Part shown: positions 1 to 64,000 of the stretch, in pieces
How the letters are laid out: the number at the start of each line of letters is the position of its first letter
Position numbering within the stretch: position 1 is the first letter of the stretch
Origin: Streptomyces sp. NBC_01210
GTDB taxonomy: Bacteria > Actinomycetota > Actinomycetes > Streptomycetales > Streptomycetaceae
NCBI RefSeq assembly: GCF_036010325.1
Contig: NZ_CP108549.1
Span: 3,162,001-3,226,000, forward strand
DNA: 64,000 nt
Direction: 5' to 3'
The notes under the pieces: generated by a model
What the model was told of the DNA's origin: nothing
Database searches by the model: none
What the model saw: the letters and a program-made list of their open reading frames with translations, nothing else
Program-made: the position numbers and the translations under genes

Positions 1-152
1 CTCGGGCCGCGATCCGGACCACGGCCGGGTCCTGAACCGCGGCCGGGTCCTGAACCGCGGCCGGGTCCTGAGCCGCGGCCGTGACGGGCGCGGCTGTCCG
101 AGGCCGGGGCGCGGCCCGGGCCACTGGTTGCGGAGCGTGATCGGAGAGCCAT
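1..152 (-). CDS. Partial CDS, probable ComEA-type DNA-binding protein (N-terminus only)
   Basis: An open frame starts at an ATG (150-152, minus) and runs off the left edge, so only about 50 residues are visible. The peptide opens with MALRSRSATSGPGR and contains three in-frame SGPGRG hexapeptides encoded by an 18-bp tandem repeat. Because the repeat is a multiple of three, the frame stays open through it, which favours real coding. In Streptomyces the gene downstream of degV is usually comEA, encoding a helix-hairpin-helix protein with a basic low-complexity N-terminus. The assignment rests on that synteny alone; no HhH motif is inside the window. No clear ribosome binding site precedes the ATG. 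Confidence 0.4.
   Translation of the reverse strand, partial: MALRSRSATSGPGRAPASDSRARHGRGSGPGRGSGPGRGSGPGRGPDRGP
22..75. repeat. 18-bp tandem repeat, three copies
   Basis: The unit beginning cggccgggtcctgaaccg occurs at 22, 40 and 58 with one or two changes in the last copy. On the minus strand it encodes SGPGRG repeats in the probable ComEA N-terminus. Confidence 0.85.
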
Positions 153-284
153 GCCACAGGACGGTAGGCATATCCGTCCGAGCCCGCTGAGCAGGCCCAA
201 ATTCCGTGGACAGCCCACCCGTTGTGGACAACTCGCTCACCCGCAGAGGTGACAGCGGCGCCCATCAGCACCCCTCAAACCGTC

Positions 285-1130
285 TCAGCGGGGCGAGACC
301 ACGGCCCCCAACAGCCCCGGCCCCGTGTGCGCCCCGATCACCGCGCCCACCTCGCTGACATGCAGATAGACCAGGCCGGGCAGCCGGTCACGCAGCCGCT
401 CCGCGAGCGCGGCGGCCCGCTCCGGCGCGGCCAGATGGTGCACCGCGATGTCCACCTGGCTCGTACCCGCCCGGTCGGCGACGATCTCCTCCAGCCGGGC
501 GATCGCCTTCGAAGCCGTGCGCACTTTCTCCAGCAGCTCGATCCGGCCGCCGTCCAGCTGCAGCAGCGGCTTCACCGCGAGCGCCGAGCCCAGCAGCGCC
601 TGCGCGGCCCCGATACGGCCGCCGCGGCGCAAGTAGTCCAGCGTGTCGACGTAGAAGTACGCGGACGTGCCCGCGGCACGCTTCTCCGCGGCGGCCACCG
701 CCTCGTCCAGCGTGCCGCCCGCCTCCGCCGCCTCAGCGGCCGCGAGCGCGCAGAATCCCAGGGCCATCGCGACCATCCCGGTGTCCACCACCCGCACCGG
801 CACCGGCGCGTCCTTGGCTGCCAGCACCGCGGCGTCGTACGTCCCCGAGAACTCCGCCGACAGATGCAGCGATACGACCCCGGTCGCACCGGCCTCCGCG
901 CACCGCCGGTACGCCTCGGCGAACACCTCGGGGCTCGGCCTGGATGTGGTCACAGGCCGTCGCTTCTGCAATGCCAGCGCCAGCGAGCGTGCCGAGATCT
1001 CGGTGCCCTCCTCGAGCGCCTGATCACCGAGTACGACAGTCAGCGGCACTGCGATGATGCCGTGCCGCTCCATCGTCGGCGGCGGCAGGTAGGCCGTTGA
1101 ATCGGTGACGATAGCGACATGGCGGGACAT
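285..1130 (-). CDS. DegV family fatty-acid-binding protein
   Basis: This 281-residue protein has the length and layout of the DegV family, which binds one fatty acid between two domains; some members (FakB) present it to a fatty acid kinase. The N-terminal signature VTDSTAYLP and the lipid-pocket segments LSAEFSGTYDAA and VDTGMVAMALG are visible. The ATG at 1128-1130 begins MSRHVAIVTDST, directly before the first strand of the fold. No purine-rich ribosome binding site is obvious before it, so the mRNA may be leaderless. The gene lies between leuS and a probable comEA, a usual Streptomyces position. Family membership is clear; the partner kinase and physiological role are not shown here. Confidence 0.9.
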   Translation of the reverse strand: MSRHVAIVTDSTAYLPPPTMERHGIIAVPLTVVLGDQALEEGTEISARSLALALQKRRPVTTSRPSPEVFAEAYRRCAEAGATGVVSLHLSAEFSGTYDAAVLAAKDAPVPVRVVDTGMVAMALGFCALAAAEAAEAGGTLDEAVAAAEKRAAGTSAYFYVDTLDYLRRGGRIGAAQALLGSALAVKPLLQLDGGRIELLEKVRTASKAIARLEEIVADRAGTSQVDIAVHHLAAPERAAALAERLRDRLPGLVYLHVSEVGAVIGAHTGPGLLGAVVSPR

Positions 1131-1208
1131 GAGCGGGAGGTTACCCGTCGGGGCCGCCCTACGGCAGCCCGGCCCCTTGCCAACGACCGCGTCGCCCCGG
1201 CCGGTGGA

Positions 1209-2045
1209 TCAGTTCGTGGTCTCCGGACGGGCCTTCTTCTGCCAGGGATAGGCGGTCTGCTGCCGGGGATCGCGCGCCGTGATCGCCTGCGGCTGCTCGG
1301 CCACAGTGTGCCCGGGCCCGGCCTCGGACCCGGCCCCCGACTCGGCCCCGGACCCGGCCCCCGACTCCGGCCAGGTCTGCTCGGACGCGACACCGTGGCA
1401 CGCTGCGCCCGCTCCGGCCCCGGCGGTCCGCCCCGCCTCCGGCCAGGACCCCGGCTCCGAGGCGTCCGGCACATCCTGCATCTCGGCGCCCGGCACACCC
1501 TCACCCGACCAGTGCCGCAGCGCCCCCGCCTCCACATCGATCTGCATGCTCAGCGCATCCAGATCGTCGTCCGCGAACTTCCGCGCCCGGTCCCGCGCCG
1601 CCCATCGCAGCGACTCGGCAGAGCGCGTGATCCGCTCCGTACGCTCGCGCAGCCCGGGCAGCAGGGATCCCACCGTCGCCCGGTCCGGCTCGCGCTCCAG
1701 CCGCTTGAGTTCGTCGTCGAGCTCATGACCGTGCGCACTCAGCCGCCGGAACAGGTCCAGCGACTCGGAGAGCGAGGCGTCCTCCGCCACACCCGCGTGC
1801 AGCGCGTCCTGCGTCGCCCTCATCGACGTGCGCAGCGACAGCCGCAGCTGCGCCAGCTCGCCGGCAACGCCGCCCTGCCCATAGCTCTTCGCCCGCAGCG
1901 TGGTCTCCTCGACGGTGCGGCGCGCCTGCGTGACCGTGCGCTCCACACCCCGCTTGGCCGCGCCGATCACCTTCACGCTCACATACACCCCCAACGCCAC
2001 AAAGGCGACGAAAAGCAGCGCCAGAATCAGTATCGCGGCTTCCAT
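1209..2045 (-). CDS. Membrane-anchored protein of unknown function, coiled-coil rich
   Basis: A 278-residue protein with one N-terminal membrane segment (about residues 3-27, ILILALLFVAFVALGVYVSV) followed by a charged, probably helical region rich in Arg, Glu and Leu (about 30-185). The C-terminal part is low-complexity Gly-Ala-Ser-Glu sequence with repeats such as ESGAGSGAESGAGSE, and the extreme end is basic. No catalytic motif was recognised. It lies between leuS and degV on the same strand, with about 120 bp to leuS. The single anchor followed by a long helical domain resembles small envelope scaffolding proteins, but that is only a shape comparison. The low-complexity tail is likely to vary between strains. 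Confidence 0.75.
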   Translation of the reverse strand: MEAAILILALLFVAFVALGVYVSVKVIGAAKRGVERTVTQARRTVEETTLRAKSYGQGGVAGELAQLRLSLRTSMRATQDALHAGVAEDASLSESLDLFRRLSAHGHELDDELKRLEREPDRATVGSLLPGLRERTERITRSAESLRWAARDRARKFADDDLDALSMQIDVEAGALRHWSGEGVPGAEMQDVPDASEPGSWPEAGRTAGAGAGAACHGVASEQTWPESGAGSGAESGAGSEAGPGHTVAEQPQAITARDPRQQTAYPWQKKARPETTN

Positions 2046-2163
2046 GAGCGCCCCTCCGGCGTCGGATGTTGTCCTTCCACGGTAAACGGAACGGGCAGGC
2101 CGAGGGTTCCATCGGCACCCCCAACCTGCCCGTAGGGGAAACCCCTGTGAGAGCGGCCGGACC

Positions 2164-5022
<2,859 letters not shown>

Positions 5023-5061
5023 GATCCTTAAAGCTCCATCGATCGTCTCTGCCAGCGGATT

Positions 5062-5093
5062 CGAAAACGAAAAAGCCCCTCGCACAGGAGGGG
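5062..5093 (-). terminator. Rho-independent attenuator of leuS
   Basis: On the minus strand CCCCTC pairs with GAGGGG around a six-base loop (5076-5093), followed by CTTTTTCGTTTTC. It lies between the Leu-rich leader peptide and leuS. A competing pairing is possible between GCCGCGC near the end of the leader ORF (5141-5147) and GCGCGGC just before the terminator (5096-5102). Such an alternative fold is what a ribosome-controlled attenuator needs. Attenuators upstream of leuS have been predicted comparatively in some Streptomyces. Confidence 0.85.
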
Positions 5094-5137
5094 ACGCCGC
5101 GCCGATTCCAACCGGATCTTTCATCCGTCGGGACTGA

Positions 5138-5176
5138 TCAGCGCGGCTCGCTAAGCAGAAGGCGTACGGCACGCAT
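5138..5176 (-). CDS. leuS leader peptide
   Basis: A 12-codon [15 protein letters not shown], with three consecutive leucine codons (CTT CTG CTT), ends 45 bp before the leuS attenuator hairpin. Ribosome stalling on the Leu codons when charged tRNA-Leu is scarce would favour the antiterminator fold and read-through into leuS. There is no Shine-Dalgarno sequence. A TACTCT hexamer lies six bases upstream of the ATG, so transcription may start at or next to the ATG and the peptide may be translated from a leaderless end. Composition and position make the assignment strong; the start mechanism is inferred. Confidence 0.85.
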
Positions 5177-5182
5177 AGCAGC

Positions 5183-5188
5183 AGAGTA
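5183..5188 (-). promoter_or_regulatory. Possible -10 element of the leuS attenuator transcript
   Basis: TACTCT on the minus strand ends six bases before the leader peptide ATG. The -35 region is not convincing, so this is a position-based suggestion. Confidence 0.4.
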
Positions 5189-5583
5189 CCGCAGCGACCG
5201 AACCGCCCGCACGACTCCGCTTCGGCGGTCGGTGGCGGGCGAGCGGCAAGGACCGGCGCCGTCCGGCGGACACACGCGAACCCGCCCGCCCGAGCTGCCG
5301 CTCCGACTTCCCGGGCGACCCTCGGCGACCACTCCGTCACCCATTGCGCCTATTCGCGCCCCCGGCGCACGCCCCGCGTCGACCCCGGCGCACACCGCGA
5401 GGCGCATCGGTTCGCGTCGCGAGGCACACAAGTTACTCGGCGTATCCCCCCTATCCGGGGCAACCTCAGAGTCAGTTGTCTGTGGTTCCGCTCTCTAAAC
5501 GCTCAAACCACGAACCACTCGGTATGGGTCGACTTAGCATGCGTCAACGGGACCGTATTTCCCGCACCATTCGGAGTCGCCCC
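5189..5583. other. Divergent intergenic region between leuS and the cytochrome gene
   Basis: About 395 bp separate the leuS leader from the plus-strand cytochrome gene. Open frames on both strands here have poor composition and no ribosome binding sites. The region must carry promoters for both directions, but I could not assign a convincing -35/-10 pair for the plus strand. A GGAG at 5573-5576 is the ribosome binding site of the plus-strand gene. Confidence 0.5.
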
Positions 5584-7038
5584 ATGAACCCTCGCAATCG
5601 CAAGAGCCGTTCGTCACCCGCACCGAGCGCCGGGCTCAGCCGCCAGGCCCAAGGTGGCCTGACCGCAGCGGCATTGGTACTCATACCCTTGCTCGCCGTC
5701 GGCGGGAGTGACAGCTTTCGTGCCGCGCTCGACTTCACCACCGGGGTTTTGTCCCTGTTGTGCCTGACCTCTTCGGTGGCGTGGGGTCTGATCGCCACCG
5801 ACAGACTGCTGCTTTCCACCCGGCACCGCCTTGTCGCCCAGGCCGTCCACCGGAGCACCGCGGTGGCCTCGCTCGGCTTCCTCCTGCTCCACGTGACCGT
5901 CAAGGTCTCGCTGGGACACGTGGAATTGATCGGCGCGCTGATCCCGTTCGGACTCGGCGTCACCGGTACGTCCGCGCTGATCGGCTTCGGCTCGCTGGCC
6001 GGCTTCCTCATGATCGTCGCAGCGACGACAGGAGCGCTGCGCAGCGCCCTCGCGGCCAACGTCCGGGTGGCGGGCCGCTGGCGGCCGCTGCACATGCTGG
6101 CCTACCCGGCCTGGTGCTTCGCCCTCGTGCACGGGCTGTACACCGGCCGTCCCGCCGCGACCTGGGTGGTCACGATGTACTGCCTGTCACTCGCCGGCGT
6201 CGCAGCAGCCGTCGCGGTACGGACGCTCCCACGGCCTGTACAGCGACGCATCGCCAACAAAGTTCTTTCCCTGACCGGCTCGGACGACGACAGGTCGCGG
6301 GCGGACGAGAAGGCACAGCGCGATCTCGGCGTCTCCCCGCTCCCCGGCGCAAGCGGAGTGACCGCACCGGCGGGCCTCAACCGTATGAACGGCATTCCCT
6401 CGCAGCGCGCCTACGAGGCGGAGTTCCAGCGCGAGACCCCGCTCGGCCCGTCGCGTGCGCAGCCCCCACGGCTCTCCGCCCCCTCGCCGCAACTCTACGA
6501 GGCCCCTCCGCCCCCGGAGTCGGATCCCCTCGGCAGCAGTGGCGTCGGCCCCGGCCCCGGCATCTCCGCCGCGTACCGGGCGGTGTCCCTCGCCGGCGAC
6601 CAGACGGCCCCGCTGGCAGAACGCATCCTGATGACGGACGAGATCCCTGTCGTCTCGGAGTCGGGTCCCCTGCCCGGCGCCTGGCCCACACCGTCACCGC
6701 CGCCGCCCGCGCAGGCCGTCCCGTCCGCGCCGCCGGTGCCGCCCGCATACGAGCCCCCCGCCCAGCCGGCCTACGAGCCGCCGCCCTCGTACGACGCACC
6801 CCAGGCGTCGTACGACACACCCCAGGCGTCGTACGACACACCCACCGCTCCGTACGCGGCCCCCTTCGCGTACGACCCCTCATCCGCCTACGACCCCTCA
6901 ACACCGTACGAAGCACCTTCGTCCCCGTACCAACCCGGCACCGCCGATGCGTACGACGAGACGGCGCAGATGCCCGGGCCTCTCTTCCCGCCCCCGGCCG
7001 GGGAACCCTGGCACGCGCCCGCAGGAGACCGACCGTGA
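5584..7038 (+). CDS. Bis-heme membrane cytochrome (ferric reductase-like transmembrane protein) with long Pro/Tyr-rich tail
   Basis: A 484-residue integral membrane protein with five to six helices in residues 25-215. Two histidine pairs with spacing typical of the ferric reductase/NOX-like heme b fold are visible: H89 and H103 (14 apart) and H170 and H183 (13 apart, in LHMLAYPAWCFALVHG). This suggests two stacked hemes that carry electrons across the membrane. The cytoplasmic C-terminus from about 220 is disordered, Pro-rich, with tandem SYDTPQA-type repeats. The ATG at 5584 has GGAG seven bases upstream; earlier in-frame starts lack this. The stop overlaps the GTG of the flavoprotein gene (GTGA, 7035-7038), so the two are translationally coupled and probably form one electron-transfer unit. 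No NAD- or flavin-binding domain is in this polypeptide; the next gene supplies it. Confidence 0.78.
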   Translation: MNPRNRKSRSSPAPSAGLSRQAQGGLTAAALVLIPLLAVGGSDSFRAALDFTTGVLSLLCLTSSVAWGLIATDRLLLSTRHRLVAQAVHRSTAVASLGFLLLHVTVKVSLGHVELIGALIPFGLGVTGTSALIGFGSLAGFLMIVAATTGALRSALAANVRVAGRWRPLHMLAYPAWCFALVHGLYTGRPAATWVVTMYCLSLAGVAAAVAVRTLPRPVQRRIANKVLSLTGSDDDRSRADEKAQRDLGVSPLPGASGVTAPAGLNRMNGIPSQRAYEAEFQRETPLGPSRAQPPRLSAPSPQLYEAPPPPESDPLGSSGVGPGPGISAAYRAVSLAGDQTAPLAERILMTDEIPVVSESGPLPGAWPTPSPPPPAQAVPSAPPVPPAYEPPAQPAYEPPPSYDAPQASYDTPQASYDTPTAPYAAPFAYDPSSAYDPSTPYEAPSSPYQPGTADAYDETAQMPGPLFPPPAGEPWHAPAGDRP

Positions 7039-8630
7039 ACACCCCCCTTCCTGATGTCCCCGAGGTCCGCGTCGTCGGCCTTCCCCAGCTGACGCAGGGG
7101 TTCGACCTTGTCGAGCGACTCGACCTCCCCATGCATCTCAAGGTGCACGGCCCTCTTGAACCGATGACCGGCGAGCGGCTCGCCCAGCTCGCCGACGACA
7201 TATCCCTGCGCGGCCGCGGCGGCGCGGGTTTCCCCTTCGGGCAGAAGCTGCGCGCCGTAGCCAAGTCCGCCATCCGACGCGGGGTGCGGCCCGTCGTCGT
7301 GGTCAACGGCAGTGAGGGCGAGCCCGCCTGCCGCAAGGACACCGTGCTGCTCAACCGCGCGCCCCATCTGATCCTCGACGGCGCCCTGATCGCCGCCGAA
7401 GCGCTCGGTGCGCGCACCCTGGTCGTCGCGGTCACCCGCAACTCGACGGAGATCTCCATCCGCGCCGCCCTGGCCGAGCGCGGACTCTCCGACCGGCGCG
7501 GGCAGCAGCTGCGCGCGCGGGTCGTACGCACCCCCGAGCGCATGGTCTCCGGCGAGGCCTCCTCCGTCATCCGCGCCGTGAACGGCGGCCCCGCGCTGCC
7601 GCCCGGCCGCCGTGAGCGCGCCTCCGACACCGGCGTCGGCGGGGCCCCGACCCTGCTGTCCAATGCGGAGACGTTCGCGCAGCTCGCCATCGGCGCCCGT
7701 ATCGGCGCCCGCCGCTACAGCCACACCGGCCTGGAGACTGAGCCCGGCACCGTCATGCTGACGATCTCCGGGGCGGTCGCGCGCCCGATGGTCGTCGAGG
7801 TCCCCACGGGCGTGCCGCTGCGGTACGTGCTGCAGCTGGCGGGCGCCCCGCCGCTCCCCCAGGGCGTGCTCACCGGCGGCTACCACGGCAACTGGATCGA
7901 CGCGATGGCCGTCAACACGGCGCTCGTGTCACGCGAATCGCTGGCCTCCCTGGGCGGCGCGCTGGGCGCCGGCGCGATCCTGCCGATCGGCCCCGAGACC
8001 TGTCCGCTGGGCGAGGCGCTGCGGGTGGCCAACTGGCTCGCCGCCGAAACGGCCGGCCAGTGCGGTCCCTGCAAGCTCGGCCTGCCCGCGGCGGCCGGCG
8101 GCCTGTCCGACGTCATGAACGGCGGCGGCCCGGCCGCCCTGGAGGCGCTGCGCGAGGTGACCCAGGCCGTGAAGGGCCGGGGCGCGTGCAAGCACCCCGA
8201 CGGCTCGGCGCGCTTCTTCGCCTCGACCCTGTCCGCCTTCACGGACGATCTCGCCGCCCATGTGCTCCACGGCGGCTGCGGACGCGAGACGACCGGCGTG
8301 CTGCCGCTGCCCGAGCCGGGCTACGAGGAGGCGGTGGAGTCGATTCCGAGCGGCGAGAAGATCTTCATCGACTGGACGCTCTGCCAGGGCCACGGGCTCT
8401 GCGCGGACATCATCCCCGAGCTGATCCGACTCAAGCCCGACGGCTTCCCGTCGGTAGCCGACGCGGTCGTCCCCACGCATCTGCGGGGGAGTGCGCAGCG
8501 GGCCGTACGCCGGTGCCCCGCGCTGGCGATGCGTATCGAGCAGGCTCCGGCCGACCGTGCGCCGGCGCCCGCCGGCCGGCCGGCGCTGCCCAGCAGCAAC
8601 CGCAAGGCCCTTGGCAGCGGCCGCGGCTGA
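7035..8630 (+). CDS. NuoF-like flavoprotein fused to a C-terminal ferredoxin domain
   Basis: A 531-residue protein related to the NADH-binding subunit of complex I. The FMN loop RGRGGAGFPFGQK lies near residue 58 and VVNGSEGEPACRKD near 90, followed by an SLBB-like region. In the iron-sulfur segment only two cysteines of the usual C-x2-C-x2-C remain (QCGPCKLG, about 342 and 345), plus the distant one in GACKHPDG. The first cysteine is replaced by Ala. Residues about 440-505 form a ferredoxin with CQGHGLC and a later RRCPALA, the His-substituted pattern found in P450-type 3Fe-4S ferredoxins. The GTG start at 7035 overlaps the cytochrome stop. Likely role: NAD(P)H or ferredoxin oxidation feeding the membrane cytochrome. 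Electron donor and acceptor are unknown. Confidence 0.82.
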   Translation: MNTPLPDVPEVRVVGLPQLTQGFDLVERLDLPMHLKVHGPLEPMTGERLAQLADDISLRGRGGAGFPFGQKLRAVAKSAIRRGVRPVVVVNGSEGEPACRKDTVLLNRAPHLILDGALIAAEALGARTLVVAVTRNSTEISIRAALAERGLSDRRGQQLRARVVRTPERMVSGEASSVIRAVNGGPALPPGRRERASDTGVGGAPTLLSNAETFAQLAIGARIGARRYSHTGLETEPGTVMLTISGAVARPMVVEVPTGVPLRYVLQLAGAPPLPQGVLTGGYHGNWIDAMAVNTALVSRESLASLGGALGAGAILPIGPETCPLGEALRVANWLAAETAGQCGPCKLGLPAAAGGLSDVMNGGGPAALEALREVTQAVKGRGACKHPDGSARFFASTLSAFTDDLAAHVLHGGCGRETTGVLPLPEPGYEEAVESIPSGEKIFIDWTLCQGHGLCADIIPELIRLKPDGFPSVADAVVPTHLRGSAQRAVRRCPALAMRIEQAPADRAPAPAGRPALPSSNRKALGSGRG

Positions 8631-8635
8631 CGGAC

Positions 8636-8682
8636 ACACAAGGAAGCGGGCCATCCGATCCGGATGGCCCGCTTCCTTGTGT
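8636..8682. terminator. Bidirectional terminator, 22-bp perfect stem
   Basis: Arms 8636-8657 and 8661-8682 are perfect inverted copies around a three-base loop. The hairpin sits between the plus-strand flavoprotein gene and the minus-strand tRNA-Ala gene, so it can serve both. Confidence 0.9.
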
Positions 8683-8694
8683 CTACTGCTTCTG

Positions 8695-8767
8695 TGGAGC
8701 TAAGGAGAATTGAACTCCTGACCTCCTGCATGCCATGCAGGCGCTCTACCAACTGAGCTATAGCCCC
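8695..8767 (-). tRNA. tRNA-Ala(GGC), copy 1
   Basis: The 73-nt minus-strand sequence folds as a complete cloverleaf: acceptor GGGGCTA with TAGCTCC and discriminator A, D-loop AGCTCAGTTGGTAGAGC, anticodon stem CCTGC/GCAGG with loop ATGGCAT (anticodon GGC), and T-arm AGGAGTTCAATTCTCCT. CCA is not encoded. It is identical to the copy at 9711-9783. Confidence 0.97.
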
Positions 8768-8945
8768 TTGCGGTGTGCCGCCTTGATCGGAAGTTTCCCC
8801 CTCGGCGACGTCGACAACATTAACGGTCACCCCGGTCCATCGCCAAATCGTTTCGGGTCTGCACGAACAAGGCCGGTAACGTCCCACTTCGGGACCATGA
8901 CCGTGACTGTGACTGTGACTGTCGCTGTGGCCGCGGCCGTGTCGC

Positions 8946-9179
8946 TCATGCTGTGGCGAACGAATAGAACCGCTTCAACGTGCAGTGCTCATCGAGGAGA
9001 CGGCCGTAGATCGGCTCCCCCTCGAGCTCGCGGTAGGTCTCGATGGGGTCGCCCTTTATGATCAGCGCCCGCGCGCACTCCTCGCACCAGTACTGGTACT
9101 CGGGATTGACCGGATCCATGTCCCGGACGATCGGCGTACCACTGCCGCACCAGTCGCATTTCCGCCTGTGTGCACCCAT
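8946..9179 (-). CDS. Small Cys-rich (zinc-binding) protein of unknown function
   Basis: A 77-residue protein beginning MGAHRRKCDWCGSG. Two CxxC pairs, CDWC and CEEC about 24 residues later, suggest one structural zinc site. The C-terminal half is acidic and helical. I chose ATG 9177-9179 because a GGAG lies seven bases upstream, inside the end of the preceding gene; a GTG three bases earlier is the alternative. It follows the 54-residue zinc-ribbon gene almost without a gap, so the two are probably cotranscribed and coupled. Both lie between two tRNA-Ala genes. The function is not recognised. Confidence 0.7.
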   Translation of the reverse strand: MGAHRRKCDWCGSGTPIVRDMDPVNPEYQYWCEECARALIIKGDPIETYRELEGEPIYGRLLDEHCTLKRFYSFATA

Positions 9180-9182
9180 CAC

Positions 9183-9347
9183 TCAGCTCCAGCTGTGGCC
9201 GCAGGCCGTGCACACGTAGGAAACCCCGCCATTGTCGCCGAGGACTTGGGCGACATGGGCCGATCCGCAGGACGGGCAGCTGAGAGATGCACGTACCTCC
9301 GCCGCGGCAAGCAGGTCATCGGCCTTCTCGCTCCTGCTGGCGGACAT
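9183..9347 (-). CDS. 54-residue zinc-ribbon protein
   Basis: A short ORF starting at ATG 9345-9347 with a good ribosome binding site (AGGGAG about five bases upstream). The peptide starts MSASRSEKADDLLAAAEVRA and carries CPSC, and near the end CTACGHSW. This CxxC-x(n)-CxxCGH layout matches the zinc-ribbon fold of TFIIS-like and RPB9-like ribbons. The stop lies just before the start of the second Cys-rich gene, so the pair is an operon. Such small ribbons bind nucleic acid or proteins in other systems, but nothing here shows the target. Confidence 0.7.
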   Translation of the reverse strand: MSASRSEKADDLLAAAEVRASLSCPSCGSAHVAQVLGDNGGVSYVCTACGHSWS

Positions 9348-9417
9348 TGTGCTCTCCCTCCCGTCCTCGCCGGTGTCCCCTCCGGCCGTCCGATTCTGCC
9401 ATGGCCACGCAAGAGGG

Positions 9418-9580
9418 TCAGCGGCGTTTGCGTACGAGACCAGCCACCGCGCCCAAGATCGACGCGGCTGCGAGCGTCAGGGCGCACACCCACAGCGCAT
9501 CGGCGGACCCATGCGCCCCGGGTACTGTCTGCCGATTCAGGAAGAGTGTGCCGAATGCGGCGACGCCGATCACCTGACCG
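9418..9580 (-). pseudogene. C-terminal remnant of an MFS drug-efflux transporter
   Basis: The last 50 or so codons before the stop at 9418-9420 read like the end of an EmrB/QacA-type major facilitator: GQVIGVAAFGTLFLN, a loop, then a hydrophobic helix ending AAASILGAVAGLVRKRR. Upstream the frame is not MFS-like, has no start codon with a ribosome binding site, and soon runs into the tRNA-Ala. The remaining helices of the roughly 14-helix protein are missing. It therefore looks like the stump of a deleted gene left between the two tRNA copies. The 5' limit of the homology is approximate. Confidence 0.6.
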
Positions 9581-9710
9581 AACGGAGCGTGCCTGCCCGG
9601 CGGCGGCCCCGGTGGCGAGGACCGAGGAGTAGGCGACGAGCGCCCGCCGGCCGGAAGGCCGGCCGGGAAACGCGAAATCCCGCCCTCTGACGAGGACGGG
9701 ATCCGGATTG

Positions 9711-9783
9711 TGGAGCTAAGGAGAATTGAACTCCTGACCTCCTGCATGCCATGCAGGCGCTCTACCAACTGAGCTATAGCCCC
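9711..9783 (-). tRNA. tRNA-Ala(GGC), copy 2
   Basis: All 73 nt are identical to the gene at 8695-8767, including the GGC anticodon and discriminator A. The last base before the 3' CCA position and some flanking bases are also shared, which suggests duplication rather than independent genes. Confidence 0.97.
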
Positions 9784-9888
9784 GCGCGTTCTTCGCGCTC
9801 CGCGCTGCGAACAAGAAGAACTTTAGCCTGCGACCTGCCGGAAAGTGAAATCCGGGGGTGCGGGGCCGAACGGCGGCCCCGGCCGGGT

Positions 9889-10551
9889 TCAGTCGTCGTC
9901 GCCGAGGACCGGTTCCGGCAGCGTGCCGGCGTTGTGCTCAAGGAGCCGCCAGCCGCGCGCGCCCTCGCCGAGCACCGACCAGCAGCAGTTGGACAGGCCT
10001 CCGAGGCCCTCCCAGTGGTGGGCCTCCAGGCCCAGCAGCCGGCCGATCGTGGTGCGGATCGTGCCGCCGTGGCTGACCACGACGAGCGTGCCGTCCTCGG
10101 GGAGCTTCTCGGCGTGGTGCAGCACCACGGGAGCGGCCCGGTCCGCGACCTCGGTCTCGAGCTCACCGCCGCCGCGGCGCACGGGCTCGCCGCGCTTCCA
10201 GGCGGCGTACTGCTCGCCGTACTGCGCGACGATCTCCTCGTGCGTCAGGCCCTGCCAGGCGCCCGCGTAGGTCTCGCGCAGGGCGGCCTCGTAGGTGATG
10301 TCGAGTCCGGTGAGCTCGGCCAGCTCGCCGGCCGTGGCCGCCGCCCGCTTGAGGTCGGAGGCGAGAATCACATCGGGCCTGAGCGAGGCGAGCAGCCGGG
10401 CGGACCGGCGCGCCTGAGCGACACCGGTCTCGGTCAGCGCGATGTCCGTGGTGCCCTGGAAGCGGCGCTCCAGGTTCCAGGCGGTCTGGCCGTGCCGCCA
10501 CAGGACGACGCGGCGTCCCGTGGCGCGCTCGCGGCTGTCTCTGCCGTTCAG
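9889..10551 (-). CDS. Histidine phosphatase / phosphoglycerate mutase family protein
   Basis: A 220-residue cytoplasmic phosphatase. The catalytic phosphohistidine motif LWRHGQTAWN lies near residue 19, and the second active-site block VVSHGGTIRTTIGRLL near 155, as in the RHG superfamily. No ATG, GTG or TTG lies between the in-frame TGA just upstream (10558 region) and the RHG motif. The only plausible start is CTG at 10549-10551, giving MNGRDSRERATGRR. That CTG overlaps the rsfS stop as CTGA, exactly where most coupled pairs have ATGA, and GGTGAG lies five bases before it. Substrate is unknown; neighbours suggest constitutive expression with nadD and rsfS. Confidence 0.9.
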   Translation of the reverse strand: MNGRDSRERATGRRVVLWRHGQTAWNLERRFQGTTDIALTETGVAQARRSARLLASLRPDVILASDLKRAAATAGELAELTGLDITYEAALRETYAGAWQGLTHEEIVAQYGEQYAAWKRGEPVRRGGGELETEVADRAAPVVLHHAEKLPEDGTLVVVSHGGTIRTTIGRLLGLEAHHWEGLGGLSNCCWSVLGEGARGWRLLEHNAGTLPEPVLGDDD

Positions 10552-10979
10552 CTCAGCTCACCGTCCGGGTCGCCGGCGAGCCGCGCGTGCTCCTCGGCCT
10601 TGCCGCGGGTCTTCAGGGCGTCCTCGGGGAGAGGAAGCTCGGGGCAGTCCTTCCACAGCCGCTCCAGGGCGTAGAAGACCCGCTCCTCGCTGTGCTGGAC
10701 GTGCACGACGATGTCGATGTAGTCGAGCAGGATCCAGCGGGCGTCGCGGTCACCCTCACGGCGCACCGGCTTGGCGCCGAGCTCCTTGTTCAGCCGCTCC
10801 TCGATCTCGTCGACGATCGACTTGACCTGGCGGTCGTTGGGCGCGGAAGCGAGCAGGAAGGCGTCGGTGATCGACAGCACATCGCTGACGTCGTACGCAA
10901 TGATGTCGTGCGCGAGCCGGTCGGCGGCCGCCTGGGCGGCGGCGTTGACGAGCTCGATGGAGCGATCCGTGGCGGTCAC
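10548..10979 (-). CDS. rsfS: Ribosome silencing factor RsfS
   Basis: A 143-residue RsfS/Iojap family protein. It binds ribosomal protein uL14 on the 50S subunit and blocks subunit joining when nutrients are scarce. Family features include ITDAFLLASAPNDRQVKSI, RREGDRDARWILLDY and DIVVHVQHSEERVFYALERLW. The start is GTG at 10977-10979. The gene sits between the LCP gene and the histidine phosphatase; its stop overlaps the CTG start of the latter. The nadD-LCP-rsfS-phosphatase order is typical of Streptomyces. The C-terminal extension (KTRGKAEEHARLAGDPD) is charged and likely disordered. Confidence 0.95.
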   Translation of the reverse strand: MTATDRSIELVNAAAQAAADRLAHDIIAYDVSDVLSITDAFLLASAPNDRQVKSIVDEIEERLNKELGAKPVRREGDRDARWILLDYIDIVVHVQHSEERVFYALERLWKDCPELPLPEDALKTRGKAEEHARLAGDPDGELS

Positions 10980-11053
10980 AAGCAGGCTTTCGTCGGCGGT
11001 CGGGAACCCTTCAAGGGTCTCACGGACCGCCGACAGCCCATGCCGCGTTTATT

Positions 11054-11100
11054 TCGGACCCGATGGGTCGCCTGTCTCGGACCGGATGGGTCGCCCTGTC
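11054..11100. repeat. Tandem duplication of about 23 bp at the LCP gene stop
   Basis: Two near-identical units, 11054-11076 and 11077-11100, each contain ggaccNgatgggtcgcc and can form a short GACCC-gat-GGGTC hairpin. They abut the stop codon of the LCP gene and may act as a weak terminator before rsfS. Confidence 0.65.
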
Positions 11101-12829
11101 ACCGGACCTCGTAGTCCTCGCCGAGGACGACCGAGACGTCGGCGTTGGTGACGGCTTTGCCCTTCTCGACCGCGCTCGCCGGCAGACCCAGGGTCTTGGC
11201 GACCTCGACCGCCTTCGCCTTCTGCGCCACGTCTCCGTAGGTGACCTTCGATGTCGTGACGGTGTCGTCGGCCTTGCCGCCGTCGAGGACGGAGTAGCCG
11301 CCGTTGACCAGGTCGATCCGGGCGGCCTCGGTGGCTCTCGTGGTCCCGGTGGCGTTCTTGACGCCCACGCGGATGGCCGCGCCCTTCTCCGGTGCGGTGA
11401 CCGTGCCGCCCAGGACGTCCTTGACGACGCTGTTGGCGGTCTGCTCGGTGAGCGTGCCGTCCTGCTGGACCGGAAGCACGGCTGTCTTGTAGTCGCCGCC
11501 CTTGGCGTGCTCGGCGAGCTTCGCCAGCGAGGCGCCCAGATCGCTCTCCCGCAGCGACGGGTCGAGAATCTGCGCCAGCGTCTCGACGGTGACGGTCGCC
11601 GCCTTCGGGTCGTCGGGGAACTTCCGCAGGACGCCCTGCATGACCTGGCCGAAGCGCTGCAGCTGCTTCGCCTCGGCCTCGCCGGGCCCGAGGTAGGTGG
11701 CGTACGCGACGGCCATCCGCCCGTTCAGGGTCTGGTTCTCGCCCTTCTTCACCAGCGGCGCCTCGCCCTTCTTCGCGCCGGGCACCTCGGTGTCCGTGGT
11801 CAGGTCGATGGTGCCGACCAGCTCGACCAGGTTCTCCAGAAACGGGGTGTCGAGCCGCCAGGTGCCGGTGATCTTGGCACCGAGGAGGGTGCCGACCGCC
11901 TCACGGGTGCCCGTCGAGCCGTCGTCCTCGACGGACTTGCCGAGCGTGGTGGCGGTGCCGTCGTCGTTGGCGATGGAGAGCGAGTTGGGGAGCAGGACGG
12001 TGGTGCCCTGCTTGGTGGTGGCGTTGTCGACGAGGAGCGCCGTGGAGGTGCCCTTTTTCCTGGTGTTGTGCAGATGCACCACGATCACGTCCCGCTTCTG
12101 CGGTCCGGTCGCCGTACTGCTCTTCTTGTCCGCGTCCGACAAACCGGGCAGCTTGCCCGCGTACCAGAGGTAGCCGACGCCGCCCACGACGACCAGCGCC
12201 AGTGCGACGACGAGCGCGACGACGCGGTTGCGGCCGCGGCGCTTGGCCTCCTCGCGCCGCTCGGAGCGACTCTCGGTGAACTTCAGCCAGTCGATGACAT
12301 CTTCGGAGTCCTCGTCGGGCTCCTCGATGAAAGAGAACTGCTCGGTGCGGTAGTCACGGTCGGCGGCAGGGCGGCGCTGCTCCGGCACGCCAGCCGGTTC
12401 GGGCGCCTGCGGGCGCGGCTGCGCCTGCGGCTCGGCCGGGGCCTGCTGCTGCGGGATGTTCCACTGCTGGGTGGTGTCGACGGCCGCGGGCTGCGTACCC
12501 GTGTCGTAGCCGTACGCGTCGTAGCTGTATCCCTGGTCCTGGCTCTGCCCTGGGGCCTGCGGCTGCTGGTGGTAGTACGGGTCGTACTGCTGAGGCCGCT
12601 GGGACTGGCCTGCCTGCGGCTGCTGCTGCGCGTACGGGTCGTAGCCGTACCCCTGCCCCCGCCCCTGCCCCTGTTCGGGAGCCTGCGGTTGCTGAGGGTG
12701 CTGGGGCTGCTGCTGCGCGTAGGGGTCGTACTGCTGGGGCTGCTGATACACCGGTTGCCCGTACTCGTCGTAGCCGATGATCTGCGGCTGCTGGTAGTAC
12801 GGGTCGTACGGGTTCTGCTGGTCGTTCAC
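11099..12829 (-). CDS. LytR-CpsA-Psr (LCP)-like membrane protein with LytR_C domain
   Basis: A 576-residue type II membrane protein. A Gln/Tyr/Pro-rich cytoplasmic N-terminus (about 1-170, repeats such as YDPYAQQQPQ) precedes one membrane helix (about 198-220). An extracytoplasmic LCP-like domain (about 235-450) and a LytR_C domain (about 475-575, GVKNATGTTRATEAARI) follow. LCP enzymes move lipid-linked glycopolymers onto peptidoglycan. Here the usual Asp/Arg signatures are absent: the GRSDT position reads KKGTST, and PRD reads PNS. Catalysis is therefore doubtful. GTG 12827-12829 has a GGAGAGG ahead; a 22-codon upstream extension overlaps nadD. The position near nadD matches that of S. coelicolor PdtA (SCO2578), which I cite from memory; orthology needs alignment. 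Confidence 0.8.
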   Translation of the reverse strand: MNDQQNPYDPYYQQPQIIGYDEYGQPVYQQPQQYDPYAQQQPQHPQQPQAPEQGQGRGQGYGYDPYAQQQPQAGQSQRPQQYDPYYHQQPQAPGQSQDQGYSYDAYGYDTGTQPAAVDTTQQWNIPQQQAPAEPQAQPRPQAPEPAGVPEQRRPAADRDYRTEQFSFIEEPDEDSEDVIDWLKFTESRSERREEAKRRGRNRVVALVVALALVVVGGVGYLWYAGKLPGLSDADKKSSTATGPQKRDVIVVHLHNTRKKGTSTALLVDNATTKQGTTVLLPNSLSIANDDGTATTLGKSVEDDGSTGTREAVGTLLGAKITGTWRLDTPFLENLVELVGTIDLTTDTEVPGAKKGEAPLVKKGENQTLNGRMAVAYATYLGPGEAEAKQLQRFGQVMQGVLRKFPDDPKAATVTVETLAQILDPSLRESDLGASLAKLAEHAKGGDYKTAVLPVQQDGTLTEQTANSVVKDVLGGTVTAPEKGAAIRVGVKNATGTTRATEAARIDLVNGGYSVLDGGKADDTVTTSKVTYGDVAQKAKAVEVAKTLGLPASAVEKGKAVTNADVSVVLGEDYEVR

Positions 12830-12848
12830 CGGTGCCCCTCTCCGTGGC

Positions 12849-13472
12849 TCACTCGCCTCGGTACAACTGGCGCTTGTCGATGTAGCGCACCACACCGTCC
12901 GGCACCAGATACCAGACCGGATCGCCGTTGGCGACCCTAGCCCGGCAGTCGGTCGACGAGATGGCCAGCGCCGGAACCTCCACCAGAGAGACCCCGCCCT
13001 CGGGCAGCCCGTCGTCCGTCAGGTCGTGACCCGGCCGGGTCACACCGATGAAATGGGCGAGTGAGAACAGCTCTTCCGCGTTCCGCCAGCCGAGGATCTG
13101 CGAGAGCGCGTCGGCTCCCGTGATGAAGAAGAGATCCGCGTTGCTGTTGAGGGAACGCAGGTCCCGCAGCGTATCTATCGTGTAGGTCGGCCCGGCGCGG
13201 TCGATGTCGATGCGGCTCACCGAGAACTGCGGGTTGGACGCGGTGGCGATGACCGTCATGAGATAACGGTCCTCTGCCGGAGACACCACCTTGTGGCTCT
13301 TCTGCCACGGCTGCCCGGTCGGTACGAACACCACTTGGTCGAGGTGGAACTGGGCGGCCACCTCGCTGGCAGCCACCAGGTGTCCATGGTGGATCGGGTC
13401 GAACGTCCCACCCATCACGCCGATTCGACGCTTGCCGGAACCGGAACCGGTAGGCACTTCCTGCTCTCCCAT
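12849..13472 (-). CDS. nadD: Nicotinate-nucleotide adenylyltransferase
   Basis: A 207-residue enzyme of NAD biosynthesis that adenylates nicotinate mononucleotide. The nucleotidyltransferase signature [13 protein letters not shown] lies at about residues 20-32 and the C-terminal [10 protein letters not shown] corresponds to the ISSTxIR motif. [15 protein letters not shown] is the usual substrate-binding stretch. I start at ATG 13470-13472 (MGEQEVPTG), although the frame stays open for another 54 codons of unlikely composition. The LCP gene starts 19 bp after the stop, so the genes are probably cotranscribed. Confidence 0.95.
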
Positions 13473-13509
13473 GCGTGCAGAGCCTACTGGCACGACGTTC
13501 GGCTCCGAC

Positions 13510-13671
13510 TCAGCGGTCGCGGTTGAAGCGCGTGGTGATCCACAGCAGCAGGAGCAGCGCGAAGAGCGCGCCGCCACCGGTGAGGTAGGGGCTGAGGCTG
13601 GGGTGGTTGCCACCGTGCTCGGCGCCTTCGGCAAGAGTGACCAGGTTGGCGGCGGTGCTGGTGAGGCTCAT
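13510..13671 (-). CDS. 53-residue single-pass membrane protein
   Basis: A short ORF (ATG 13669-13671) encodes [20 protein letters not shown], then [20 protein letters not shown] followed by [14 protein letters not shown]. It has one clear membrane helix (about residues 30-46) and a short basic end, predicting an outside N-terminus and cytoplasmic C-terminus. It lies just upstream of nadD on the same strand with a 37-bp gap. The ribosome binding site is weak. No family was recognised. The coherent membrane topology and position beside a second such gene support it being real. Confidence 0.6.
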
Positions 13672-13779
13672 CGTCAGCGGAACCTATCGATCGGGAGTCC
13701 GGGAGCCGGAGCTCGGGAATCGGAGCGGAGAGACTTCGCGCACATCGTATGCGGGCCGCCCGGGCACGCTCACGCCGAC

Positions 13780-13944
13780 TCAGTCGTTGTGGTTTTCGTC
13801 GCTGCCGTTTCCTCGGTAGCCACGCAGCAGGAACCAGGCGAGCAGAGCTGCTCCGACGATCGAGGCGATCAGCAGGACGCGCAGCGTGTTGCCCAGTCCC
13901 TGCTGCGCGGCTGCGGCGGCGAGCAGTGCGGCGGTGTCCGGCAT
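13780..13944 (-). CDS. 54-residue single-pass membrane protein
   Basis: ATG 13942-13944 follows a good GAGGAGG ribosome binding site nine bases away. The peptide starts MPDTAALLAAAAAQQGLGNT, has one membrane helix (about residues 21-40, LRVLLIASIVGAALLAWFLL), and ends with a hydrophilic GSDENHND tail. It is codirectional with the 53-residue membrane protein and nadD. Function is unknown. The strong ribosome binding site makes this the better supported of the two small ORFs. Confidence 0.68.
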   Translation of the reverse strand: MPDTAALLAAAAAQQGLGNTLRVLLIASIVGAALLAWFLLRGYRGNGSDENHND

Positions 13945-14054
13945 GTCGGGTGTCCTCCTCGGTTATCCACAGCCCCCGCCACACCGTAGCCCCAGCACCT
14001 ACGCTGGGGTCCGTCAGGGGGACGAGCAGGGACTCGCGCCAACAGGGGGCATTG

Positions 14055-15218
14055 ATGACCGAAAGCAATCACGAGAACGTTCCGAGCAGGCAGCGCAAGC
14101 GCTTCCCGGGCATCTCTTCACGGGCGTACGAACATCCCGCGGACCGCTCGGCGTTGGTGGCCCTGCGCAAGCTCAGCGGCTTCGACACCGTCTTCAAGGC
14201 ACTCAGCGGACTGCTGCCCGAGCGCAGCCTGCGGCTGCTCTACCTCTCCGACTCGGTGCGGGTGAGCGACGCGCAGTTCGCGCATCTCAACACCATGCTG
14301 CGGGACGCCTGTTACATCCTGGATCTGGAGAAGGTCCCGGCGATGTATGTCGCGCAGGACCCGCGGCCCAACGCCATGTGCATCGGCCTGGACGAGCCGA
14401 TCATCGTGGTCACCACCGGGCTGGTGGAGCTGCTCGACGAGGAGGAGATGCGGGCGGTCGTCGGACACGAGGTGGGCCACGCCCTCTCCGGCCACTCCGT
14501 CTACCGCACGATTCTGCTCTTCCTCACCGGTCTGGCGCTGAAGATCGCCTGGATCCCCCTCGGCAACGTCGCGATCATGGCGATCGTCACCGCGCTGCGC
14601 GAGTGGTTCCGCAAGTCGGAGCTCTCGGCGGACCGCGCCGGGCTACTGGTCGGCCAGGACCTGCAGGCGTCGATGCGCGGCCTGATGAAGATCGCCGGCG
14701 GCAATCACCTGCACGAGATGAATGTCGACGCGTTCCTGCAGCAGGCCGAGGAGTACGAGGCGGCCGGCGATCTGCGCGACTCCGTGCTGAAGATTCTGAA
14801 TCTGCTCCCCCGCTCGCACCCGTTCACCACGGTGCGCGCCGCCGAGCTGAAGAAGTGGGCCGCGAGCCGCGACTACCAGCGGATCATGGACGGTCACTAC
14901 CCGCGGCGCACGGAGGACAAGGACACCTCGGTCTCCGACTCCTTCCGCCAGTCCGCCTCGCACTACGCCGACACCGTCCGCACCAGCAAGGATCCCCTGA
15001 TGAAGCTGGTCGGTGACATAGCCGGCGGCGCGGGCGACCTGGGCGGCAAGCTGCGCGGCAAGTTCACGGGCGGAGGTGACAGCGGCGGCAGCGCCAGTGG
15101 TGGGAGCTCCGGCGGAAGCACCGGCGGGAGCACCGGCGGCAGCAACGGCAATGGCAGCGGTCCTGCGAACGACAACGACAGCGGTGAGGGCGGCAAGGGC
15201 GGTCAGGGCAAGGGCTGA
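14055..15218 (+). CDS. M48 family zinc metallopeptidase
   Basis: A 387-residue protein with the zinc-binding HEVGH at residues 138-142 and a downstream ELSADRAG (about 190) that supplies the third ligand, as in HtpX/Ste24-like M48 peptidases. Hydrophobic stretches follow the HEVGH helix (ILLFLTGLALKIAWIPLGN). The C-terminal 60 residues are low complexity, Gly/Ser-rich (GGSTGGSTGGSNGNGSG) and probably unstructured. The ATG at 14055 has GGGGG a few bases upstream. The 3' end overlaps the converging membrane protein gene by 16 bp. Family members do quality control of membrane proteins; the substrate here is unknown. Confidence 0.9.
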   Translation: MTESNHENVPSRQRKRFPGISSRAYEHPADRSALVALRKLSGFDTVFKALSGLLPERSLRLLYLSDSVRVSDAQFAHLNTMLRDACYILDLEKVPAMYVAQDPRPNAMCIGLDEPIIVVTTGLVELLDEEEMRAVVGHEVGHALSGHSVYRTILLFLTGLALKIAWIPLGNVAIMAIVTALREWFRKSELSADRAGLLVGQDLQASMRGLMKIAGGNHLHEMNVDAFLQQAEEYEAAGDLRDSVLKILNLLPRSHPFTTVRAAELKKWAASRDYQRIMDGHYPRRTEDKDTSVSDSFRQSASHYADTVRTSKDPLMKLVGDIAGGAGDLGGKLRGKFTGGGDSGGSASGGSSGGSTGGSTGGSNGNGSGPANDNDSGEGGKGGQGKG

Positions 15219-16279
15219 GCACCGGGCGACAGCGCCCCGCAGAGCGCCGCTGTGGCCTGGCCCGTCGCATAGGGATCGGTGCCCGCCGGACCGTCCGCGC
15301 TCGCCCGCTGGCCGGCCAGCAGCGGGCGCAGGGTGCCTGACGCGTCCGCCGAGCAGGCCTGCGGTCCGGCCTGGACATAGCTGCCCAGCAGCTCGACCCG
15401 GTGCTGGCGCAGGTCCTCGCGGTCGAAGCGGAAGTGCAGTTCACGGCGGACGGTGAACAGCGAGGCCTCGTTCGCCTGTGGGCCGCCCGCCGCGACCGGC
15501 CGCAGCGCATAGGCGAAGGTGTGGTCCGACGTCACCTCCAGGGCGTCGGGCCCCGCCTCGGCGACGGTGAGCGTGCCCTGCACCCGCACGTGGGGGTCGG
15601 CCAGCGCGACCTTCGCGGGGTCGTAGCGCACCAGCCAGCCGGTGGCGGCGTGGCGGCCGTCGCCGGCCGGAGAGGAGATGCTCCGGTCGAACTGCTCCAG
15701 CTGGGCCGGGTCGAGTAGCAGCCGCACGGGCCGCACGGCACCGCCGGTAAGCACATCGGGGTCCAGCGAGGACTCGACGAGATAGTCCTTGGCGGTGGTC
15801 AGCGCGGTCAGTACCTGGTCCTCCGAGAAGTTCTTGGTGCGCCGGGCGCCGGGCAGCGTGATGCCCGCCGCGCCGACCCGGAACTGCGCGGCGGGGCTGT
15901 GCGCATAGAGGTCGGCGGGGGTGCCGCCCGGGACCGGGCCCTGCGGCGCGAGCGGGATCATCGTGATGCGCAGCGGCTCCGCCTGTTTGAACTGCGGAAC
16001 CTGGTAGGGGTGACGGACGCCGAGGTAGATCGCGGTTCCGAAGGCCATGGCGACCAGCAGGATGAGTAGCAGGACCTGCCTCGAACCGCGTCTGCGGCCC
16101 CAGGCGGGGAGGCTGCGTACGGCCTGTGCGTGCTCACCCATCCGCTCCTGCGCGGAGAATTCCTGCAGCCGGGCAGCCCGTACGAACGATTCGTCGAAGA
16201 CGACGGATCGGTACTCGTCCTCACCACCGCCGGGGAGTCCCTCGGGTGTCCCCTCAGGCGGGTCTCCGCGCCCAGCCAT
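15203..16279 (-). CDS. Membrane protein with SVVFDExFVRAA motif, unknown function
   Basis: A 358-residue type II membrane protein. The cytoplasmic N-terminus carries YRSVVFDESFVRAARLQEF (about residues 23-41). One membrane helix follows (about 69-87, VLLLILLVAMAFGTAIYLGV), then a roughly 260-residue extracytoplasmic domain with no recognised fold. That domain contains two cysteines near the end (QACSAD and AALCGAL), possibly a disulfide. The start is ATG 16277-16279. The next gene upstream encodes a smaller protein with the same cytoplasmic motif and topology, so the two are probably paralogues acting at the same site. Conserved position in Streptomyces suggests a lineage-specific envelope role. 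Confidence 0.8.
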   Translation of the reverse strand: MAGRGDPPEGTPEGLPGGGEDEYRSVVFDESFVRAARLQEFSAQERMGEHAQAVRSLPAWGRRRGSRQVLLLILLVAMAFGTAIYLGVRHPYQVPQFKQAEPLRITMIPLAPQGPVPGGTPADLYAHSPAAQFRVGAAGITLPGARRTKNFSEDQVLTALTTAKDYLVESSLDPDVLTGGAVRPVRLLLDPAQLEQFDRSISSPAGDGRHAATGWLVRYDPAKVALADPHVRVQGTLTVAEAGPDALEVTSDHTFAYALRPVAAGGPQANEASLFTVRRELHFRFDREDLRQHRVELLGSYVQAGPQACSADASGTLRPLLAGQRASADGPAGTDPYATGQATAALCGALSPGAQPLP

Positions 16280-16368
16280 ACTTTCAGGGTAGGTCCGGCA
16301 GGGCCCTGGTAAACGCGCTGGTACGCGACAAACTCCGACGAGTTCTTACGCGGTCGTTCAGCGGCTGA

Positions 16369-16980
16369 TCAGGGGGTGCGCGGATTGGCGGAGACAGCCG
16401 GCCCCGTGTACTCCGCAGAGGCGGAGGGTCCACCGACCCGGCCAGTGGCGGAGCCGCTCGACGGTGTGGAGTCGACGCCGGTCGTGGCGGGCGGCGGCAC
16501 CCGGTCCTGGCGGTTGCCGGCGGCCCCTCGGTACACCGCGGTGAAGGCCAGGGCGACCATGCCGATGCCCATCACCAGGGCCAGGATCCAGGCCACCGGG
16601 CGGTGCCAGCGGGCGCTGCCCCGGTAGGGGCGCAGGGCGCCGCCGTGGCGTCCGTAGGGTCCGCCGTACTCGCCGTCCGCAGCCTCGTCATCGTCGTCGT
16701 ACGGGCGCTCGCTGCCGTATGCGCCGCCGGGGCCGTAGCCGTCGTCGTAGAGCTCGTCGTCGGCCGCTCCTCCGCCGTATCCGGCCCGTGCGGCCTCGGC
16801 CTCGGCGCGCGCCTGCGCGGCGGCCAGGAGCCGCTCGACGGCGGTCGGTTCATGGAACTCTGCGGCCCGTACGAAGTCCTCGTCGAACACCACGGAGGCG
16901 AAGTCCTCGTCCGCGCCCCCGCGGTCGTCGTCGGGCTCCCAGCCGTCCGGGAACGGCCTGCCCCCCACGTCGTCCGGCAC
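16369..16980 (-). CDS. Membrane protein with SVVFDExFVRAA motif, unknown function (smaller paralogue)
   Basis: A 203-residue protein starting at GTG 16978-16980 (VPDDVGGRPFPDGWEPDD). The N-terminal half is acidic and contains FASVVFDEDFVRAAEF (about residues 28-43), matching the neighbour downstream. An Ala/Glu/Arg helix, a Tyr/Asp/Gly-rich linker and one membrane helix (about 140-160, VAWILALVMGIGMVALAF) follow. Only about 45 residues are outside, Ser/Thr/Pro-rich. The shared motif and one-helix topology suggest duplication followed by loss of the external domain. No enzyme motif is present. Longer upstream frames run into the 79-bp repeats and are rejected. Confidence 0.75.
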   Translation of the reverse strand: MPDDVGGRPFPDGWEPDDDRGGADEDFASVVFDEDFVRAAEFHEPTAVERLLAAAQARAEAEAARAGYGGGAADDELYDDGYGPGGAYGSERPYDDDDEAADGEYGGPYGRHGGALRPYRGSARWHRPVAWILALVMGIGMVALAFTAVYRGAAGNRQDRVPPPATTGVDSTPSSGSATGRVGGPSASAEYTGPAVSANPRTP

Positions 16981-17055
16981 GCTTTCAGAGTAGACCTGGC
17001 CGGTCGGTTTCGGCAGACAGAGTCCGAAGTCTCCCGGCCCACATCCGCCACAGGG

Positions 17056-17306
17056 ACGGTGACCACCGGTTCGCCGGAGGAAACCCACCACCCACCGCAA
17101 CCCACCACGCCCCCGGCCCACGGTCACCACGGGGACGGTGACCACCGGTTCGCCGGAGGAAACCCACCACCCACCGCAACCCACCACGCCCCCGGCCCAC
17201 AGTCACCACAGGAACGGTGACCACCGGTTCGCCGGAGGAAACCCACCACCCACCGCAACCCACCACGCCCCCGGCCCACGGTCACCACGGGGACGGTGAC
17301 TACCGG
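17056..17306. repeat. 79-bp tandem repeat, three copies plus a partial
   Basis: Units begin with acggtgaccaccgg at 17056, 17135 and 17214; a partial copy at 17293 runs into the proA stop. Copies differ at only a few bases. At each junction GGTCACC and GGTGACC can pair around an eight-base loop, giving repeated terminator-like hairpins downstream of proA. The 79-bp period breaks any reading frame, so the array is not coding. Confidence 0.93.
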
Positions 17307-18592
17307 GTGTGACCGTCGCCTGTCACGATGTACTTCGTCGAGGTCAGCTCCGGCAGGCCCATGGGCCCGCGCGCGTGCAGCTTCTGCGTGGAGATCCCGA
17401 TCTCTGCGCCGAATCCGAACTGGCCACCGTCCGTGAAACGCGTGGACGCGTTCACCGCGACCGCCGCGGAGTCCACCAACTGGGTGAAGCGGCGGGCGGC
17501 CGGCTGCGAGGTGGTCACGATCGCCTCGGTGTGCCCGGAGGACCAGAGCCGGATGTGGGCGACAGCGGCGTCGAGAGAGTCCACGACGGCGGCGGCGATG
17601 TCGTACGAGAGGTACTCCGTCTCCCAGTCCTCGGCCGTGGCCGCCACGACCGAGGCCTTGGAGGCGTCGGCGTACTCCAGCACGCGCTCGTCGCCGTGCA
17701 CGGTCACTCCTGCTTCGGCGAGCGCGTCCAGGGCGCGCGGCAGGAAGTCGGCGGCGATGTCCTGGTGGACCAGGAGCGTCTCGGCCGCGTTGCAGACGCT
17801 CGGCCGCTGAGCCTTGGAGTTGATCAGGATGTCGACGGCCATGTCGAGGTCGGTTTCGGCGTCCACGTACACATGGCAGTTGCCGGTGCCGGTCTCGATG
17901 ACCGGGACGATCGACTCCTCGACGACCGTACGGATCAGGGCGGCGCCGCCGCGCGGGATGAGTACGTCGACCAGACCGCGGGCGCGCATCAACTCCCTTA
18001 CGGATTCCCGGCTCTCACCGGGCACGAGCTGTACGGCGTCGGCCGGCAGACCGGAGCCGCCGACCGCGTCCCGCAGGACCTTCACCAGGGCGGTGTTGGA
18101 GGAGTAGGCGGAGGAGGAGCCGCGCAGCAGGACTGCGTTGCCGGACTTCAGACAGAGCGCGGCGGCGTCCACGGTGACGTTCGGGCGGGCCTCGTAGATG
18201 ATCCCGACGACGCCGAGAGGCACGCGCACCTGGCGCAGATCGATGCCGTTGGGCAGGGTCGAGCCGCGCACCACCTCGCCGACCGGGTCGGGCAGTGCGG
18301 CCACGTCCCGTACGTCGGCGGCGATGGCCCGTACCCGCTCCGGGGTCAGGGTGAGGCGGTCGATGATCGACTCGCTGGTGCCGGCCTCACGGGCGCGTGC
18401 GATGTCCTCGGCGTTGGCCGCGACGATCTCGCTGGTACGGACCTCGAGCGCGTCCGCGATCGCCAGCAGAGCGTCGTCCTTGGCCGACCGCGGCAGCGGC
18501 GCGATGTCGGCGGCAGCGCCACGGGCCCGGTAGGCGGCCTGGGCGACCGGGGAGAGGTTGTCGTACGGCGAAAGCGGCGAGAACGTCGTCAT
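17300..18592 (-). CDS. proA: Gamma-glutamyl phosphate reductase
   Basis: A 430-residue enzyme that reduces glutamyl-5-phosphate to glutamate-5-semialdehyde with NADPH, the second step of proline synthesis. Aldehyde dehydrogenase-fold signatures are present: [33 protein letters not shown], and the catalytic cysteine in [12 protein letters not shown]. Length is normal. ATG 18590-18592 starts [15 protein letters not shown]. proB is on the same strand with one unknown gene between, so they probably share a transcript. The stop codon lies inside the last partial copy of the 79-bp repeat. Confidence 0.97.
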
Positions 18593-18673
18593 ACCCGCAG
18601 GGTAGTGCGCGCCCCGCGGGCGTCCCTCACGTATCCCGCACTGCGAGACAGAAGCCCCAGAAGGGCAGAAGCC

Positions 18674-19126
18674 TCAGAAGGGGTGCACGCCCACCGGGGC
18701 GGCGGGCGGCGGGCCGTAGCCCTCCGCGATGCGCTGGTGGTACGTCTGGCGGTCGATGACCTCCAGGCCCACGATCTCCCACGGCGGCAGCTTGGCGCTC
18801 GATCGGTGCTCGCCCCACAGCCGCAGCGCCACCGCCGCGGCATCGTGCAGGTCACGCGCCTCTTCCCAGTAGCGGATCTCCGCGTGGTCGTTGGCGTACC
18901 GGCTGGTCAGCAGGAAGGGATGGTCGTGCGCGAGCTGTTCAAGACCGCGCCTGACCTCCTTCAGCGGGGCTTCGGCGCCCGAGACGCTGAGCGTGATGTG
19001 CCACAGCTTGGACAGCACGTGCTCTTCGCCGTACGTGTCCGTGCCCGCTCCCGTCTCCTGATCCTCTTCGGCGTCGCCGAAGTCGGCGCCCGCTCCGACG
19101 CTGGTCAGGGCTCTTTCCTCGCCCAC
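18674..19126 (-). CDS. Conserved hypothetical protein between proB and proA
   Basis: About 150 residues if started at GTG 19124-19126. The first 35 are acidic and variable; the likely folded part begins at VLSKLWHITLSVSG, where another GTG could be the true start. That part alternates strands and helices and contains HDHPFLLTSRYANDHAEIRY, RDLHDAAAVALRLWGEHR and LEVIDRQTYHQR. No known motif was recognised. It is encoded on the same strand between proB and proA with about 200 bp and 80 bp gaps. Its position suggests coexpression but not a proline role. Confidence 0.72.
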   Translation of the reverse strand: MGEERALTSVGAGADFGDAEEDQETGAGTDTYGEEHVLSKLWHITLSVSGAEAPLKEVRRGLEQLAHDHPFLLTSRYANDHAEIRYWEEARDLHDAAAVALRLWGEHRSSAKLPPWEIVGLEVIDRQTYHQRIAEGYGPPPAAPVGVHPF

Positions 19127-19325
19127 GGCCCTACGGGCGTGAGGGATGCCCCCCGTCCCGCGGGGCACATCCCCTGGGCGCGCTCGTCTCACCGGCGGCC
19201 TCCTGTTGCATGTGTTGTCCTGCTGTACCCCCGCCATACCCCCGCAACAAAGTTGACCAGTCCGGGACGGAACGTGGGGCGGTTTTGGTGAAGGTCTCTG
19301 CCAGAAGACTGGTCTTTCAGCCGAT

Positions 19326-20453
19326 TCAGGAGTGCAGGACGACGAGATCGTCCCTGTGTACGACTTCCCGCTCGTACGCCGGGCCCAGTTCCTGCGCCAG
19401 CTCCGGGGTGGAGCGGCCGAGCAGCTGCGGGATCTCCTTGGCATCGAAGTTGACGAGCCCGCGGGCCACGGCGTGGCCCGCGGTGTCGCGCAGCTCAACC
19501 GGGTCGCCGGCGCTGAATTCGCCCTCGACCGCGGCGATGCCGGCCGCCAGCAGCGACTTCTTGCCGTGCACCACGGCCCGTACCGCACCGTCGTCCAGGA
19601 TCAGCGCGCCCTGCGGGGTGGAGGCGTGCGCGAGCCAGAGGAGCCGGTCGGCGGAGCGGCGTCCGGTGCCGTGGAAGTACGTACCGGTGGCGCGGCCCGC
19701 GAGAGCGTCGGCGGCGCGAATGGCGGAGGTGAGGACGACGGGGACGCCGGCGGCCGCCGCGATCCTGGCGGCCTCGACCTTGGTGACCATGCCGCCGGTG
19801 CCGACGCCGGCCTTGCCCGCGCTGCCGATCTGTACATGTGCGATGTCGGCCGGGCCGCGTACCTCCTCGATCCGCGAGGTGCCGGGCTTGGACGGGTCCC
19901 CGTCGTACAACCCGTCGACGTCCGAGAGAAGGACCAGCAGATCGGCCCGTACGAGATGGGCGACGAGCGCGGCGAGACGGTCGTTGTCGCCGAAGCGGAT
20001 CTCGTCCGTCGCCACGGTGTCGTTCTCGTTGACGACGGGGACGGCGCCCATGGCGAGCAGCTGGTCCAGAGTGCGGTAGGCGTTGCGGTAGTGGGCGCGG
20101 CGGCTGGTGTCGTCGCCGGTGAGGAGCACCTGGCCGACGCGTACGCCGTAGCGCGCGAAGGAGGCGGTGTAGCGGGCGACGAGCAGGCCCTGGCCGACGC
20201 TGGCGGCCGCCTGCTGGCGGGCCAGGTCCTTGGGGCGGCGGGCCAGGCCCAGCGGCGCGAGGCCCGCGGCGATGGCACCGGAGGAGACCAGCACTATCTC
20301 CTTCTCGCCGCCGCTGCGGACCTTGGCGAGCACGTCGACGAGGGCGTCGACGCGGTCGGCGTCGAGTCCGCCTGCGGCGGTGGTCAGGGAGGACGAGCCG
20401 ACCTTGACGACGATCCTGCGGGCCTGTGTTACCTGCTGTCTTGCCACTGTCAC
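19326..20453 (-). CDS. proB: Glutamate 5-kinase
   Basis: A 375-residue kinase catalysing ATP-dependent phosphorylation of glutamate, the first and proline-inhibited step of proline synthesis. The N-terminal amino acid kinase domain shows VVKVGSSSLTT, VSSGAIAAGL and ENDTVATDEIRFGDND; a C-terminal PUA domain starts near residue 285 (GALILDDGAVRAVVHGKKS). GTG 20451-20453 starts the protein. In many Streptomyces proB closely follows obg; here the glycopolymer genes at 20.8-28.1 kb lie between them. Confidence 0.97.
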   Translation of the reverse strand: MTVARQQVTQARRIVVKVGSSSLTTAAGGLDADRVDALVDVLAKVRSGGEKEIVLVSSGAIAAGLAPLGLARRPKDLARQQAAASVGQGLLVARYTASFARYGVRVGQVLLTGDDTSRRAHYRNAYRTLDQLLAMGAVPVVNENDTVATDEIRFGDNDRLAALVAHLVRADLLVLLSDVDGLYDGDPSKPGTSRIEEVRGPADIAHVQIGSAGKAGVGTGGMVTKVEAARIAAAAGVPVVLTSAIRAADALAGRATGTYFHGTGRRSADRLLWLAHASTPQGALILDDGAVRAVVHGKKSLLAAGIAAVEGEFSAGDPVELRDTAGHAVARGLVNFDAKEIPQLLGRSTPELAQELGPAYEREVVHRDDLVVLHS

Positions 20454-20788
20454 AGGGCCGAATCTATGTCAGGGCCCGTGGTGGGTGCTCGGCCATTTCA
20501 CTCGCTGGACAGCGCGGCCGAGGGTCCGGGCGGCCGCCCCGGCCGCGGACCGCGCAACCGACCGGTCGTCAAAGATCTCTCTCGCGAGGGCCATTACCTC
20601 CGAGCCGGAGTGAACAGCCGTCCCACACACCGGCCTTGGCAGCTCGACGGCCAGAGATGGGCTGAACATGGCTGTAAAAACGTGGAGTTGACGGACATGC
20701 CAACCAGGTCGGTGTATGCACCACAGTTTCCTCGCCGAATGTACGCCGGTGACCGGCCGCCGGGAAACCGGATGGCGAAAGACCGGGC
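20454..20788. other. Intergenic region upstream of proB
   Basis: About 335 bp between proB and the terminator of the glycosyltransferase gene. Open frames here have biased composition and no ribosome binding site. It should contain the proB promoter; I see no convincing -35/-10 pair. Confidence 0.5.
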
Positions 20789-20830
20789 CGCGGGACCCGT
20801 ACGGCGCTACACCGCCGTACGGGTCCCGCG
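20789..20830 (-). terminator. Terminator of the teichoic acid-type locus, 18-bp perfect stem
   Basis: Arms 20789-20806 and 20813-20830 are perfect inverted copies around ctacac. The right arm and loop overlap the last codons and stop of the glycosyltransferase gene. No U-run follows, as is common in Streptomyces. Confidence 0.85.
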
Positions 20831-21865
20831 CAGCCGCCGCCGTACCTCGCGGCGCAGCCGCCGCACCACCCGCCGGGCGAAGGACACCTTCCGCGGCGGC
20901 GCGGCGGGCGCGAGCAGCGCGTCCTTCAGCAGATCCGCCCGCCCCTCGGCGACACAAGCGAGCCGCTGCCGGTCCCTGCTGCCCAGCCGCCGCGCCACTC
21001 CCGGCGTCCAGTACTCCTCCATCAAGGGCGCGGCCAGCTCCATCTTGTGGCGAAGGATCTCCTCACTCTGTTTCAGCACAGCGGGACCGAACTGCGGCAG
21101 CAGCGTCACCACGAACGGCCTGATCATCAGCTGGTCGCGCCGCGCGCCCGGCGGTTCGTGGGCGGCGATCAGCTCCATCAGCCGCTGCGCCGAGTGGAAA
21201 CGCAGCGTGTAACTCCCGCTCTTGGTCACATGTTTGCCGTCGTCCCGGCCCACCAGGTAGTAGCAGGTGTAGTCGGCGACGACGGAGACGCCGTTGCCCC
21301 GCAAATACGCCTCCATCGTGAACAGCGCGTCCTCGCCGGTCCGCATGGTCTCGTCGAAGCGCATGCCCAGTCGTACGAGCAGCTCGCGCCGGAACAGCTT
21401 CTGCGCACTCAGCGTGAACTTGACGTTGGAGGTGTGGATGTCGGCGTGCTCGAGGTTCTGGGCCCACATCGACTTGGCTGCGTTGCGGTTGACGCCCTCG
21501 ACCTTGCCGAGCACCACATCCGTACCGGCGCGGTCGGCCATCGCCACCAGCCGCTCCAGCGCCTCTTCGCCGAGGTAGTCGTCCGCGTCGAGGAAGAACA
21601 CATAGCGGCCGCGGGCCAGCGAAAGACCGACATTGCGCGGGCCGCCGGGGCCGCCGGAGTTGGCCTGCCGCAACACCCGCGTCGGGATCTTGCTCGCGGC
21701 CGCGAACTCCTCCAGGTACTCCCCCGTACCGTCGGTGGAGCCGTCGTCGACGGCCACGATCTCCATCCGGTCGGCACCGATGGTCTGCGCCTCGACCGAC
21801 TCCAGACAGCGGACCAGATAGGGCATGGCCTCATAGGCCCCGATGATCACGCTGACTTCACACAT
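20807..21865 (-). CDS. GT2 family glycosyltransferase
   Basis: A 352-residue GT-A fold enzyme. The nucleotide-sugar site reads VSVIIGAYEAMPYL at the start, VAVDDGSTDGTGEYL near 40, and the DxD metal motif is FLDADDYLGEEAL near 90. The N-terminal half is the transferase; the rest is helical with a very basic end (RRVVRRLRREVRRRLRGT) that may hold it at the membrane. ATG 21863-21865 follows GGAG by five bases. It is the last gene of a minus-strand group with a CDP-polyol phosphotransferase, a bifunctional CDP-alditol enzyme and a GT4 enzyme. It is similar to the N-terminal part of the GT2 at 43543-45171. It probably adds or decorates sugars on a wall polymer; donor unknown. Confidence 0.9.
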   Translation of the reverse strand: MCEVSVIIGAYEAMPYLVRCLESVEAQTIGADRMEIVAVDDGSTDGTGEYLEEFAAASKIPTRVLRQANSGGPGGPRNVGLSLARGRYVFFLDADDYLGEEALERLVAMADRAGTDVVLGKVEGVNRNAAKSMWAQNLEHADIHTSNVKFTLSAQKLFRRELLVRLGMRFDETMRTGEDALFTMEAYLRGNGVSVVADYTCYYLVGRDDGKHVTKSGSYTLRFHSAQRLMELIAAHEPPGARRDQLMIRPFVVTLLPQFGPAVLKQSEEILRHKMELAAPLMEEYWTPGVARRLGSRDRQRLACVAEGRADLLKDALLAPAAPPRKVSFARRVVRRLRREVRRRLRGTRTAV

Positions 21866-22005
21866 GGACACTCCGACAGTCTTACGCGGTGGAAAGTCGC
21901 GCCATGGTGCCCGGCGCATGTGTCACCTGCGTGTCGGATGCGACACGGCCCGGAAACTCGCCTGCGAGGGCGAATTTCCGGGCCGTGAAGAGCGGCGCCG
22001 ACCCG

Positions 22006-24192
22006 TCAGCGCGCCACCGGGGCCTCGGCTCCGGTGGGCTCGGCTCCGTCGGGCTCGATGCCGCCCGGCTCAATGCCCCCCGGCTCGATGCCGCCCGGCG
22101 CGACGCCATTGGGCTCTACGCCACCGGCGTCGGCCTCACGGTCGAGCTCGCCCAGGAACTGACCGCCGATGCGCTGCTCCACAGCGACGTTGCGCGCCTC
22201 GGCCTTGTCCGTCAGCGCCCGTACCGCCGCGTTGAACCGCTCGATCGAGGTCGACTCGTCGGAGCCGAGCAGATACTCCTTGAGCTCACGCCGGGCGTCC
22301 GCCTGCCGGTCGGCGGCCGGGTCGGCCACCGCGTCCAGCAGTTCGCCGATCTCCTCCGCGCTGTTGGAGAGGATGACCGCGGCCCGTACGGCGGTGTTCT
22401 GCCGCTGGAACTCCTCGATGCCCAGCTCGGCGGAGTCGGTGACGGCGTACGGCTTGCCGCTCGCGATGAAGTCCGAGACCACGCTGGAGATGTCGGAGAC
22501 CATGCCGTCGGCCTGGTTGAAGCAGTCGTACAGCTTCGGCTCGGAGCCCGTGACGACCTTGTGCTCCCACCAGCCGAAGGAGCGCCAGTACGCGTCGTTC
22601 CACTCGGCCCGCAGCTTCTTGATCTCGGCGAGGCGCACCGGGTCGGCGAGCGAGACCCGCGACTTCTCCGACTCGTCGCCGCCCGCGCGGCCCGGCGCGG
22701 CCAGCACGGCCAGTCGGGCCTCGATACGGGTCAGCTCGGCCCGCGCCGCGGCCTGACCGGACTCCGCGGCGGCGGCCTCCTTCGACCAGCGCGGGTCAGC
22801 GGCGCGCTCGGCGCCCGCGGCCTGCACCAGCGCGGTGATCCGCTCGTGGACGGCCTTGGCCTTCTTGTTGCGGATTCCGGTGAAGGGGTGCGGCTTGTAG
22901 ATGACGCGGACCGGCTTCTCGGCCTCCAGCAGCCGCCGGACGATGTTCTCGCCGGCCAGGAGCAGGGAGGTGTTGCCGGGGTTGTCGTCCCAGCCCTCCC
23001 AGGTGGGGGCGTACAGGATGGTCGGGATGTCGTTCTTCGGGGTGCCGGTCCAGGTCTCTATCGGGGCCAGTTGCGGGCGTCCGACCTCGACGATGTCGTC
23101 GTTGCGCACGCCGACGTCGGCCAGCGCGTAGCGGTCGCGGCCGGCCCGGCCCGCGGTCCACACCTCGTCGTACACCTTGGAGAAGGGGTTGACGCTGGCG
23201 AGCTTGTCACTGTCGCCGTGGCCGATGAAGACGTGCTTCATGGTCGGGACGCGCAGCATGTGGATGTTCTTGCCGACGTTGGCCGGGTACAGCGTCACCC
23301 GGACCATCGAGAGGTCGAGGTTCATCAGATGCGTGCCGCCTGGCACACAGATCACCGGCACGGAGGTCGGGGCGAGCTTCGACACCAGGCTGCGCTCACG
23401 CATGAGGATCAGCGGCCGGCCCTCCACGTGCTCCAACGTCTCCAGCCACATGTTGACCTGGTACGCGGACTCGTCGGAGCCGGAGAAGTAGAGCACGACG
23501 GTCGGCCGGTACTCGCGCAGCCAGGTGCTCACGGCCTTGAGCACGGCAGGCGCGCCCGGCACCCTGCGCTTGCGGCGCAGATACGGCACGAGGACGGCCG
23601 TGTAGATCAGTCCGAGAGCGAGGGTGGCGGCGACGCCCGCGTATCCGATGACGTCCTTGCCGGTCCCGGCGGCGATCACCACACCGGCCATGGCAGGGAT
23701 GTCGAGGTGGAGCATCTTCTCGCCGGAGCGGCGCAGCAGCGCCTTCGGCGGGGCGTCCGGGATGCGTACGGCGTGCAGGTCGACGTTGCGGGTGACGACC
23801 GGCATGGTGCGGCGCAGCCGGATCAGGGTCGCCAGGGCACCCTGCGGCGCCTGGAGACCGTAGAAGACCAGGAAACCGGCGACAGCGGCATAGAAGAGCG
23901 GGGTGTCCGCCAGGTTCTCCCGGGCGAGCAGCAGGACCAGCAGCAGCTCACGCAGCAGGAAGCGGATCGGCAGGCCGATCCGGACCTTGTTGAGGCGGTT
24001 GACCAGGTAGCTGCCCTTCTGGTGCAGATACCAGTCCGCCGCATAGGTCACGGCACCGGCAGCCGCGAAGAACCAGATGTTCGGGATCAGCGCGGCGATC
24101 ATGACGCACGGATAGCCGAGTCCCATCAGAGCTGCCGCAGCCAGCTCTGACAGGCTGCCTACGCGTGCCAGACGAATGGCGGTCGAAATCAC
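22006..24192 (-). CDS. CDP-glycerol/CDP-ribitol phosphotransferase (TagF/TarL-like) with N-terminal membrane helices
   Basis: A 728-residue protein. Residues about 15-210 hold several hydrophobic helices, unlike the soluble or peripheral TagF enzymes. The C-terminal part is a Glyphos_transf domain: FIGHGDSDKLASVNPFSK, PTWEGWDDNPGN, YKPHPFTG, and the catalytic-site motif DISSVVSDFIASGKP. Such enzymes polymerise or attach alditol phosphates from CDP-glycerol or CDP-ribitol. A charged insert (about 455-530) interrupts the usual spacing. The tail ends in repeated GGIEP pentapeptides. GTG 24190-24192 is the start. The bifunctional cytidylyltransferase upstream could supply CDP-ribitol, so ribitol phosphate transfer is the favoured guess. 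Confidence 0.85.
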   Translation of the reverse strand: MISTAIRLARVGSLSELAAAALMGLGYPCVMIAALIPNIWFFAAAGAVTYAADWYLHQKGSYLVNRLNKVRIGLPIRFLLRELLLVLLLARENLADTPLFYAAVAGFLVFYGLQAPQGALATLIRLRRTMPVVTRNVDLHAVRIPDAPPKALLRRSGEKMLHLDIPAMAGVVIAAGTGKDVIGYAGVAATLALGLIYTAVLVPYLRRKRRVPGAPAVLKAVSTWLREYRPTVVLYFSGSDESAYQVNMWLETLEHVEGRPLILMRERSLVSKLAPTSVPVICVPGGTHLMNLDLSMVRVTLYPANVGKNIHMLRVPTMKHVFIGHGDSDKLASVNPFSKVYDEVWTAGRAGRDRYALADVGVRNDDIVEVGRPQLAPIETWTGTPKNDIPTILYAPTWEGWDDNPGNTSLLLAGENIVRRLLEAEKPVRVIYKPHPFTGIRNKKAKAVHERITALVQAAGAERAADPRWSKEAAAAESGQAAARAELTRIEARLAVLAAPGRAGGDESEKSRVSLADPVRLAEIKKLRAEWNDAYWRSFGWWEHKVVTGSEPKLYDCFNQADGMVSDISSVVSDFIASGKPYAVTDSAELGIEEFQRQNTAVRAAVILSNSAEEIGELLDAVADPAADRQADARRELKEYLLGSDESTSIERFNAAVRALTDKAEARNVAVEQRIGGQFLGELDREADAGGVEPNGVAPGGIEPGGIEPGGIEPDGAEPTGAEAPVAR

Positions 24193-24262
24193 GAAGAACC
24201 TGCTCCAAGGGTGCCGGTTGTTTCACTTTTGGCGGGAATTGTGAAGGTGGGGCTTCACGAAA

Positions 24263-24304
24263 TCGGGCCTCCACTCTCGCCTCACGGCGAAAACAGAGGC
24301 CCGA
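24263..24304 (-). terminator. Hairpin between the bifunctional enzyme and the phosphotransferase gene
   Basis: Arms 24263-24271 and 24296-24304 (tcgggcctc/gaggcccga) form a nine-bp stem. The loop holds a smaller cgcctcacggcg pairing, and the surroundings are A/T-rich for this genome. It may reduce read-through into the phosphotransferase gene, suggesting separate promoters. Confidence 0.6.
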
Positions 24305-24326
24305 AAAGTAATTTAATGGGGGATTA

Positions 24327-25826
24327 TTACACATCTTCCTCGCGGTCCAGGACCGCCGCGAGCGCCTGCTCGAAGCCCGAGGCCTCGCTCGCCTCGCGGG
24401 TCGGATCCTGCTGCCGCACATCGATGACATGACCGGTCAGTTCGGAGAGCAGCACGTTCAGAGAGGACCGCGCCACAGCTTCGGAGGAGAGCAGCGAGCC
24501 CTCCGGCTCCGTACCGAACGCCTTGGTCCGCATCGGGGTGGCCGTGCGCTCCGGATTGACGCAATTCACCCGGATTCCCTCGCTCGCCCATTCGTCCGAG
24601 AGTGCCTGGGTGAGATTCACCATGGCCGCCTTGGTGGACGAGTAAAGGCTGTATTCGGCGCGGCCGCGGGTGTAACTGGAGGAGGTGTAGAGCAGCAGCT
24701 GACCCTTGGTCTCCGCAAGGTATTTGTATGAGGCACGCGCAATCTGCACCGGCGCCAGGTAATTGACGTTCAACGCCTCCTGGATGGTGATGTTGTCCGT
24801 CTCGGCCAGCTTGCCGATGCGCAGCACGCCCGCCGTGTTGATGACGTAGTCGATACGGCCCGTCTCGGAGTACGCCTTGGAGAGCGCGTCGTCCACATGC
24901 TCCGGGTTCTCGACGTGGGTGCCGGTGGTGGAGCGACCCAGCGCATACACGTTGGCGCCGTACTGCTCGGCCAGCGCGGCGATGTCGGCACCGATGCCGT
25001 ACGAACCGCCGAAGACCACCATCGTCCTGCCGGACAGCAGCTCGCGGTAGGCGGCCTCGTCGGCCTGGCGCGGGGCGGCGGTGGAGGCCAGCTGGAAGAG
25101 CTTGTCCGCGATGAAGACGTCGACCGGCTGGGTCACCTTCATGTTGTACTCGTCGCCCGCGACGACATAGATCGGCACGTCCGGCAGATACCTCAGCACC
25201 ACCGAGCAGTCGTCGGTGGCCTGGAAGTTGGGGTCGCCGGCGGCGATCTCGTACGCCCGGCGAATCGTGGAGAGCTTGAAGGCCTGCGGCGTCTGGCCGC
25301 GGCGCAGCCGGGAGCGGTCCGGGACGTCGGTGATGAACTCGCCGTCCCCACCGTGGGTGCGGGTCACGATGATCGTGTCGGCGGAGGGGATGGCGACATC
25401 GACGGCCTGGTAGCGGTCGAGGGCGTCGACACAGTCCGCGATCACACGCTGCGACAGAAGCGGACGCACTGCGTCATGGAAGAGGACGTTGCGGTCCTCG
25501 CCCTCCGCGAGACCCTCGCCGAGAGCCTCGATGGCGCGCTCGGTGGTCTCGTTACGGGTCGCGCCGCCCTCAATGACCTTGCTGACCTTGGTCAGCCCGG
25601 CCTTGGCGATGATCTTCTCCACATCGGGCACAAACCCCGGCGCCATCAGCACAATCACGTCGTCGACCGACTCTGCCTGCTCGAAGATCGACAGCGTGTG
25701 CTCGATGACGGCCTTGCCGGCGATCTTCAGCAGCTGCTTCGGGATCGCCAGTCCCACGCGCTGGCCGGTACCACCGGCGAGCACGACTGCTGTGGTGCGG
25801 GGCTTGGCTTCGTGCGGCACAGACAC
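24327..25826 (-). CDS. Bifunctional alditol-phosphate cytidylyltransferase / SDR reductase (Acs1/Bcs1-like)
   Basis: A 499-residue fusion. Residues about 8-235 are an IspD/TarI-type cytidylyltransferase with AVVLAGGTGQRVGLAIPKQL and the DAVRPLLS and ATDDCSVVL substrate segments. Residues about 250-480 are a short-chain dehydrogenase with VVFGGSYGIGADIA (cofactor loop) and YSLYSSTKAAM (catalytic YxxxK). The same domain order occurs in Haemophilus Bcs1/Acs1, which reduces ribulose-5-phosphate and couples it to CTP to give CDP-ribitol. GTG 25824-25826 is preceded by AAGGTAGG; a second GTG six bases later is possible. The adjacent TagF/TarL-like gene would use the product. IspD of the MEP pathway is unlikely given the fusion. 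Confidence 0.87.
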   Translation of the reverse strand: MSVPHEAKPRTTAVVLAGGTGQRVGLAIPKQLLKIAGKAVIEHTLSIFEQAESVDDVIVLMAPGFVPDVEKIIAKAGLTKVSKVIEGGATRNETTERAIEALGEGLAEGEDRNVLFHDAVRPLLSQRVIADCVDALDRYQAVDVAIPSADTIIVTRTHGGDGEFITDVPDRSRLRRGQTPQAFKLSTIRRAYEIAAGDPNFQATDDCSVVLRYLPDVPIYVVAGDEYNMKVTQPVDVFIADKLFQLASTAAPRQADEAAYRELLSGRTMVVFGGSYGIGADIAALAEQYGANVYALGRSTTGTHVENPEHVDDALSKAYSETGRIDYVINTAGVLRIGKLAETDNITIQEALNVNYLAPVQIARASYKYLAETKGQLLLYTSSSYTRGRAEYSLYSSTKAAMVNLTQALSDEWASEGIRVNCVNPERTATPMRTKAFGTEPEGSLLSSEAVARSSLNVLLSELTGHVIDVRQQDPTREASEASGFEQALAAVLDREEDV

Positions 25827-26014
25827 AGACGACCTACCTTGCGATGAGTGGGGGACGGGGCGATGGTCGCACTCTCCGTGACCGTCCCGCAAGGCGGGTT
25901 TGGGGTGCTCCACATCTCCGCGATACGGGAAGTTCACCCTGTGGCCAGGGAGATGACGGCGACCCGTCCCACCCCCGGGGTGACTGACGCCACAGTTGTC
26001 AATGGTGCGCTCAG

Positions 26015-28111
26015 CTACTTGATCGGCTTGTCGACAACGTTCAGTACAAGATCGCTGGAAGCACTGTAGAAGATCTTGACCGTGACCCGCTCCTGGGGCC
26101 TGCCCCGCAGCTTGCGGGCCACCGCCCGCACCGCGGCGAGCGGTCTCTTCTTCAACAGCTCGGTGCCGGGATACGGGACGAGGGACCCCTTCTCCACGAC
26201 ATCGTCCAGCACCCGGCCCGGCCTGACCGGCTCGGCGTCGGGTGCGTACCGCAGCCACAGGTCCCAGACGTCGTGCGCGGCGGTCTGGACGGCCGCCGGT
26301 GCCGCGCACGGAACGGTGACCCGGAAGCCGTCGCTTCCCTCCCGGCCGACCGGGAATGTCAGCTCGGCCGGATCCTTGCCGCGGCGGCGCAGCAGCAGCA
26401 CGGGGTCGTCGGCCAGGGTGCCCCGGCCGAGCAGCCGGCCGGTGAGCATGATCTTCCGGTCGGCGAGCAGGATGTCGCCGACCTCGGCGTGGACCGGTCT
26501 GACCCAGGAGCGCAGCGAGAGCACTCCCTGTTTCACATACGGGACGAGCTGGCGGACGGCCGCGCCGGCCACCATGCGGTCCGCGGCCCGCATGGCGCCG
26601 CGCTGGTCGACGGCACGGGTCGCGAGCGCCACCCGCTCGCCCTCCGGCAGCTCCACATGGCAGGTCCAGACACCCTCGGCGAAGTCCGCACCGGCCGGGA
26701 CGGTCGCCCGGCCCTCGGCGTCGAAGGCGAAAGCCCGCTCCTCGACCTTCGCATCCTGGTGCGTGCAGACCAGCCGCAGTCCGGCGCCCCGGCTCGGCCT
26801 CAGGCCGCCCTGGTCCTGCGGGTTCGGGGGAAGGGGGAGCAGGGTGACGCCCAGCTCGCCGTCCTGGCCCACCACACAGTCGGCGACGGGAGCGAACTCC
26901 TCGCCGTCCCCGTTCGCGGAGGCGACGCGCGGGGCAGCCCCGCGCGAAGCACCCCCGCGCGAGGCGGTGGCCGCGCCGAGCTCGGCGACCAGCTCCTCGT
27001 ACTGCTTGGCGACCGGGCCCGGGTCGAAGCGCCGTGCGTTGCGCAGCGCGGCCGCACCCATCCGGCGGCGCAGATCCTTGTCGTCGATGAGCTTCAGCAG
27101 AGCGCCGGCGATGGCGTCGACGTCACCGACGGGGACCAGCAGCCCGTCCACGCCGTCCTCGATGATCTCCCGCGGACCGTAGTCGCAGTCGGTGCTGACC
27201 ACCGGCAGACCACAGCGCATGGCCTCCACGAGCGTCATGCCGAACGACTCGTGGCGGGAGGTGGAGACGGCGATCGCGCCCTTGACCCACTCCGGTTCGA
27301 TGGGTGAGCGGGGACCCATGAGATGGGCTCTGTTGTAAAGGCCCAGTTCGTCGATGCGTCTGCGGAGCCGGTCCTTCTGGTTGCCCCAGCCGCAGATCCG
27401 CAGCGTCCACTCCGGCCGGACGGCGGCGACCTTGGCGAAGGCCTCGATGAGTACCTGGTACTGCTTCTCCGAAGCCAGCCGTCCCGCCGCCACCACGGTC
27501 GTGCCCGAGGTGTCGGATGGCGCGACCATCGGCTCGGGCACGCTGTTCGGGATGGCGAGCACACGGGTGTCGGGCAGCGGCATCTGCTCCCGATAGGAGG
27601 CCGCGTCCCCCTCGGAGACCGTCACGAAGGCGTCGAGCCGGGCGAGATGGTCGTACATCTCGGCGCGCAGCTCGGGCTTGTGATGGTTGTGCGTCATGTG
27701 CTCCTGGCCGATGAGCACGGCACGCTCCGGCGCGAACTGCGCGACGTACGCGACCAGTCCGGGCCGGGTCCCGATGATCACATCCGCGTCCGACCCCGCG
27801 TAGTGGGCCTGCACCCGCTCGTCGCTGAGCCTGCTGTACTCCTTGTAGCGGGCATCGTTCTTCGGGAAGAGCTCGGCGGGCTGCAGCTGGAGCGGGTGCT
27901 TCTTCTCGTTCGTCGGGGAGGACGGACGTGTGTCCACGAGCGGTACGACGCTGATGCGGGGGTCTATGGCGAACAGCGGGATGTCCCGGTGCCGGAAGAC
28001 CGAGACGATCTCCACCTCATGCCGGTCGGCGAGCTCCTCCGCAAGGTTCAGCGTGGTGCGGATGGTCCCGCCGATGCCGTAAATCGTGTGGATGAGGAAG
28101 GAAATCTTCAT
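26015..28111 (-). CDS. GT4 family glycosyltransferase with C-terminal extension
   Basis: A 698-residue protein. Residues 1-400 form a GT-B transferase: MKISFLIHTIYGIGGTIRTT at the start, VVAAGRLASEKQYQVLIEAF (donor site) and SRHESFGMTLVEAMRCGLPV with the E-x7-E signature. Residues from about 415 to the end are a separate beta-rich domain of unknown function with Arg-rich strands; similar C-terminal domains accompany teichoic acid glycosyltransferases. ATG 28109-28111 places the first beta strand at the N-terminus. It lies downstream of obg and upstream of the bifunctional CDP-alditol gene. Retaining transfer of a hexose from a nucleotide donor is expected. Confidence 0.9.
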   Translation of the reverse strand: MKISFLIHTIYGIGGTIRTTLNLAEELADRHEVEIVSVFRHRDIPLFAIDPRISVVPLVDTRPSSPTNEKKHPLQLQPAELFPKNDARYKEYSRLSDERVQAHYAGSDADVIIGTRPGLVAYVAQFAPERAVLIGQEHMTHNHHKPELRAEMYDHLARLDAFVTVSEGDAASYREQMPLPDTRVLAIPNSVPEPMVAPSDTSGTTVVAAGRLASEKQYQVLIEAFAKVAAVRPEWTLRICGWGNQKDRLRRRIDELGLYNRAHLMGPRSPIEPEWVKGAIAVSTSRHESFGMTLVEAMRCGLPVVSTDCDYGPREIIEDGVDGLLVPVGDVDAIAGALLKLIDDKDLRRRMGAAALRNARRFDPGPVAKQYEELVAELGAATASRGGASRGAAPRVASANGDGEEFAPVADCVVGQDGELGVTLLPLPPNPQDQGGLRPSRGAGLRLVCTHQDAKVEERAFAFDAEGRATVPAGADFAEGVWTCHVELPEGERVALATRAVDQRGAMRAADRMVAGAAVRQLVPYVKQGVLSLRSWVRPVHAEVGDILLADRKIMLTGRLLGRGTLADDPVLLLRRRGKDPAELTFPVGREGSDGFRVTVPCAAPAAVQTAAHDVWDLWLRYAPDAEPVRPGRVLDDVVEKGSLVPYPGTELLKKRPLAAVRAVARKLRGRPQERVTVKIFYSASSDLVLNVVDKPIK

Positions 28112-28264
28112 CAACGCTCCGTTCCGTGTACCGGGACACCTCGTCCCGCCCCCGCGTACGAGACGGTCATTGGGGGCGGGAGGTTGCGCCGCCGTACGCA
28201 TGGATACGGATCGGACTCATGGGGGCGACTCGGCCTCACGCCGCGCCGCCCCGTGCTTGTTCTT

Positions 28265-28304
28265 CCAGAACGGGTCGAACTCGTCTAGAACGGGTTGAAC
28301 TCGT
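28265..28304. repeat. 20-bp tandem duplication across the obg stop codon
   Basis: Units 28265-28284 and 28285-28304 differ at two positions. On the minus strand each encodes DEFxPF in a different frame; the obg stop falls at the junction. Confidence 0.85.
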
Positions 28305-29721
28305 CGTACTCGCGCTGCGACTCGTCCCGCTCCGCCTCACGGTCCCGACGACGCTGTGCCGCAGGCCGCGGGGCCTCCAGACGGTGGTCCTCACCGCGGC
28401 GGCCGAGCATCTCCGCGCCCGCCATCATCGTCGGCTCCCAGTCGAAGACGACGGCGTTCTCCTCGGGGCCGATGGCCACGCCGTCGCCGCCTCGGGCACC
28501 GGCCTTCATCAACGCGTCCTCGACACCGAGGCGGTTGAGACGATCCGCGAGGTAACCGACGGCCTCGTCGTTGTTGAAGTCGGTCTGGCGCACCCAGCGC
28601 TCCGGCTTCTCGCCGCGCACCCGGAAGATGCCGTCCTCCTCCTGGGTGACGGTGAAGCCCGTGTCGTCGACGGCCTTCGGGCGGATGACGATCCGGGTCG
28701 CCTCCTCCGCCGGCTTGGCCGCGCGCGCCTGGGCGATGATGCCGGCGAGCGCGAAGGAGAGTTCCTTGAGTCCCGTACGGGCGATCGCCGAGATCTCGAA
28801 GACCTGGTAGCCGCGCTCCTCGAGCTCCGGGCGGATCATGTCCGCGAGGTCCTGGCCGTCCGGAATGTCGATCTTGTTGAGGACGACGAGCCGCGGCCGG
28901 TCGTCGAGACCGCCGTACTGGCTGAGCTCGGCCTCGATCACATCGAGGTCGGAGACCGGGTCCCGGTCGGACTCGAGCGTCGCGGTGTCCAGGACGTGCA
29001 CCAGCACCGAGCAGCGCTCGACATGGCGCAGGAACTCCAGACCGAGGCCCTTGCCCTGGCTGGCGCCGGGGATCAGGCCGGGGACGTCGGCGATGGTGTA
29101 GACGGTCGAGCCCGCGGTGACGACGCCCAGGTTCGGTACGAGCGTCGTGAACGGGTAGTCCGCGATCTTCGGCTTGGCGGCGCTGAGCACCGAGATCAGC
29201 GACGACTTACCGGCGCTCGGGTAGCCGACCAGCGCCACATCGGCGACGGTCTTGAGCTCCATGACGACGTCACGGGCCTCACCCGGCTCGCCGAGCAGCG
29301 CGAAACCGGGGGCCTTGCGGCGTGCGGAGGCCAGCGCGGCGTTGCCGAGGCCGCCGCGGCCGCCCTGGCCCGCGACGAAGGTGGTGCCCTGACCGACCAG
29401 GTCGGCGAGGACATTGCCCTGCTTGTCGAGGACGACGGTGCCGTCGGGCACGGGCAGGACCAGGTCCTGGCCGTCCTTGCCAGAGCGGTTGTCGCCGGCG
29501 CCGGGCTGGCCGTTGGTCGCCTTGCGGTGCGGGCTGTGGTGGTAGTCGAGCAGCGTGGTCACCGACTGGTCGACGACCAGAATGACGTCACCGCCACGGC
29601 CGCCGTTGCCGCCGTCGGGGCCGCCGAGCGGCTTGAACTTCTCCCGGTGAACGGAGGCGCAGCCGTGGCCTCCGTTACCCGCGGCGGCATGCAGCTCGAC
29701 GCGGTCCACGAAGGTGGTCAT
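28285..29721 (-). CDS. obg: GTPase Obg (CgtA)
   Basis: A 478-residue essential GTPase involved in 50S maturation; in Streptomyces it also affects aerial mycelium formation. The Gly-rich Obg domain occupies residues 1-160 ([20 protein letters not shown]). The G domain follows with [10 protein letters not shown] (P-loop), [10 protein letters not shown] (switch) and NKIDIPD, and the C-terminal OCT domain lies near 350-430. ATG 29719-29721 starts the protein. It follows rplU-rpmA in the conserved order. The tail ends EYDEFNPF at a TAG generated within a 20-bp tandem duplication. Confidence 0.97.
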
Positions 29722-29770
29722 GGTTGTGCCTCCAGTTACGTACGCAATGTCTATCTAGTAACAAGCGAAA

Positions 29771-29809
29771 GGCGGACCCGCTTCCCGATGCCGGGAAGCG
29801 AGGTCCGCC
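29771..29809 (-). terminator. Hairpin between rpmA and obg
   Basis: Arms ggcggacc-cgcttcccg and cgggaagcg-a-ggtccgcc pair over 17 positions with one bulge and a four-base loop, followed on the minus strand by TTTCGCTTGTT. It should end most rplU-rpmA transcripts and give partial read-through to obg. Confidence 0.8.
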
Positions 29810-29840
29810 TCACGAAGAAAACCGCTCTACAGCGACCGAA

Positions 29841-30098
29841 TTACTCGGCGACCGGAACGATGTTCACGACCTTGCGGCCGCGGTGGGTGCCGAACTGCAC
29901 CGCACCGGCGTTCAGCGCGAACAGGGTGTCGTCGCCACCGCGACCGACGCCCGAACCCGGGTGGAAGTGGGTGCCACGCTGGCGGACCAGGATCTCACCG
30001 GCGAGAACGACCTGACCGCCGAAGCGCTTCACGCCGAGCCGCTGAGCATTGGAATCGCGCCCGTTCCGAGTGGACGATGCGCCCTTCTTGTGTGCCAT
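29841..30098 (-). CDS. rpmA: 50S ribosomal protein bL27
   Basis: An 85-residue bL27 with the canonical N-terminus [20 protein letters not shown] that reaches toward the peptidyl transferase centre, and [20 protein letters not shown]. No cleavable N-terminal extension, which occurs in some Firmicutes, is present. The start is ATG 30096-30098, 14 bp after rplU. Confidence 0.99.
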
Positions 30099-30112
30099 GT
30101 CTCCTCAGTCCC

Positions 30113-30433
30113 TTACTTCGCAGCCGCGGGGATGCCGGTGACCTTGATCGCCGTGTACTGCTGGCGGTGACCCTGGCGACGGCGGTAGCCGGTCTTGTTC
30201 TTGTAGCGAAGGATGTCGATCTTCGCGCCCTTGTGGTGGTCCACGACCTCGGCCGTGACCTTGATACCGGCCAGCACCCACGGGTCGCTGGTCACAGCGT
30301 CGCCGTCGACAACGAGCAGGGTCGAGAGCTCGACCGTGTCGCCAACCTTGGCGGTGGGAATCTTGTCAACCTCAACGATGTCGTCGACAGCAACCTTGTG
30401 CTGGCGACCACCGCTGCGCACGATGGCGTACAC
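30113..30433 (-). CDS. rplU: 50S ribosomal protein bL21
   Basis: A 106-residue bL21 ([18 protein letters not shown]), with [19 protein letters not shown] near the C-terminus that contacts 23S rRNA. Its ATG is 30431-30433. It opens the rplU-rpmA operon. In S. coelicolor rne lies very close upstream of rplU; here about 17 kb of accessory DNA separates them. Confidence 0.99.
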
Positions 30434-30480
30434 GCGGACTCTCTTTCGCTCGGAACGGATCCCCTGATGCCAGCCGCTCG

Positions 30481-30498
30481 CACAGGCCGAAGCCTGTG
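30481..30498 (-). promoter_or_regulatory. Stable UUCG-tetraloop hairpin in the rplU leader
   Basis: On the minus strand CACAGGC-TTCG-GCCTGTG forms a seven-bp stem about 50 nt before the rplU start. bL21 leaders are autoregulatory in some bacteria; here only the hairpin is seen. The remaining leader up to 30710 shows no gene. Confidence 0.4.
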
Positions 30499-30710
30499 GC
30501 GATCCGGAAGGATGAGCGGCCTCTCCCGGCCGGCAGAACCAGCGGGAGGGAGTTGCTCAGGGGTGGCTGTGTATGGAAACACGCCGAGGGTCAAGGTTAC
30601 GGGCGCCCGGGCAAGGGGTCAAACCGGGGTCGGCGCTCCCATTGCCCCGGCCATTACCCCTGCCGCAACCCCTTGGTAAGCGGCGGTTCCTGCCTGTTCA
30701 ATGAGCGCTC

Positions 30711-32588
30711 GTGTCCTTTCGTTCACTGATCACCCTGCCTCGTATGCTCCGTCACGGCTCGTCCGTGGGCGCGGATCTGCCGCCGGACGAGGCCGTGAGC
30801 GTCGATTCCGTCGCCGAGCCCGCGCTGCGGGCCGCGCTGGCAGCGGCCGCGACGGGCGACGCCGGTCCCGCCCGCGAGCTGCTCGCCGAGACCCGCCTCG
30901 ACGCGCAGTGGGAGCGGCGCAGCGTCTGCGTCTCGGAACTGGCCGAGCACGCGCTGCGGAGCCCCGGCTGGCTGGAGGCGTGGCTGGCCGAGTCCCCCGA
31001 GGATCCCGACGCGATGCTCGTGAAGGCGGATCTCTGCATCCAGCAGGCCTGGGAGATACGTACGGGCTACCGCGCCAGGCATGTCTCCGAGGACCGGTTC
31101 CGGGCCTTCTTCACGCTCCTCGACGACGCCATTCCGGTGATCGCCGCCGCGGCCGAGCTGAACCCCACCGACCCAGTGCCGTGGGAGGTCGCTCTCACGC
31201 ACGCACGCGGCATCCAGGCGCCGCGCGATGTGTTCGACGCGTACTGGGCGGAGGCCGTCGCCCGCGCCCCGCACCACTACGGCTGCCACGCCACCGCCCT
31301 GCAGTATCTGTGCGACAAGTGGTACGGCTCGCACGAGGAGATGTTCGCCTTCGCGGAGCAGGCCGCCGAAGGTGCGCTGCCCGGCTCGAAGCTGCACGCG
31401 CTGCCGCTGCTCGCCTCCGTGGAGTACGAGGTCGTGTCCGACGACTCCACCGAGAACGGCCCGATCGACCGCGCCCGGATCGAAGCGGCGATCGACCGCG
31501 CCCTGGAGCTCTCCGGCTGGTACGCGCCCGGCGACCCGGAGGCCGCCGGGTTCCGCAATCACCTCGCCCTCATGCTGATCTTCGCCGAGCGCTGGGCCGA
31601 GGCACTCGACGTCTTCCGGGCGATCGGCGTGCATGCGCGCGAGTACCCGTGGGCGTACGTGGGTGAGAGCCGCAAGGAGTTCCTGGAGTTCCGTCTGGGT
31701 GTACGGATGCAGGTCGCGTCGCAGACCCCGTTCTTCGGGCACCCGCCGCAGCCCGCCACACCGACGGCGGCGGCACTCTCCGCAGACCCCGCCGTCCCCA
31801 CGCCGCGCTCGCTCGCGATAGCCGCGGCCCCGCCCCACGAGGTCGCCGAGGCGGCGCTGATGTGCGGTGTCTCGCTCCGTATCGCCCCGGCCCCGGCCCC
31901 GTCCCCGTCCCGTATGAGTTACGTCGAACTCGTCCCCGACCCCTCCCCCGGCAGACGCGCGACCCTCGCGACCGGCGAGGAGATGCTGACGGCGGCCGCC
32001 GACAACTTCACCACCGGCGAGAAATGGCCCGCCCTGGTCCTGCGCCGCACCGCCGACCGCTACGGCTTCACTCTGTTCCACAAGGGCAAGGCACTCGCGT
32101 CCCATCTGTGGGACCCGGCCGCCCCGGTCATCGACCACGCCGAGGCCACCGCCACCGCGCAGGCCATCGCCGCCGTTTTCCCGGTGCCCGACCCACGCCG
32201 GCTGGTCACGCTGCTGCGCGGCACGGACAGCCCGGCCCGGCGCCAGTCCGAGCTGGTGGCAGCGCTCGGGCTGCCACCGGTCCCGGACGGCTTCGGCGAG
32301 CGCGGCGAGATCCTCGAGAGCCTTCCGGGAGCCCAACTCCTCGCCCGCCGCGGGGTGTTCAAGGGGATCAGGGACACCATGTCGACCGACCTGGGCTCCC
32401 CCGCCCTGCCGGTCCACCACCCCGCCCGCTGGTGGGTCCTGCGAATTCTGGGCCTGCTGCTCTTCGTCCCGGCGGCGGTGTACGCCTGGTGGTCCCCGGA
32501 CGTGGGCTGGTACCGCACCATCGCCCCGACGTTCGCCGCGCTCTACCTCGCGGCCCAGCTGCGGAAGGCCCGGGTCCACAGCCGGTGA
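30711..32588 (+). CDS. Large protein of unknown function with helical-repeat N-terminus and C-terminal membrane helices
   Basis: A 625-residue protein started at GTG 30711 (MSFRSLITLPRMLRHGS); a later ATG at 30744 is possible. Residues about 30-320 are rich in paired helices with Trp and Ala, resembling TPR-like scaffolds (LLAETRLDAQWERRSV, NHLALMLIFAERWAEAL). A Pro/Ala-rich linker follows (about 340-400), then a mixed domain (about 400-560) and two C-terminal membrane helices (about 568-605, WWVLRILGLLLFVPAAVYAW). No catalytic motif was recognised. It diverges from rplU and is the first gene of the plus-strand arm of the accessory region. Membership of the glycopolymer system is unproven. 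Confidence 0.75.
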   Translation: MSFRSLITLPRMLRHGSSVGADLPPDEAVSVDSVAEPALRAALAAAATGDAGPARELLAETRLDAQWERRSVCVSELAEHALRSPGWLEAWLAESPEDPDAMLVKADLCIQQAWEIRTGYRARHVSEDRFRAFFTLLDDAIPVIAAAAELNPTDPVPWEVALTHARGIQAPRDVFDAYWAEAVARAPHHYGCHATALQYLCDKWYGSHEEMFAFAEQAAEGALPGSKLHALPLLASVEYEVVSDDSTENGPIDRARIEAAIDRALELSGWYAPGDPEAAGFRNHLALMLIFAERWAEALDVFRAIGVHAREYPWAYVGESRKEFLEFRLGVRMQVASQTPFFGHPPQPATPTAAALSADPAVPTPRSLAIAAAPPHEVAEAALMCGVSLRIAPAPAPSPSRMSYVELVPDPSPGRRATLATGEEMLTAAADNFTTGEKWPALVLRRTADRYGFTLFHKGKALASHLWDPAAPVIDHAEATATAQAIAAVFPVPDPRRLVTLLRGTDSPARRQSELVAALGLPPVPDGFGERGEILESLPGAQLLARRGVFKGIRDTMSTDLGSPALPVHHPARWWVLRILGLLLFVPAAVYAWWSPDVGWYRTIAPTFAALYLAAQLRKARVHSR

Positions 32589-32642
32589 GCCTCGCCGGGC
32601 CGTATGCTCGCCGGGCGAAGCCGCGCACCGGAAGGCAGAGAA

Positions 32643-33245
32643 GTGAACTACAGGGTCCAGCCCACCGCCCAGGTCGACGAGACCGCCGAGATCGGCGCCG
32701 GGAGCAGCGTCTGGGAGCTCGCCCAGATCCGCGAGGGCGCAAAGCTCGGTGAGGGCTGTGTCGTCGGCCGCGGCGCCTACGTCGGCACCGGCGTGCAGAT
32801 CGGCGACAACGTCAAGCTGCAGAACTACGCCCTCGTGTACGAGCCCGCGGAGCTCGGCGACGGCGTCTTCGTCGGCCCCGCCGTGGTGCTCACCAACGAC
32901 CACAACCCGCGCTCCGTCGACCCGGACGGCAAGCAGAAGCGCGGCGGCGACTGGGAGGCCGTGGGCGTCAAGGTCGCCGAGGGCGCCTCGCTCGGCGCGC
33001 GCTCCGTGTGCGTGGCGCCGGTACGGATCGGACGCTGGTCCATGGTCGCCGCGGGCGCCGTCGTCACCAAGGACGTACCTGACTTCGCGCTGGTCGTCGG
33101 TGTGCCCGCGCGGCAGATCGGCTGGGTCGGCCGGTCCGGTGTCCGCCTGGTGGAGCGGGCCGGCGAGTCCGGTGTCTGGGAGTGCCCGCAGACCGGCGCG
33201 GTGTACGTCGAGAAGGACGGCGTTCTCGGCGAGCAGGCAGTCTGA
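32643..33245 (+). CDS. Nucleotide-sugar 3-N-acetyltransferase (WbpD/WlbB-like hexapeptide acyltransferase)
   Basis: A 200-residue left-handed beta-helix protein. Hexapeptide turns run from residue 10 (VDETAEIGAGSSVWELAQI) to about 160, with AVVLTNDHNPRSVDPDGK, a stretch typical of the WbpD/WlbB family that acetylates the 3-amino group of UDP-3-amino-uronates. The GTG at 32643 follows GGAAGG. The C-terminus has a short extension with one cysteine (VWECPQTG). Together with the dehydrogenase, oxidoreductase, aminotransferase and epimerase in this region it can complete a diacetamido-uronate pathway. Substrate is inferred from family and context. Confidence 0.87.
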   Translation: MNYRVQPTAQVDETAEIGAGSSVWELAQIREGAKLGEGCVVGRGAYVGTGVQIGDNVKLQNYALVYEPAELGDGVFVGPAVVLTNDHNPRSVDPDGKQKRGGDWEAVGVKVAEGASLGARSVCVAPVRIGRWSMVAAGAVVTKDVPDFALVVGVPARQIGWVGRSGVRLVERAGESGVWECPQTGAVYVEKDGVLGEQAV

Positions 33246-33253
33246 CAACGTTC

Positions 33254-33278
33254 CGGCCGCCGGTCCTGCCGGCGGCCG
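33254..33278. terminator. Bidirectional terminator between convergent genes
   Basis: cggccgccgg (33254-33263) pairs with ccggcggccg (33269-33278) around a five-base loop, between the acetyltransferase gene and the converging beta-propeller gene. Confidence 0.8.
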
Positions 33279-33338
33279 AACCGGACTCCGGGTTCCGCCC
33301 CAGCGAGGCCGGAACCGCCGCCCTGGACCCCGGTCCCC

Positions 33339-34475
33339 CTAAGCGCGGGTCCAGGCCTCCAGGGCCAGCCCCGACTCTTCCTTCTGGCGGGTCACCCGCA
33401 GCGTCCCGTCCGTACCGAACGCTGCCATCACCACCCGCCCCCTGGCGTCGATCGCCAGCGCGGGCACGCCCACGCACGGCTCGCCCGTCAGGGTCCAGCT
33501 GACGCCGCTGGACTCGTCCTCCGTCGGATAGGCGGCGAGGGCCGGACGACCGGTCTCGGCGTCACGGTGGGCGAGGATCGTGCAGTCGTGGCCGTCGACC
33601 GGGGTACGCAGCAGCGCGACCGGCCCGGTGCCCGCACCGTCACCGAGAGCGGCCGGCGTCTTGTCGGACTCGCGCCAGGCGCGGACCATGCGGTCGCCGG
33701 CGTCGTGCCAGAAGTGGGTGAGCCGGTTGCCGCCGGTGCGCTCGGCGGTGAGCGAGTCGGCAGCGGCCGAGGCCGGGATGTCCTCGGCGCGCTCGAACTT
33801 GACGCCCGCCTCCAGCTGCTTCCAGCGCATGATGTGGTCCGCCGTGGGAGCGAGGAGTTCCATCAGGCCGTCGGCCGTGATCGAGGCGGAGACCGTACCG
33901 GAAGCTCCGCTGCCCTTGAAGTCGGCCCATTTGTTCCACTTGCCCGAAGGCACCTGGCTGCGTCCGCTGACACCGCCGCCCGCGTTGCGTACGAACACGT
34001 GCAGTGAACCTTCCGCGTCCACCACTGCCGACGGCAGGCCGATCTGCTCGGCGAGGTCGGGGTCGTTCGGGTACGGGCTGCCGAGCGGATACCAGTCACG
34101 TATCGCCAGACCCGACTGGTACTGCAGGGCGTACACCACATCGGTGCCGGTCCGGCCGTCCGCGAGACGCTTGCGCCGCAGGCCCACCAGGTGGACATAG
34201 CCGTCGGCGCCCTGCGCGAGGCAGAGATACGGCAGTACGCCGGGGGCGGGGAGCAGATCGGGTGCGGACCACTCCGGGCCGCCGGGACGGGTCTCGGTCC
34301 AGCGCAGCACACCCTCGGCGGCCGGGGCGTACGCGGTGAGCCTGCCGTCCTTGCCGCGCAGCAGCCAGCCGGTGGTGGGGGCGAGGGAGGTGTCCACGGA
34401 AGGTGTTCTGCCGGCCTTGCTACTCGGCGGCGCATCCGTACGACGCGCAGATTTCCGTCCGGACCAGACCGCCAT
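33339..34475 (-). CDS. Probable beta-propeller protein of unknown function
   Basis: A 378-residue protein of repeating beta-sheet units with W/Y/L and Gly-Asp turns: GWLLRGKDGRLTAYAPA, DGYVHLVGLRRKRL, EGSLHVFVRNAGGGVSG, NRLTHFWHDAGDRMVRAW, RGRVVMAAFGTDGTLRVTRQ. Spacing of about 50-60 residues resembles PLL/tachylectin-like sugar-binding propellers. No signal peptide is evident; residues 1-25 are basic. The start ATG 34473-34475 was chosen over an upstream frame with poor composition. It is the only minus-strand gene within the plus-strand arm, between the acetyltransferase and epimerase. Binding of the polymer or a precursor is a guess from context. Confidence 0.7.
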   Translation of the reverse strand: MAVWSGRKSARRTDAPPSSKAGRTPSVDTSLAPTTGWLLRGKDGRLTAYAPAAEGVLRWTETRPGGPEWSAPDLLPAPGVLPYLCLAQGADGYVHLVGLRRKRLADGRTGTDVVYALQYQSGLAIRDWYPLGSPYPNDPDLAEQIGLPSAVVDAEGSLHVFVRNAGGGVSGRSQVPSGKWNKWADFKGSGASGTVSASITADGLMELLAPTADHIMRWKQLEAGVKFERAEDIPASAAADSLTAERTGGNRLTHFWHDAGDRMVRAWRESDKTPAALGDGAGTGPVALLRTPVDGHDCTILAHRDAETGRPALAAYPTEDESSGVSWTLTGEPCVGVPALAIDARGRVVMAAFGTDGTLRVTRQKEESGLALEAWTRA

Positions 34476-34863
34476 GGCACACCGTCGACTTTCCCGTGAC
34501 CGCCCCGCGAAACTTGCGCGTCGATAGTACGACAGCCGCAGTACGGCATCCGCCCTGCGCGGACAGGCCACAGGAGCGCTCGGCCACCCCACGGCTCGTT
34601 CACAGAATCGTTATCCGAGTACTCGTCGCACAGGTGGGACGTCCTGACAATGGGCTGGAAAGCACCGACTTCCCTGCGACGGCCGGGCCGCGAGCCTGCT
34701 CACCTCGGCGATTGCCTACCATTGCGTAGAGCACCCCTGGGCGCGTGTGCCGCACCGGGCCGTCCCGCCGCACCGGCTGTGGCGCGATCGCGCGGGGTGT
34801 CGGCCAGCAGTATGAGACCGTGACACGCCCCGCCAGTGACCTGACCCAGAAGAAGAGTGTTCA
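34476..34863. other. Divergent intergenic region before the epimerase gene
   Basis: About 390 bp separate the beta-propeller start from the epimerase GTG. Open frames here are short and unsupported. It should carry promoters for both directions. AAGAAGAG just before 34864 can serve as ribosome binding site. No clear -35/-10 pair was seen. Confidence 0.5.
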
Positions 34864-35967
34864 GTGAAAGTCATCAGCATCGTCGGTGCCCGTCCTCAAT
34901 TGGTGAAGCTCGCACCCATCGCGGCCGCGTTCTCCGAGACGGAGCACGAGCACTTCATCGTGCACACCGGGCAGCACTACGACGCCGACCTCTCCGACGT
35001 CTTCTTCGACGGACTCGGCATCCCGGACCCGGATGTCCACCTCGGTGTCGGATCCGGCAGCCACGGCGTCCAGACCGGTTCGGTGCTCACCGCGCTCGAC
35101 CCGGTCCTCGAGCGCGAGCAGCCGGACTGGGTCCTCGTCTACGGCGACACCAACTCCACGATCGCCGGTGCGCTGTCGGCCGTGAAGATGCACCTCCCGG
35201 TCGCGCACCTCGAGGCCGGCCTGCGCTCCTTCAACCGGCGTATGCCGGAGGAGCACAACCGCGTGCTGACCGACCACTGCGCCGACGTCCTGCTGGCCCC
35301 GACCGAGGAGGCCATGCGCCACCTCGCCGACGAGGGCCTCAAGGACCGCGCCGTACTCGCCGGTGACGTCATGGTCGACATCTGCCTGCGCATCCGCGAC
35401 GCGGTCCTCGCCGGCGAGCACGCGGCGCCCGCGCTGCCCGAGGGCATCGACCCCTCGCAGCCGTTCCTGCTGGCGACCCTGCACCGGCCCGACAACACCG
35501 ACGACCCCGAGCGCCTCGCCGCGATCATCGGCTCGCTGGCCAAGCTGCCGGTGCCGGTGGCGTTGCTCGCGCACCCGCGCCTGGTCGCGCGCGCCGAGCA
35601 GCACGGCATCGACCTCGCGCAGGGCTCGGTGCACGTCGGCCGCCCGCTGCCGTACGCCGGTCTGGTCGCCGCGGTGCTGGCCTCGACCGGTGTCGTCACC
35701 GACTCCGGCGGTCTCCAGAAGGAAGCCTTCCTCCTGGAGCGGATCACCACCACGATCCGTCCCGAGACCGAGTGGGTGGAAACCGTCGACACCGGTTGGA
35801 ACGTCTTGGTTCCCGACCCGCACGAGCTCTCCGCCGACGAGTGGGCCGCCACCGTCACCCGTGCGGTTCCGACGGCCGACCCGGGTACGCCGTACGGCGA
35901 CGGACGAGCCGCGCAGAATGTTGTCCGGATCATGGAACAGTGGAAGGGGGGCAGCCGGCGCGCGTGA
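34864..35967 (+). CDS. Non-hydrolysing UDP-N-acetylhexosamine 2-epimerase (WecB/WbpI family)
   Basis: A 367-residue enzyme that inverts C2 of a UDP-2-acetamido sugar through an elimination/addition mechanism. Visible signatures are SIVGARPQLVKLAPI, YGDTNSTIAGALSA, HLEAGLRSFNRRMPEEHNR and TDSGGLQKEAFLL. In a cluster that also encodes WbpA-, WbpB-, WbpE- and WbpD-like proteins, WbpI activity (UDP-GlcNAc(3NAc)A to UDP-ManNAc(3NAc)A) is more likely than WecB activity. Sequence alone does not settle the substrate. Start GTG 34864. Its stop overlaps a possible GTG of the next glycosyltransferase. Confidence 0.92.
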   Translation: MKVISIVGARPQLVKLAPIAAAFSETEHEHFIVHTGQHYDADLSDVFFDGLGIPDPDVHLGVGSGSHGVQTGSVLTALDPVLEREQPDWVLVYGDTNSTIAGALSAVKMHLPVAHLEAGLRSFNRRMPEEHNRVLTDHCADVLLAPTEEAMRHLADEGLKDRAVLAGDVMVDICLRIRDAVLAGEHAAPALPEGIDPSQPFLLATLHRPDNTDDPERLAAIIGSLAKLPVPVALLAHPRLVARAEQHGIDLAQGSVHVGRPLPYAGLVAAVLASTGVVTDSGGLQKEAFLLERITTTIRPETEWVETVDTGWNVLVPDPHELSADEWAATVTRAVPTADPGTPYGDGRAAQNVVRIMEQWKGGSRRA

Positions 35968-36029
35968 CGGACACAGGGCTTCACAGGGGGCCCGAATCCG
36001 TACATGTCACCGTGCTAGCGTCACCGTTT

Positions 36030-37490
36030 ATGTCAGCGTCTCCCAGGTCCGGGCTGCCCTCAGAAAGCACTCGGCCTCATGTCATCTATCTCGCCATCGG
36101 CTTCCCGCCGGCTGCGAAGAGCAGCGCATACCGCATGCGCGAGACGGCGAACCAGTTCTGCAAGGCGGGCTGGGATGTCACCGTCGTCAACATCGCCCAG
36201 GAGTCCTGGGAGCGGGACTCGGGCGTTGACCTCACGCTCCTCGAGCAGGTCGACCCCCGGGTGAAGATCGTCGAGCTGCCGCTTTCCCGCGAGGACCTGG
36301 AGACGGACATCCGCCTCTACGGGGAGGAGCGCGCGCTCAACCCCAACAAGTGGGTCACGCAGCTGCGCAAGCGGCAGCAGAAGCCGTTCCCCGAGCCGAA
36401 CTTCGGCGAGTGGCGCGGCGCGCTCGAGCAGGCCGTGCTCGACATTCACCAGGAGCACCCGGCGGACCTGCTCGTGGCCAGCTGCGTTCCGTATGTGAAC
36501 CTCGCTGCGGCCTGGAAGCTCTGGGAAGAGGCCCGCGTTCCGTACGCGGTGGACTTCCGCGACGGCTGGTCCATCGACGTGATCACCGGCATCGAGGCCT
36601 TCACCAAGGACTCCGAGCTGGGCCACTGGGAGCAGAAGGTCCTCGACAACGCGGTCTCGCTGTGGGTCGTGAACGACCCGATCGCCGACCACTACCGCGC
36701 CCGCTACCCGGAGATCGCCTCCCGCGTCGAGGTCGTACGCAACGGTTACGACGCCGACAGCTCGCCCGGCCGGGCGCACAACCCGGACCCCGAGTCCGGT
36801 CTTGTCTTCGGCTACCTGGGCACGGTCAACTTCACGCCCGCGCACCTGGAAACGGTGCTCAACGCCTGGCGTGCCGCCCGTGAGCGCGAGCCGCTGCTCG
36901 CCAACGCACGCTTCGAGGTCCGCGGCCACATCGGCAACGGAGCGGGCCGCGAGGCCAACAAGCACTCCGAGATGCTCAAGCAGGCCGAGGCCGACGGCGT
37001 CTCCTTCGGGGGGCCCGCCGCCAAGGCCGAGGTCTCCTCCATCTACGCCCGCTGGGACGCGATGGTGCTCATCCTGATCGGCGGTCGTTATGTGACCTCC
37101 GGCAAGGTCTACGAGTACATGGCCACCGGCCTGCCGATCGTCTCGGCGCACGTCGTCGAGCACGACGCCTCGAACGTCCTGCAGGGTCACCCCCTGTGGA
37201 CCGGCGCCGTGGGTCTCGACGAGGAGGGCCTGGCGGAGTCCTTCGTCAGGGCGGCGCACATGGCCGTCGAGACGAGCGACGAGGTGCACGCGGAAGCGAT
37301 GGCGCACGCCGACCAGTTCACCCGCGAGGCGCTGATGTCCGTCGCCGTGAAGAACCTGGTCAACCGGCTCGCCGAGGACCACGGCGGGCCTGCCGCGCTT
37401 CCCGGAGCCACCATCTCCCAGTCCGCCGGAACCGCGGATGTGGACAACTGCTCCCCGAAGTCGATCGTCGCCGGAGGTCCCAGCTCGTGA
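36030..37490 (+). CDS. GT4-like glycosyltransferase
   Basis: A 486-residue GT-B enzyme. The acceptor domain begins HVIYLAIGFPPAAKSSAYRM; the donor domain has VFGYLGTVNFTPAHLETVL, and near the end GRYVTSGKVYEYMATGLPIV with the E-containing donor-binding loop. I use ATG 36030; an upstream GTG at 35964 overlaps the epimerase stop as GTGA and would add 22 residues, so the start is uncertain. The stop overlaps the GTG of the next gene (GTGA, 37487-37490), so they are coupled. It presumably transfers a sugar made by this cluster to a lipid-linked polymer. Confidence 0.85.
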   Translation: MSASPRSGLPSESTRPHVIYLAIGFPPAAKSSAYRMRETANQFCKAGWDVTVVNIAQESWERDSGVDLTLLEQVDPRVKIVELPLSREDLETDIRLYGEERALNPNKWVTQLRKRQQKPFPEPNFGEWRGALEQAVLDIHQEHPADLLVASCVPYVNLAAAWKLWEEARVPYAVDFRDGWSIDVITGIEAFTKDSELGHWEQKVLDNAVSLWVVNDPIADHYRARYPEIASRVEVVRNGYDADSSPGRAHNPDPESGLVFGYLGTVNFTPAHLETVLNAWRAAREREPLLANARFEVRGHIGNGAGREANKHSEMLKQAEADGVSFGGPAAKAEVSSIYARWDAMVLILIGGRYVTSGKVYEYMATGLPIVSAHVVEHDASNVLQGHPLWTGAVGLDEEGLAESFVRAAHMAVETSDEVHAEAMAHADQFTREALMSVAVKNLVNRLAEDHGGPAALPGATISQSAGTADVDNCSPKSIVAGGPSS

Positions 37491-39628
37491 CCGATGTGCT
37501 GCTTGTCGCCGCCTCCCAGCCGCAGCTCGGCGTGCTGGCCGGTGCGGTGCAGAAGTTCCGCGCTCTCGGCGCCAGCGTCTACCTGGCCTGTGCCTTCGAC
37601 GCAAAGGGCTGCCAGGAGGAACTCGACCGGCTCGAGCTGGACGGGTACCACCAACTGCCGTACGGAATAGGGCATCTGAGCACCTCCACGCGGCGCAAGC
37701 TGAAGAAGGTGCCGCACAGCCGGCGGCTGTGGATCCAGAGCCGTCGCAACGTCTGGCTGCGCCGGCACGGTCTGGGCGCGCAGCAGCTCGTCGCGCTCGA
37801 CGCGAACGCCGTGTACACGGTCTGGCGGCTGGCCCAGTACAACACCGGCGCCGGTGCCTCCTTCGGTATCGCGCCGGCTCTGCGGGCCCTGGAGAATCCG
37901 CGTGTACCGGGCCGTCCGTCCGCGGTTGCGACCAGGCGGAAGGCACTCGTGCCGCCGCCGGCGCTGCTCGCCAGCGATGTACGCCGCCAGGCCAAGGCAC
38001 TGCCCCAGACCATGCTGCGTACGGCCACCGCACGCCCCGTGATGCGCAGCTCCGTCGGCGCCCGGCTGTGGCGCACCGCCCTCGGCGCGCCCGGTGTGCC
38101 CGCCAAGGTGCGGGCCGCGCTGTCCCGCCAGGTGGCGGAGGGCATGCGCTGGGCCGGCCGGCCCGGTGGCGCGACGCTCGCGCTGACCACCGCCGCGGGG
38201 CGTATCTCGGACCGGAAGATCAGGACCGGGCTGCTGGACGAGGCGGTCAAGACCGAGCTCAACAAGGGCATCGCACCGCGTGCTCTGGACCGTACGGTCA
38301 ATGAGCTGCTGGCCTCCGCGGACGAGTACTACAAGGCCGGTGACCCGGCTGCGGCGGCGTCCACGCTGGACCGTGCGCTCGTTCTCGGTTTCCACCGGGT
38401 CGTCCACATCGACCAGTTGAGCTCTCCGCTGGCCGCCGACCCCGAGGCCTTCTCCGCGCCGGTGCACCGCTCGGCGGTCATGAAGAAGATCGTGGAGCCG
38501 CGCGGCAGGAAGACTCCCGCCGCCACGCCACCGGCCGACCGGCCGCTGCGGCTGCTGGTCACCACGAGCGCCAACGACAACTTCCTGAAGCTGATCCTGT
38601 CCCACTACGAGGCCCACCAGGGCGTCGAGGTCCGCTACCTGGACCTGGCGGCCAGCCCGGCCATGAAGCGCCTCTCGTGGGCCGGCCGGCGGATGATAGA
38701 GAACCGTCTCGGGGGCGACGCCCTCTACGCGGAGCAGGTCGAGACGCTCATGCGGCCCCATCTGGACTGGGCCGACACGGTGTTCCTCGACTGGTGTGTG
38801 GCACCGGCCGTGATGCTCACGACGATCGACCCGGGCGACACCCGGATCGTCGTCCGGCTGCACAGCTACGAGGCCTTCACCCGCTGGCCGCACCTGGTCG
38901 ACTTCTCGCGTGTGGACGACCTCGTGTACGTCGCGGACCATGTGCAGGACCTGACGACCTCGCTGGTTCCGCAGCTGCGCGGTCCGCAGGCGCCGCGTAC
39001 GCACATGCTCGACAACGCCATGGACCTGAGCGCCTTCAACCGCGCGAAGCCGGCCGACGCCCGCTTCAACCTCGGGCTCATCGGTATCTCGCAGGTCGCG
39101 AAGGACCCGCTGTGGGCCATCGACGTACTGCAGCGGGTACGCAAGGCGGACGAGCGCTACCGGCTGCTGCTGGTCGGCAGTGACATGGACCGCAAGACCA
39201 GCCGCGCCACCAAGGACTACCTCGCGGAGTTCGAGAAGCAGCTGGCGCCGCTGGAGGAGTCCGGTGCGGTGGTACGTCTCGGGCCGACCGACGATGTGCC
39301 GTCCGCGCTCACCGAGATCGGTACGATCCTCAGCTCCTCAGTGCGTGAGGGCTGCCACGTCGGGCTGATGGAGGGCGCGGCGAGCGCCGCCGTCCCCGTC
39401 GTCCGCGACTGGCCGTTCTACGCCGGGCGCGAGCACAGTGCCCGGACGCTCTACCCCGAGGGCTGGGTCGTGGGCTCTCCCGAGGAGGCCGCCAAGCGCA
39501 TCCTCGAGACCACCGCGACCGAGGAGAACTGGCGGAACGCGGGCAAGCTCGCCTCCGAGCATGCGCTCTCCGCGTGGGACTGGCCCGTGGTGAGCCGACG
39601 CTTCGACAAGCTGCTGCTCGGCGAGTAG
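37487..39628 (+). CDS. Two-domain glycosyltransferase-like protein, unusual
   Basis: A 713-residue protein starting at GTG 37487 with GGAGG upstream and a four-base overlap with the preceding gene. Residues 1-330 begin with a Rossmann-like strand (VLLVAASQPQLGVLAGAV) and continue into a basic helical region with no recognised family. Residues about 350-713 form a GT-B-like half: RLLVTTSANDNFLKLIL, VVRLHSYEAFTRWPHLVDF, LGLIGISQVAKDPLWAIDVL and SSSVREGCHVGLMEGAASAA. The last resembles donor-binding loops. It may be two fused transferases or one transferase with a large regulatory domain. It is last in the plus-strand arm, just before the IS30 insertion. Confidence 0.75.
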   Translation: MTDVLLVAASQPQLGVLAGAVQKFRALGASVYLACAFDAKGCQEELDRLELDGYHQLPYGIGHLSTSTRRKLKKVPHSRRLWIQSRRNVWLRRHGLGAQQLVALDANAVYTVWRLAQYNTGAGASFGIAPALRALENPRVPGRPSAVATRRKALVPPPALLASDVRRQAKALPQTMLRTATARPVMRSSVGARLWRTALGAPGVPAKVRAALSRQVAEGMRWAGRPGGATLALTTAAGRISDRKIRTGLLDEAVKTELNKGIAPRALDRTVNELLASADEYYKAGDPAAAASTLDRALVLGFHRVVHIDQLSSPLAADPEAFSAPVHRSAVMKKIVEPRGRKTPAATPPADRPLRLLVTTSANDNFLKLILSHYEAHQGVEVRYLDLAASPAMKRLSWAGRRMIENRLGGDALYAEQVETLMRPHLDWADTVFLDWCVAPAVMLTTIDPGDTRIVVRLHSYEAFTRWPHLVDFSRVDDLVYVADHVQDLTTSLVPQLRGPQAPRTHMLDNAMDLSAFNRAKPADARFNLGLIGISQVAKDPLWAIDVLQRVRKADERYRLLLVGSDMDRKTSRATKDYLAEFEKQLAPLEESGAVVRLGPTDDVPSALTEIGTILSSSVREGCHVGLMEGAASAAVPVVRDWPFYAGREHSARTLYPEGWVVGSPEEAAKRILETTATEENWRNAGKLASEHALSAWDWPVVSRRFDKLLLGE

Positions 39629-39638
39629 GACAGCGCGC

Positions 39639-39662
39639 GTACGAAGGAAGGGCCCCCGGGAA
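39639..39662. terminator. Left half of a palindromic terminator split by the IS30 element
   Basis: This arm (gtacgaaggaagggccccc then ggga, ending with the target duplication gaa) is the exact inverse of 41001-41023. Removing the element and one gaa copy restores a 47-bp perfect palindrome between the convergent genes. Confidence 0.88.
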
Positions 39663-40997
39663 CTTCAGTTCTAGCGGTCGTTGCAACACCCCAGTTCAAG
39701 GGGTGCGATGGACTTCGAGATTCGCAAGAACAGGAAGTCGCAGGGGCGCAAGCCGTTGCTCCGTGAGCGGGCCGCATACTTCCAGCTCATGGAGCAGGGC
39801 TACAGCACCCGGGAAGCGGCCCGGATCGTCGGCATCGACCGCCGTACGGGCAAGAAGTGGCGTAACGGTCACCAAAGGGGCCGCAAGGCGGTCCCTCCGA
39901 TCTACCAGGAACCCGGGCAGACGCCCGGGCCGCCGGGGCCGGAGGGACCGCCTCCTGCTCCGTCGCGGTATCTCCAGGAGCACGACCGCATTCACATCGC
40001 CGACCGGCTGCGTGAGAAGGCGTCCGTCCGGCAGATCGCCGCCGAGCTGGGCCGCAGCCCGTCCACCATCAGCCGCGAGATACGCCGCAACCGGCGGACC
40101 ATGCCCAAAGGGGGCTGGTACTACCGGCCGCACACCGCCCAGGCCCGGGCCGACGCCCGCCGGCCCCGCCCCAAGACCGGCAAGATCGGCCAGAACCCCG
40201 AACTGCGGGACTTCATCCAGGACCACCTCACGATGCGGTGGAGCCCTGAGCAGATCTGCCAGGCTCTGCGGGCACGCTTCCCTGACCGGCCGGAGATGCA
40301 CGTGACCCACGAGACCGTCTACCAGGCCCTCTACGTCCAGGGCCGCGGCGAACTCCGCCGGGAACTGGCCCGCTCCCTGCGCACCGGCCGGGCCCGCCGG
40401 CGCCCGCAGCGCCAGGCCCACAAGCGCATCTCCCGCGCCATCAAGGACATGGTCCTGATCAGCGAACGCCCCGCCGAAGCCGCCGACCGGGCCGTCCCCG
40501 GCCACTGGGAGGGCGACCTCATCATCGGCAAGGACGGACGCTCGGCCATCGGCACCCTGGTCGAACGGTCCACCCGCTACGTGATGCTCGTGCACCTGCC
40601 GACCGGCCACAGCGCCATCGCCACCCGCAACGCGCTCGCCACTACCGTCCAGACCCTCCCGCCGCATCTGTGGCGGTCCCTGACCTGGGACCAGGGCTCA
40701 GAGATGGCAGCCCACCGCGCCTTCACCGTCGCCACCGACATCCCGGTCTACTTCTGCGACCCAGCCAGCCCCTGGCAGCGCGGGTCGAACGAGAACACGA
40801 ACGGCCTGCTGCGGCAGTACTTCCCCAAGGGCACCGACCTGAGCGCCCATACCCCCGACCACCTGGAAACGGTGGCCGCCGAACTCAACAGCCGCCCACG
40901 CAAAACGCTCGGCTGGGAAACCCCAGCCGAGCGCCTCGCTAAGCTACTGGACCTAGCCAGCTGACCAGCAGTGTTGCAACGACCCCTCGAATTCGCC
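39663..40997 (+). mobile_element. IS30-family insertion sequence, about 1335 bp
   Basis: The element has imperfect inverted ends that share ggtcgttgcaacac (39676-39689, inverse at 40971-40984), with a partly matching attcNag stretch outside, resembling known IS30 ends. It is flanked by a three-bp direct repeat gaa (39660-39662 and 40998-41000). One intact transposase fills it. Intact ends, target duplication and ORF suggest a recent, possibly active insertion. Confidence 0.9.
39708..40964 (+). CDS. IS30-family transposase
   Basis: A 418-residue DDE transposase. The N-terminal HTH regions read YSTREAARIVGIDRRTGKKW and REKASVRQIAAELGRSPSTI followed by SREIRRNRR. The catalytic core shows PGHWEGDLIIGKDGRSAI (first Asp), LTWDQGSEMAAH (second Asp), and WQRGSNENTNGLLRQYFPKG (Glu in NxNGLLR). 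ATG 39708 follows AAGGGG; an upstream TTG at 39681 lies inside the inverted repeat and is less likely. No frameshift or stop interrupts it. Confidence 0.95.
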   Translation: MDFEIRKNRKSQGRKPLLRERAAYFQLMEQGYSTREAARIVGIDRRTGKKWRNGHQRGRKAVPPIYQEPGQTPGPPGPEGPPPAPSRYLQEHDRIHIADRLREKASVRQIAAELGRSPSTISREIRRNRRTMPKGGWYYRPHTAQARADARRPRPKTGKIGQNPELRDFIQDHLTMRWSPEQICQALRARFPDRPEMHVTHETVYQALYVQGRGELRRELARSLRTGRARRRPQRQAHKRISRAIKDMVLISERPAEAADRAVPGHWEGDLIIGKDGRSAIGTLVERSTRYVMLVHLPTGHSAIATRNALATTVQTLPPHLWRSLTWDQGSEMAAHRAFTVATDIPVYFCDPASPWQRGSNENTNGLLRQYFPKGTDLSAHTPDHLETVAAELNSRPRKTLGWETPAERLAKLLDLAS

Positions 40998-41023
40998 GAA
41001 TCCCGGGGGCCCTTCCTTCGTAC
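40998..41023. terminator. Right half of the palindromic terminator split by the IS30 element
   Basis: Begins with the second gaa target copy and continues tcccgggggcccttccttcg then tac, the inverse of 39639-39661. Confidence 0.88.
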
Positions 41024-41033
41024 AGGCAGTGAA

Positions 41034-41137
41034 TCTGCGCCGCCGCTCTGCGCGGTGGACCTGCGCCGCCGCGCTGCGCGGTGGACCTGCACAGCCGCTC
41101 TGCGCGGTGGACCTGCACGGCCGCTCTGCGCGGTGGA
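41034..41137. repeat. 26-bp tandem repeat, four copies
   Basis: Units start near 41034, 41060, 41086 and 41112, each ending gctgcgcggtgga or ctctgcgcggtgga. Copies are about 85-95 percent alike. The array lies between the split terminator and the galE stop and is not a multiple of three. No hairpin pattern is obvious. Confidence 0.88.
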
Positions 41138-41143
41138 TCCTGC

Positions 41144-42124
41144 TCAGCCGCGCGCCTCCGGGTGGCGCAGGCACCAGCCCGCCCAAGCCGATGTGACCAT
41201 CGCGCGCACGTCGTGGCGCGCCTGCCAGCCCAGCTCCTCACGGATCCGGTCGGCCGCCGCCACGACCCGTGCGGGGTCGCCGGGACGGCGCTCGGTGACC
41301 ACGGGCTTGAGGTCTTCCCGTCCGCTGACGTCCTGGATGGTGGTGACCATCTCGGCGACCGAAACACCTTCGCCGCGGCCGATGTTGAGGATCAGCGAGG
41401 CCGAGGCGTCCTCGGCGAGCCGCCGCGCCGCCGCGACATGGGCGGAGGCGATGTCCTCGACATGGATGTAGTCGCGGATGCAGGTGCCGTCGGGCGTCTG
41501 GTAGTCGTCGCCGAAGATACGCGGCGACTCGTCCGCCGTGAGGCGCTCGAAGACCATCGGCACCAGATTGAAGATGCCGTCGTCACCGAGTTCGGGCGAG
41601 GCGGCGCCCGCGACGTTGAAGTAGCGCAGCGAGGCGGTCGCCATACCGTGTGCCTTGCCGACGGCTGTCACCAGCCATTCGCCGGCCAGCTTGGTCTCGC
41701 CGTACGGGCTCATCGGCAGGCACGGCGTCTGCTCGGTGACCAGGTCGACATCGGGCATGCCGTAGACCGATGCGGAGGAGGAGAACAGGAACCGGCGCAC
41801 ATCGGCGTCGGCGGCCGCGGCCAGAACGGTCCGCAGCCCCTCGACGTTCTCGTAGTAGTAGTGCAGCGGCAGCGCGACGGACTCGCCGACCTGCTTCTTG
41901 CCCGCGAGATGCACGATGCCGGTGACGGAGTGCTCGCGCAGGACGCGGTCGACCAGCTCACGGTCGAGTACCGAGCCCAACTCCAGCGGGACTCCGGCGG
42001 ACAGCCGCTCGGTGCTGCCCGTGCTGAGGTCGTCGAGGACGACGACACGCTCGCCGCCGTCGGTCATCGCCTTCACCACGTGCGAGCCGATGTATCCGGC
42101 GCCGCCAGTAATCAACCAGGTCAT
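41144..42124 (-). CDS. galE: UDP-glucose 4-epimerase family protein
   Basis: A 326-residue extended SDR. NAD-binding MTWLITGGAGYIGSHVVKAM is at the N-terminus, the catalytic block SSSASVYGMPDVDLVTEQ then SPYGETKLAGEWL (YxxxK) near 150, and RYFNVAGAASPELGDD near 180. GalE interconverts UDP-Glc and UDP-Gal, and some members use the N-acetyl forms. ATG 42122-42124 begins the protein. A strong hairpin separates it from the preceding dehydrogenase operon, so it probably has its own promoter. It may supply UDP-Gal or UDP-GalNAc to the nearby transferases. Confidence 0.92.
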   Translation of the reverse strand: MTWLITGGAGYIGSHVVKAMTDGGERVVVLDDLSTGSTERLSAGVPLELGSVLDRELVDRVLREHSVTGIVHLAGKKQVGESVALPLHYYYENVEGLRTVLAAAADADVRRFLFSSSASVYGMPDVDLVTEQTPCLPMSPYGETKLAGEWLVTAVGKAHGMATASLRYFNVAGAASPELGDDGIFNLVPMVFERLTADESPRIFGDDYQTPDGTCIRDYIHVEDIASAHVAAARRLAEDASASLILNIGRGEGVSVAEMVTTIQDVSGREDLKPVVTERRPGDPARVVAAADRIREELGWQARHDVRAMVTSAWAGWCLRHPEARG

Positions 42125-42144
42125 GGGGAAACCCTCTGCAACTC

Positions 42145-42177
42145 GGCCCTGCCCCACCAACTACGCGGGGCAGGGCC
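42145..42177 (-). terminator. Terminator of the nucleotide-sugar operon
   Basis: ggccctgcccc (42145-42155) pairs perfectly with ggggcagggcc (42167-42177) around an 11-base loop, downstream of the dehydrogenase and upstream of galE. Confidence 0.85.
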
Positions 42178-42262
42178 TTCGTCTCGTAGATCAGCCATCA
42201 ATTGAGGCAACCCCCGCGAGAGCCTCCGCGGGAGCGGCGCCGGTTCAGGCGCGGTGGCAGCG

Positions 42263-43546
42263 TCAGCCGCCGATGACGACGCGGCGGACGCCTTCCCAGC
42301 GCGCCGGGTCGGTGGTGCGCCGGCCGTCGACCAGGACGCGGACGTCCGGCAGGTCGGTGGCGGCCAGCTCGCGGTACTCGGCGTGGTCGGCCTGCAGGAT
42401 CGCGGCGGTGACTACCTGGCCCTCGTGCGGAGTGAGGTCGTGCGCGGCCAGCTCCTCGGAGGTGTACATCGGGTCCGACACGAAGGGGACGGCCCCGCGC
42501 GCCTTGAGCGCCTCGACGGTCGGGAAGACGCCGGAGAAGGCCGTCTCCTTCACGCCGCCGCGGTAGGCGGCGCCGAGCACCAGCACGCCCACGCCGTCCA
42601 GGTCGCCGTAGGCGGCGGCCAGCAGATCGACGGCGTACTCCGGCATGGCGGCGTTCGCCTCGCGCGCCGAGCGCACGACGGTGGCCTCCGGGTCGTTCCA
42701 CAGGTACATCCGCGGGTAGATCGGGATGCAGTGGCCGCCGACCGCGATACCGGGCTGGTGGATGTGGCTGTACGGCTGCGAGTTGCAGGCCTCGATGACC
42801 TTCTTGACGTCGATGTCGTTCTTGTCGGCGAAGCGGGCGAACTGGTTCGCCAGGCCGATGTTGACGTCGCGGTAGGTGGTCTCGGCGAGCTTCGCCAGCT
42901 CCGAGGCCTCGGCGGTGCCCAGGTCCCAGACGCCGTTCGGCTGCGCCAGGTCCGCGCGCTCGTCGAAGTCGAGCACCTGCTCGTAGAACTCCACACCGCG
43001 CTGCGTCGAGGCCTCGTCGATGCCGCCGACGAGCTTGGGGTAACGGCGCAGGTCGGCGAAGACACGGCCGGTGAGGACGCGCTCCGGCGAGAAGACCAGG
43101 TGGAAGTCCTTGCCCGCGGTGAGGCCGGAGCCCTGCTCCAGCATCGGGGCCCAGCGGGTGCGGGTGGTGCCGACCGGCAGGGTGGTCTCGTACGAGACGA
43201 GGGTGCCGGGCTTGAGGCCGGCGGCGATCGCCTTGGTCGCGGAGTCCATCCAGCCGAAGTCCGGCACGCCCTCGGCGTCCACGAACAGCGGGACCACGAC
43301 CACGACGGCGTCGGACTCGGCGACGGCGGCCGCGGTGTCGGTGGTCGCGGACAGCAGCCCGGCGCCGACGGTCTCCTTGAGCAGGCGGTCGAGGTCGTGC
43401 TCGCCGGGGAAGGGCTCGGTGCCGGCGTTGACCAGCTCGACGACCTTCTCGTTGACGTCGGCGCCGATCACCCGGTGGCCCTTGGCGGCGAACTGCACGG
43501 CGAGCGGAAGCCCGATCTTGCCGAGCGCGACTACACAGATATTCAT
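42263..43546 (-). CDS. UDP-sugar 6-dehydrogenase (WbpA/WecC-type)
   Basis: A 427-residue NAD-dependent dehydrogenase that oxidises C6 of a UDP-sugar to a carboxylate. The Rossmann start is MNICVVALGKIGLPLAVQFA; KDFHLVFSPERVLTGRVF is characteristic of N-acetylhexosamine dehydrogenases; catalytic Cys273 lies in AVGGHCIPIYPRMYL. ATG 43544-43546 overlaps the GT2 stop as ATGA. With the WbpB-, WbpE-, WbpD- and WbpI-like enzymes here, UDP-GlcNAc is the likely substrate. UDP-ManNAc (WecC) is the main alternative and cannot be excluded from sequence. Confidence 0.92.
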   Translation of the reverse strand: MNICVVALGKIGLPLAVQFAAKGHRVIGADVNEKVVELVNAGTEPFPGEHDLDRLLKETVGAGLLSATTDTAAAVAESDAVVVVVPLFVDAEGVPDFGWMDSATKAIAAGLKPGTLVSYETTLPVGTTRTRWAPMLEQGSGLTAGKDFHLVFSPERVLTGRVFADLRRYPKLVGGIDEASTQRGVEFYEQVLDFDERADLAQPNGVWDLGTAEASELAKLAETTYRDVNIGLANQFARFADKNDIDVKKVIEACNSQPYSHIHQPGIAVGGHCIPIYPRMYLWNDPEATVVRSAREANAAMPEYAVDLLAAAYGDLDGVGVLVLGAAYRGGVKETAFSGVFPTVEALKARGAVPFVSDPMYTSEELAAHDLTPHEGQVVTAAILQADHAEYRELAATDLPDVRVLVDGRRTTDPARWEGVRRVVIGG

Positions 43547-45171
43547 CGGGTTACTTTCCTCTTCAACCGGACCAGCAGGGGTCGCACGCGCGACCACCAT
43601 CTTTGCGCGGGCGGGAACAGCAGACCGGTCTGGATGACCATCCGGCCCTTGGGATTCACGCGCGCCGCCACTCGATACGGGGTGCCACTGCGCCAGCGCC
43701 GGGCGAGCGGCATCGGCAGATCCTTGCCGCGCACCGGGATCTCGTATGTCCAGCCTGCGACATCCACATAGAGGCGCACGCCGAGCGAGGCCTGGCGGGG
43801 CTGGATCGGAATCCGCGCACGGACGACCGTGCCGGCGCCGTCAGCAGTGACTTCCTGAGTGAACTCCCCCATGGGTGCGGGGAGTTCATGGCCGGCGGGC
43901 AGCCTGCGGGCGCCGGCCTTGTCCGCGCTCTTGGGCATCGCGCCCTGGACGAGCCGGACGACGGCCGAGTCGGTGTCACCGGTGAGCCCGGTCCGTACCG
44001 CCAGGGCCAGGGACAGATCGTCGCCGTTCTGCTCCCACTCGGCCGAGACCAGCTCGGTCCGGGCCGAGAGCCGGCCGGGCACCGATTCCCCGACCACCTC
44101 GAAGACCCGGTCGGGGAGATCCATCGCGGGGTCCCTGAAGCCCGGGTAGAGCGCGAAGGCCCTGTCGTCCTCCAGGTGGAACGGCGGTGCGCCGTTCTCC
44201 TCCTCCGCCACGATCGCCGCGACGAGCTCGTCCACCGCGCCGCGCCGGGCCAGGGCGAGCCTGACCCGTCGCATGACCGGCAGCGAGTCGCTCAGACCGT
44301 CCGTGAGGTACTCGTCGGCCAGATCGGCGATACCGGCGCACACCTCGCGCCTGGTCCGCGGGTCGAGCGCCGGGAAGTCGCCCTGGATGAGCTTGGACAG
44401 CTCCCAGGTGAAGTGGCGCTTGAAGACGAAGTCCCGCTGCGGTCCCGCCTCGATCAGTCCGGCCGCGTGCTTGAGGATCTTCGCGGTGCAGCCGAGCCGG
44501 GCGAGATGATTCGCCCGGTAGGTGATGTTGCTCGCGTCCCCGCGCTTGACCGCGTAGTAGTACGTGTAGTCCGCGAGCACCGAGATCTTCCGGGCCCGGA
44601 CACACGCCTCGACGGTGAACGGCTGGTCGCTGCCGACCGGCAGGTCCTCGGGGAAGCGCAGGTGGTACTTCTCCACCAGTTCACGGCGGAAGAGCTTGGT
44701 GTTGGCCAGCGTGAACGGCAGTGCCGAGTCGTACAGGCTGACGTCCGGGTCGCTCTTCTTGAAGAGCGCCTGATGGACATAGCGGCCGTTGGTGCCGACC
44801 ATCTTGCCGACCACGACGTCGGATTCGTGCTTCTCGGCACAGGCCACCATCCGCTCCAACGCCTCTTTGCCGAGGTAGTCGTCGGAGCCGATGAAGTACA
44901 CATAACGTCCGGTGGCCACGTCCAGCGCCCTGTTGCTGGGCGCGGCCGGGCCACCGGAGTTCGCCTGGTGTATCACCTTGACGGTGTCCGGGTACTTCTT
45001 GGCGAAGCGGTCGAGCTCCGCTCCGCTGTCGTCCGTGGAACCGTCGTCGACGGCCACGATCTCGAGCCTGTCCAGGCCAATGCTCTGCCCGACAAGGGAG
45101 TTAAGGCATTCCGTCAGATACGGCATCGTGTTGTACACGGCGACGACGACGGTGACATCAGGACTGGTCAA
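43543..45171 (-). CDS. GT2 family glycosyltransferase with C-terminal domain
   Basis: A 542-residue protein. Residues 1-230 are a GT-A transferase with VTVVVAVYNTMPYLTECL, EIVAVDDGSTDDSGAEL and the metal motif FIGSDDYLGKEAL. The middle is helical, and residues about 370-520 form a beta-rich domain ending in a basic segment (RVRPLLVRLKRKVTR). Similar architecture occurs in teichoic and teichuronic acid transferases. The only start before the first strand is TTG 45169-45171; GAGGAG lies only two bases upstream, unusually close. It sits between the oxidoreductase and dehydrogenase genes. Confidence 0.88.
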   Translation of the reverse strand: MTSPDVTVVVAVYNTMPYLTECLNSLVGQSIGLDRLEIVAVDDGSTDDSGAELDRFAKKYPDTVKVIHQANSGGPAAPSNRALDVATGRYVYFIGSDDYLGKEALERMVACAEKHESDVVVGKMVGTNGRYVHQALFKKSDPDVSLYDSALPFTLANTKLFRRELVEKYHLRFPEDLPVGSDQPFTVEACVRARKISVLADYTYYYAVKRGDASNITYRANHLARLGCTAKILKHAAGLIEAGPQRDFVFKRHFTWELSKLIQGDFPALDPRTRREVCAGIADLADEYLTDGLSDSLPVMRRVRLALARRGAVDELVAAIVAEEENGAPPFHLEDDRAFALYPGFRDPAMDLPDRVFEVVGESVPGRLSARTELVSAEWEQNGDDLSLALAVRTGLTGDTDSAVVRLVQGAMPKSADKAGARRLPAGHELPAPMGEFTQEVTADGAGTVVRARIPIQPRQASLGVRLYVDVAGWTYEIPVRGKDLPMPLARRWRSGTPYRVAARVNPKGRMVIQTGLLFPPAQRWWSRVRPLLVRLKRKVTR

Positions 45172-45182
45172 GGCTCCTCGCC

Positions 45183-46196
45183 CTACTGGGCCGCGGCGTG
45201 CGCGGAGAGATCGACGGTGATGCCGAGCGAAGCGGATTCCAGCACCGCGGCTGCCACCTCGACCGTACGAAGGCCCTGGCGGAGCGTGCAGATGTCCGTG
45301 GACTTGCCGAGGACCGCGTCACGGAAGAGCTCGTGCTCAACCAGCAGCGGCTCACGCTTCGGGATGGCGTAGCGGATCATGTCGCCCTCGGCGACACCGC
45401 GGAAGGCCTGCAGGGCCTCCCACTCGGTGGCCTGGGCGGCGTTGGAGTAGAAGGTCAGGTCGGCGGTGAGGGTGTCCGCGATGAAGCAGCCCTTCTCACC
45501 GGTGACCGAGGTGAACCGCTCCTTGAGCGGGCTCAGCCAGTTGACCAGGTGGTTGACCATGGTGCCGTCGGAGAGCTGACCGACCGCGGAGACCATGTCC
45601 TCGTGCGGACGGCCCGACTTGGAGACCGTACGGGCGGAGATCGAGGTGTACGTCTGACCCGTCACCCACCCGGTGAGGTCGATGTCGTGGGTGGCGAGGT
45701 CCTTTACCACGCCGACATCGGCGATGCGGTGCGGGAAGGGGCCCTGGCGGCGGGTGACGACCTGGTAGACGTCGCCGAGCTCGCCGGCCTCCAGTCGCTG
45801 GCGCAGCGAGCGCAGCGCGGGGTTGCAGCGCTCGATGTGGCCGACGCCGGCGACCAGGCCGCGCGACTCGAAGGCCTCGACGAGGCGGCGGGCGCCTTCC
45901 ACGGTGTCCGCGACCGGCTTCTCGACCAGCGCGCCGACACCGGCCTCGGCGAGCTTGAGACCGACTTCCTCGTGCAGGGCGGTCGGGCAGGCCACGACGG
46001 CGTAGTCGATGCCGAGCGCGATGAGCTCCTCGACGGTCGACAGCACAGGGGCGCCCTGCCCCCAGCCGTTCTTGTCACCCATCGGGTCGACGACGGCGAC
46101 AAGCTCCACGCCCTCGAGACCGGCGAGTACGCGGGCGTGGTGGCGGCCCATCGAGCCGAGGCCGATCAGGCCGGCTCGCAGTCCCCGGGTGGTCAC
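45183..46196 (-). CDS. Gfo/Idh/MocA oxidoreductase (WbpB/WlbA-like)
   Basis: A 337-residue NAD-dependent oxidoreductase. The Rossmann motif GLIGLGSMGRHHARVLAG is near residue 9; EKP at 92-94 is the conserved catalytic/cofactor segment; GHIERCNPALRSLRQRL and ATHDIDLTGWVTG match members that oxidise C3 of UDP-GlcNAcA. It would produce the 3-keto sugar for the adjacent aminotransferase. GTG 46194-46196 overlaps the aminotransferase stop as GTGA, so translation is coupled. Substrate is inferred from family plus context. Confidence 0.9.
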   Translation of the reverse strand: MTTRGLRAGLIGLGSMGRHHARVLAGLEGVELVAVVDPMGDKNGWGQGAPVLSTVEELIALGIDYAVVACPTALHEEVGLKLAEAGVGALVEKPVADTVEGARRLVEAFESRGLVAGVGHIERCNPALRSLRQRLEAGELGDVYQVVTRRQGPFPHRIADVGVVKDLATHDIDLTGWVTGQTYTSISARTVSKSGRPHEDMVSAVGQLSDGTMVNHLVNWLSPLKERFTSVTGEKGCFIADTLTADLTFYSNAAQATEWEALQAFRGVAEGDMIRYAIPKREPLLVEHELFRDAVLGKSTDICTLRQGLRTVEVAAAVLESASLGITVDLSAHAAAQ

Positions 46197-47311
46197 AGAT
46201 TCTCTCCAAGATCGTTCACGGCGGCGACGATGCGCTCGAGGTCCTCCGCGGTCAGCGAAGGATGCACCGGCAGCGAGACGACCTCGGAGGCCGCGCGCCC
46301 GGTCTCGGGCAGGTCCCAGTTACGGCCGGCCTTCTGGTCCGGCTCCCAGTACGGCTTCAGCCGGTGGATCGGGGTCGGGTAGTACACGGCGTTGCCGACG
46401 CCCGCCTCGGTGAGCTTCGCCATCGCGGCGTCGCGGTCCCCTGTGATCCGGATCGTGTACTGGTGGTAGATGTGGCGCGCGCCCTCGGCGACCGTCGGGG
46501 TCTGCACGTTCGGCGCCGTGATGTGCTCGGTGAGGTACGCGGCGTTGGCGATGCGCTGCTCGGTCCAGCCGCCCAACTTCGACAGCTGTACGCGGCCGAC
46601 GGCGGCGGCGACGTCGGTCATCCGCATGTTGGCGCCGACGATCTCGTTGGCGTACCGCTGCTCCATGCCCTGGTTGCGCAGCAGGCGCAGGGTGCGGGCG
46701 ACCTCGGCGTCACCGGTGGAGATCATGCCGCCCTCGAGGGAGTGCATGTTCTTGGTCGGGTAGAAGCTGAACGTGCCGCCGGAGCCGAAGGCGCCGACCG
46801 GGGTGCCGTTCAGCGCCGCGGCGTGCGCCTGGCAGGCGTCCTCGACCACGGCCAGCTTGTGCTTGGCGGCGATGGGCATGATCTTGTCCATCGCGGCCGG
46901 GTGGCCGTAGAGGTGCACCGGCATGATCGCGGCGGTGCGCGGCGTGATGGCGGCCTCGACCGCCGCCGGGTCCAGGCCGTAGCTGCCGGGCTCGATGTCG
47001 GCGAAGACGACGTCGGCGCCGACCAGGCGGACCGCGTTCGCCGAGGCGGCGAACGAGAACGAAGGAACGATTACTTCGTCACCCGGACCGATACCAAGTG
47101 CCAGCAGAAGGAGGTGCAGTGCGGAGGTACCCGAGTTGACGGCCACGCAATGGCGCCCCTCGACCAGCTCCGAGAAGCCCTCCTCGAATGCCGCCACCTC
47201 CGGGCCCTGTACGACCCTGCCGGAACGCAGTACGCGTACCGCCGCCTCGATCTCTTCCTCACCGATGACCGGGCGGGCAGCGGGAATGGGCTGCTGGTTG
47301 CTGCTCGTCAT
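46193..47311 (-). CDS. DegT/DnrJ/EryC1/StrS sugar aminotransferase (WbpE/WlbC-like)
   Basis: A 372-residue PLP enzyme that aminates a keto-sugar nucleotide, usually with glutamate. PLP-binding Lys187 is in FSFYPTKNMHSLEGG; other signatures are VNSGTSALHLLLLALGI, GDEVIVPSFSFAASANAV and VVEDACQAHAA. ATG 47309-47311 begins the gene and the operon running down to 42263. Its pairing with a WlbA-like oxidoreductase matches the WbpB/WbpE coupled pair that builds the 3-amino group of diacetamido-uronates. Confidence 0.93.
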   Translation of the reverse strand: MTSSNQQPIPAARPVIGEEEIEAAVRVLRSGRVVQGPEVAAFEEGFSELVEGRHCVAVNSGTSALHLLLLALGIGPGDEVIVPSFSFAASANAVRLVGADVVFADIEPGSYGLDPAAVEAAITPRTAAIMPVHLYGHPAAMDKIMPIAAKHKLAVVEDACQAHAAALNGTPVGAFGSGGTFSFYPTKNMHSLEGGMISTGDAEVARTLRLLRNQGMEQRYANEIVGANMRMTDVAAAVGRVQLSKLGGWTEQRIANAAYLTEHITAPNVQTPTVAEGARHIYHQYTIRITGDRDAAMAKLTEAGVGNAVYYPTPIHRLKPYWEPDQKAGRNWDLPETGRAASEVVSLPVHPSLTAEDLERIVAAVNDLGENL

Positions 47312-47523
47312 GGACGTCCTCCTTGAACACCGCTGAACTCTTTATGGCAGAGGATCAGGGGCCGTGCGGACGTCTCACGAGGCCGCGCAAACCCCTCCGG
47401 CGCGAAGCCGACGCCCTACCAAGGATTCTGGGACCGGTCTTGTCCCGAACCGGGCCGGTCACCCACCGTAGTGTCCGGAACGGGACCGCACCCGGCAGCG
47501 ACCGCCGTCACATTATCAGGGAT

Positions 47524-47529
47524 ATCCTA
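47524..47529 (-). promoter_or_regulatory. Possible -10 box of the aminotransferase operon
   Basis: TAGGAT, the preferred Streptomyces principal-sigma -10 hexamer, occurs in an unusually A/T-rich stretch about 210 bp before the operon. A TTAACA lies upstream but with 14 rather than 17-18 bp spacing. The rest of 47312-47570 shows no gene. Confidence 0.35.
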
Positions 47530-47572
47530 GCGAATTTCGGGGCTGTTAACGCAGCATCGCATCGATTCGGCG

Positions 47573-47612
47573 ACAAAAACCACGTCCCACCCCGCGGGCT
47601 GCGGGGTGGGAC
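47573..47612 (-). terminator. Terminator of rne
   Basis: gtcccaccccgc (47584-47595) and gcggggtgggac (47601-47612) form a 12-bp perfect stem with a five-base loop, followed on the minus strand by GTGGTTTTTGTC. This is a classical rho-independent terminator, rare in this genome. Confidence 0.9.
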
Positions 47613-47651
47613 ACGGTCCGTTCACTGAAGCCTCATCAACTGTTCAGCCGT

Positions 47652-50600
47652 TCAGCTGTCGGTCGATGCCGACACCGACGACAGCGTCTGCTGCTCGGCG
47701 GCCGCGGTCTTCTTCGCCGTGGCCTTCTTGGCGGTCGTCTTCTTCGCCGCGGTCTTCTTGGCCGCCGTCTTCTTGGTGGCGGCCTTCTTCGCGGTGGCCT
47801 TCTTGGCGGCCTTGCGGGCCGTCTTCTTGGCCGGAGCCTCGTTCTCGGTCTCCGTGGTCTCCGCCGTGCCGGCCTCCGGCTCCGCCTGCGACTCGTGCGT
47901 GGCGGCGACCACGACGATCGCGGCCTCCTCCGCGCCCGAGGGCGAACCGGCGGGAGCGGTGACCTTGCGGGTCACCCGGCGGCGCGCACGCGGCGGGGCG
48001 GCGACGGGAGCCTCCTCGACTGCGGGAGCCACGACGGGCGCCTCGGCCTCGGCCTTCGCCTCGGGCTCGGGCTCGGGCTCGGCGGCGCTCTCCTTGACCG
48101 TGGTCTCCACGACCGTCGGCTCCGACGTCGCCGGGGAGCCGGCCGGAGCCGTCGCCTTACGGGTCGCCCGGCGGCGGGTACGGCCCGTCGGGGCCGCCTC
48201 CTCCGCGGGCGCCGCCGACTCGGCGACCGGGGCCACGGACGTGACCTCCAGGGCCTTCGGCTCCTCGGCCCTCGGCTCGGCGACCGTGACCTCCGCGGCC
48301 TTTGCCTCCGCTGCCTCCGCGGCCTTCGGCGCACCGGCCGGAGCCGTCGCCTTACGCGTCGCCCGGCGGCGGCCACGACCGCGCGTCGCGGCCGCCTCCG
48401 CCTCCGCGGCGCTGCTGTACAGCTCCTCGTCCGGCACGAACTCGGGCTCCGCCAGCGCCACCGGGGCAGCCACCTCGGCGGCGATCTCCGCCTCGGTCTC
48501 GGCCTCGGTCTCGACGACGGCCTCGTGCTCGAGCTCGTGCACGTGCTCCGCACCGCCGCGGCCGCGCTTCTTGGAGCGCTTGCCGCCGCCACCGCCACCG
48601 GCGGTGGTCGGCTGCTCCATGTGCACGATCACACCGCGGCCGTTGCAGTGGACGCAGGTCTCGGAGAAGGACTCCAGGAGACCCTGGCCCACCCGCTTAC
48701 GGGTCATCTGGACCAGGCCCAGCGAGGTGACCTCGGCCACCTGGTGCTTCGTACGGTCGCGGCCCAGGCACTCGAGCAGCCGCCGCATGACCAGGTCCCG
48801 GTTGGACTCCAGCACCATGTCGATGAAGTCGACGACGACGATGCCGCCCAGGTCGCGCAGCCGCAGCTGGCGCACGATCTCCTCGGCCGCCTCCAGGTTG
48901 TTCCTGGTGACGGTCTCCTCGAGGTTGCCGCCCTGGCCGGTGAACTTCCCGGTGTTGACGTCGACCACGATCATGGCCTCGGTCTTGTCGATCACCAGCG
49001 AGCCACCGCTCGGCAGCCAGACCTTGCGGTCCAGCGCCTTCATCAGCTGCTCGTCGATGCGGTTCGACGCGAAGACGTCGACCTCACTGGTCCACCGCTG
49101 CAGGCGGTCGACCAGGTCCGGCGCGACGTGCGAGACATAGCCGTGGATGGTGTCCCACGCCTCGTCACCGCTGACGATGACCTTGGAGAAGTCCTCGTTG
49201 AAGATGTCGCGGACGACGCGGACGGTCATGTCCGGCTCGCCGTAGAGCAGCGTCGGGGCATTGCCGCTCTTGGACTTCTTCTGGATGTCCTCCCACTGCG
49301 CCTGCAGCCGCTCGACGTCGCGGCGCAGCTCGTCCTCGCTCGCGCCCTCGGCGGCGGTACGCACGATGACGCCCGCGTCCTCGGGAACGATCTTCTTGAG
49401 GATGGTCTTCAGACGCGCACGCTCGGTGTCGGGCAGCTTGCGGCTGATGCCGGTCATCGAGCCCTCGGGCACATAGACCAGGTAGCGGCCGGGCAGCGAG
49501 ACCTGGCTGGTCAGGCGGGCGCCCTTGTGGCCGATCGGGTCCTTGGTCACCTGGACGAGGACCGACTGGCCGGACTTGAGCGCGGCCTCGATACGGCGCG
49601 GGCCGTTGGCCATGCCCAGCGCCTCGAAGTTGACCTCGCCGGCGTACAGGACGGCGTTGCGCCCCTTGCCGATGTCGACGAACGCGGCCTCCATGGACGG
49701 CAGTACGTTCTGCACCTTGCCCAGGTAGACATTGCCGACGTACGAGGTGGCCTGCTCCTTGTTGACGTAGTGCTCGACGAGCACGTTGTCCTCGAGCACG
49801 CCGATCTGGGTGCGCTCGCCGTTCTGCCGGACGACCATCACACGCTCGACGGCCTCACGGCGGGCCAGGAACTCGGCCTCCGTGATGATCGGCACCCGGC
49901 GGCGGCCCTGCTCGCGGCCCTCGCGGCGGCGCTGCTTCTTCGCCTCCAGACGGGTCGAGCCCTTGATGGACTGCACCTCGTCGGACGGCTCGTCGCTCTT
50001 GGTACGCGGGGCGCGCGGCTCGCGGACCTTGACGACCGTACGCTCGGGGTCGCCCGAACCCGTCTCGTCCTCGGGCCCGGAGTCACCGCTGCGACGACGA
50101 CGGCGGCGCCGGCGCCGGCTGCTGCTGGTGCCGGCGGCCGAGGGGGTCTCGGTGTCGCCCTGCTCCTCGTCGTCCGCGGCTTCCTCGTCGTCCTGGACGT
50201 CCTCGGCGGCGGCCTCGTCGGCCTCCTCCGAGGTCTCGTCGGCGTCGGCGGGCTCGCCACGGCGACGGCGACGGCCGCCACGGCGGCGACGACGCGACGG
50301 GCGGTCCTCGAACTCGTCCGACTCCTCGCCCTCACCGGCCTCGGCGGCCTGCCCGGACTCGGTCTCCGCCTCGGGCTCGGCCTCCTGCGCCACGGGCGCC
50401 GGGGCCTCGACGGGCTCGGCGGGCTCGCCACGGCGGCGGCGACGGCGACGTCCGGCGGGCTCGGCAGCGACGGGCTCGGCGACCGGCTCGACGTACTCCT
50501 CGTCCTCCTCCGGCTCCGTCTCCACGGCAGCGGCGGCGGCCGCGGCGGCCGTCTCCGGGGTCTGGAACATCGGCTCGGTGAAGACCGGGGCCTGGAAGAC

Positions 50601-51551
50601 GGCGACGGCGGGCCGGGTGGCGCGGCGGCCACGCGCGGGCGCCTCGCTCTTCTCGGCCTTCTCAGCCTTCTCAGCCTTCTCGCCCTGGTCGGCCTTGGCG
50701 GCCTTCGGCTGGGCGGTGAACTCGGGCGAGACGGCACGGCGGCGCGTACGGCCCCGTGTCGCCGCCTTCTCGGCGGCCGCGACCTCGGCCTCGTCCGCGG
50801 CGATCTGTGCCACCACGTCCTGCGGCAGGCTCTCGCCCGCGTCGGCGACGCCGTTCTCGTCGGCCTGCGGTGCGCCGGCGGGCGCGGTGGCCTTACGGGT
50901 GGCGCGGCGGCGGGTACGGCCCGTGGGGGCCGCCTCCTCCGCGGGCTCGGCGGTCTCGGCGGTCTCGGCGGTCTCCGCAGCCTCGGCGGTCTCCGTGGCC
51001 TCGGGGGCCTGCGGCGCACCGGCGGGCGCGGAGGCCCGGCGGCGGGCACGGCCACGCGGCGCGGGGGCCTCGGCCGGGGTCTCGGCCTGGTCCTCGGCTG
51101 CGGGCACGGCTTCGGGCACGGCTTCGGCGACCGGCTCGGGCGCGGTGGCCTTACGGGTCGCACGACGACGGGTACGCGGCGCGGCGGCCTCCGGCTCGGG
51201 CTCGGACACCTCGGCGGCGGGCGCCTCGGGCTCAGCGGCCTCGACCGACTGCGGCGCACCGGCAGGCGCGGTCGCCTTACGAGCCGCACGACGGCGCGTA
51301 CGCGGCGCGGCGGCCTCCGGCTCGGCGCTCTCGGTGCTCTCCACGGCCGCTGCGGCCGGAGCGACGCTCTCAGTGACGTCGGCAACGTCAGCGACGTCCG
51401 TGGCTTCCACGGCGCCCTTGGTGCCCGCGGCCGCGGTCGGCGGTCCTGCGGGACGCGACGCGGCGCGGCGCCTGCGGCGCGGCGGCAACGTGTCGCTGGG
51501 GGAATTGTTCTCTGTGTCTCCGGCGGTGCCGGATTCGTTCGGCTCGAGCAT
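47652..51551 (-). CDS. rne: Ribonuclease E/G with long N- and C-terminal extensions
   Basis: A 1299-residue endoribonuclease. The catalytic core (about 565-980) contains the S1 region (VLEDNVLVEHYVNKEQATSY, GNVYLGKVQNVLPSMEAAFV), the 5' sensor, metal-site Asp residues in IVVDVNTGKF and VVVDFIDMVL, and the zinc-link CVHCNGRG. About 560 residues before the core are acidic blocks alternating with basic ATAPAGAPQ-type repeats and Arg clusters (RRRRRGGRRRRR). The C-terminus has similar repeats and a histone H1-like AAKKTAAKKT tail. RNase E initiates decay and maturation of RNAs; the extensions probably bind RNA and partners. ATG 51549-51551 follows GGGAG at about ten bases. In S. coelicolor it lies next to rplU. 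Confidence 0.95.
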   Translation of the reverse strand: MLEPNESGTAGDTENNSPSDTLPPRRRRRAASRPAGPPTAAAGTKGAVEATDVADVADVTESVAPAAAAVESTESAEPEAAAPRTRRRAARKATAPAGAPQSVEAAEPEAPAAEVSEPEPEAAAPRTRRRATRKATAPEPVAEAVPEAVPAAEDQAETPAEAPAPRGRARRRASAPAGAPQAPEATETAEAAETAETAETAEPAEEAAPTGRTRRRATRKATAPAGAPQADENGVADAGESLPQDVVAQIAADEAEVAAAEKAATRGRTRRRAVSPEFTAQPKAAKADQGEKAEKAEKAEKSEAPARGRRATRPAVAVFQAPVFTEPMFQTPETAAAAAAAAVETEPEEDEEYVEPVAEPVAAEPAGRRRRRRRGEPAEPVEAPAPVAQEAEPEAETESGQAAEAGEGEESDEFEDRPSRRRRRGGRRRRRGEPADADETSEEADEAAAEDVQDDEEAADDEEQGDTETPSAAGTSSSRRRRRRRRRSGDSGPEDETGSGDPERTVVKVREPRAPRTKSDEPSDEVQSIKGSTRLEAKKQRRREGREQGRRRVPIITEAEFLARREAVERVMVVRQNGERTQIGVLEDNVLVEHYVNKEQATSYVGNVYLGKVQNVLPSMEAAFVDIGKGRNAVLYAGEVNFEALGMANGPRRIEAALKSGQSVLVQVTKDPIGHKGARLTSQVSLPGRYLVYVPEGSMTGISRKLPDTERARLKTILKKIVPEDAGVIVRTAAEGASEDELRRDVERLQAQWEDIQKKSKSGNAPTLLYGEPDMTVRVVRDIFNEDFSKVIVSGDEAWDTIHGYVSHVAPDLVDRLQRWTSEVDVFASNRIDEQLMKALDRKVWLPSGGSLVIDKTEAMIVVDVNTGKFTGQGGNLEETVTRNNLEAAEEIVRQLRLRDLGGIVVVDFIDMVLESNRDLVMRRLLECLGRDRTKHQVAEVTSLGLVQMTRKRVGQGLLESFSETCVHCNGRGVIVHMEQPTTAGGGGGGKRSKKRGRGGAEHVHELEHEAVVETEAETEAEIAAEVAAPVALAEPEFVPDEELYSSAAEAEAAATRGRGRRRATRKATAPAGAPKAAEAAEAKAAEVTVAEPRAEEPKALEVTSVAPVAESAAPAEEAAPTGRTRRRATRKATAPAGSPATSEPTVVETTVKESAAEPEPEPEAKAEAEAPVVAPAVEEAPVAAPPRARRRVTRKVTAPAGSPSGAEEAAIVVVAATHESQAEPEAGTAETTETENEAPAKKTARKAAKKATAKKAATKKTAAKKTAAKKTTAKKATAKKTAAAEQQTLSSVSASTDS

Positions 51552-51782
51552 GCGGGCGGTTCTCCCGTCACGCTCCCGGGCGCCGCGCCTGATTCCGGTC
51601 CGGCCACGGCCCGCGTGATGTGCGCGGAGCCGCCGTCCGGGGCGCGGGCGCCGCACGGGAGCTGATGTATGGCTCGCCGGTTCCGTACGCGATGTACGTA
51701 CGGCCTGGCGAAAGTCTCCTGTCAGTGCGCGGCCCGACCCAGGTGGCTCCCGAGTACCAGGGCTGCGCTACAACGACTGCCC

Positions 51783-52607
51783 TTACGCGGCGGGACCTTC
51801 CGGCGCCGTCGCGGCGGCTGTTCCGGCGGCCGTGGGTGGAGCGGCCAGAACTGCCTCGCGGTCGGGCGCGAGCGGGTCGGTCACCGTGCCGGACTCCTCG
51901 TCGAAGAGCCCCTGCGCCAGCCTGGTCACCGCTGCGGGGACCGGCGGCGCCAGGTCGGCCACAGCTCGGAGACCGGACAGGACGTCGTCGGGTCGCACAG
52001 CAGGTGTCACGTGCCGAACAACCAGCCGCAGTATCGCACAGGGCCCGTCCCCCGACCTATTGATGAGCGCGGCGGTAGCCGCTCCAGTGGAGCCGACGCT
52101 TGCGTCGGCCTGGGGATGGAGCGCCTGCAGCTCCGCCACGGCACCTCGTGCGTCGAAGGTCCGCATGCCGTTCTTCGTCTTCCGCTCGACCTCGACGGTC
52201 TCGGCGGAGAGGAAGCCGGAAACGGCCTTCTCGGCGTCCTCGACGGGCACGCCGTCGAGCCGCAGCTCCCACACGGATGCGGTGAGCCGGTCGGCGAGAC
52301 CCGAGGTCCGGGCCTCGACGGCGTCGGTGATGTCGAGCCCGCCGGGCAGCGACTCGTCGAGCAGCTCACGCAGCTTGTCCGGGTCGCGGTGCTCGGTGAG
52401 AGCGATCTCCAGGTATTCGGCCTCGCTGCCCGTGCCGGTGGGTGCGGCATTGGCGTACGAGACCTTGGGGTGCGGGGTGAAGCCCGCCGAGTACGCCATG
52501 GGCACCTCGGCACGGCGCAGAGCGCGCTCGAAAGCACGCTGGAAGTCGCGGTGGCTGGTGAACCGGAGGCGGCCGCGCTTGGTGTAGCGCAGTCGGATGC
52601 GCTGCAC
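51783..52607 (-). CDS. TIGR03936 family radical SAM-associated protein (DUF2344)
   Basis: A 274-residue protein beginning at GTG 52605-52607 with QRIRLRYTKRGRLRFTSHRD, the family hallmark, then AGFTPHPKVSYANAAPTG and GTGSEAEYLEIALTE. In many bacteria this domain is encoded next to or fused with a TIGR03960 B12-binding radical SAM protein, which is present here at 54042-55967. The C-terminal 50 residues are Ala/Pro-rich and likely disordered. The joint function is unknown. rne starts 231 bp downstream; that gap shows no gene. Confidence 0.9.
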   Translation of the reverse strand: MQRIRLRYTKRGRLRFTSHRDFQRAFERALRRAEVPMAYSAGFTPHPKVSYANAAPTGTGSEAEYLEIALTEHRDPDKLRELLDESLPGGLDITDAVEARTSGLADRLTASVWELRLDGVPVEDAEKAVSGFLSAETVEVERKTKNGMRTFDARGAVAELQALHPQADASVGSTGAATAALINRSGDGPCAILRLVVRHVTPAVRPDDVLSGLRAVADLAPPVPAAVTRLAQGLFDEESGTVTDPLAPDREAVLAAPPTAAGTAAATAPEGPAA

Positions 52608-52733
52608 TGCCGGTGCGGGCGGCGGGCCTTCGGGCTGTCGCTTGCCCAGTGGTTCTTCTCCTCGGTGCGGGGCGGGCGCGGGTGGCGCGCCCGCCCTCGG
52701 ACGTGCGGGGGTGTTCCTTGGGGGCCGCCCGGC

Positions 52734-53909
52734 TCACCCCTGCTGGTGCAGGGAGATCTCGGGGTCGGCCGCCACGCCGGGAACAGTCGTTGTACTACCC
52801 AGCGTACGCGCCTGCCGCACTACCGGTTCCACGGGCTTCGAGGCCGGTGACGCGCCGACGAGTGCCCTCCAGGCGTCGCGCCGCGCCTGCCGCATCATTT
52901 CACCGGCCGACCGGAGCGCGGCCCGCGCCGCCCGGCCCGCCTCGACCGCGGTCTTCTTGACCGGACGCCAGACGCCGTCACGCACCGCGTGCCCCAGGGG
53001 GGTGCAGACGTACTGGTAGAACCAGCGCACCGGCCGCGCGACGAGGTTCCGGGCGAGCCACTTGACGGCCCGGCCGACGGCGCGCGAAAGGTGTCCGGCG
53101 ATTCTCCAGGCGACGCCGATCGCGTCGGCGATCTCCCGGCCGACCGGAGCGAGGACATGGCGGTACAACCAGGCGACGGGCGTGACGAGCAGCGTCACAA
53201 CGAGCCAGGCGACCGCCGTCCACACACCGCGGCACACGGTGCTCACAAGCCAGGCGATGCCGTGGCCGAGCGGGGTGAGCAACTGCCGGTAAATCCACAC
53301 CAGCGGCACCACAAGCCCGTACATCACCACCGGCACCAGGACGTACCGCCACAGCGCGACCCACGGCCAGACGAACAGCGCCCTGCCCAGCCACCCGAGC
53401 ACCGTGGCGATGCCGTGCCCGGCAGGCGTGAGCAGCCGGCGGTGGATCCAGCGCGCGGGCGCGAGAAGCAGATGCTCCACGAGCCAGGCGATGCCATGGC
53501 CGAGCGGGGTGAGCAACTGCCGGTAAATCCACACCAGCGGCACCACCAGCCCGTACAACACCACCGGCACCAGGACGTACCGCCACAGCGCGACCCACGG
53601 CCAGACGAACAGCGCCTTGCCGATGAAGGCCGCGAGCCATGCCAGACCGTGTCCGATCGGCGTGAGGACGTTCTCGTACACCCAGGTCAGCGCCCGGCGG
53701 AGCGGTCGCAGCAGTATGCGGTCGGCGGCGAGCGCGCAGACGACGAGAACGTCCCAGACCATCCGCACGGGAAGCACGACGAGCAGCACCACGATCCGCA
53801 CCGGAATCCGGATGACCGTGGTCAGACAGCCCGGGCCGGGCTGATAGTGCGCGGGTGCCTGATGACTCCCGTAGGTCTGAGGCGACTTCTCGAACTCCAT
53901 GTCGGACAT
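52734..53909 (-). CDS. Membrane protein built of W-x-Y-R-x3-L-T-P-x-G-H repeats, unknown function
   Basis: A 391-residue, strongly hydrophobic and basic protein. Six repeats of a motif like WIYRQLLTPLGHGIAWL start at Trp residues 76, 127, 154, 205, 248 and 296. Between them lie segments such as ALFVWPWVALWRYVLVPVV. One 78-residue unit is duplicated almost exactly at protein and DNA level (copies about 98-142 and 176-220). The C-terminus is basic and non-hydrophobic. The start is ATG 53907-53909. It separates the two radical SAM-system genes. Regular amphipathic repeats suggest a membrane-lining or oligomeric scaffold, but no family or enzyme motif was recognised. Confidence 0.75.
   Translation of the reverse strand: MSDMEFEKSPQTYGSHQAPAHYQPGPGCLTTVIRIPVRIVVLLVVLPVRMVWDVLVVCALAADRILLRPLRRALTWVYENVLTPIGHGLAWLAAFIGKALFVWPWVALWRYVLVPVVLYGLVVPLVWIYRQLLTPLGHGIAWLVEHLLLAPARWIHRRLLTPAGHGIATVLGWLGRALFVWPWVALWRYVLVPVVMYGLVVPLVWIYRQLLTPLGHGIAWLVSTVCRGVWTAVAWLVVTLLVTPVAWLYRHVLAPVGREIADAIGVAWRIAGHLSRAVGRAVKWLARNLVARPVRWFYQYVCTPLGHAVRDGVWRPVKKTAVEAGRAARAALRSAGEMMRQARRDAWRALVGASPASKPVEPVVRQARTLGSTTTVPGVAADPEISLHQQG
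53248..53616. repeat. 135-bp direct repeat, copies 234 bp apart
   Basis: 53248-53382 and 53482-53616 differ at only a few bases. They encode the duplicated unit of the repeat membrane protein. DNA identity above that needed for protein identity indicates a recent duplication or ongoing gene conversion. Confidence 0.92.
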
Positions 53910-53981
53910 GACGCGCTACAGCCCCGTCCGGATCCAGTACCTGCGCTTTTTGAGGCAACGCCGGATTGTGCCGGGGACACA

Positions 53982-54021
53982 CGAAGGCCCGGCCACGGGG
54001 TATCCCAGGGCCGGGCCTTCG
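53982..54021 (-). terminator. Terminator of the radical SAM gene
   Basis: cgaaggcccggcc (53982-53994) and ggccgggccttcg (54009-54021) form a 13-bp perfect stem with a 14-base loop, 20 bp after the radical SAM stop. Confidence 0.85.
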
Positions 54022-54041
54022 CGCAGGTGCTCCTTCAGGTG

Positions 54042-55967
<1,926 letters not shown>

Positions 55968-56019
55968 CGTGGTGTCTCTCGTGAGCGGGCAGGGGTGACC
56001 ATCAAGCGTACCCCGAGGC

Positions 56020-57567
56020 TCAGTGGCTCAGCGCCGCGCGAAGATCTTCGTCCGAAGCCTTCTGCCACACCTCGGGCAGCTCCCGCTCCCGCTCGGCGGC
56101 CTGGGCCTCCTCCTGGCCGTACAGCAGTCCCCAGGTGAAGGCCGACTCCCCGGCCGCGTGCGCCTGGATCCCGAGATCCCGCAGCGCCTCGCGGGCGACG
56201 ACGCTGTCCTGGTGGTCGCCGAGCACCGTTTGCACGTCCTTCATCCGCTTGGCGAACCGTTTGGCGGGCTTGCCGAGCGCGGGGGTCGCCGCCTCGCCCG
56301 CGTACCGGGCGCGCTTGGCGGCCTTGCGGGCGTCGTGCATCGCCAGGTCGCGTTCGTGTCCCGGGGGGAGCGCGAGGGCGTGGTCGACCCGGGCGGCCAG
56401 CCGGTCGTAGCCCTTGAGGACGGCCTTGGGGATGACCCTGGCGGTCGTGCCGAACGCGGCCTTCAGCAACGGAGGGTCGGCGAGCAGCGTGTCCAGCGCA
56501 TCGAGCAGCGCGAGGTACCGCTTGCTGTCGAGTACGGTAGTGGCCTTGCGGCGCGCGCCCGAGCCACGGGCGACGGTCCAGATACGCAGCCGCCCGCGCA
56601 CCGGGCCGAGCAGCAGCGTCCTGGGCAGGGCGTCGATCCGGGAGCGCAGCCGTTCGGTGAGCACCTCGTGGTCACGGGCGATGCCCAGTTCACCGGCCAG
56701 CCATTTGAGCTCCTCGCCGATCGGGTCGGTGACGGTGCGATCGATGATCTTGCGGTACGTCTTGAACGCGCTGCGCAGCCGTCTGGTGGCGACCCGCATC
56801 TGATGGACGGAGTCGGGCAGATCGCGGCGCACGCCGGGGTCGTACGCGAGGATGGCGTCGGCCTGTTCCCGCAGGTAGGCGAGGATGTAGTCGCCTGCGT
56901 TCACGGGTTCTTCGGCGGGGACGGGGGCCGTTGGCTCCGCGGCCGCTTTCGCGTGCTTGCCCTCCTTGGGGGCCGTCTCGGCCAAGGCCCTGGCCAGCTT
57001 GGACGGCCACTGGGCCGGGCGCAGGCCCGCCTTGCGGAGCTTCTTGTCGACCGCGTCGAGGAGCGCCGGGTCCGCATCGTCGGCGAGCTCGACCTCGATC
57101 TCGTCCCACTGCGCCGTGCGGCCGCCGTCCGTGAGGCGTTCCGCGCGCACGCCGTCCCTGCTGAACTCGGCCAGCGGGGCACCGTCCGCGCCGACCAGAT
57201 GGTGGATGTGCCGCGAGGACCGCAGGCGCACCACGGGGACGAGTTCGGCATCCCGGGTGCGGGCCCGGACCAGACTCTGCAGGACGTGCGGGACCGCATC
57301 GGACAGCGGCGCGGTGATCTCGTCCCTCACATCCGGTGCGACGGGGAGCTTGAGGTGCCAGCCCGCGTCCGTCCCGCCTGTTCTGCGGCGCAGGGTGATG
57401 GAGGCGGCGGCCAGGCGCAGGTCTGCCGTGTCGTAGTAGACGGCGTCGAGCTCGGCGACGCCCTTGTCGTGGACGGCCGAGACGTCGGCCACCCGGGTCA
57501 GGTCCGGCAGCCCTGTGTCGGGGGTGGCTTCGTACTTCCGCTCGATCTCGCGCTTGGTGTCCGCCAT
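56020..57567 (-). CDS. CYTH and CHAD domain protein
   Basis: A 515-residue two-domain protein. The CYTH domain (1-200) has the ExExK motif in REIERKYEATPD and strands ending in charged residues (WDEIEVELAD), forming the triphosphate tunnel fold. The CHAD domain (about 220-500) is helical with conserved His and Arg (DSVHQMRVATRRLRSAFKTY, HDARKAAKRARYAGEA), which binds polyphosphate in other proteins. ATG 57565-57567 is used. It probably acts on or binds inorganic polyphosphate or triphosphate; the activity is not proven by sequence. Confidence 0.92.
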   Translation of the reverse strand: MADTKREIERKYEATPDTGLPDLTRVADVSAVHDKGVAELDAVYYDTADLRLAAASITLRRRTGGTDAGWHLKLPVAPDVRDEITAPLSDAVPHVLQSLVRARTRDAELVPVVRLRSSRHIHHLVGADGAPLAEFSRDGVRAERLTDGGRTAQWDEIEVELADDADPALLDAVDKKLRKAGLRPAQWPSKLARALAETAPKEGKHAKAAAEPTAPVPAEEPVNAGDYILAYLREQADAILAYDPGVRRDLPDSVHQMRVATRRLRSAFKTYRKIIDRTVTDPIGEELKWLAGELGIARDHEVLTERLRSRIDALPRTLLLGPVRGRLRIWTVARGSGARRKATTVLDSKRYLALLDALDTLLADPPLLKAAFGTTARVIPKAVLKGYDRLAARVDHALALPPGHERDLAMHDARKAAKRARYAGEAATPALGKPAKRFAKRMKDVQTVLGDHQDSVVAREALRDLGIQAHAAGESAFTWGLLYGQEEAQAAERERELPEVWQKASDEDLRAALSH

Positions 57568-57708
57568 GAACCGAACTTAGTCGTCGAAGCTCGTTTGCGG
57601 CAGACCCACTCCGCGACCGCACTGTCCTCGACCGGCGGACGCGCTTGCTGTGCTGTGCCCTCAAGCGGCGGGCAGGCGTGAGCCGTCCGGACTACGCGGT
57701 TACGGGGG

Positions 57709-58911
57709 CTACGCAGTTATCGGCCGCTGCACCCGGATCGACTGCAGCAGCCCGATCGCGATCCAGACCGCGAACATCGAGGTGCCTCCGTACGACACGA
57801 ACGGCAGCGGCAGACCCGCCACCGGCATGATGCCGAGCGTCATCCCGATGTTCTCGAAGGCCTGGAAGGCGAACCAGGCGATGATCCCGGCGGCGACGAT
57901 CGTGCCGTACAGCTCGGTCGTCTCGCGTGCGATACGGCAGGCGCGCCACAGGACGACGCCGAGCAGCAGCAGGATCAGGCCCGCGCCGAGGAAGCCGAGT
58001 TCCTCGCCCGCGACCGTGAAGACGAAGTCCGTCTGCTGTTCGGGGACGAACTGGCCGGTGGTCTGGGAGCCCTTGAACAGACCTGTGCCGGTCAGTCCGC
58101 CGGATCCGATCGCGATCCGCGCCTGATTGGTGTTGTAGCCGACACCGGCAGGGTCGAGCTCCGGGTTGGCGAACGCCGCGAAGCGGTTGATCTGGTACTC
58201 GTCCAGCAGTCCGAGCGCGGTGACCAGTACGGCGCCGATGGCTCCGGTGGCGATCAGACCGAGGATCCAGCGGTTGGATGCGCCGGAGGCGAGCAGCACT
58301 CCGAGCACGATCACCGCCATCACCATCACCGAACCGAGATCCGGCATCAGCATGACGATCGCCATCGGCAGGGCCGCCAGGCCCAGCGACTTGGCGACCG
58401 TGCGGTGGTCCGGGTGCAGCAGATCGCCGGCGTCGACGCGCGCGGCCAGCATCATCGCCATCCCCAGAATGATCGTGATCTTCACGAACTCCGAGGGCTG
58501 CAGGGAGAAGCCGCCGCCGATCACGATCCACGCGTGCGCGCCGTTGATCGTCGCGCCGAGCGGGGTGAGCACCAGCAGGACGAGCAGTACGGACAGCCCG
58601 TACAGAACCGGGACCGCGCCGCGCAGGGTGCGGTGCCCGAGCCAGATCGTGCCGACCATCAGCGCGAAGCCGATACCGGTGTTGAGGGCGTGCCGGAAGA
58701 GGAAGTAGTACGGATCGCCCTGGTTGAGCTCGGTGCGGCCGCGCGTCGCGGACCACACCAGCAGCGCGCCCACGAAGGAGAGCGCGAGCGCCGAGAAGAG
58801 CATCGGCCAGTCGAGCCTGCGCACCACGGAGCCGCGGGCGGAGAGCTGGGACCACAGACCTCCGCGCTCGGGCCCGTAGCCGGAGACGGAGAAGCCACTC
58901 GAGCCGGCCAT
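57709..58911 (-). CDS. rodA: SEDS peptidoglycan glycosyltransferase RodA
   Basis: A 400-residue polytopic SEDS protein with about ten membrane helices. Signatures include NRFAAFANPELDPAGVGYN, GSGGLTGTGLFKGSQ and FVPEQQTDFVFTVAGEELGF, the conserved extracellular loop, and MTLGIMPVAGLPLPFVSYGG near the end. It polymerises glycan strands together with the adjacent PBP2. ATG 58909-58911 lies three bases after the pbp2 stop, so they are coupled. In S. coelicolor the gene at this place is sfr, part of the spore-wall synthesis machinery. Confidence 0.95.
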   Translation of the reverse strand: MAGSSGFSVSGYGPERGGLWSQLSARGSVVRRLDWPMLFSALALSFVGALLVWSATRGRTELNQGDPYYFLFRHALNTGIGFALMVGTIWLGHRTLRGAVPVLYGLSVLLVLLVLTPLGATINGAHAWIVIGGGFSLQPSEFVKITIILGMAMMLAARVDAGDLLHPDHRTVAKSLGLAALPMAIVMLMPDLGSVMVMAVIVLGVLLASGASNRWILGLIATGAIGAVLVTALGLLDEYQINRFAAFANPELDPAGVGYNTNQARIAIGSGGLTGTGLFKGSQTTGQFVPEQQTDFVFTVAGEELGFLGAGLILLLLGVVLWRACRIARETTELYGTIVAAGIIAWFAFQAFENIGMTLGIMPVAGLPLPFVSYGGTSMFAVWIAIGLLQSIRVQRPITA

Positions 58912-58914
58912 GTC

Positions 58915-61083
58915 TCAGTCCCTCCGCGCGGGCGGGCCCGCGAGCTGCTGGTCCTCGGCCGGGGGCTCCTGCTTCTCCGGCTCGTAGGGCTCGATCTTCG
59001 GGGCGTCGATCGAACCGTCCGCCCCGATCTTCGGAAGCGCCTTCTGCGGCTCGGGCAGCAGTGCCTTCTTCAGGTCCTGACCGCCCTTCTCGTCGAGTCC
59101 GTACATCGCCTCGTAGATCTTGCGTACGGCGGGACCCGAGGCGCCGGATCCCGTACCGCCCTGGGCGATCGTCATGATGATCGTGTAGTCCTTGGTGTAC
59201 GAGACGAACCAGGAGGTCGTCTGCTTGCCGTAGACCTCGGCGGTACCGGTCTTGGCGTGCATCGGGATCTTGTCCTGCGGCCAGCCGCCGAATCGCCAGG
59301 CGGCGGAACCGCGGGTCGTGACTCCCGCGAGGGCTTCGTCTATCTGGTCCCGGGTCCGGGCGTTCATCGGCAGCTTGCCGTGCGAGGTGGGCTTGATCTC
59401 CTGCACGGTCTTGCCGTCCGCGCTGATGACGGCCTTGCCGATGGTGGGGTTGTGCAGTGTGCCGCCGTTGGCGATGGCGGAGTAGATGGTGGCCATCTGG
59501 ATCGGGGTGACGAGCGTGTCGCCCTGGCCGATCGAGTAGTTGACGGAGTCACCCGCTCGCATCCGGTTGCCTTCGAGGCAGTTCTCGTACGCGATCTTCT
59601 CGACGTAGTCGCCGTTCTTCTTGCCCTGCTTGCACCAGCCGTCCTTGTTGGCCTCCCAGAAGTTCTGCTTCCACCGGCGGTCCGGGACGCGGCCCTTGAC
59701 CTCGTTGGGGAGGTCGATGCCGGTCTCCTTGCCGAGGCCGAACTGGTGAGCCGTCTTGTAGAACCAGTCGTTGGTGCGCTTCTTGGGCTTGGTGCCGCCG
59801 TCCTTCTGCCATTCCCGGTGGGCGAGGCCGTAGAAGACGGTGTCGCAGGAGACCTCCAGGGCCCTGCCGAGGGAGATGCTGCCGTAGCCCTTGGACTCGA
59901 AGTTCTTGAAGACCTGGCCACCGACGGAGTACGAGCTGGGGCAGGGGTAGCCGCCGTCGAAGGGGTAGCCGGCGTTGACCGCGGCCGTCGACGAGACCAC
60001 CTTGAAGATCGAGCCGGGGGCGGCCTGGCCCTGGATCGCGCGGTTCAGCAGCGGGTAGTTGGAGGCCTTGCCGGTGAGCTTGGCGTAGTCCTTGCCGGAG
60101 ATGCCGCCGACCCAGGAGTTCGGGTCGTATGTCGGCTGGGAGGCCATCGAGACGATCCGGCCGGTCTTGTTCTCCATCACCACGACGGCACCGGCGTCGG
60201 CCTTGTAGTTCTTGTCGGTGTTCTTGTCGAACTCCAGGCGGGCGGCCTTCATCGCATTGTGGAGCTCGTACTCGGCGACCGCCTGTACGCGCGCGTCGAT
60301 GGAGGTGACGAGGTTGGCGCCGGGCTGGGCCTTGTCCCTGGCCGCCTCGCCGATCACCCGGCCGAGGTTGTCGACCTCGTAGCGGGTGACGCCGGCCTTA
60401 CCGCGCAGCTCCTTGTCGTAGGTGCGCTCGAGGCCGGAGCGGCCGACCTGGTCGGAGCGGAGGAACGGCGAGTCGGTGTCCTTGGCCTTGGTGATCTCCT
60501 CGTCGGTGACGGGCGAGAGATAGCCGAGGACCTGCGCGGTGTTGGTCTTTCCCGGTCCGGTGTAGCGGCGTACGGCGGTGGGCTCGGCGGTGATGCCGGG
60601 GAAGTCCTCGGCGCGCTCGCGGATCTGCAGGGCCTGCTGGGTGTTGGCCTCGTCGGTGACCGGGATCGGCTGGTAGGGCGAGCCGTTCCAGCAGGGCTGC
60701 GGGGTCTTGGCGTCGCAGAGCCGGACCTTGTCCAGGACGTCCTTCGGCTTCATGCCGAGGACACCGGCGAGCCGGGTGAGGACGCCTTTGCCGTCGTCCT
60801 TCATCTTCATCAGCTCGGTGCGCGAGGCGGAGACGACGAGGCGGGTCTCGTTGTCGGCGAGCGGGACACCGCGGGAGTCGAGGATCGAGCCGCGGACGGC
60901 GGGCTGGACAACCTGCTGGACGTGGTTGTTCTTCGCCTCGTCGGTGTACTCCTGGCCGTTGCGGATCTGGAGGTACCAGAGGCGTCCGCCGAGGGTGAGG
61001 AGAAGGGAGAAGACAAGCACCTGAATGATGACGAGCCGGATCTGGACCCGGGGGGTCCGCCCGGTCTCCGGAATGTTGCTCAC
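58915..61083 (-). CDS. Class B penicillin-binding protein 2
   Basis: A 722-residue peptidoglycan transpeptidase with an N-terminal membrane anchor (about 12-32, VIIQVLVFSLLLTLGGRL), a PBP dimerisation domain, and a transpeptidase domain. The active-site serine is in GSIFK (about residue 355) and the KTG box in HAKTGTAEVYG (about 607). VNYSIGQGD occupies the SxN position. The C-terminus is a charged Pro/Glu tail. It is the fourth gene of mreB-mreC-mreD-pbp2-rodA, working with RodA in spore-wall or lateral wall synthesis in Streptomyces. Confidence 0.95.
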   Translation of the reverse strand: MSNIPETGRTPRVQIRLVIIQVLVFSLLLTLGGRLWYLQIRNGQEYTDEAKNNHVQQVVQPAVRGSILDSRGVPLADNETRLVVSASRTELMKMKDDGKGVLTRLAGVLGMKPKDVLDKVRLCDAKTPQPCWNGSPYQPIPVTDEANTQQALQIRERAEDFPGITAEPTAVRRYTGPGKTNTAQVLGYLSPVTDEEITKAKDTDSPFLRSDQVGRSGLERTYDKELRGKAGVTRYEVDNLGRVIGEAARDKAQPGANLVTSIDARVQAVAEYELHNAMKAARLEFDKNTDKNYKADAGAVVVMENKTGRIVSMASQPTYDPNSWVGGISGKDYAKLTGKASNYPLLNRAIQGQAAPGSIFKVVSSTAAVNAGYPFDGGYPCPSSYSVGGQVFKNFESKGYGSISLGRALEVSCDTVFYGLAHREWQKDGGTKPKKRTNDWFYKTAHQFGLGKETGIDLPNEVKGRVPDRRWKQNFWEANKDGWCKQGKKNGDYVEKIAYENCLEGNRMRAGDSVNYSIGQGDTLVTPIQMATIYSAIANGGTLHNPTIGKAVISADGKTVQEIKPTSHGKLPMNARTRDQIDEALAGVTTRGSAAWRFGGWPQDKIPMHAKTGTAEVYGKQTTSWFVSYTKDYTIIMTIAQGGTGSGASGPAVRKIYEAMYGLDEKGGQDLKKALLPEPQKALPKIGADGSIDAPKIEPYEPEKQEPPAEDQQLAGPPARRD

Positions 61084-61096
61084 GCTGCCCCCTCGA

Positions 61097-61765
61097 TCAC
61101 AGTCGCTTGACTCCCTTGATACGCCCGGCCCTTGCCACCCTGGCCCGGGTCACTTTGACCCGCAGTCCGCGCTGTTTGCCGATGCGCAGGCCCGTGCCGG
61201 AGCTGTTCCAGCGCGCGGCGACATCGCCGCCACCGCCGCTGCTCTGGCTCTCGCCGAGCGGATCGTTCTCGGAGCGTCTGGCCAGCGCCATGATCAGCGG
61301 CACGGTGAACGGCGCGAGCAGCAGGTCGTAGACGGCGGCCGTGAACAGCAGGCTGCCGAGGCCCACATGGCGGGCCGCGGTGTCGCCGACGAGGGCGCCC
61401 ACGCCCGCGTACAGCAGTGTCGATCCGATGGCGGCGGCGACGACCGCGACCATCGGTGCGGTGGCGGACCTGAGCTGGCCGTTGTCGGGGCGCACCAGGC
61501 CGACGAGGTAGCCGATCACGCAGAGCACGAGCGCGTAGCGTCCGGCGGCGTGGTCGGCGGGCGGGACGAGGTCGGCCAGCAGTCCGGCGCCGAAGCCGAT
61601 GAACGCGCCGGCCATGTGCCCGTACACAAAGGCGAGTCCGAGGACGACGAGCAGCAGCAGATCGGGGACGGCGCCGGGGAGCTGGAGGCGGGCGAGGACA
61701 GAGACCTGGATGACGAGGGCGACCACGACGAGTGTCGTGGAGAGCAGCATCCGGTTGAAACGCAT
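61097..61765 (-). CDS. mreD: Rod shape-determining protein MreD
   Basis: A 222-residue membrane protein with five to six helices (LLSTTLVVVALVIQVSVLAR, FIGFGAGLLADLVPPADHAAG, MVAVVAAAIGSTLLYAGVGAL). The GxxxDLxPP stretch is typical of MreD. A basic, Gly-rich cytoplasmic tail extends after the last helix. ATG 61763-61765 starts 17 bp after the mreC stop. Confidence 0.93.
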   Translation of the reverse strand: MRFNRMLLSTTLVVVALVIQVSVLARLQLPGAVPDLLLLVVLGLAFVYGHMAGAFIGFGAGLLADLVPPADHAAGRYALVLCVIGYLVGLVRPDNGQLRSATAPMVAVVAAAIGSTLLYAGVGALVGDTAARHVGLGSLLFTAAVYDLLLAPFTVPLIMALARRSENDPLGESQSSGGGGDVAARWNSSGTGLRIGKQRGLRVKVTRARVARAGRIKGVKRL

Positions 61766-61782
61766 GAACGGATCAGCTCCTA

Positions 61783-62796
61783 CTACTCGACATCGTTCTG
61801 GCCGCCGGCGTTGTCCGGGTCCTGGCCATTGCCGTCAGCTGTGGCGCCGACGTTGCCCTGGGCCTGCTCGCCCCCGTCGCCGTTCGGCGACGGGGTGACC
61901 GTCACCGTGACGGTCGGGGTGGGCTTGGGCGCGGCGGGCCTGGACGGCAGGACCGTGTCACGCGGATCGGACCTGGGCGCCTGGACGACGACGCCGACGA
62001 TGTCGAGCTGGGTGAAGCCGACGAAGGGGCGGACATAGATGTTCCTGGTGAGGGAGCCGCCGGAGGGGTCGACACGGACGACCTCGCCGACCGGGACACC
62101 GGGCACGAAGGGCTTGCCGCCCTGTGAGCCGAAGGTGACGAGCCGGTCGCCGTTCTTCACCTTGGCCTTGCCGTTGAGCAGCTGGACGGAGAGCGGCCGG
62201 TCGCCCTGGCCGGTGGCGAAGCCCAGTTCGTCCGTCTTCTCCATCCGGGTGCCGACGGTGAAGTCCGGGTCGTTGGCGAGCAGTACGGTCGAGGTGTTCG
62301 GCCCGACGGTGGTGACCCGGCCGACGAGTCCGTCGCCGTTGAGGACGGTCATATCGCGCTTGATGCCGTCGTTGGAGCCGATATCGATGGTCACCGTCCA
62401 GGAGAAGCCCTGGGCCGCTCCTATGGCGATGACCTCGGCGCCCTTGATGCCGTACTGGCCGGCGCCCGCCTTCTTGAGCATGGTGTCGAGTTCGCGCACC
62501 CGGCTGCGGTTGCGGTCGTCGCTGCCGAGTCTCTGCTTCAGCGCGGCGTTCTCCCGCTCCAGCTCGCTGATGCGGTCATGGCGCTCGCCGGAGTCCCGTA
62601 CGGCCCCGATGGCGTTGCCGATCGGGTCGACCGCTGTCGCGACGCCGTTCTCGACGGGTCCGAAGACCGTGGCGGCGGCCTGCCGGGCGCCGTCGACCGG
62701 TGACTCCTCGCCTCCGCGGATATCCACCGTGATCAAAGCGAACGCGATGGCGATCAGCAGCACCAGGAGCAGCCGGCTCTCTCGTGTGTCCCTCAC
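61783..62796 (-). CDS. mreC: Rod shape-determining protein MreC
   Basis: A 337-residue protein with one membrane helix (about 8-25), a coiled coil (about 75-110, HDRISELERENAALKQRLG), and the beta-rich periplasmic-type domain (about 120-275) that dimerises and scaffolds PBP2. The C-terminal 60 residues are Pro/Thr/Gly/Asn-rich, with a TVTVTVT repeat. GTG 62794-62796 is the start. The gene is separated from mreB by about 115 bp containing hairpins. Confidence 0.94.
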   Translation of the reverse strand: MRDTRESRLLLVLLIAIAFALITVDIRGGEESPVDGARQAAATVFGPVENGVATAVDPIGNAIGAVRDSGERHDRISELERENAALKQRLGSDDRNRSRVRELDTMLKKAGAGQYGIKGAEVIAIGAAQGFSWTVTIDIGSNDGIKRDMTVLNGDGLVGRVTTVGPNTSTVLLANDPDFTVGTRMEKTDELGFATGQGDRPLSVQLLNGKAKVKNGDRLVTFGSQGGKPFVPGVPVGEVVRVDPSGGSLTRNIYVRPFVGFTQLDIVGVVVQAPRSDPRDTVLPSRPAAPKPTPTVTVTVTPSPNGDGGEQAQGNVGATADGNGQDPDNAGGQNDVE

Positions 62797-62826
62797 GTGC
62801 GGCGGCCGTGCCTTCCTCGTAGGAAT

Positions 62827-62885
62827 GTTGATGTCTGTATATCAACGATCCGCCGTACGGGTTGGCAGGCCCCCGTACGGCGGAT
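62827..62885 (-). terminator. Hairpins between mreB and mreC
   Basis: A 14-bp perfect stem (62848-62861 with 62872-62885, 10-base loop) is followed on the minus strand by a second hairpin gttgat/atcaac (62827-62846). They may cause partial termination after mreB and explain separate control of mreB and mreCD. Confidence 0.75.
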
Positions 62886-62911
62886 TCGTGGGTCTCCGCG
62901 AAGAGACATGA

Positions 62912-63943
62912 CTAGCGCCGGGGCTGGGCGTCCAGTACCTGCTGGAGCGCCTCGAACTCCTCGACACACTTGCCGGATCCGAGGGCCACGGAGTCCAGCG
63001 GATCCTCGGCGATATGGATCGGCATCCCGGTTTCGCGGCGCAGCCGCTCGTCGAGGCCGCGCAGCAGCGCGCCGCCGCCGGTGAGGACGATGCCGCGGTC
63101 CATGACATCGCCGGAGAGCTCCGGGGGGCACTTGTCGAGGGTGGTCTTCACGGCGTCGACAATCGCGTTGACCGGTTCCTCGATCGCCTTGCGGACCTCG
63201 GCATCGGAGATCACCACGGTCTTCGGCAGACCGGAGACGAGGTCACGGCCGCGGATCTCGGTGTGTTCGTCCTTGCCCATGTCGTACGCCGAGCCGATGG
63301 TGATCTTGATGTTCTCGGCGGTCCGCTCGCCGAGCAGGAGCGAGTACTCCTTCTTGATGTGCTGGATGATCGCGTTGTCCAGCTCGTCGCCGGCGACGCG
63401 GATGGACTGTGCTGTGACGATTCCGCCGAGTGAGATGACGGCGACTTCGGTGGTCCCGCCACCGATGTCGACGACCATGTTGCCGGTGGCTTCATGAACC
63501 GGGAGTCCCGAGCCGATGGCCGCGGCCATGGGCTCCTCGATGATGTGCACCTGCCGGGCGCCCGCCTGCGTCGACGCCTCGATGACCGCGCGGCGCTCAA
63601 CACCCGTGATGCCGGAGGGCACACAGACGACGACGCGCGGACGGGCGAGGTACCGACGCTTGTGGATCTTCAGGATGAAGTAGCGGAGCATCCGCTCGGT
63701 GATCTCGAAGTCGGCGATGACGCCGTCCTTCAGCGGCCGGACGGCAACGATGTTGCCCGGTGTCCGCCCGATCATCTTCTTCGCCTCGGCGCCGACCGCC
63801 AGGATGCCGCCCGTGTTGGTGTTGATGGCGACGACCGACGGCTCGTTGAGGACGATCCCCCGGCCTCTGACGTACACCAGCGTGTTGGCGGTCCCGAGGT
63901 CGACAGCCATGTCACGGCCGATGAACGACATGTTGTTCCCCAT
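62912..63943 (-). CDS. mreB: Actin-like cytoskeletal protein MreB
   Basis: A 343-residue MreB. The phosphate-1 loop reads [18 protein letters not shown], phosphate-2 [20 protein letters not shown], and adenosine site [18 protein letters not shown]. Length and N-terminus match streptomycete MreB, which acts in spore-wall synthesis rather than vegetative rod shape. I use ATG 63941-63943 ([12 protein letters not shown]); the internal ATG four codons on is the alternative. The promoter region continues past the right edge of the window. Confidence 0.97.
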
Positions 63944-64000
63944 GAGGATGCGTCTGGCCTTCCCAAATCGAGCGTTGATGGCTTTTCAGGATGGCGAGGT

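Follow-up and report, generated by a model that had tools for sequence, protein, structure and literature searches.

The window analysed here is a stretch of 64,000 nucleotides from Streptomyces sp. NBC_01210 (contig NZ_CP108549.1, positions 3,162,001 to 3,226,000), and it carries, between rplU and an RNase E/G gene (Pfam L21, L27, OBG and RNase_E_G domains were all matched), a block of nucleotide-sugar and glycosyltransferase genes in two opposed operons, named here after the utr genes of S. griseus. On the minus strand lie a utrA-like sugar aminotransferase gene of the DegT/DnrJ/EryC1/StrS family (46193..47311; PF01041, 403 bits; predicted C-3 amination, the WbpE/GnnB role), a utrB-like Gfo/Idh/MocA gene for a predicted C-3 dehydrogenase (45183..46196), a utrC-like GT2 glycosyltransferase gene with a TarS linker domain (43543..45171; PF00535 and PF22181), a utrD-like nucleotide-sugar 6-dehydrogenase gene (42263..43600; TIGR03026, 290 bits, cut-off 190) and a utrE-like gene for a GalE-type 4-epimerase predicted to convert UDP-GlcNAc to UDP-GalNAc (41144..42160; TIGR01179, 326 bits, cut-off 262). 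On the plus strand, two group-1 genes are assigned by position and by PF13692: a utrF-like glycosyltransferase-like gene with predicted GalNAc transfer (37487..39628; 26 bits, slightly below the cut-off of 27) and a utrG-like glycosyltransferase gene with predicted ManNAc3NAcA transfer (about 35964..37490; 33 bits). They are accompanied by a utrH-like gene for a predicted UDP-GlcNAc3NAcA non-hydrolysing 2-epimerase (34864..35967; TIGR00236, 248 bits, above cut-off) and a utrJ-like hexapeptide N-acetyltransferase gene (32604..33245, with an alternative start at 32643). Nine of the ten published utr functions are thus present, the order within utrF-J being taken from the published lettering. Open reading frames and domain matches bear out the first-pass annotation, which had placed the five pathway enzymes, GalE and the three glycosyltransferase-like genes at these positions. 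A neighbouring wall teichoic acid locus on the minus strand contains a TarIJ-like gene (24327..26309; IspD domain PF01128, 153 bits, and short-chain dehydrogenase PF00106, 102 bits) and a TagF-like glycerophosphotransferase gene (22006..24192; PF04464, 33 bits, cut-off 22), adjoined by a further GT2 gene with a TarS linker (20807..21919, minus strand; PF00535, 112 bits; PF22181, 48 bits).

Between the two operons, and outside the pathway, sits an IS30 transposase gene (39681..40964, plus strand; NF033563, 299 bits). It splits a hairpin with arms at about 39639-39661 and 41001-41023 that is unbroken in a related locus (L060), and the identical 427-aa protein is encoded at six places in the genome. 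The first-pass annotation passed over this transposase, as it did a conserved gene at 33339..34475 that occupies the utrI slot on the minus strand, antisense to the operon. The structure prediction for the product of the latter (AF2, mean pLDDT 84.7) has PLL5 (8q83) as its best Foldseek match (E 3.6e-15), suggesting a PLL-type beta-propeller whose one link to the polymer is its position. Homologues occur in 153 of the 199 sampled genomes of the genus (E 1e-30), at places that, as listed, are mostly distant from the utr genes, and for this reason we claim no role in the polymer for this protein. Of 377 database homologues, the 120 listed are for the most part Streptomyces proteins annotated as hypothetical; a PLL-like propeller domain is named in some, and no function emerges from them. 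The gene was also considered as umbA and set aside, as its product matched nothing in Pfam at thresholds up to E 10 and has no signal peptide by eye.

The 1.6-kb gap at 33246-34863 was likewise rejected as a place for utrI: it holds this minus-strand gene, which is kept in 11 other loci, and an Acyl_transf_3 probe from locus L081 (utrI by place and domain) had no match anywhere in the NBC_01210 genome at E 0.001. The same probe finds in-locus copies in two other genomes (G053, 77%; G100, 72%). Among 117 distinct loci, none shares the propeller gene (11 loci) and a utrI at 50% or above (10 loci), which shows nothing, as chance alone predicts about one locus with both.

The utr (umbrella toxin resistance) cluster of S. 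griseus was published by Zhao et al. (Cell 2025; PMC13274773), who describe its product, by NMR, as a teichuronic-type polymer of ManNAc3NAcA and GalNAc on ribitol teichoic acid, lost on deletion of utrC (PMC13274773). As in S. griseus, the NBC_01210 locus consists of opposed utrA-E and utrF-J operons with the expected domains, flanked by the same anchors, rplU/rpmA (L21/L27) and TarIJ/TagF. UtrC carries a GSDQPF motif whose aspartate, Asp182, has nearly the same number as the D181 given for S. griseus UtrC (PMC13274773). The two loci differ in that no utrI was found here and a PLL-type propeller gene fills its slot, in the IS30 element between the operons, and in the gene adjoining utrJ. In S. 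griseus umbA is said to adjoin utrJ (PMC13274773), whereas the 625-aa gene between rplU and utrJ in NBC_01210 (30711..32588, plus strand) has a DUF4034 match alone (21.8 bits, cut-off 21.3) and no lectin or trypsin-like Pfam domain of the umbA type. Orthology to the S. griseus Utr proteins is drawn from the published order and domain text and from the one catalytic aspartate. S. halstedii is a near relative of S. griseus. Our literature search found no second source on a Streptomyces utr locus. By its gene content the NBC_01210 locus is of the utr TUA-WTA type, and the missing utrI leaves this assignment intact because the O-acetyltransferases differ between species with utr loci (PMC13274773).

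The genes of the locus are inherited together. Orthologues of utrA, utrB and utrD (at least 69% identity) were found in an identical set of 34 of the 199 genomes, NBC_01210 included, and since these three recur in the same 34 genomes the gathering of genes here is not due to chance; the counts are raw, uncorrected for the relatedness of the genomes. The epimerase gene utrH (at least 70% identity) occurs in 17 of the 199 genomes, all within the 34. In 27 of the 30 utrABD loci fetched, rplU and/or the RNase E/G gene lie within the same 20 kb or less. The acetyltransferase gene utrJ is present in all 34 and in 23 other genomes that lack utrA, utrB and utrD at the thresholds used, so that utrJ by itself is not diagnostic. 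We considered whether these 23 share the pathway and rejected this, the epimerases aligned from two such loci both carrying the WecB-type Val/Arg pair; in three loci of this kind (L051-L053) no utrA or utrB match was found at E 1e-5. Outside the genus, all eight Kribbella loci examined have utrJ-A-B-H consecutively and utrD about 1.2 kb further on, the gap being a single open frame, and in the Haloferax gibbonsii plasmid set (L144) all five functions (acetyltransferase, aminotransferase, Gfo/Idh, dehydrogenase and epimerase) are five consecutive annotated genes, two of which, the Gfo/Idh and the dehydrogenase, group in the trees with the side of UtrB and of UtrD respectively.

Three of the five enzymes compare readily with the Pseudomonas WbpA-B-E-D-I set (Wlb in Thermus and Bordetella), which has the same five functions leading to UDP-ManNAc3NAcA: the aminotransferase, acetyltransferase and epimerase are homologous, at 38-48% to three wbp-type clusters. 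UtrJ is a predicted N-acetyltransferase of the WlbB/WbpD type, with 3mqg, which we take to be WlbB, as its best PDB match at 163 bits and the next at 88. The best PDB match of UtrA is 7b0d (301 bits), and other structures also score above WbpE (3nyu, 228 bits). UtrH matches the UDP-GlcNAc3NAcA 2-epimerase of T. thermophilus (8sxv) at 323 bits, and the UDP-GlcNAc 2-epimerase 1f6d, presumably the E. coli enzyme, at 122 bits; 4neq we take to be the M. jannaschii enzyme. The residues described as diagnostic for UDP-GlcNAc3NAcA are Trp307, Tyr96 and Ala18 in Thermus numbering (PMC10622841). UtrH has two of the three, with Tyr at 96, Trp at 307 and, at 18, a Leu as found in UDP-GlcNAc enzymes, where the Haloferax gibbonsii epimerase has Ala. 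Tyr96 and Trp307 are present in all seven actinobacterial UtrH rows, against Val/Arg in two WecB-like control rows. By score UtrH is closest to the T. thermophilus enzyme, and UDP-GlcNAc3NAcA is its predicted substrate.

A more complicated picture emerges for the two oxidoreductases. The best NCBIfam model for UtrB is NF040723 (192 bits, 187.6 in a second run, below the 450-bit cut-off; next model 88 bits), and its best PDB match is 7bvj (82 bits), which we take to be GnnA, WbpB and WlbA being absent among the best 60 chains listed. A control WbpB-type protein matched 3oa2 and 3o9z at 574 and 298 bits in the PDB search. Against three wbp-cluster Gfo proteins UtrB gave either no match or 32-42 bits. 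Across 120 loci (117 distinct, three genomes being represented twice), a WbpB-type match at E 1e-5 was obtained in seven, at 47 bits or less. For UtrB, 103 loci (100 distinct) passed a threshold of 55% identity across 60% of the protein, with scores of 405-647 bits. In the tree, the WbpB/WlbA rows split from all others with support 100/99. The haloarchaeal rows take in 7bvj (93/98, not starred), and a single unresolved fork leads to this group, to the UtrB rows and to an inositol dehydrogenase, so the tree does not group UtrB with GnnA and has the inositol dehydrogenase on the same side. Each of the three trees is small, with 14-16 rows and long rows flagged, and the UtrB tree may contain long-branch joins. 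We conclude, relying on the 100/99 split and on the scores across the 120 loci, that UtrB is outside the WbpB/WlbA family, with best-scoring relatives that appear to be GnnA-like UDP-GlcNAc 3-dehydrogenases. The likeness to GnnA/GnnB, which make UDP-GlcNAc3N for lipid A, lies in this best solved relative and in 3-oxidation followed by transamination, to which utr adds an acetyltransferase, a 6-dehydrogenase and a 2-epimerase.

For UtrD, the best PDB match is the archaeal UDP-ManNAcA dehydrogenase 4r16 (202 bits), and in the 14-row tree a 99/95 split separates it from two rows, one annotated WbpA and the other TviB, both of which are among four flagged long branches. UtrD is accordingly placed, on this comparison, outside WbpA/TviB and nearer to the archaeal enzyme than to WbpA. 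The straight Wbp set proposed by the first-pass annotation is therefore not supported in that form, the Gfo/Idh and the 6-dehydrogenase both lying outside the Wbp families. The first-pass annotation had named WecC/UDP-Glc-like clustering of the dehydrogenase and an unrelated hexapeptide family for the acetyltransferase as points against its reading: the archaeal UDP-ManNAcA relative of UtrD touches the former, and UtrJ is closest to 3mqg.

We regard it as highly probable (roughly 0.88) that this is a utr-type locus directing synthesis of a ManNAc3NAcA-containing, teichuronic-acid-like polymer on wall teichoic acid. UtrB would oxidise UDP-GlcNAc at C-3, UtrA would aminate the product and UtrJ would N-acetylate the amine, after which UtrD is predicted to oxidise C-6, giving UDP-GlcNAc3NAcA, although this order of steps is itself conjectural. 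Part of the UDP-GlcNAc3NAcA would be epimerised at C-2 by UtrH to UDP-ManNAc3NAcA, and UtrE would supply UDP-GalNAc. UtrC may attach GlcNAc3NAcA to ribitol phosphate as the first sugar of the chain, which UtrF and UtrG may then extend with GalNAc and ManNAc3NAcA in alternation on a teichoic acid backbone made by the adjoining TarIJ-like and TagF-like genes. Since no utrI was found, the NBC_01210 polymer probably lacks the terminal 4-O-acetyl group. The first-pass annotation had proposed a UDP-2,3-diacetamido-2,3-dideoxy-uronate pathway for a teichuronic-type wall polymer, and this is very probably right, given the matching S. griseus locus with its NMR data and utrC deletion (PMC13274773) and the best matches of the epimerase and acetyltransferase. 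It did not foresee the attachment to wall teichoic acid reported for S. griseus (PMC13274773), where by the same model the product differs in destination from the lipopolysaccharide of the Wbp system, nor that utrI would not be found in NBC_01210.

With UtrB outside WbpB/WlbA and UtrD outside WbpA/TviB, the order of the two oxidations is not fixed. The plain Wbp order, in which UtrD oxidises C-6 of UDP-GlcNAc first and UtrB then acts on UDP-GlcNAcA, followed by UtrA, UtrJ and UtrH, differs from the scheme above in the sequence of steps only, supposes that the divergent family membership of UtrB and UtrD has no chemical effect, and seems to us an even call. Zhao et al. place the utr genes in a Pseudomonas-like pathway from structural models (PMC13274773), and wbp-type clusters contain clear homologues of four of the five (131-313 bits). 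Against this order stand the weak or missing matches of UtrB to the wbp-cluster Gfo proteins, the place of UtrD in its tree, and the fact that the nearest solved relative of UtrB is 7bvj, which we take to be GnnA, an enzyme acting on UDP-GlcNAc itself (PMC5644692). A final sugar of another kind, such as UDP-ManNAc(3NAc) that is not oxidised at C-6 by this route, or a ManNAcA polymer with UtrA, UtrB and UtrJ serving a separate product, is improbable: the relationship of UtrD to a UDP-ManNAcA dehydrogenase and the Leu at epimerase position 18 would fit it, but the joint inheritance of utrA, utrB and utrD, Trp307 and Tyr96 in the epimerase, and NMR data from two Streptomyces that carry utr loci, showing ManNAc3NAcA or GlcNAc3NAcA (PMC13274773), argue against it. 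Still less probable is a capsule or antibiotic sugar cluster with no relation to the wall, for which one might cite a utrB relative (62%) on a Streptomyces plasmid beside an annotated sugar aminotransferase, with the other utr genes not annotated and a phosphopantetheine-binding protein matching utrJ nearby, against the adjoining teichoic acid genes, the TarS-like UtrC, the rplU-RNase E/G slot that recurs across loci and the S. griseus phenotype (PMC13274773).

A wall polymer of the ManNAc3NAcA type is already in print for a relative, S. griseus, and there and in S. antibioticus the utr polymer is the receptor in target choice by umbrella toxins (PMC13274773), so that its biosynthesis and variation help to decide which Streptomyces these toxins can kill; the absent utrI of NBC_01210 offers a natural test of the part that the terminal O-acetyl group plays in lectin binding. 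Taken together, utrA, utrB and utrD mark the locus in genomes more cleanly than utrJ, the acetyltransferase gene, does, and the same gene set is indicated in Kribbella, Glycomyces, Micromonospora and Actinomadura and, by function, in haloarchaea. That UtrB is not a WbpB changes the substrates worth testing. We suggest, tentatively and with more doubt than conviction, that a second route to UDP-GlcNAc3NAcA, distinct from that of Wbp, is common to actinobacteria and haloarchaea, with GnnA-type C-3 oxidation of UDP-GlcNAc first, amination and acetylation next, and a ManNAc-dehydrogenase-like UtrD oxidising C-6 late; if true, the published Wbp-like order for the teichuronic acid of Streptomyces would be wrong.

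Within the window, at 3.16-3.23 Mb on contig 1 of a 9.2 Mb genome in two contigs, the sugar genes form a block bounded on one side by the gene for L21 (30113-30433) and on the other by an RNase E/G family member (47652-51656), both recognized by Pfam domain, and its G+C content is that of the window (0.699). The block comprises two opposed operons, the plus-strand one encoding a hexapeptide transferase, a 2-epimerase and two glycosyltransferase-like proteins, and the minus-strand one an aminotransferase, a Gfo/Idh protein, a TarS-type GT2, a nucleotide-sugar dehydrogenase and GalE. Family scans upheld every gene name of the first-pass annotation, with the second plus-strand glycosyltransferase slightly below the Pfam cut-off. 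Nine of the ten functions of the umbrella toxin resistance (utr) locus of S. griseus are present, the anchor genes used by its authors (L21, L27, TarIJ and TagF; PMC13274773) all adjoin the block in domain scans, and Asp182 of the GT2, numbered from a TTG start, is one number away from the published catalytic D181 of UtrC. The block is very probably a utr-type locus, an equivalence taken from described synteny and domains: the S. griseus counterpart is known here by its published description rather than by protein alignment, and the internal order of utrF-J is taken from the lettering. It shares with S. griseus the opposed operons, the utr domains and the anchor genes, but differs in that the genome has no utrI match. 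Elsewhere in the window, the minus strand carries two tRNA-Ala (GGC) genes (8694-9783) separated by about 1 kb.

In S. griseus, as published (PMC13274773), many mutants that resist the umbrella toxin of S. coelicolor have mutations mapping to utrA-E, which adjoin utrF-J, an operon on the opposite strand. The polymer resolved by NMR is built from GalNAc and ManNAc3NAcA, is joined to ribitol phosphate through a GlcNAc3NAcA at its reducing end, and is abolished by utrC deletion; S. antibioticus, which lacks utrE, F and H, makes a polymer of GlcNAc3NAcA. In the authors' assignment, UtrD, UtrA/UtrB, UtrJ and UtrH make up a pathway resembling the Pseudomonas one, UtrE provides UDP-GalNAc, UtrC/F/G carry out assembly and UtrI adds the terminal O-acetyl group. 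Judged by this matching description, the diacetamido-uronate pathway proposed in the first pass is very probably real, and a teichuronic-type wall polymer the right kind of product. Since the system is already in print (December 2025), what is new here is confined to details: a UtrB outside the WbpB family, the placement of UtrD, the strain's missing utrI and a propeller gene.

By sequence comparison, UtrB falls outside the WbpB family, as seen in PDB scores, a control, cluster comparison, a tree split and NCBIfam ranking. Among solved structures, 7bvj scores best (82 bits) and an inositol dehydrogenase next (67 bits); chains of WbpB and WlbA are absent from the best 60 of 61 PDB matches. The control, a Gfo protein encoded on a Pseudomonas plasmid in a cluster whose annotation includes wbpA, an acyltransferase, an aminotransferase and an epimerase, matches WbpB 3oa2 with 574 bits and 3o9z with 298, and shares 52-61% mutual identity with those of Sulfitobacter and Deinococcus clusters. 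Against these three clusters, UtrA, UtrD, UtrH and UtrJ match their partners at 131-313 bits, while UtrB has no match or 32-42 bits. A 16-row tree separates the WbpB/WlbA rows from all others (support 100/99); on the other side, UtrB forms a polytomy with haloarchaeal proteins, 7bvj and inositol dehydrogenase. The best NCBIfam model is the archaeal UDP-GlcNAc 3-dehydrogenase (192 bits against a cut-off of 450), ahead of inositol 2-dehydrogenase (88), and our best guess from the scores is kinship with GnnA-type enzymes. None of the papers listed in our searches was found to state that UtrB lies outside the WbpB family, but Table S3 of PMC13274773 may do so.

In a plasmid collection, the best matches of UtrD (from Priestia, a cyanobacterium, a rhizobium and haloarchaea) reach 38-41% identity, compared with 32.5% for the plasmid WbpA and 28% for TviB; among solved structures it scores best with an archaeal UDP-ManNAcA dehydrogenase, and a 14-row tree, which has long branches, agrees in setting it apart from WbpA/TviB. 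Taken with the placement of UtrB, this makes C-3 modification ahead of C-6 oxidation a real option. P. aeruginosa WbpB is reported (PMC10622841) to follow a ping-pong mechanism in which 2-oxoglutarate oxidizes NADH, and its counterparts from two other species sequential mechanisms, so enzymology could separate the routes.

Among PDB chains, the epimerase scores 323 bits with the T. thermophilus UDP-GlcNAc3NAcA 2-epimerase, and 238 and 122 bits with the UDP-GlcNAc 2-epimerases 4neq and 1f6d. In the UDP-GlcNAc3NAcA enzyme, Trp307, Tyr96 and Ala18 are described as replacing Arg, His/Gln and Leu/Met of UDP-GlcNAc enzymes (PMC10622841). Of the three, Trp and Tyr occur in all seven actinobacterial UtrH rows of the alignment, but position 18 is Leu in all seven. 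All three residues are present in the Thermus, Sulfitobacter, Pseudomonas, Deinococcus, Haloferax and Priestia rows, and two WecB-like Streptomyces rows have Arg at 307 and Val at 96. The acetyltransferase is nearest to 3mqg (163 bits; next best 88).

Among 199 sampled Streptomyces genomes, own genome included, 34 carry utrD (E up to 1e-80), 35 utrA (1e-110) and 36 utrB (1e-40). The genomes beyond the 34, G075 and G147, match at 41-60% identity, so that the three genes are common to the same 34 genomes at 69% identity or more. These are all among the 57 with utrJ (E up to 1e-40). Epimerase matches occur in 76 genomes at E 0.001, 17 of them at 70% identity or more (next value down 46%), and all 17 fall within the 34 (naive chance about 1e-15, relatedness ignored). 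One of the 17, G110, has its epimerase about 2.5 Mb from utrA-D; its utrA-D block shows none of its own, the 69-70% epimerase lying with a distant aminotransferase in a second locus far from that block (L031, 0.93-0.95 Mb). Leaving out our own genome and three loci on broken contigs, rplU and/or the RNase E/G gene appears in 27 of 30 fetched loci (stretches up to 20 kb), the other three being among the most diverged. Three further loci (L051-L053) carry utrJ orthologues (76-81% identity) beside a distant epimerase and a distant dehydrogenase, with no utrA or utrB match; the L051 and L052 epimerases have WecB-type residues, and the acetyltransferase of these loci may have another substrate.

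A scan of named genomes matched at least 594 stretches, of which the best 80 were analysed (18 shorter than 21 kb). The nearest are Streptomyces (epimerase identity 93-98%), and the 80 include Kribbella, Micromonospora, Actinoplanes, Actinomadura, Glycomyces, Nocardioides and Jiangella. In 63 of them utrA, B, D and H occur together (at least 55% identity over 60% of length), with utrJ additionally in 49. Eight Kribbella loci have utrJ, A, B and H consecutive and utrD about 1.2 kb beyond, across one open frame; in Haloferax gibbonsii the acetyltransferase, aminotransferase, Gfo/Idh, dehydrogenase and epimerase are five consecutive annotated genes. Six Streptomyces plasmids carry utrB relatives (60-62%; hits H51-H56). 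On one, from Streptomyces sp. NBC_00984 (L146, 4366-8005), the relative follows an annotated sugar aminotransferase and lies near a phosphopantetheine-binding protein matching utrJ; the 3-amino sugar steps were possibly recruited there for a small molecule.

Between utrF and utrE lies an IS30 transposase gene. The element has split a GC-rich hairpin whose arms are contiguous in the related locus L060 and here stand on either side of it (39639-41023, arms included); the hairpin between the convergent operons is likely a two-way terminator. An identical transposase is encoded at five other places in the genome, which suggests recent movement.

Upstream of utrJ, a plus-strand gene (30711-32588) encodes a 625-aa protein that matches DUF4034 only marginally and whose C-terminus looks hydrophobic by eye; it occurs beside utrJ in three scanned loci only (L060, 84%; L020, 66%; L022, 63-72%). 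The utrH-utrJ slot, where one would look for utrI, is filled by a PLL-type beta-propeller gene (33339-34475) on the minus strand, antisense to the operon and conserved in 11 other loci. Its product has no Pfam match; the predicted model (12-row alignment, mean pLDDT 84.7) resembles Photorhabdus PLL/PHL lectins (TM about 0.8 when normalized to the target's length and 0.74 to the query's). By eye the protein lacks a signal peptide. The family occurs in 153 of the 199 genomes (E 1e-30), inside the utr block in a subset of loci only. An S. halstedii Acyl_transf_3 protein sited between utrJ and utrH (L081), taken as UtrI, had no match in the window's genome. Of nine other genomes searched in the same way, G053 (77%) and G100 (72%) have a copy within the locus and G006 has one elsewhere (68%); G149 and G158 gave only matches of up to 38%, one of those in G158 lying inside its utr block, and G094, G034, G125 and G029 gave none. 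If UtrI acts as predicted in PMC13274773, and no unrelated enzyme stands in for it, the polymer of this strain would carry no terminal 4-O-acetyl group.
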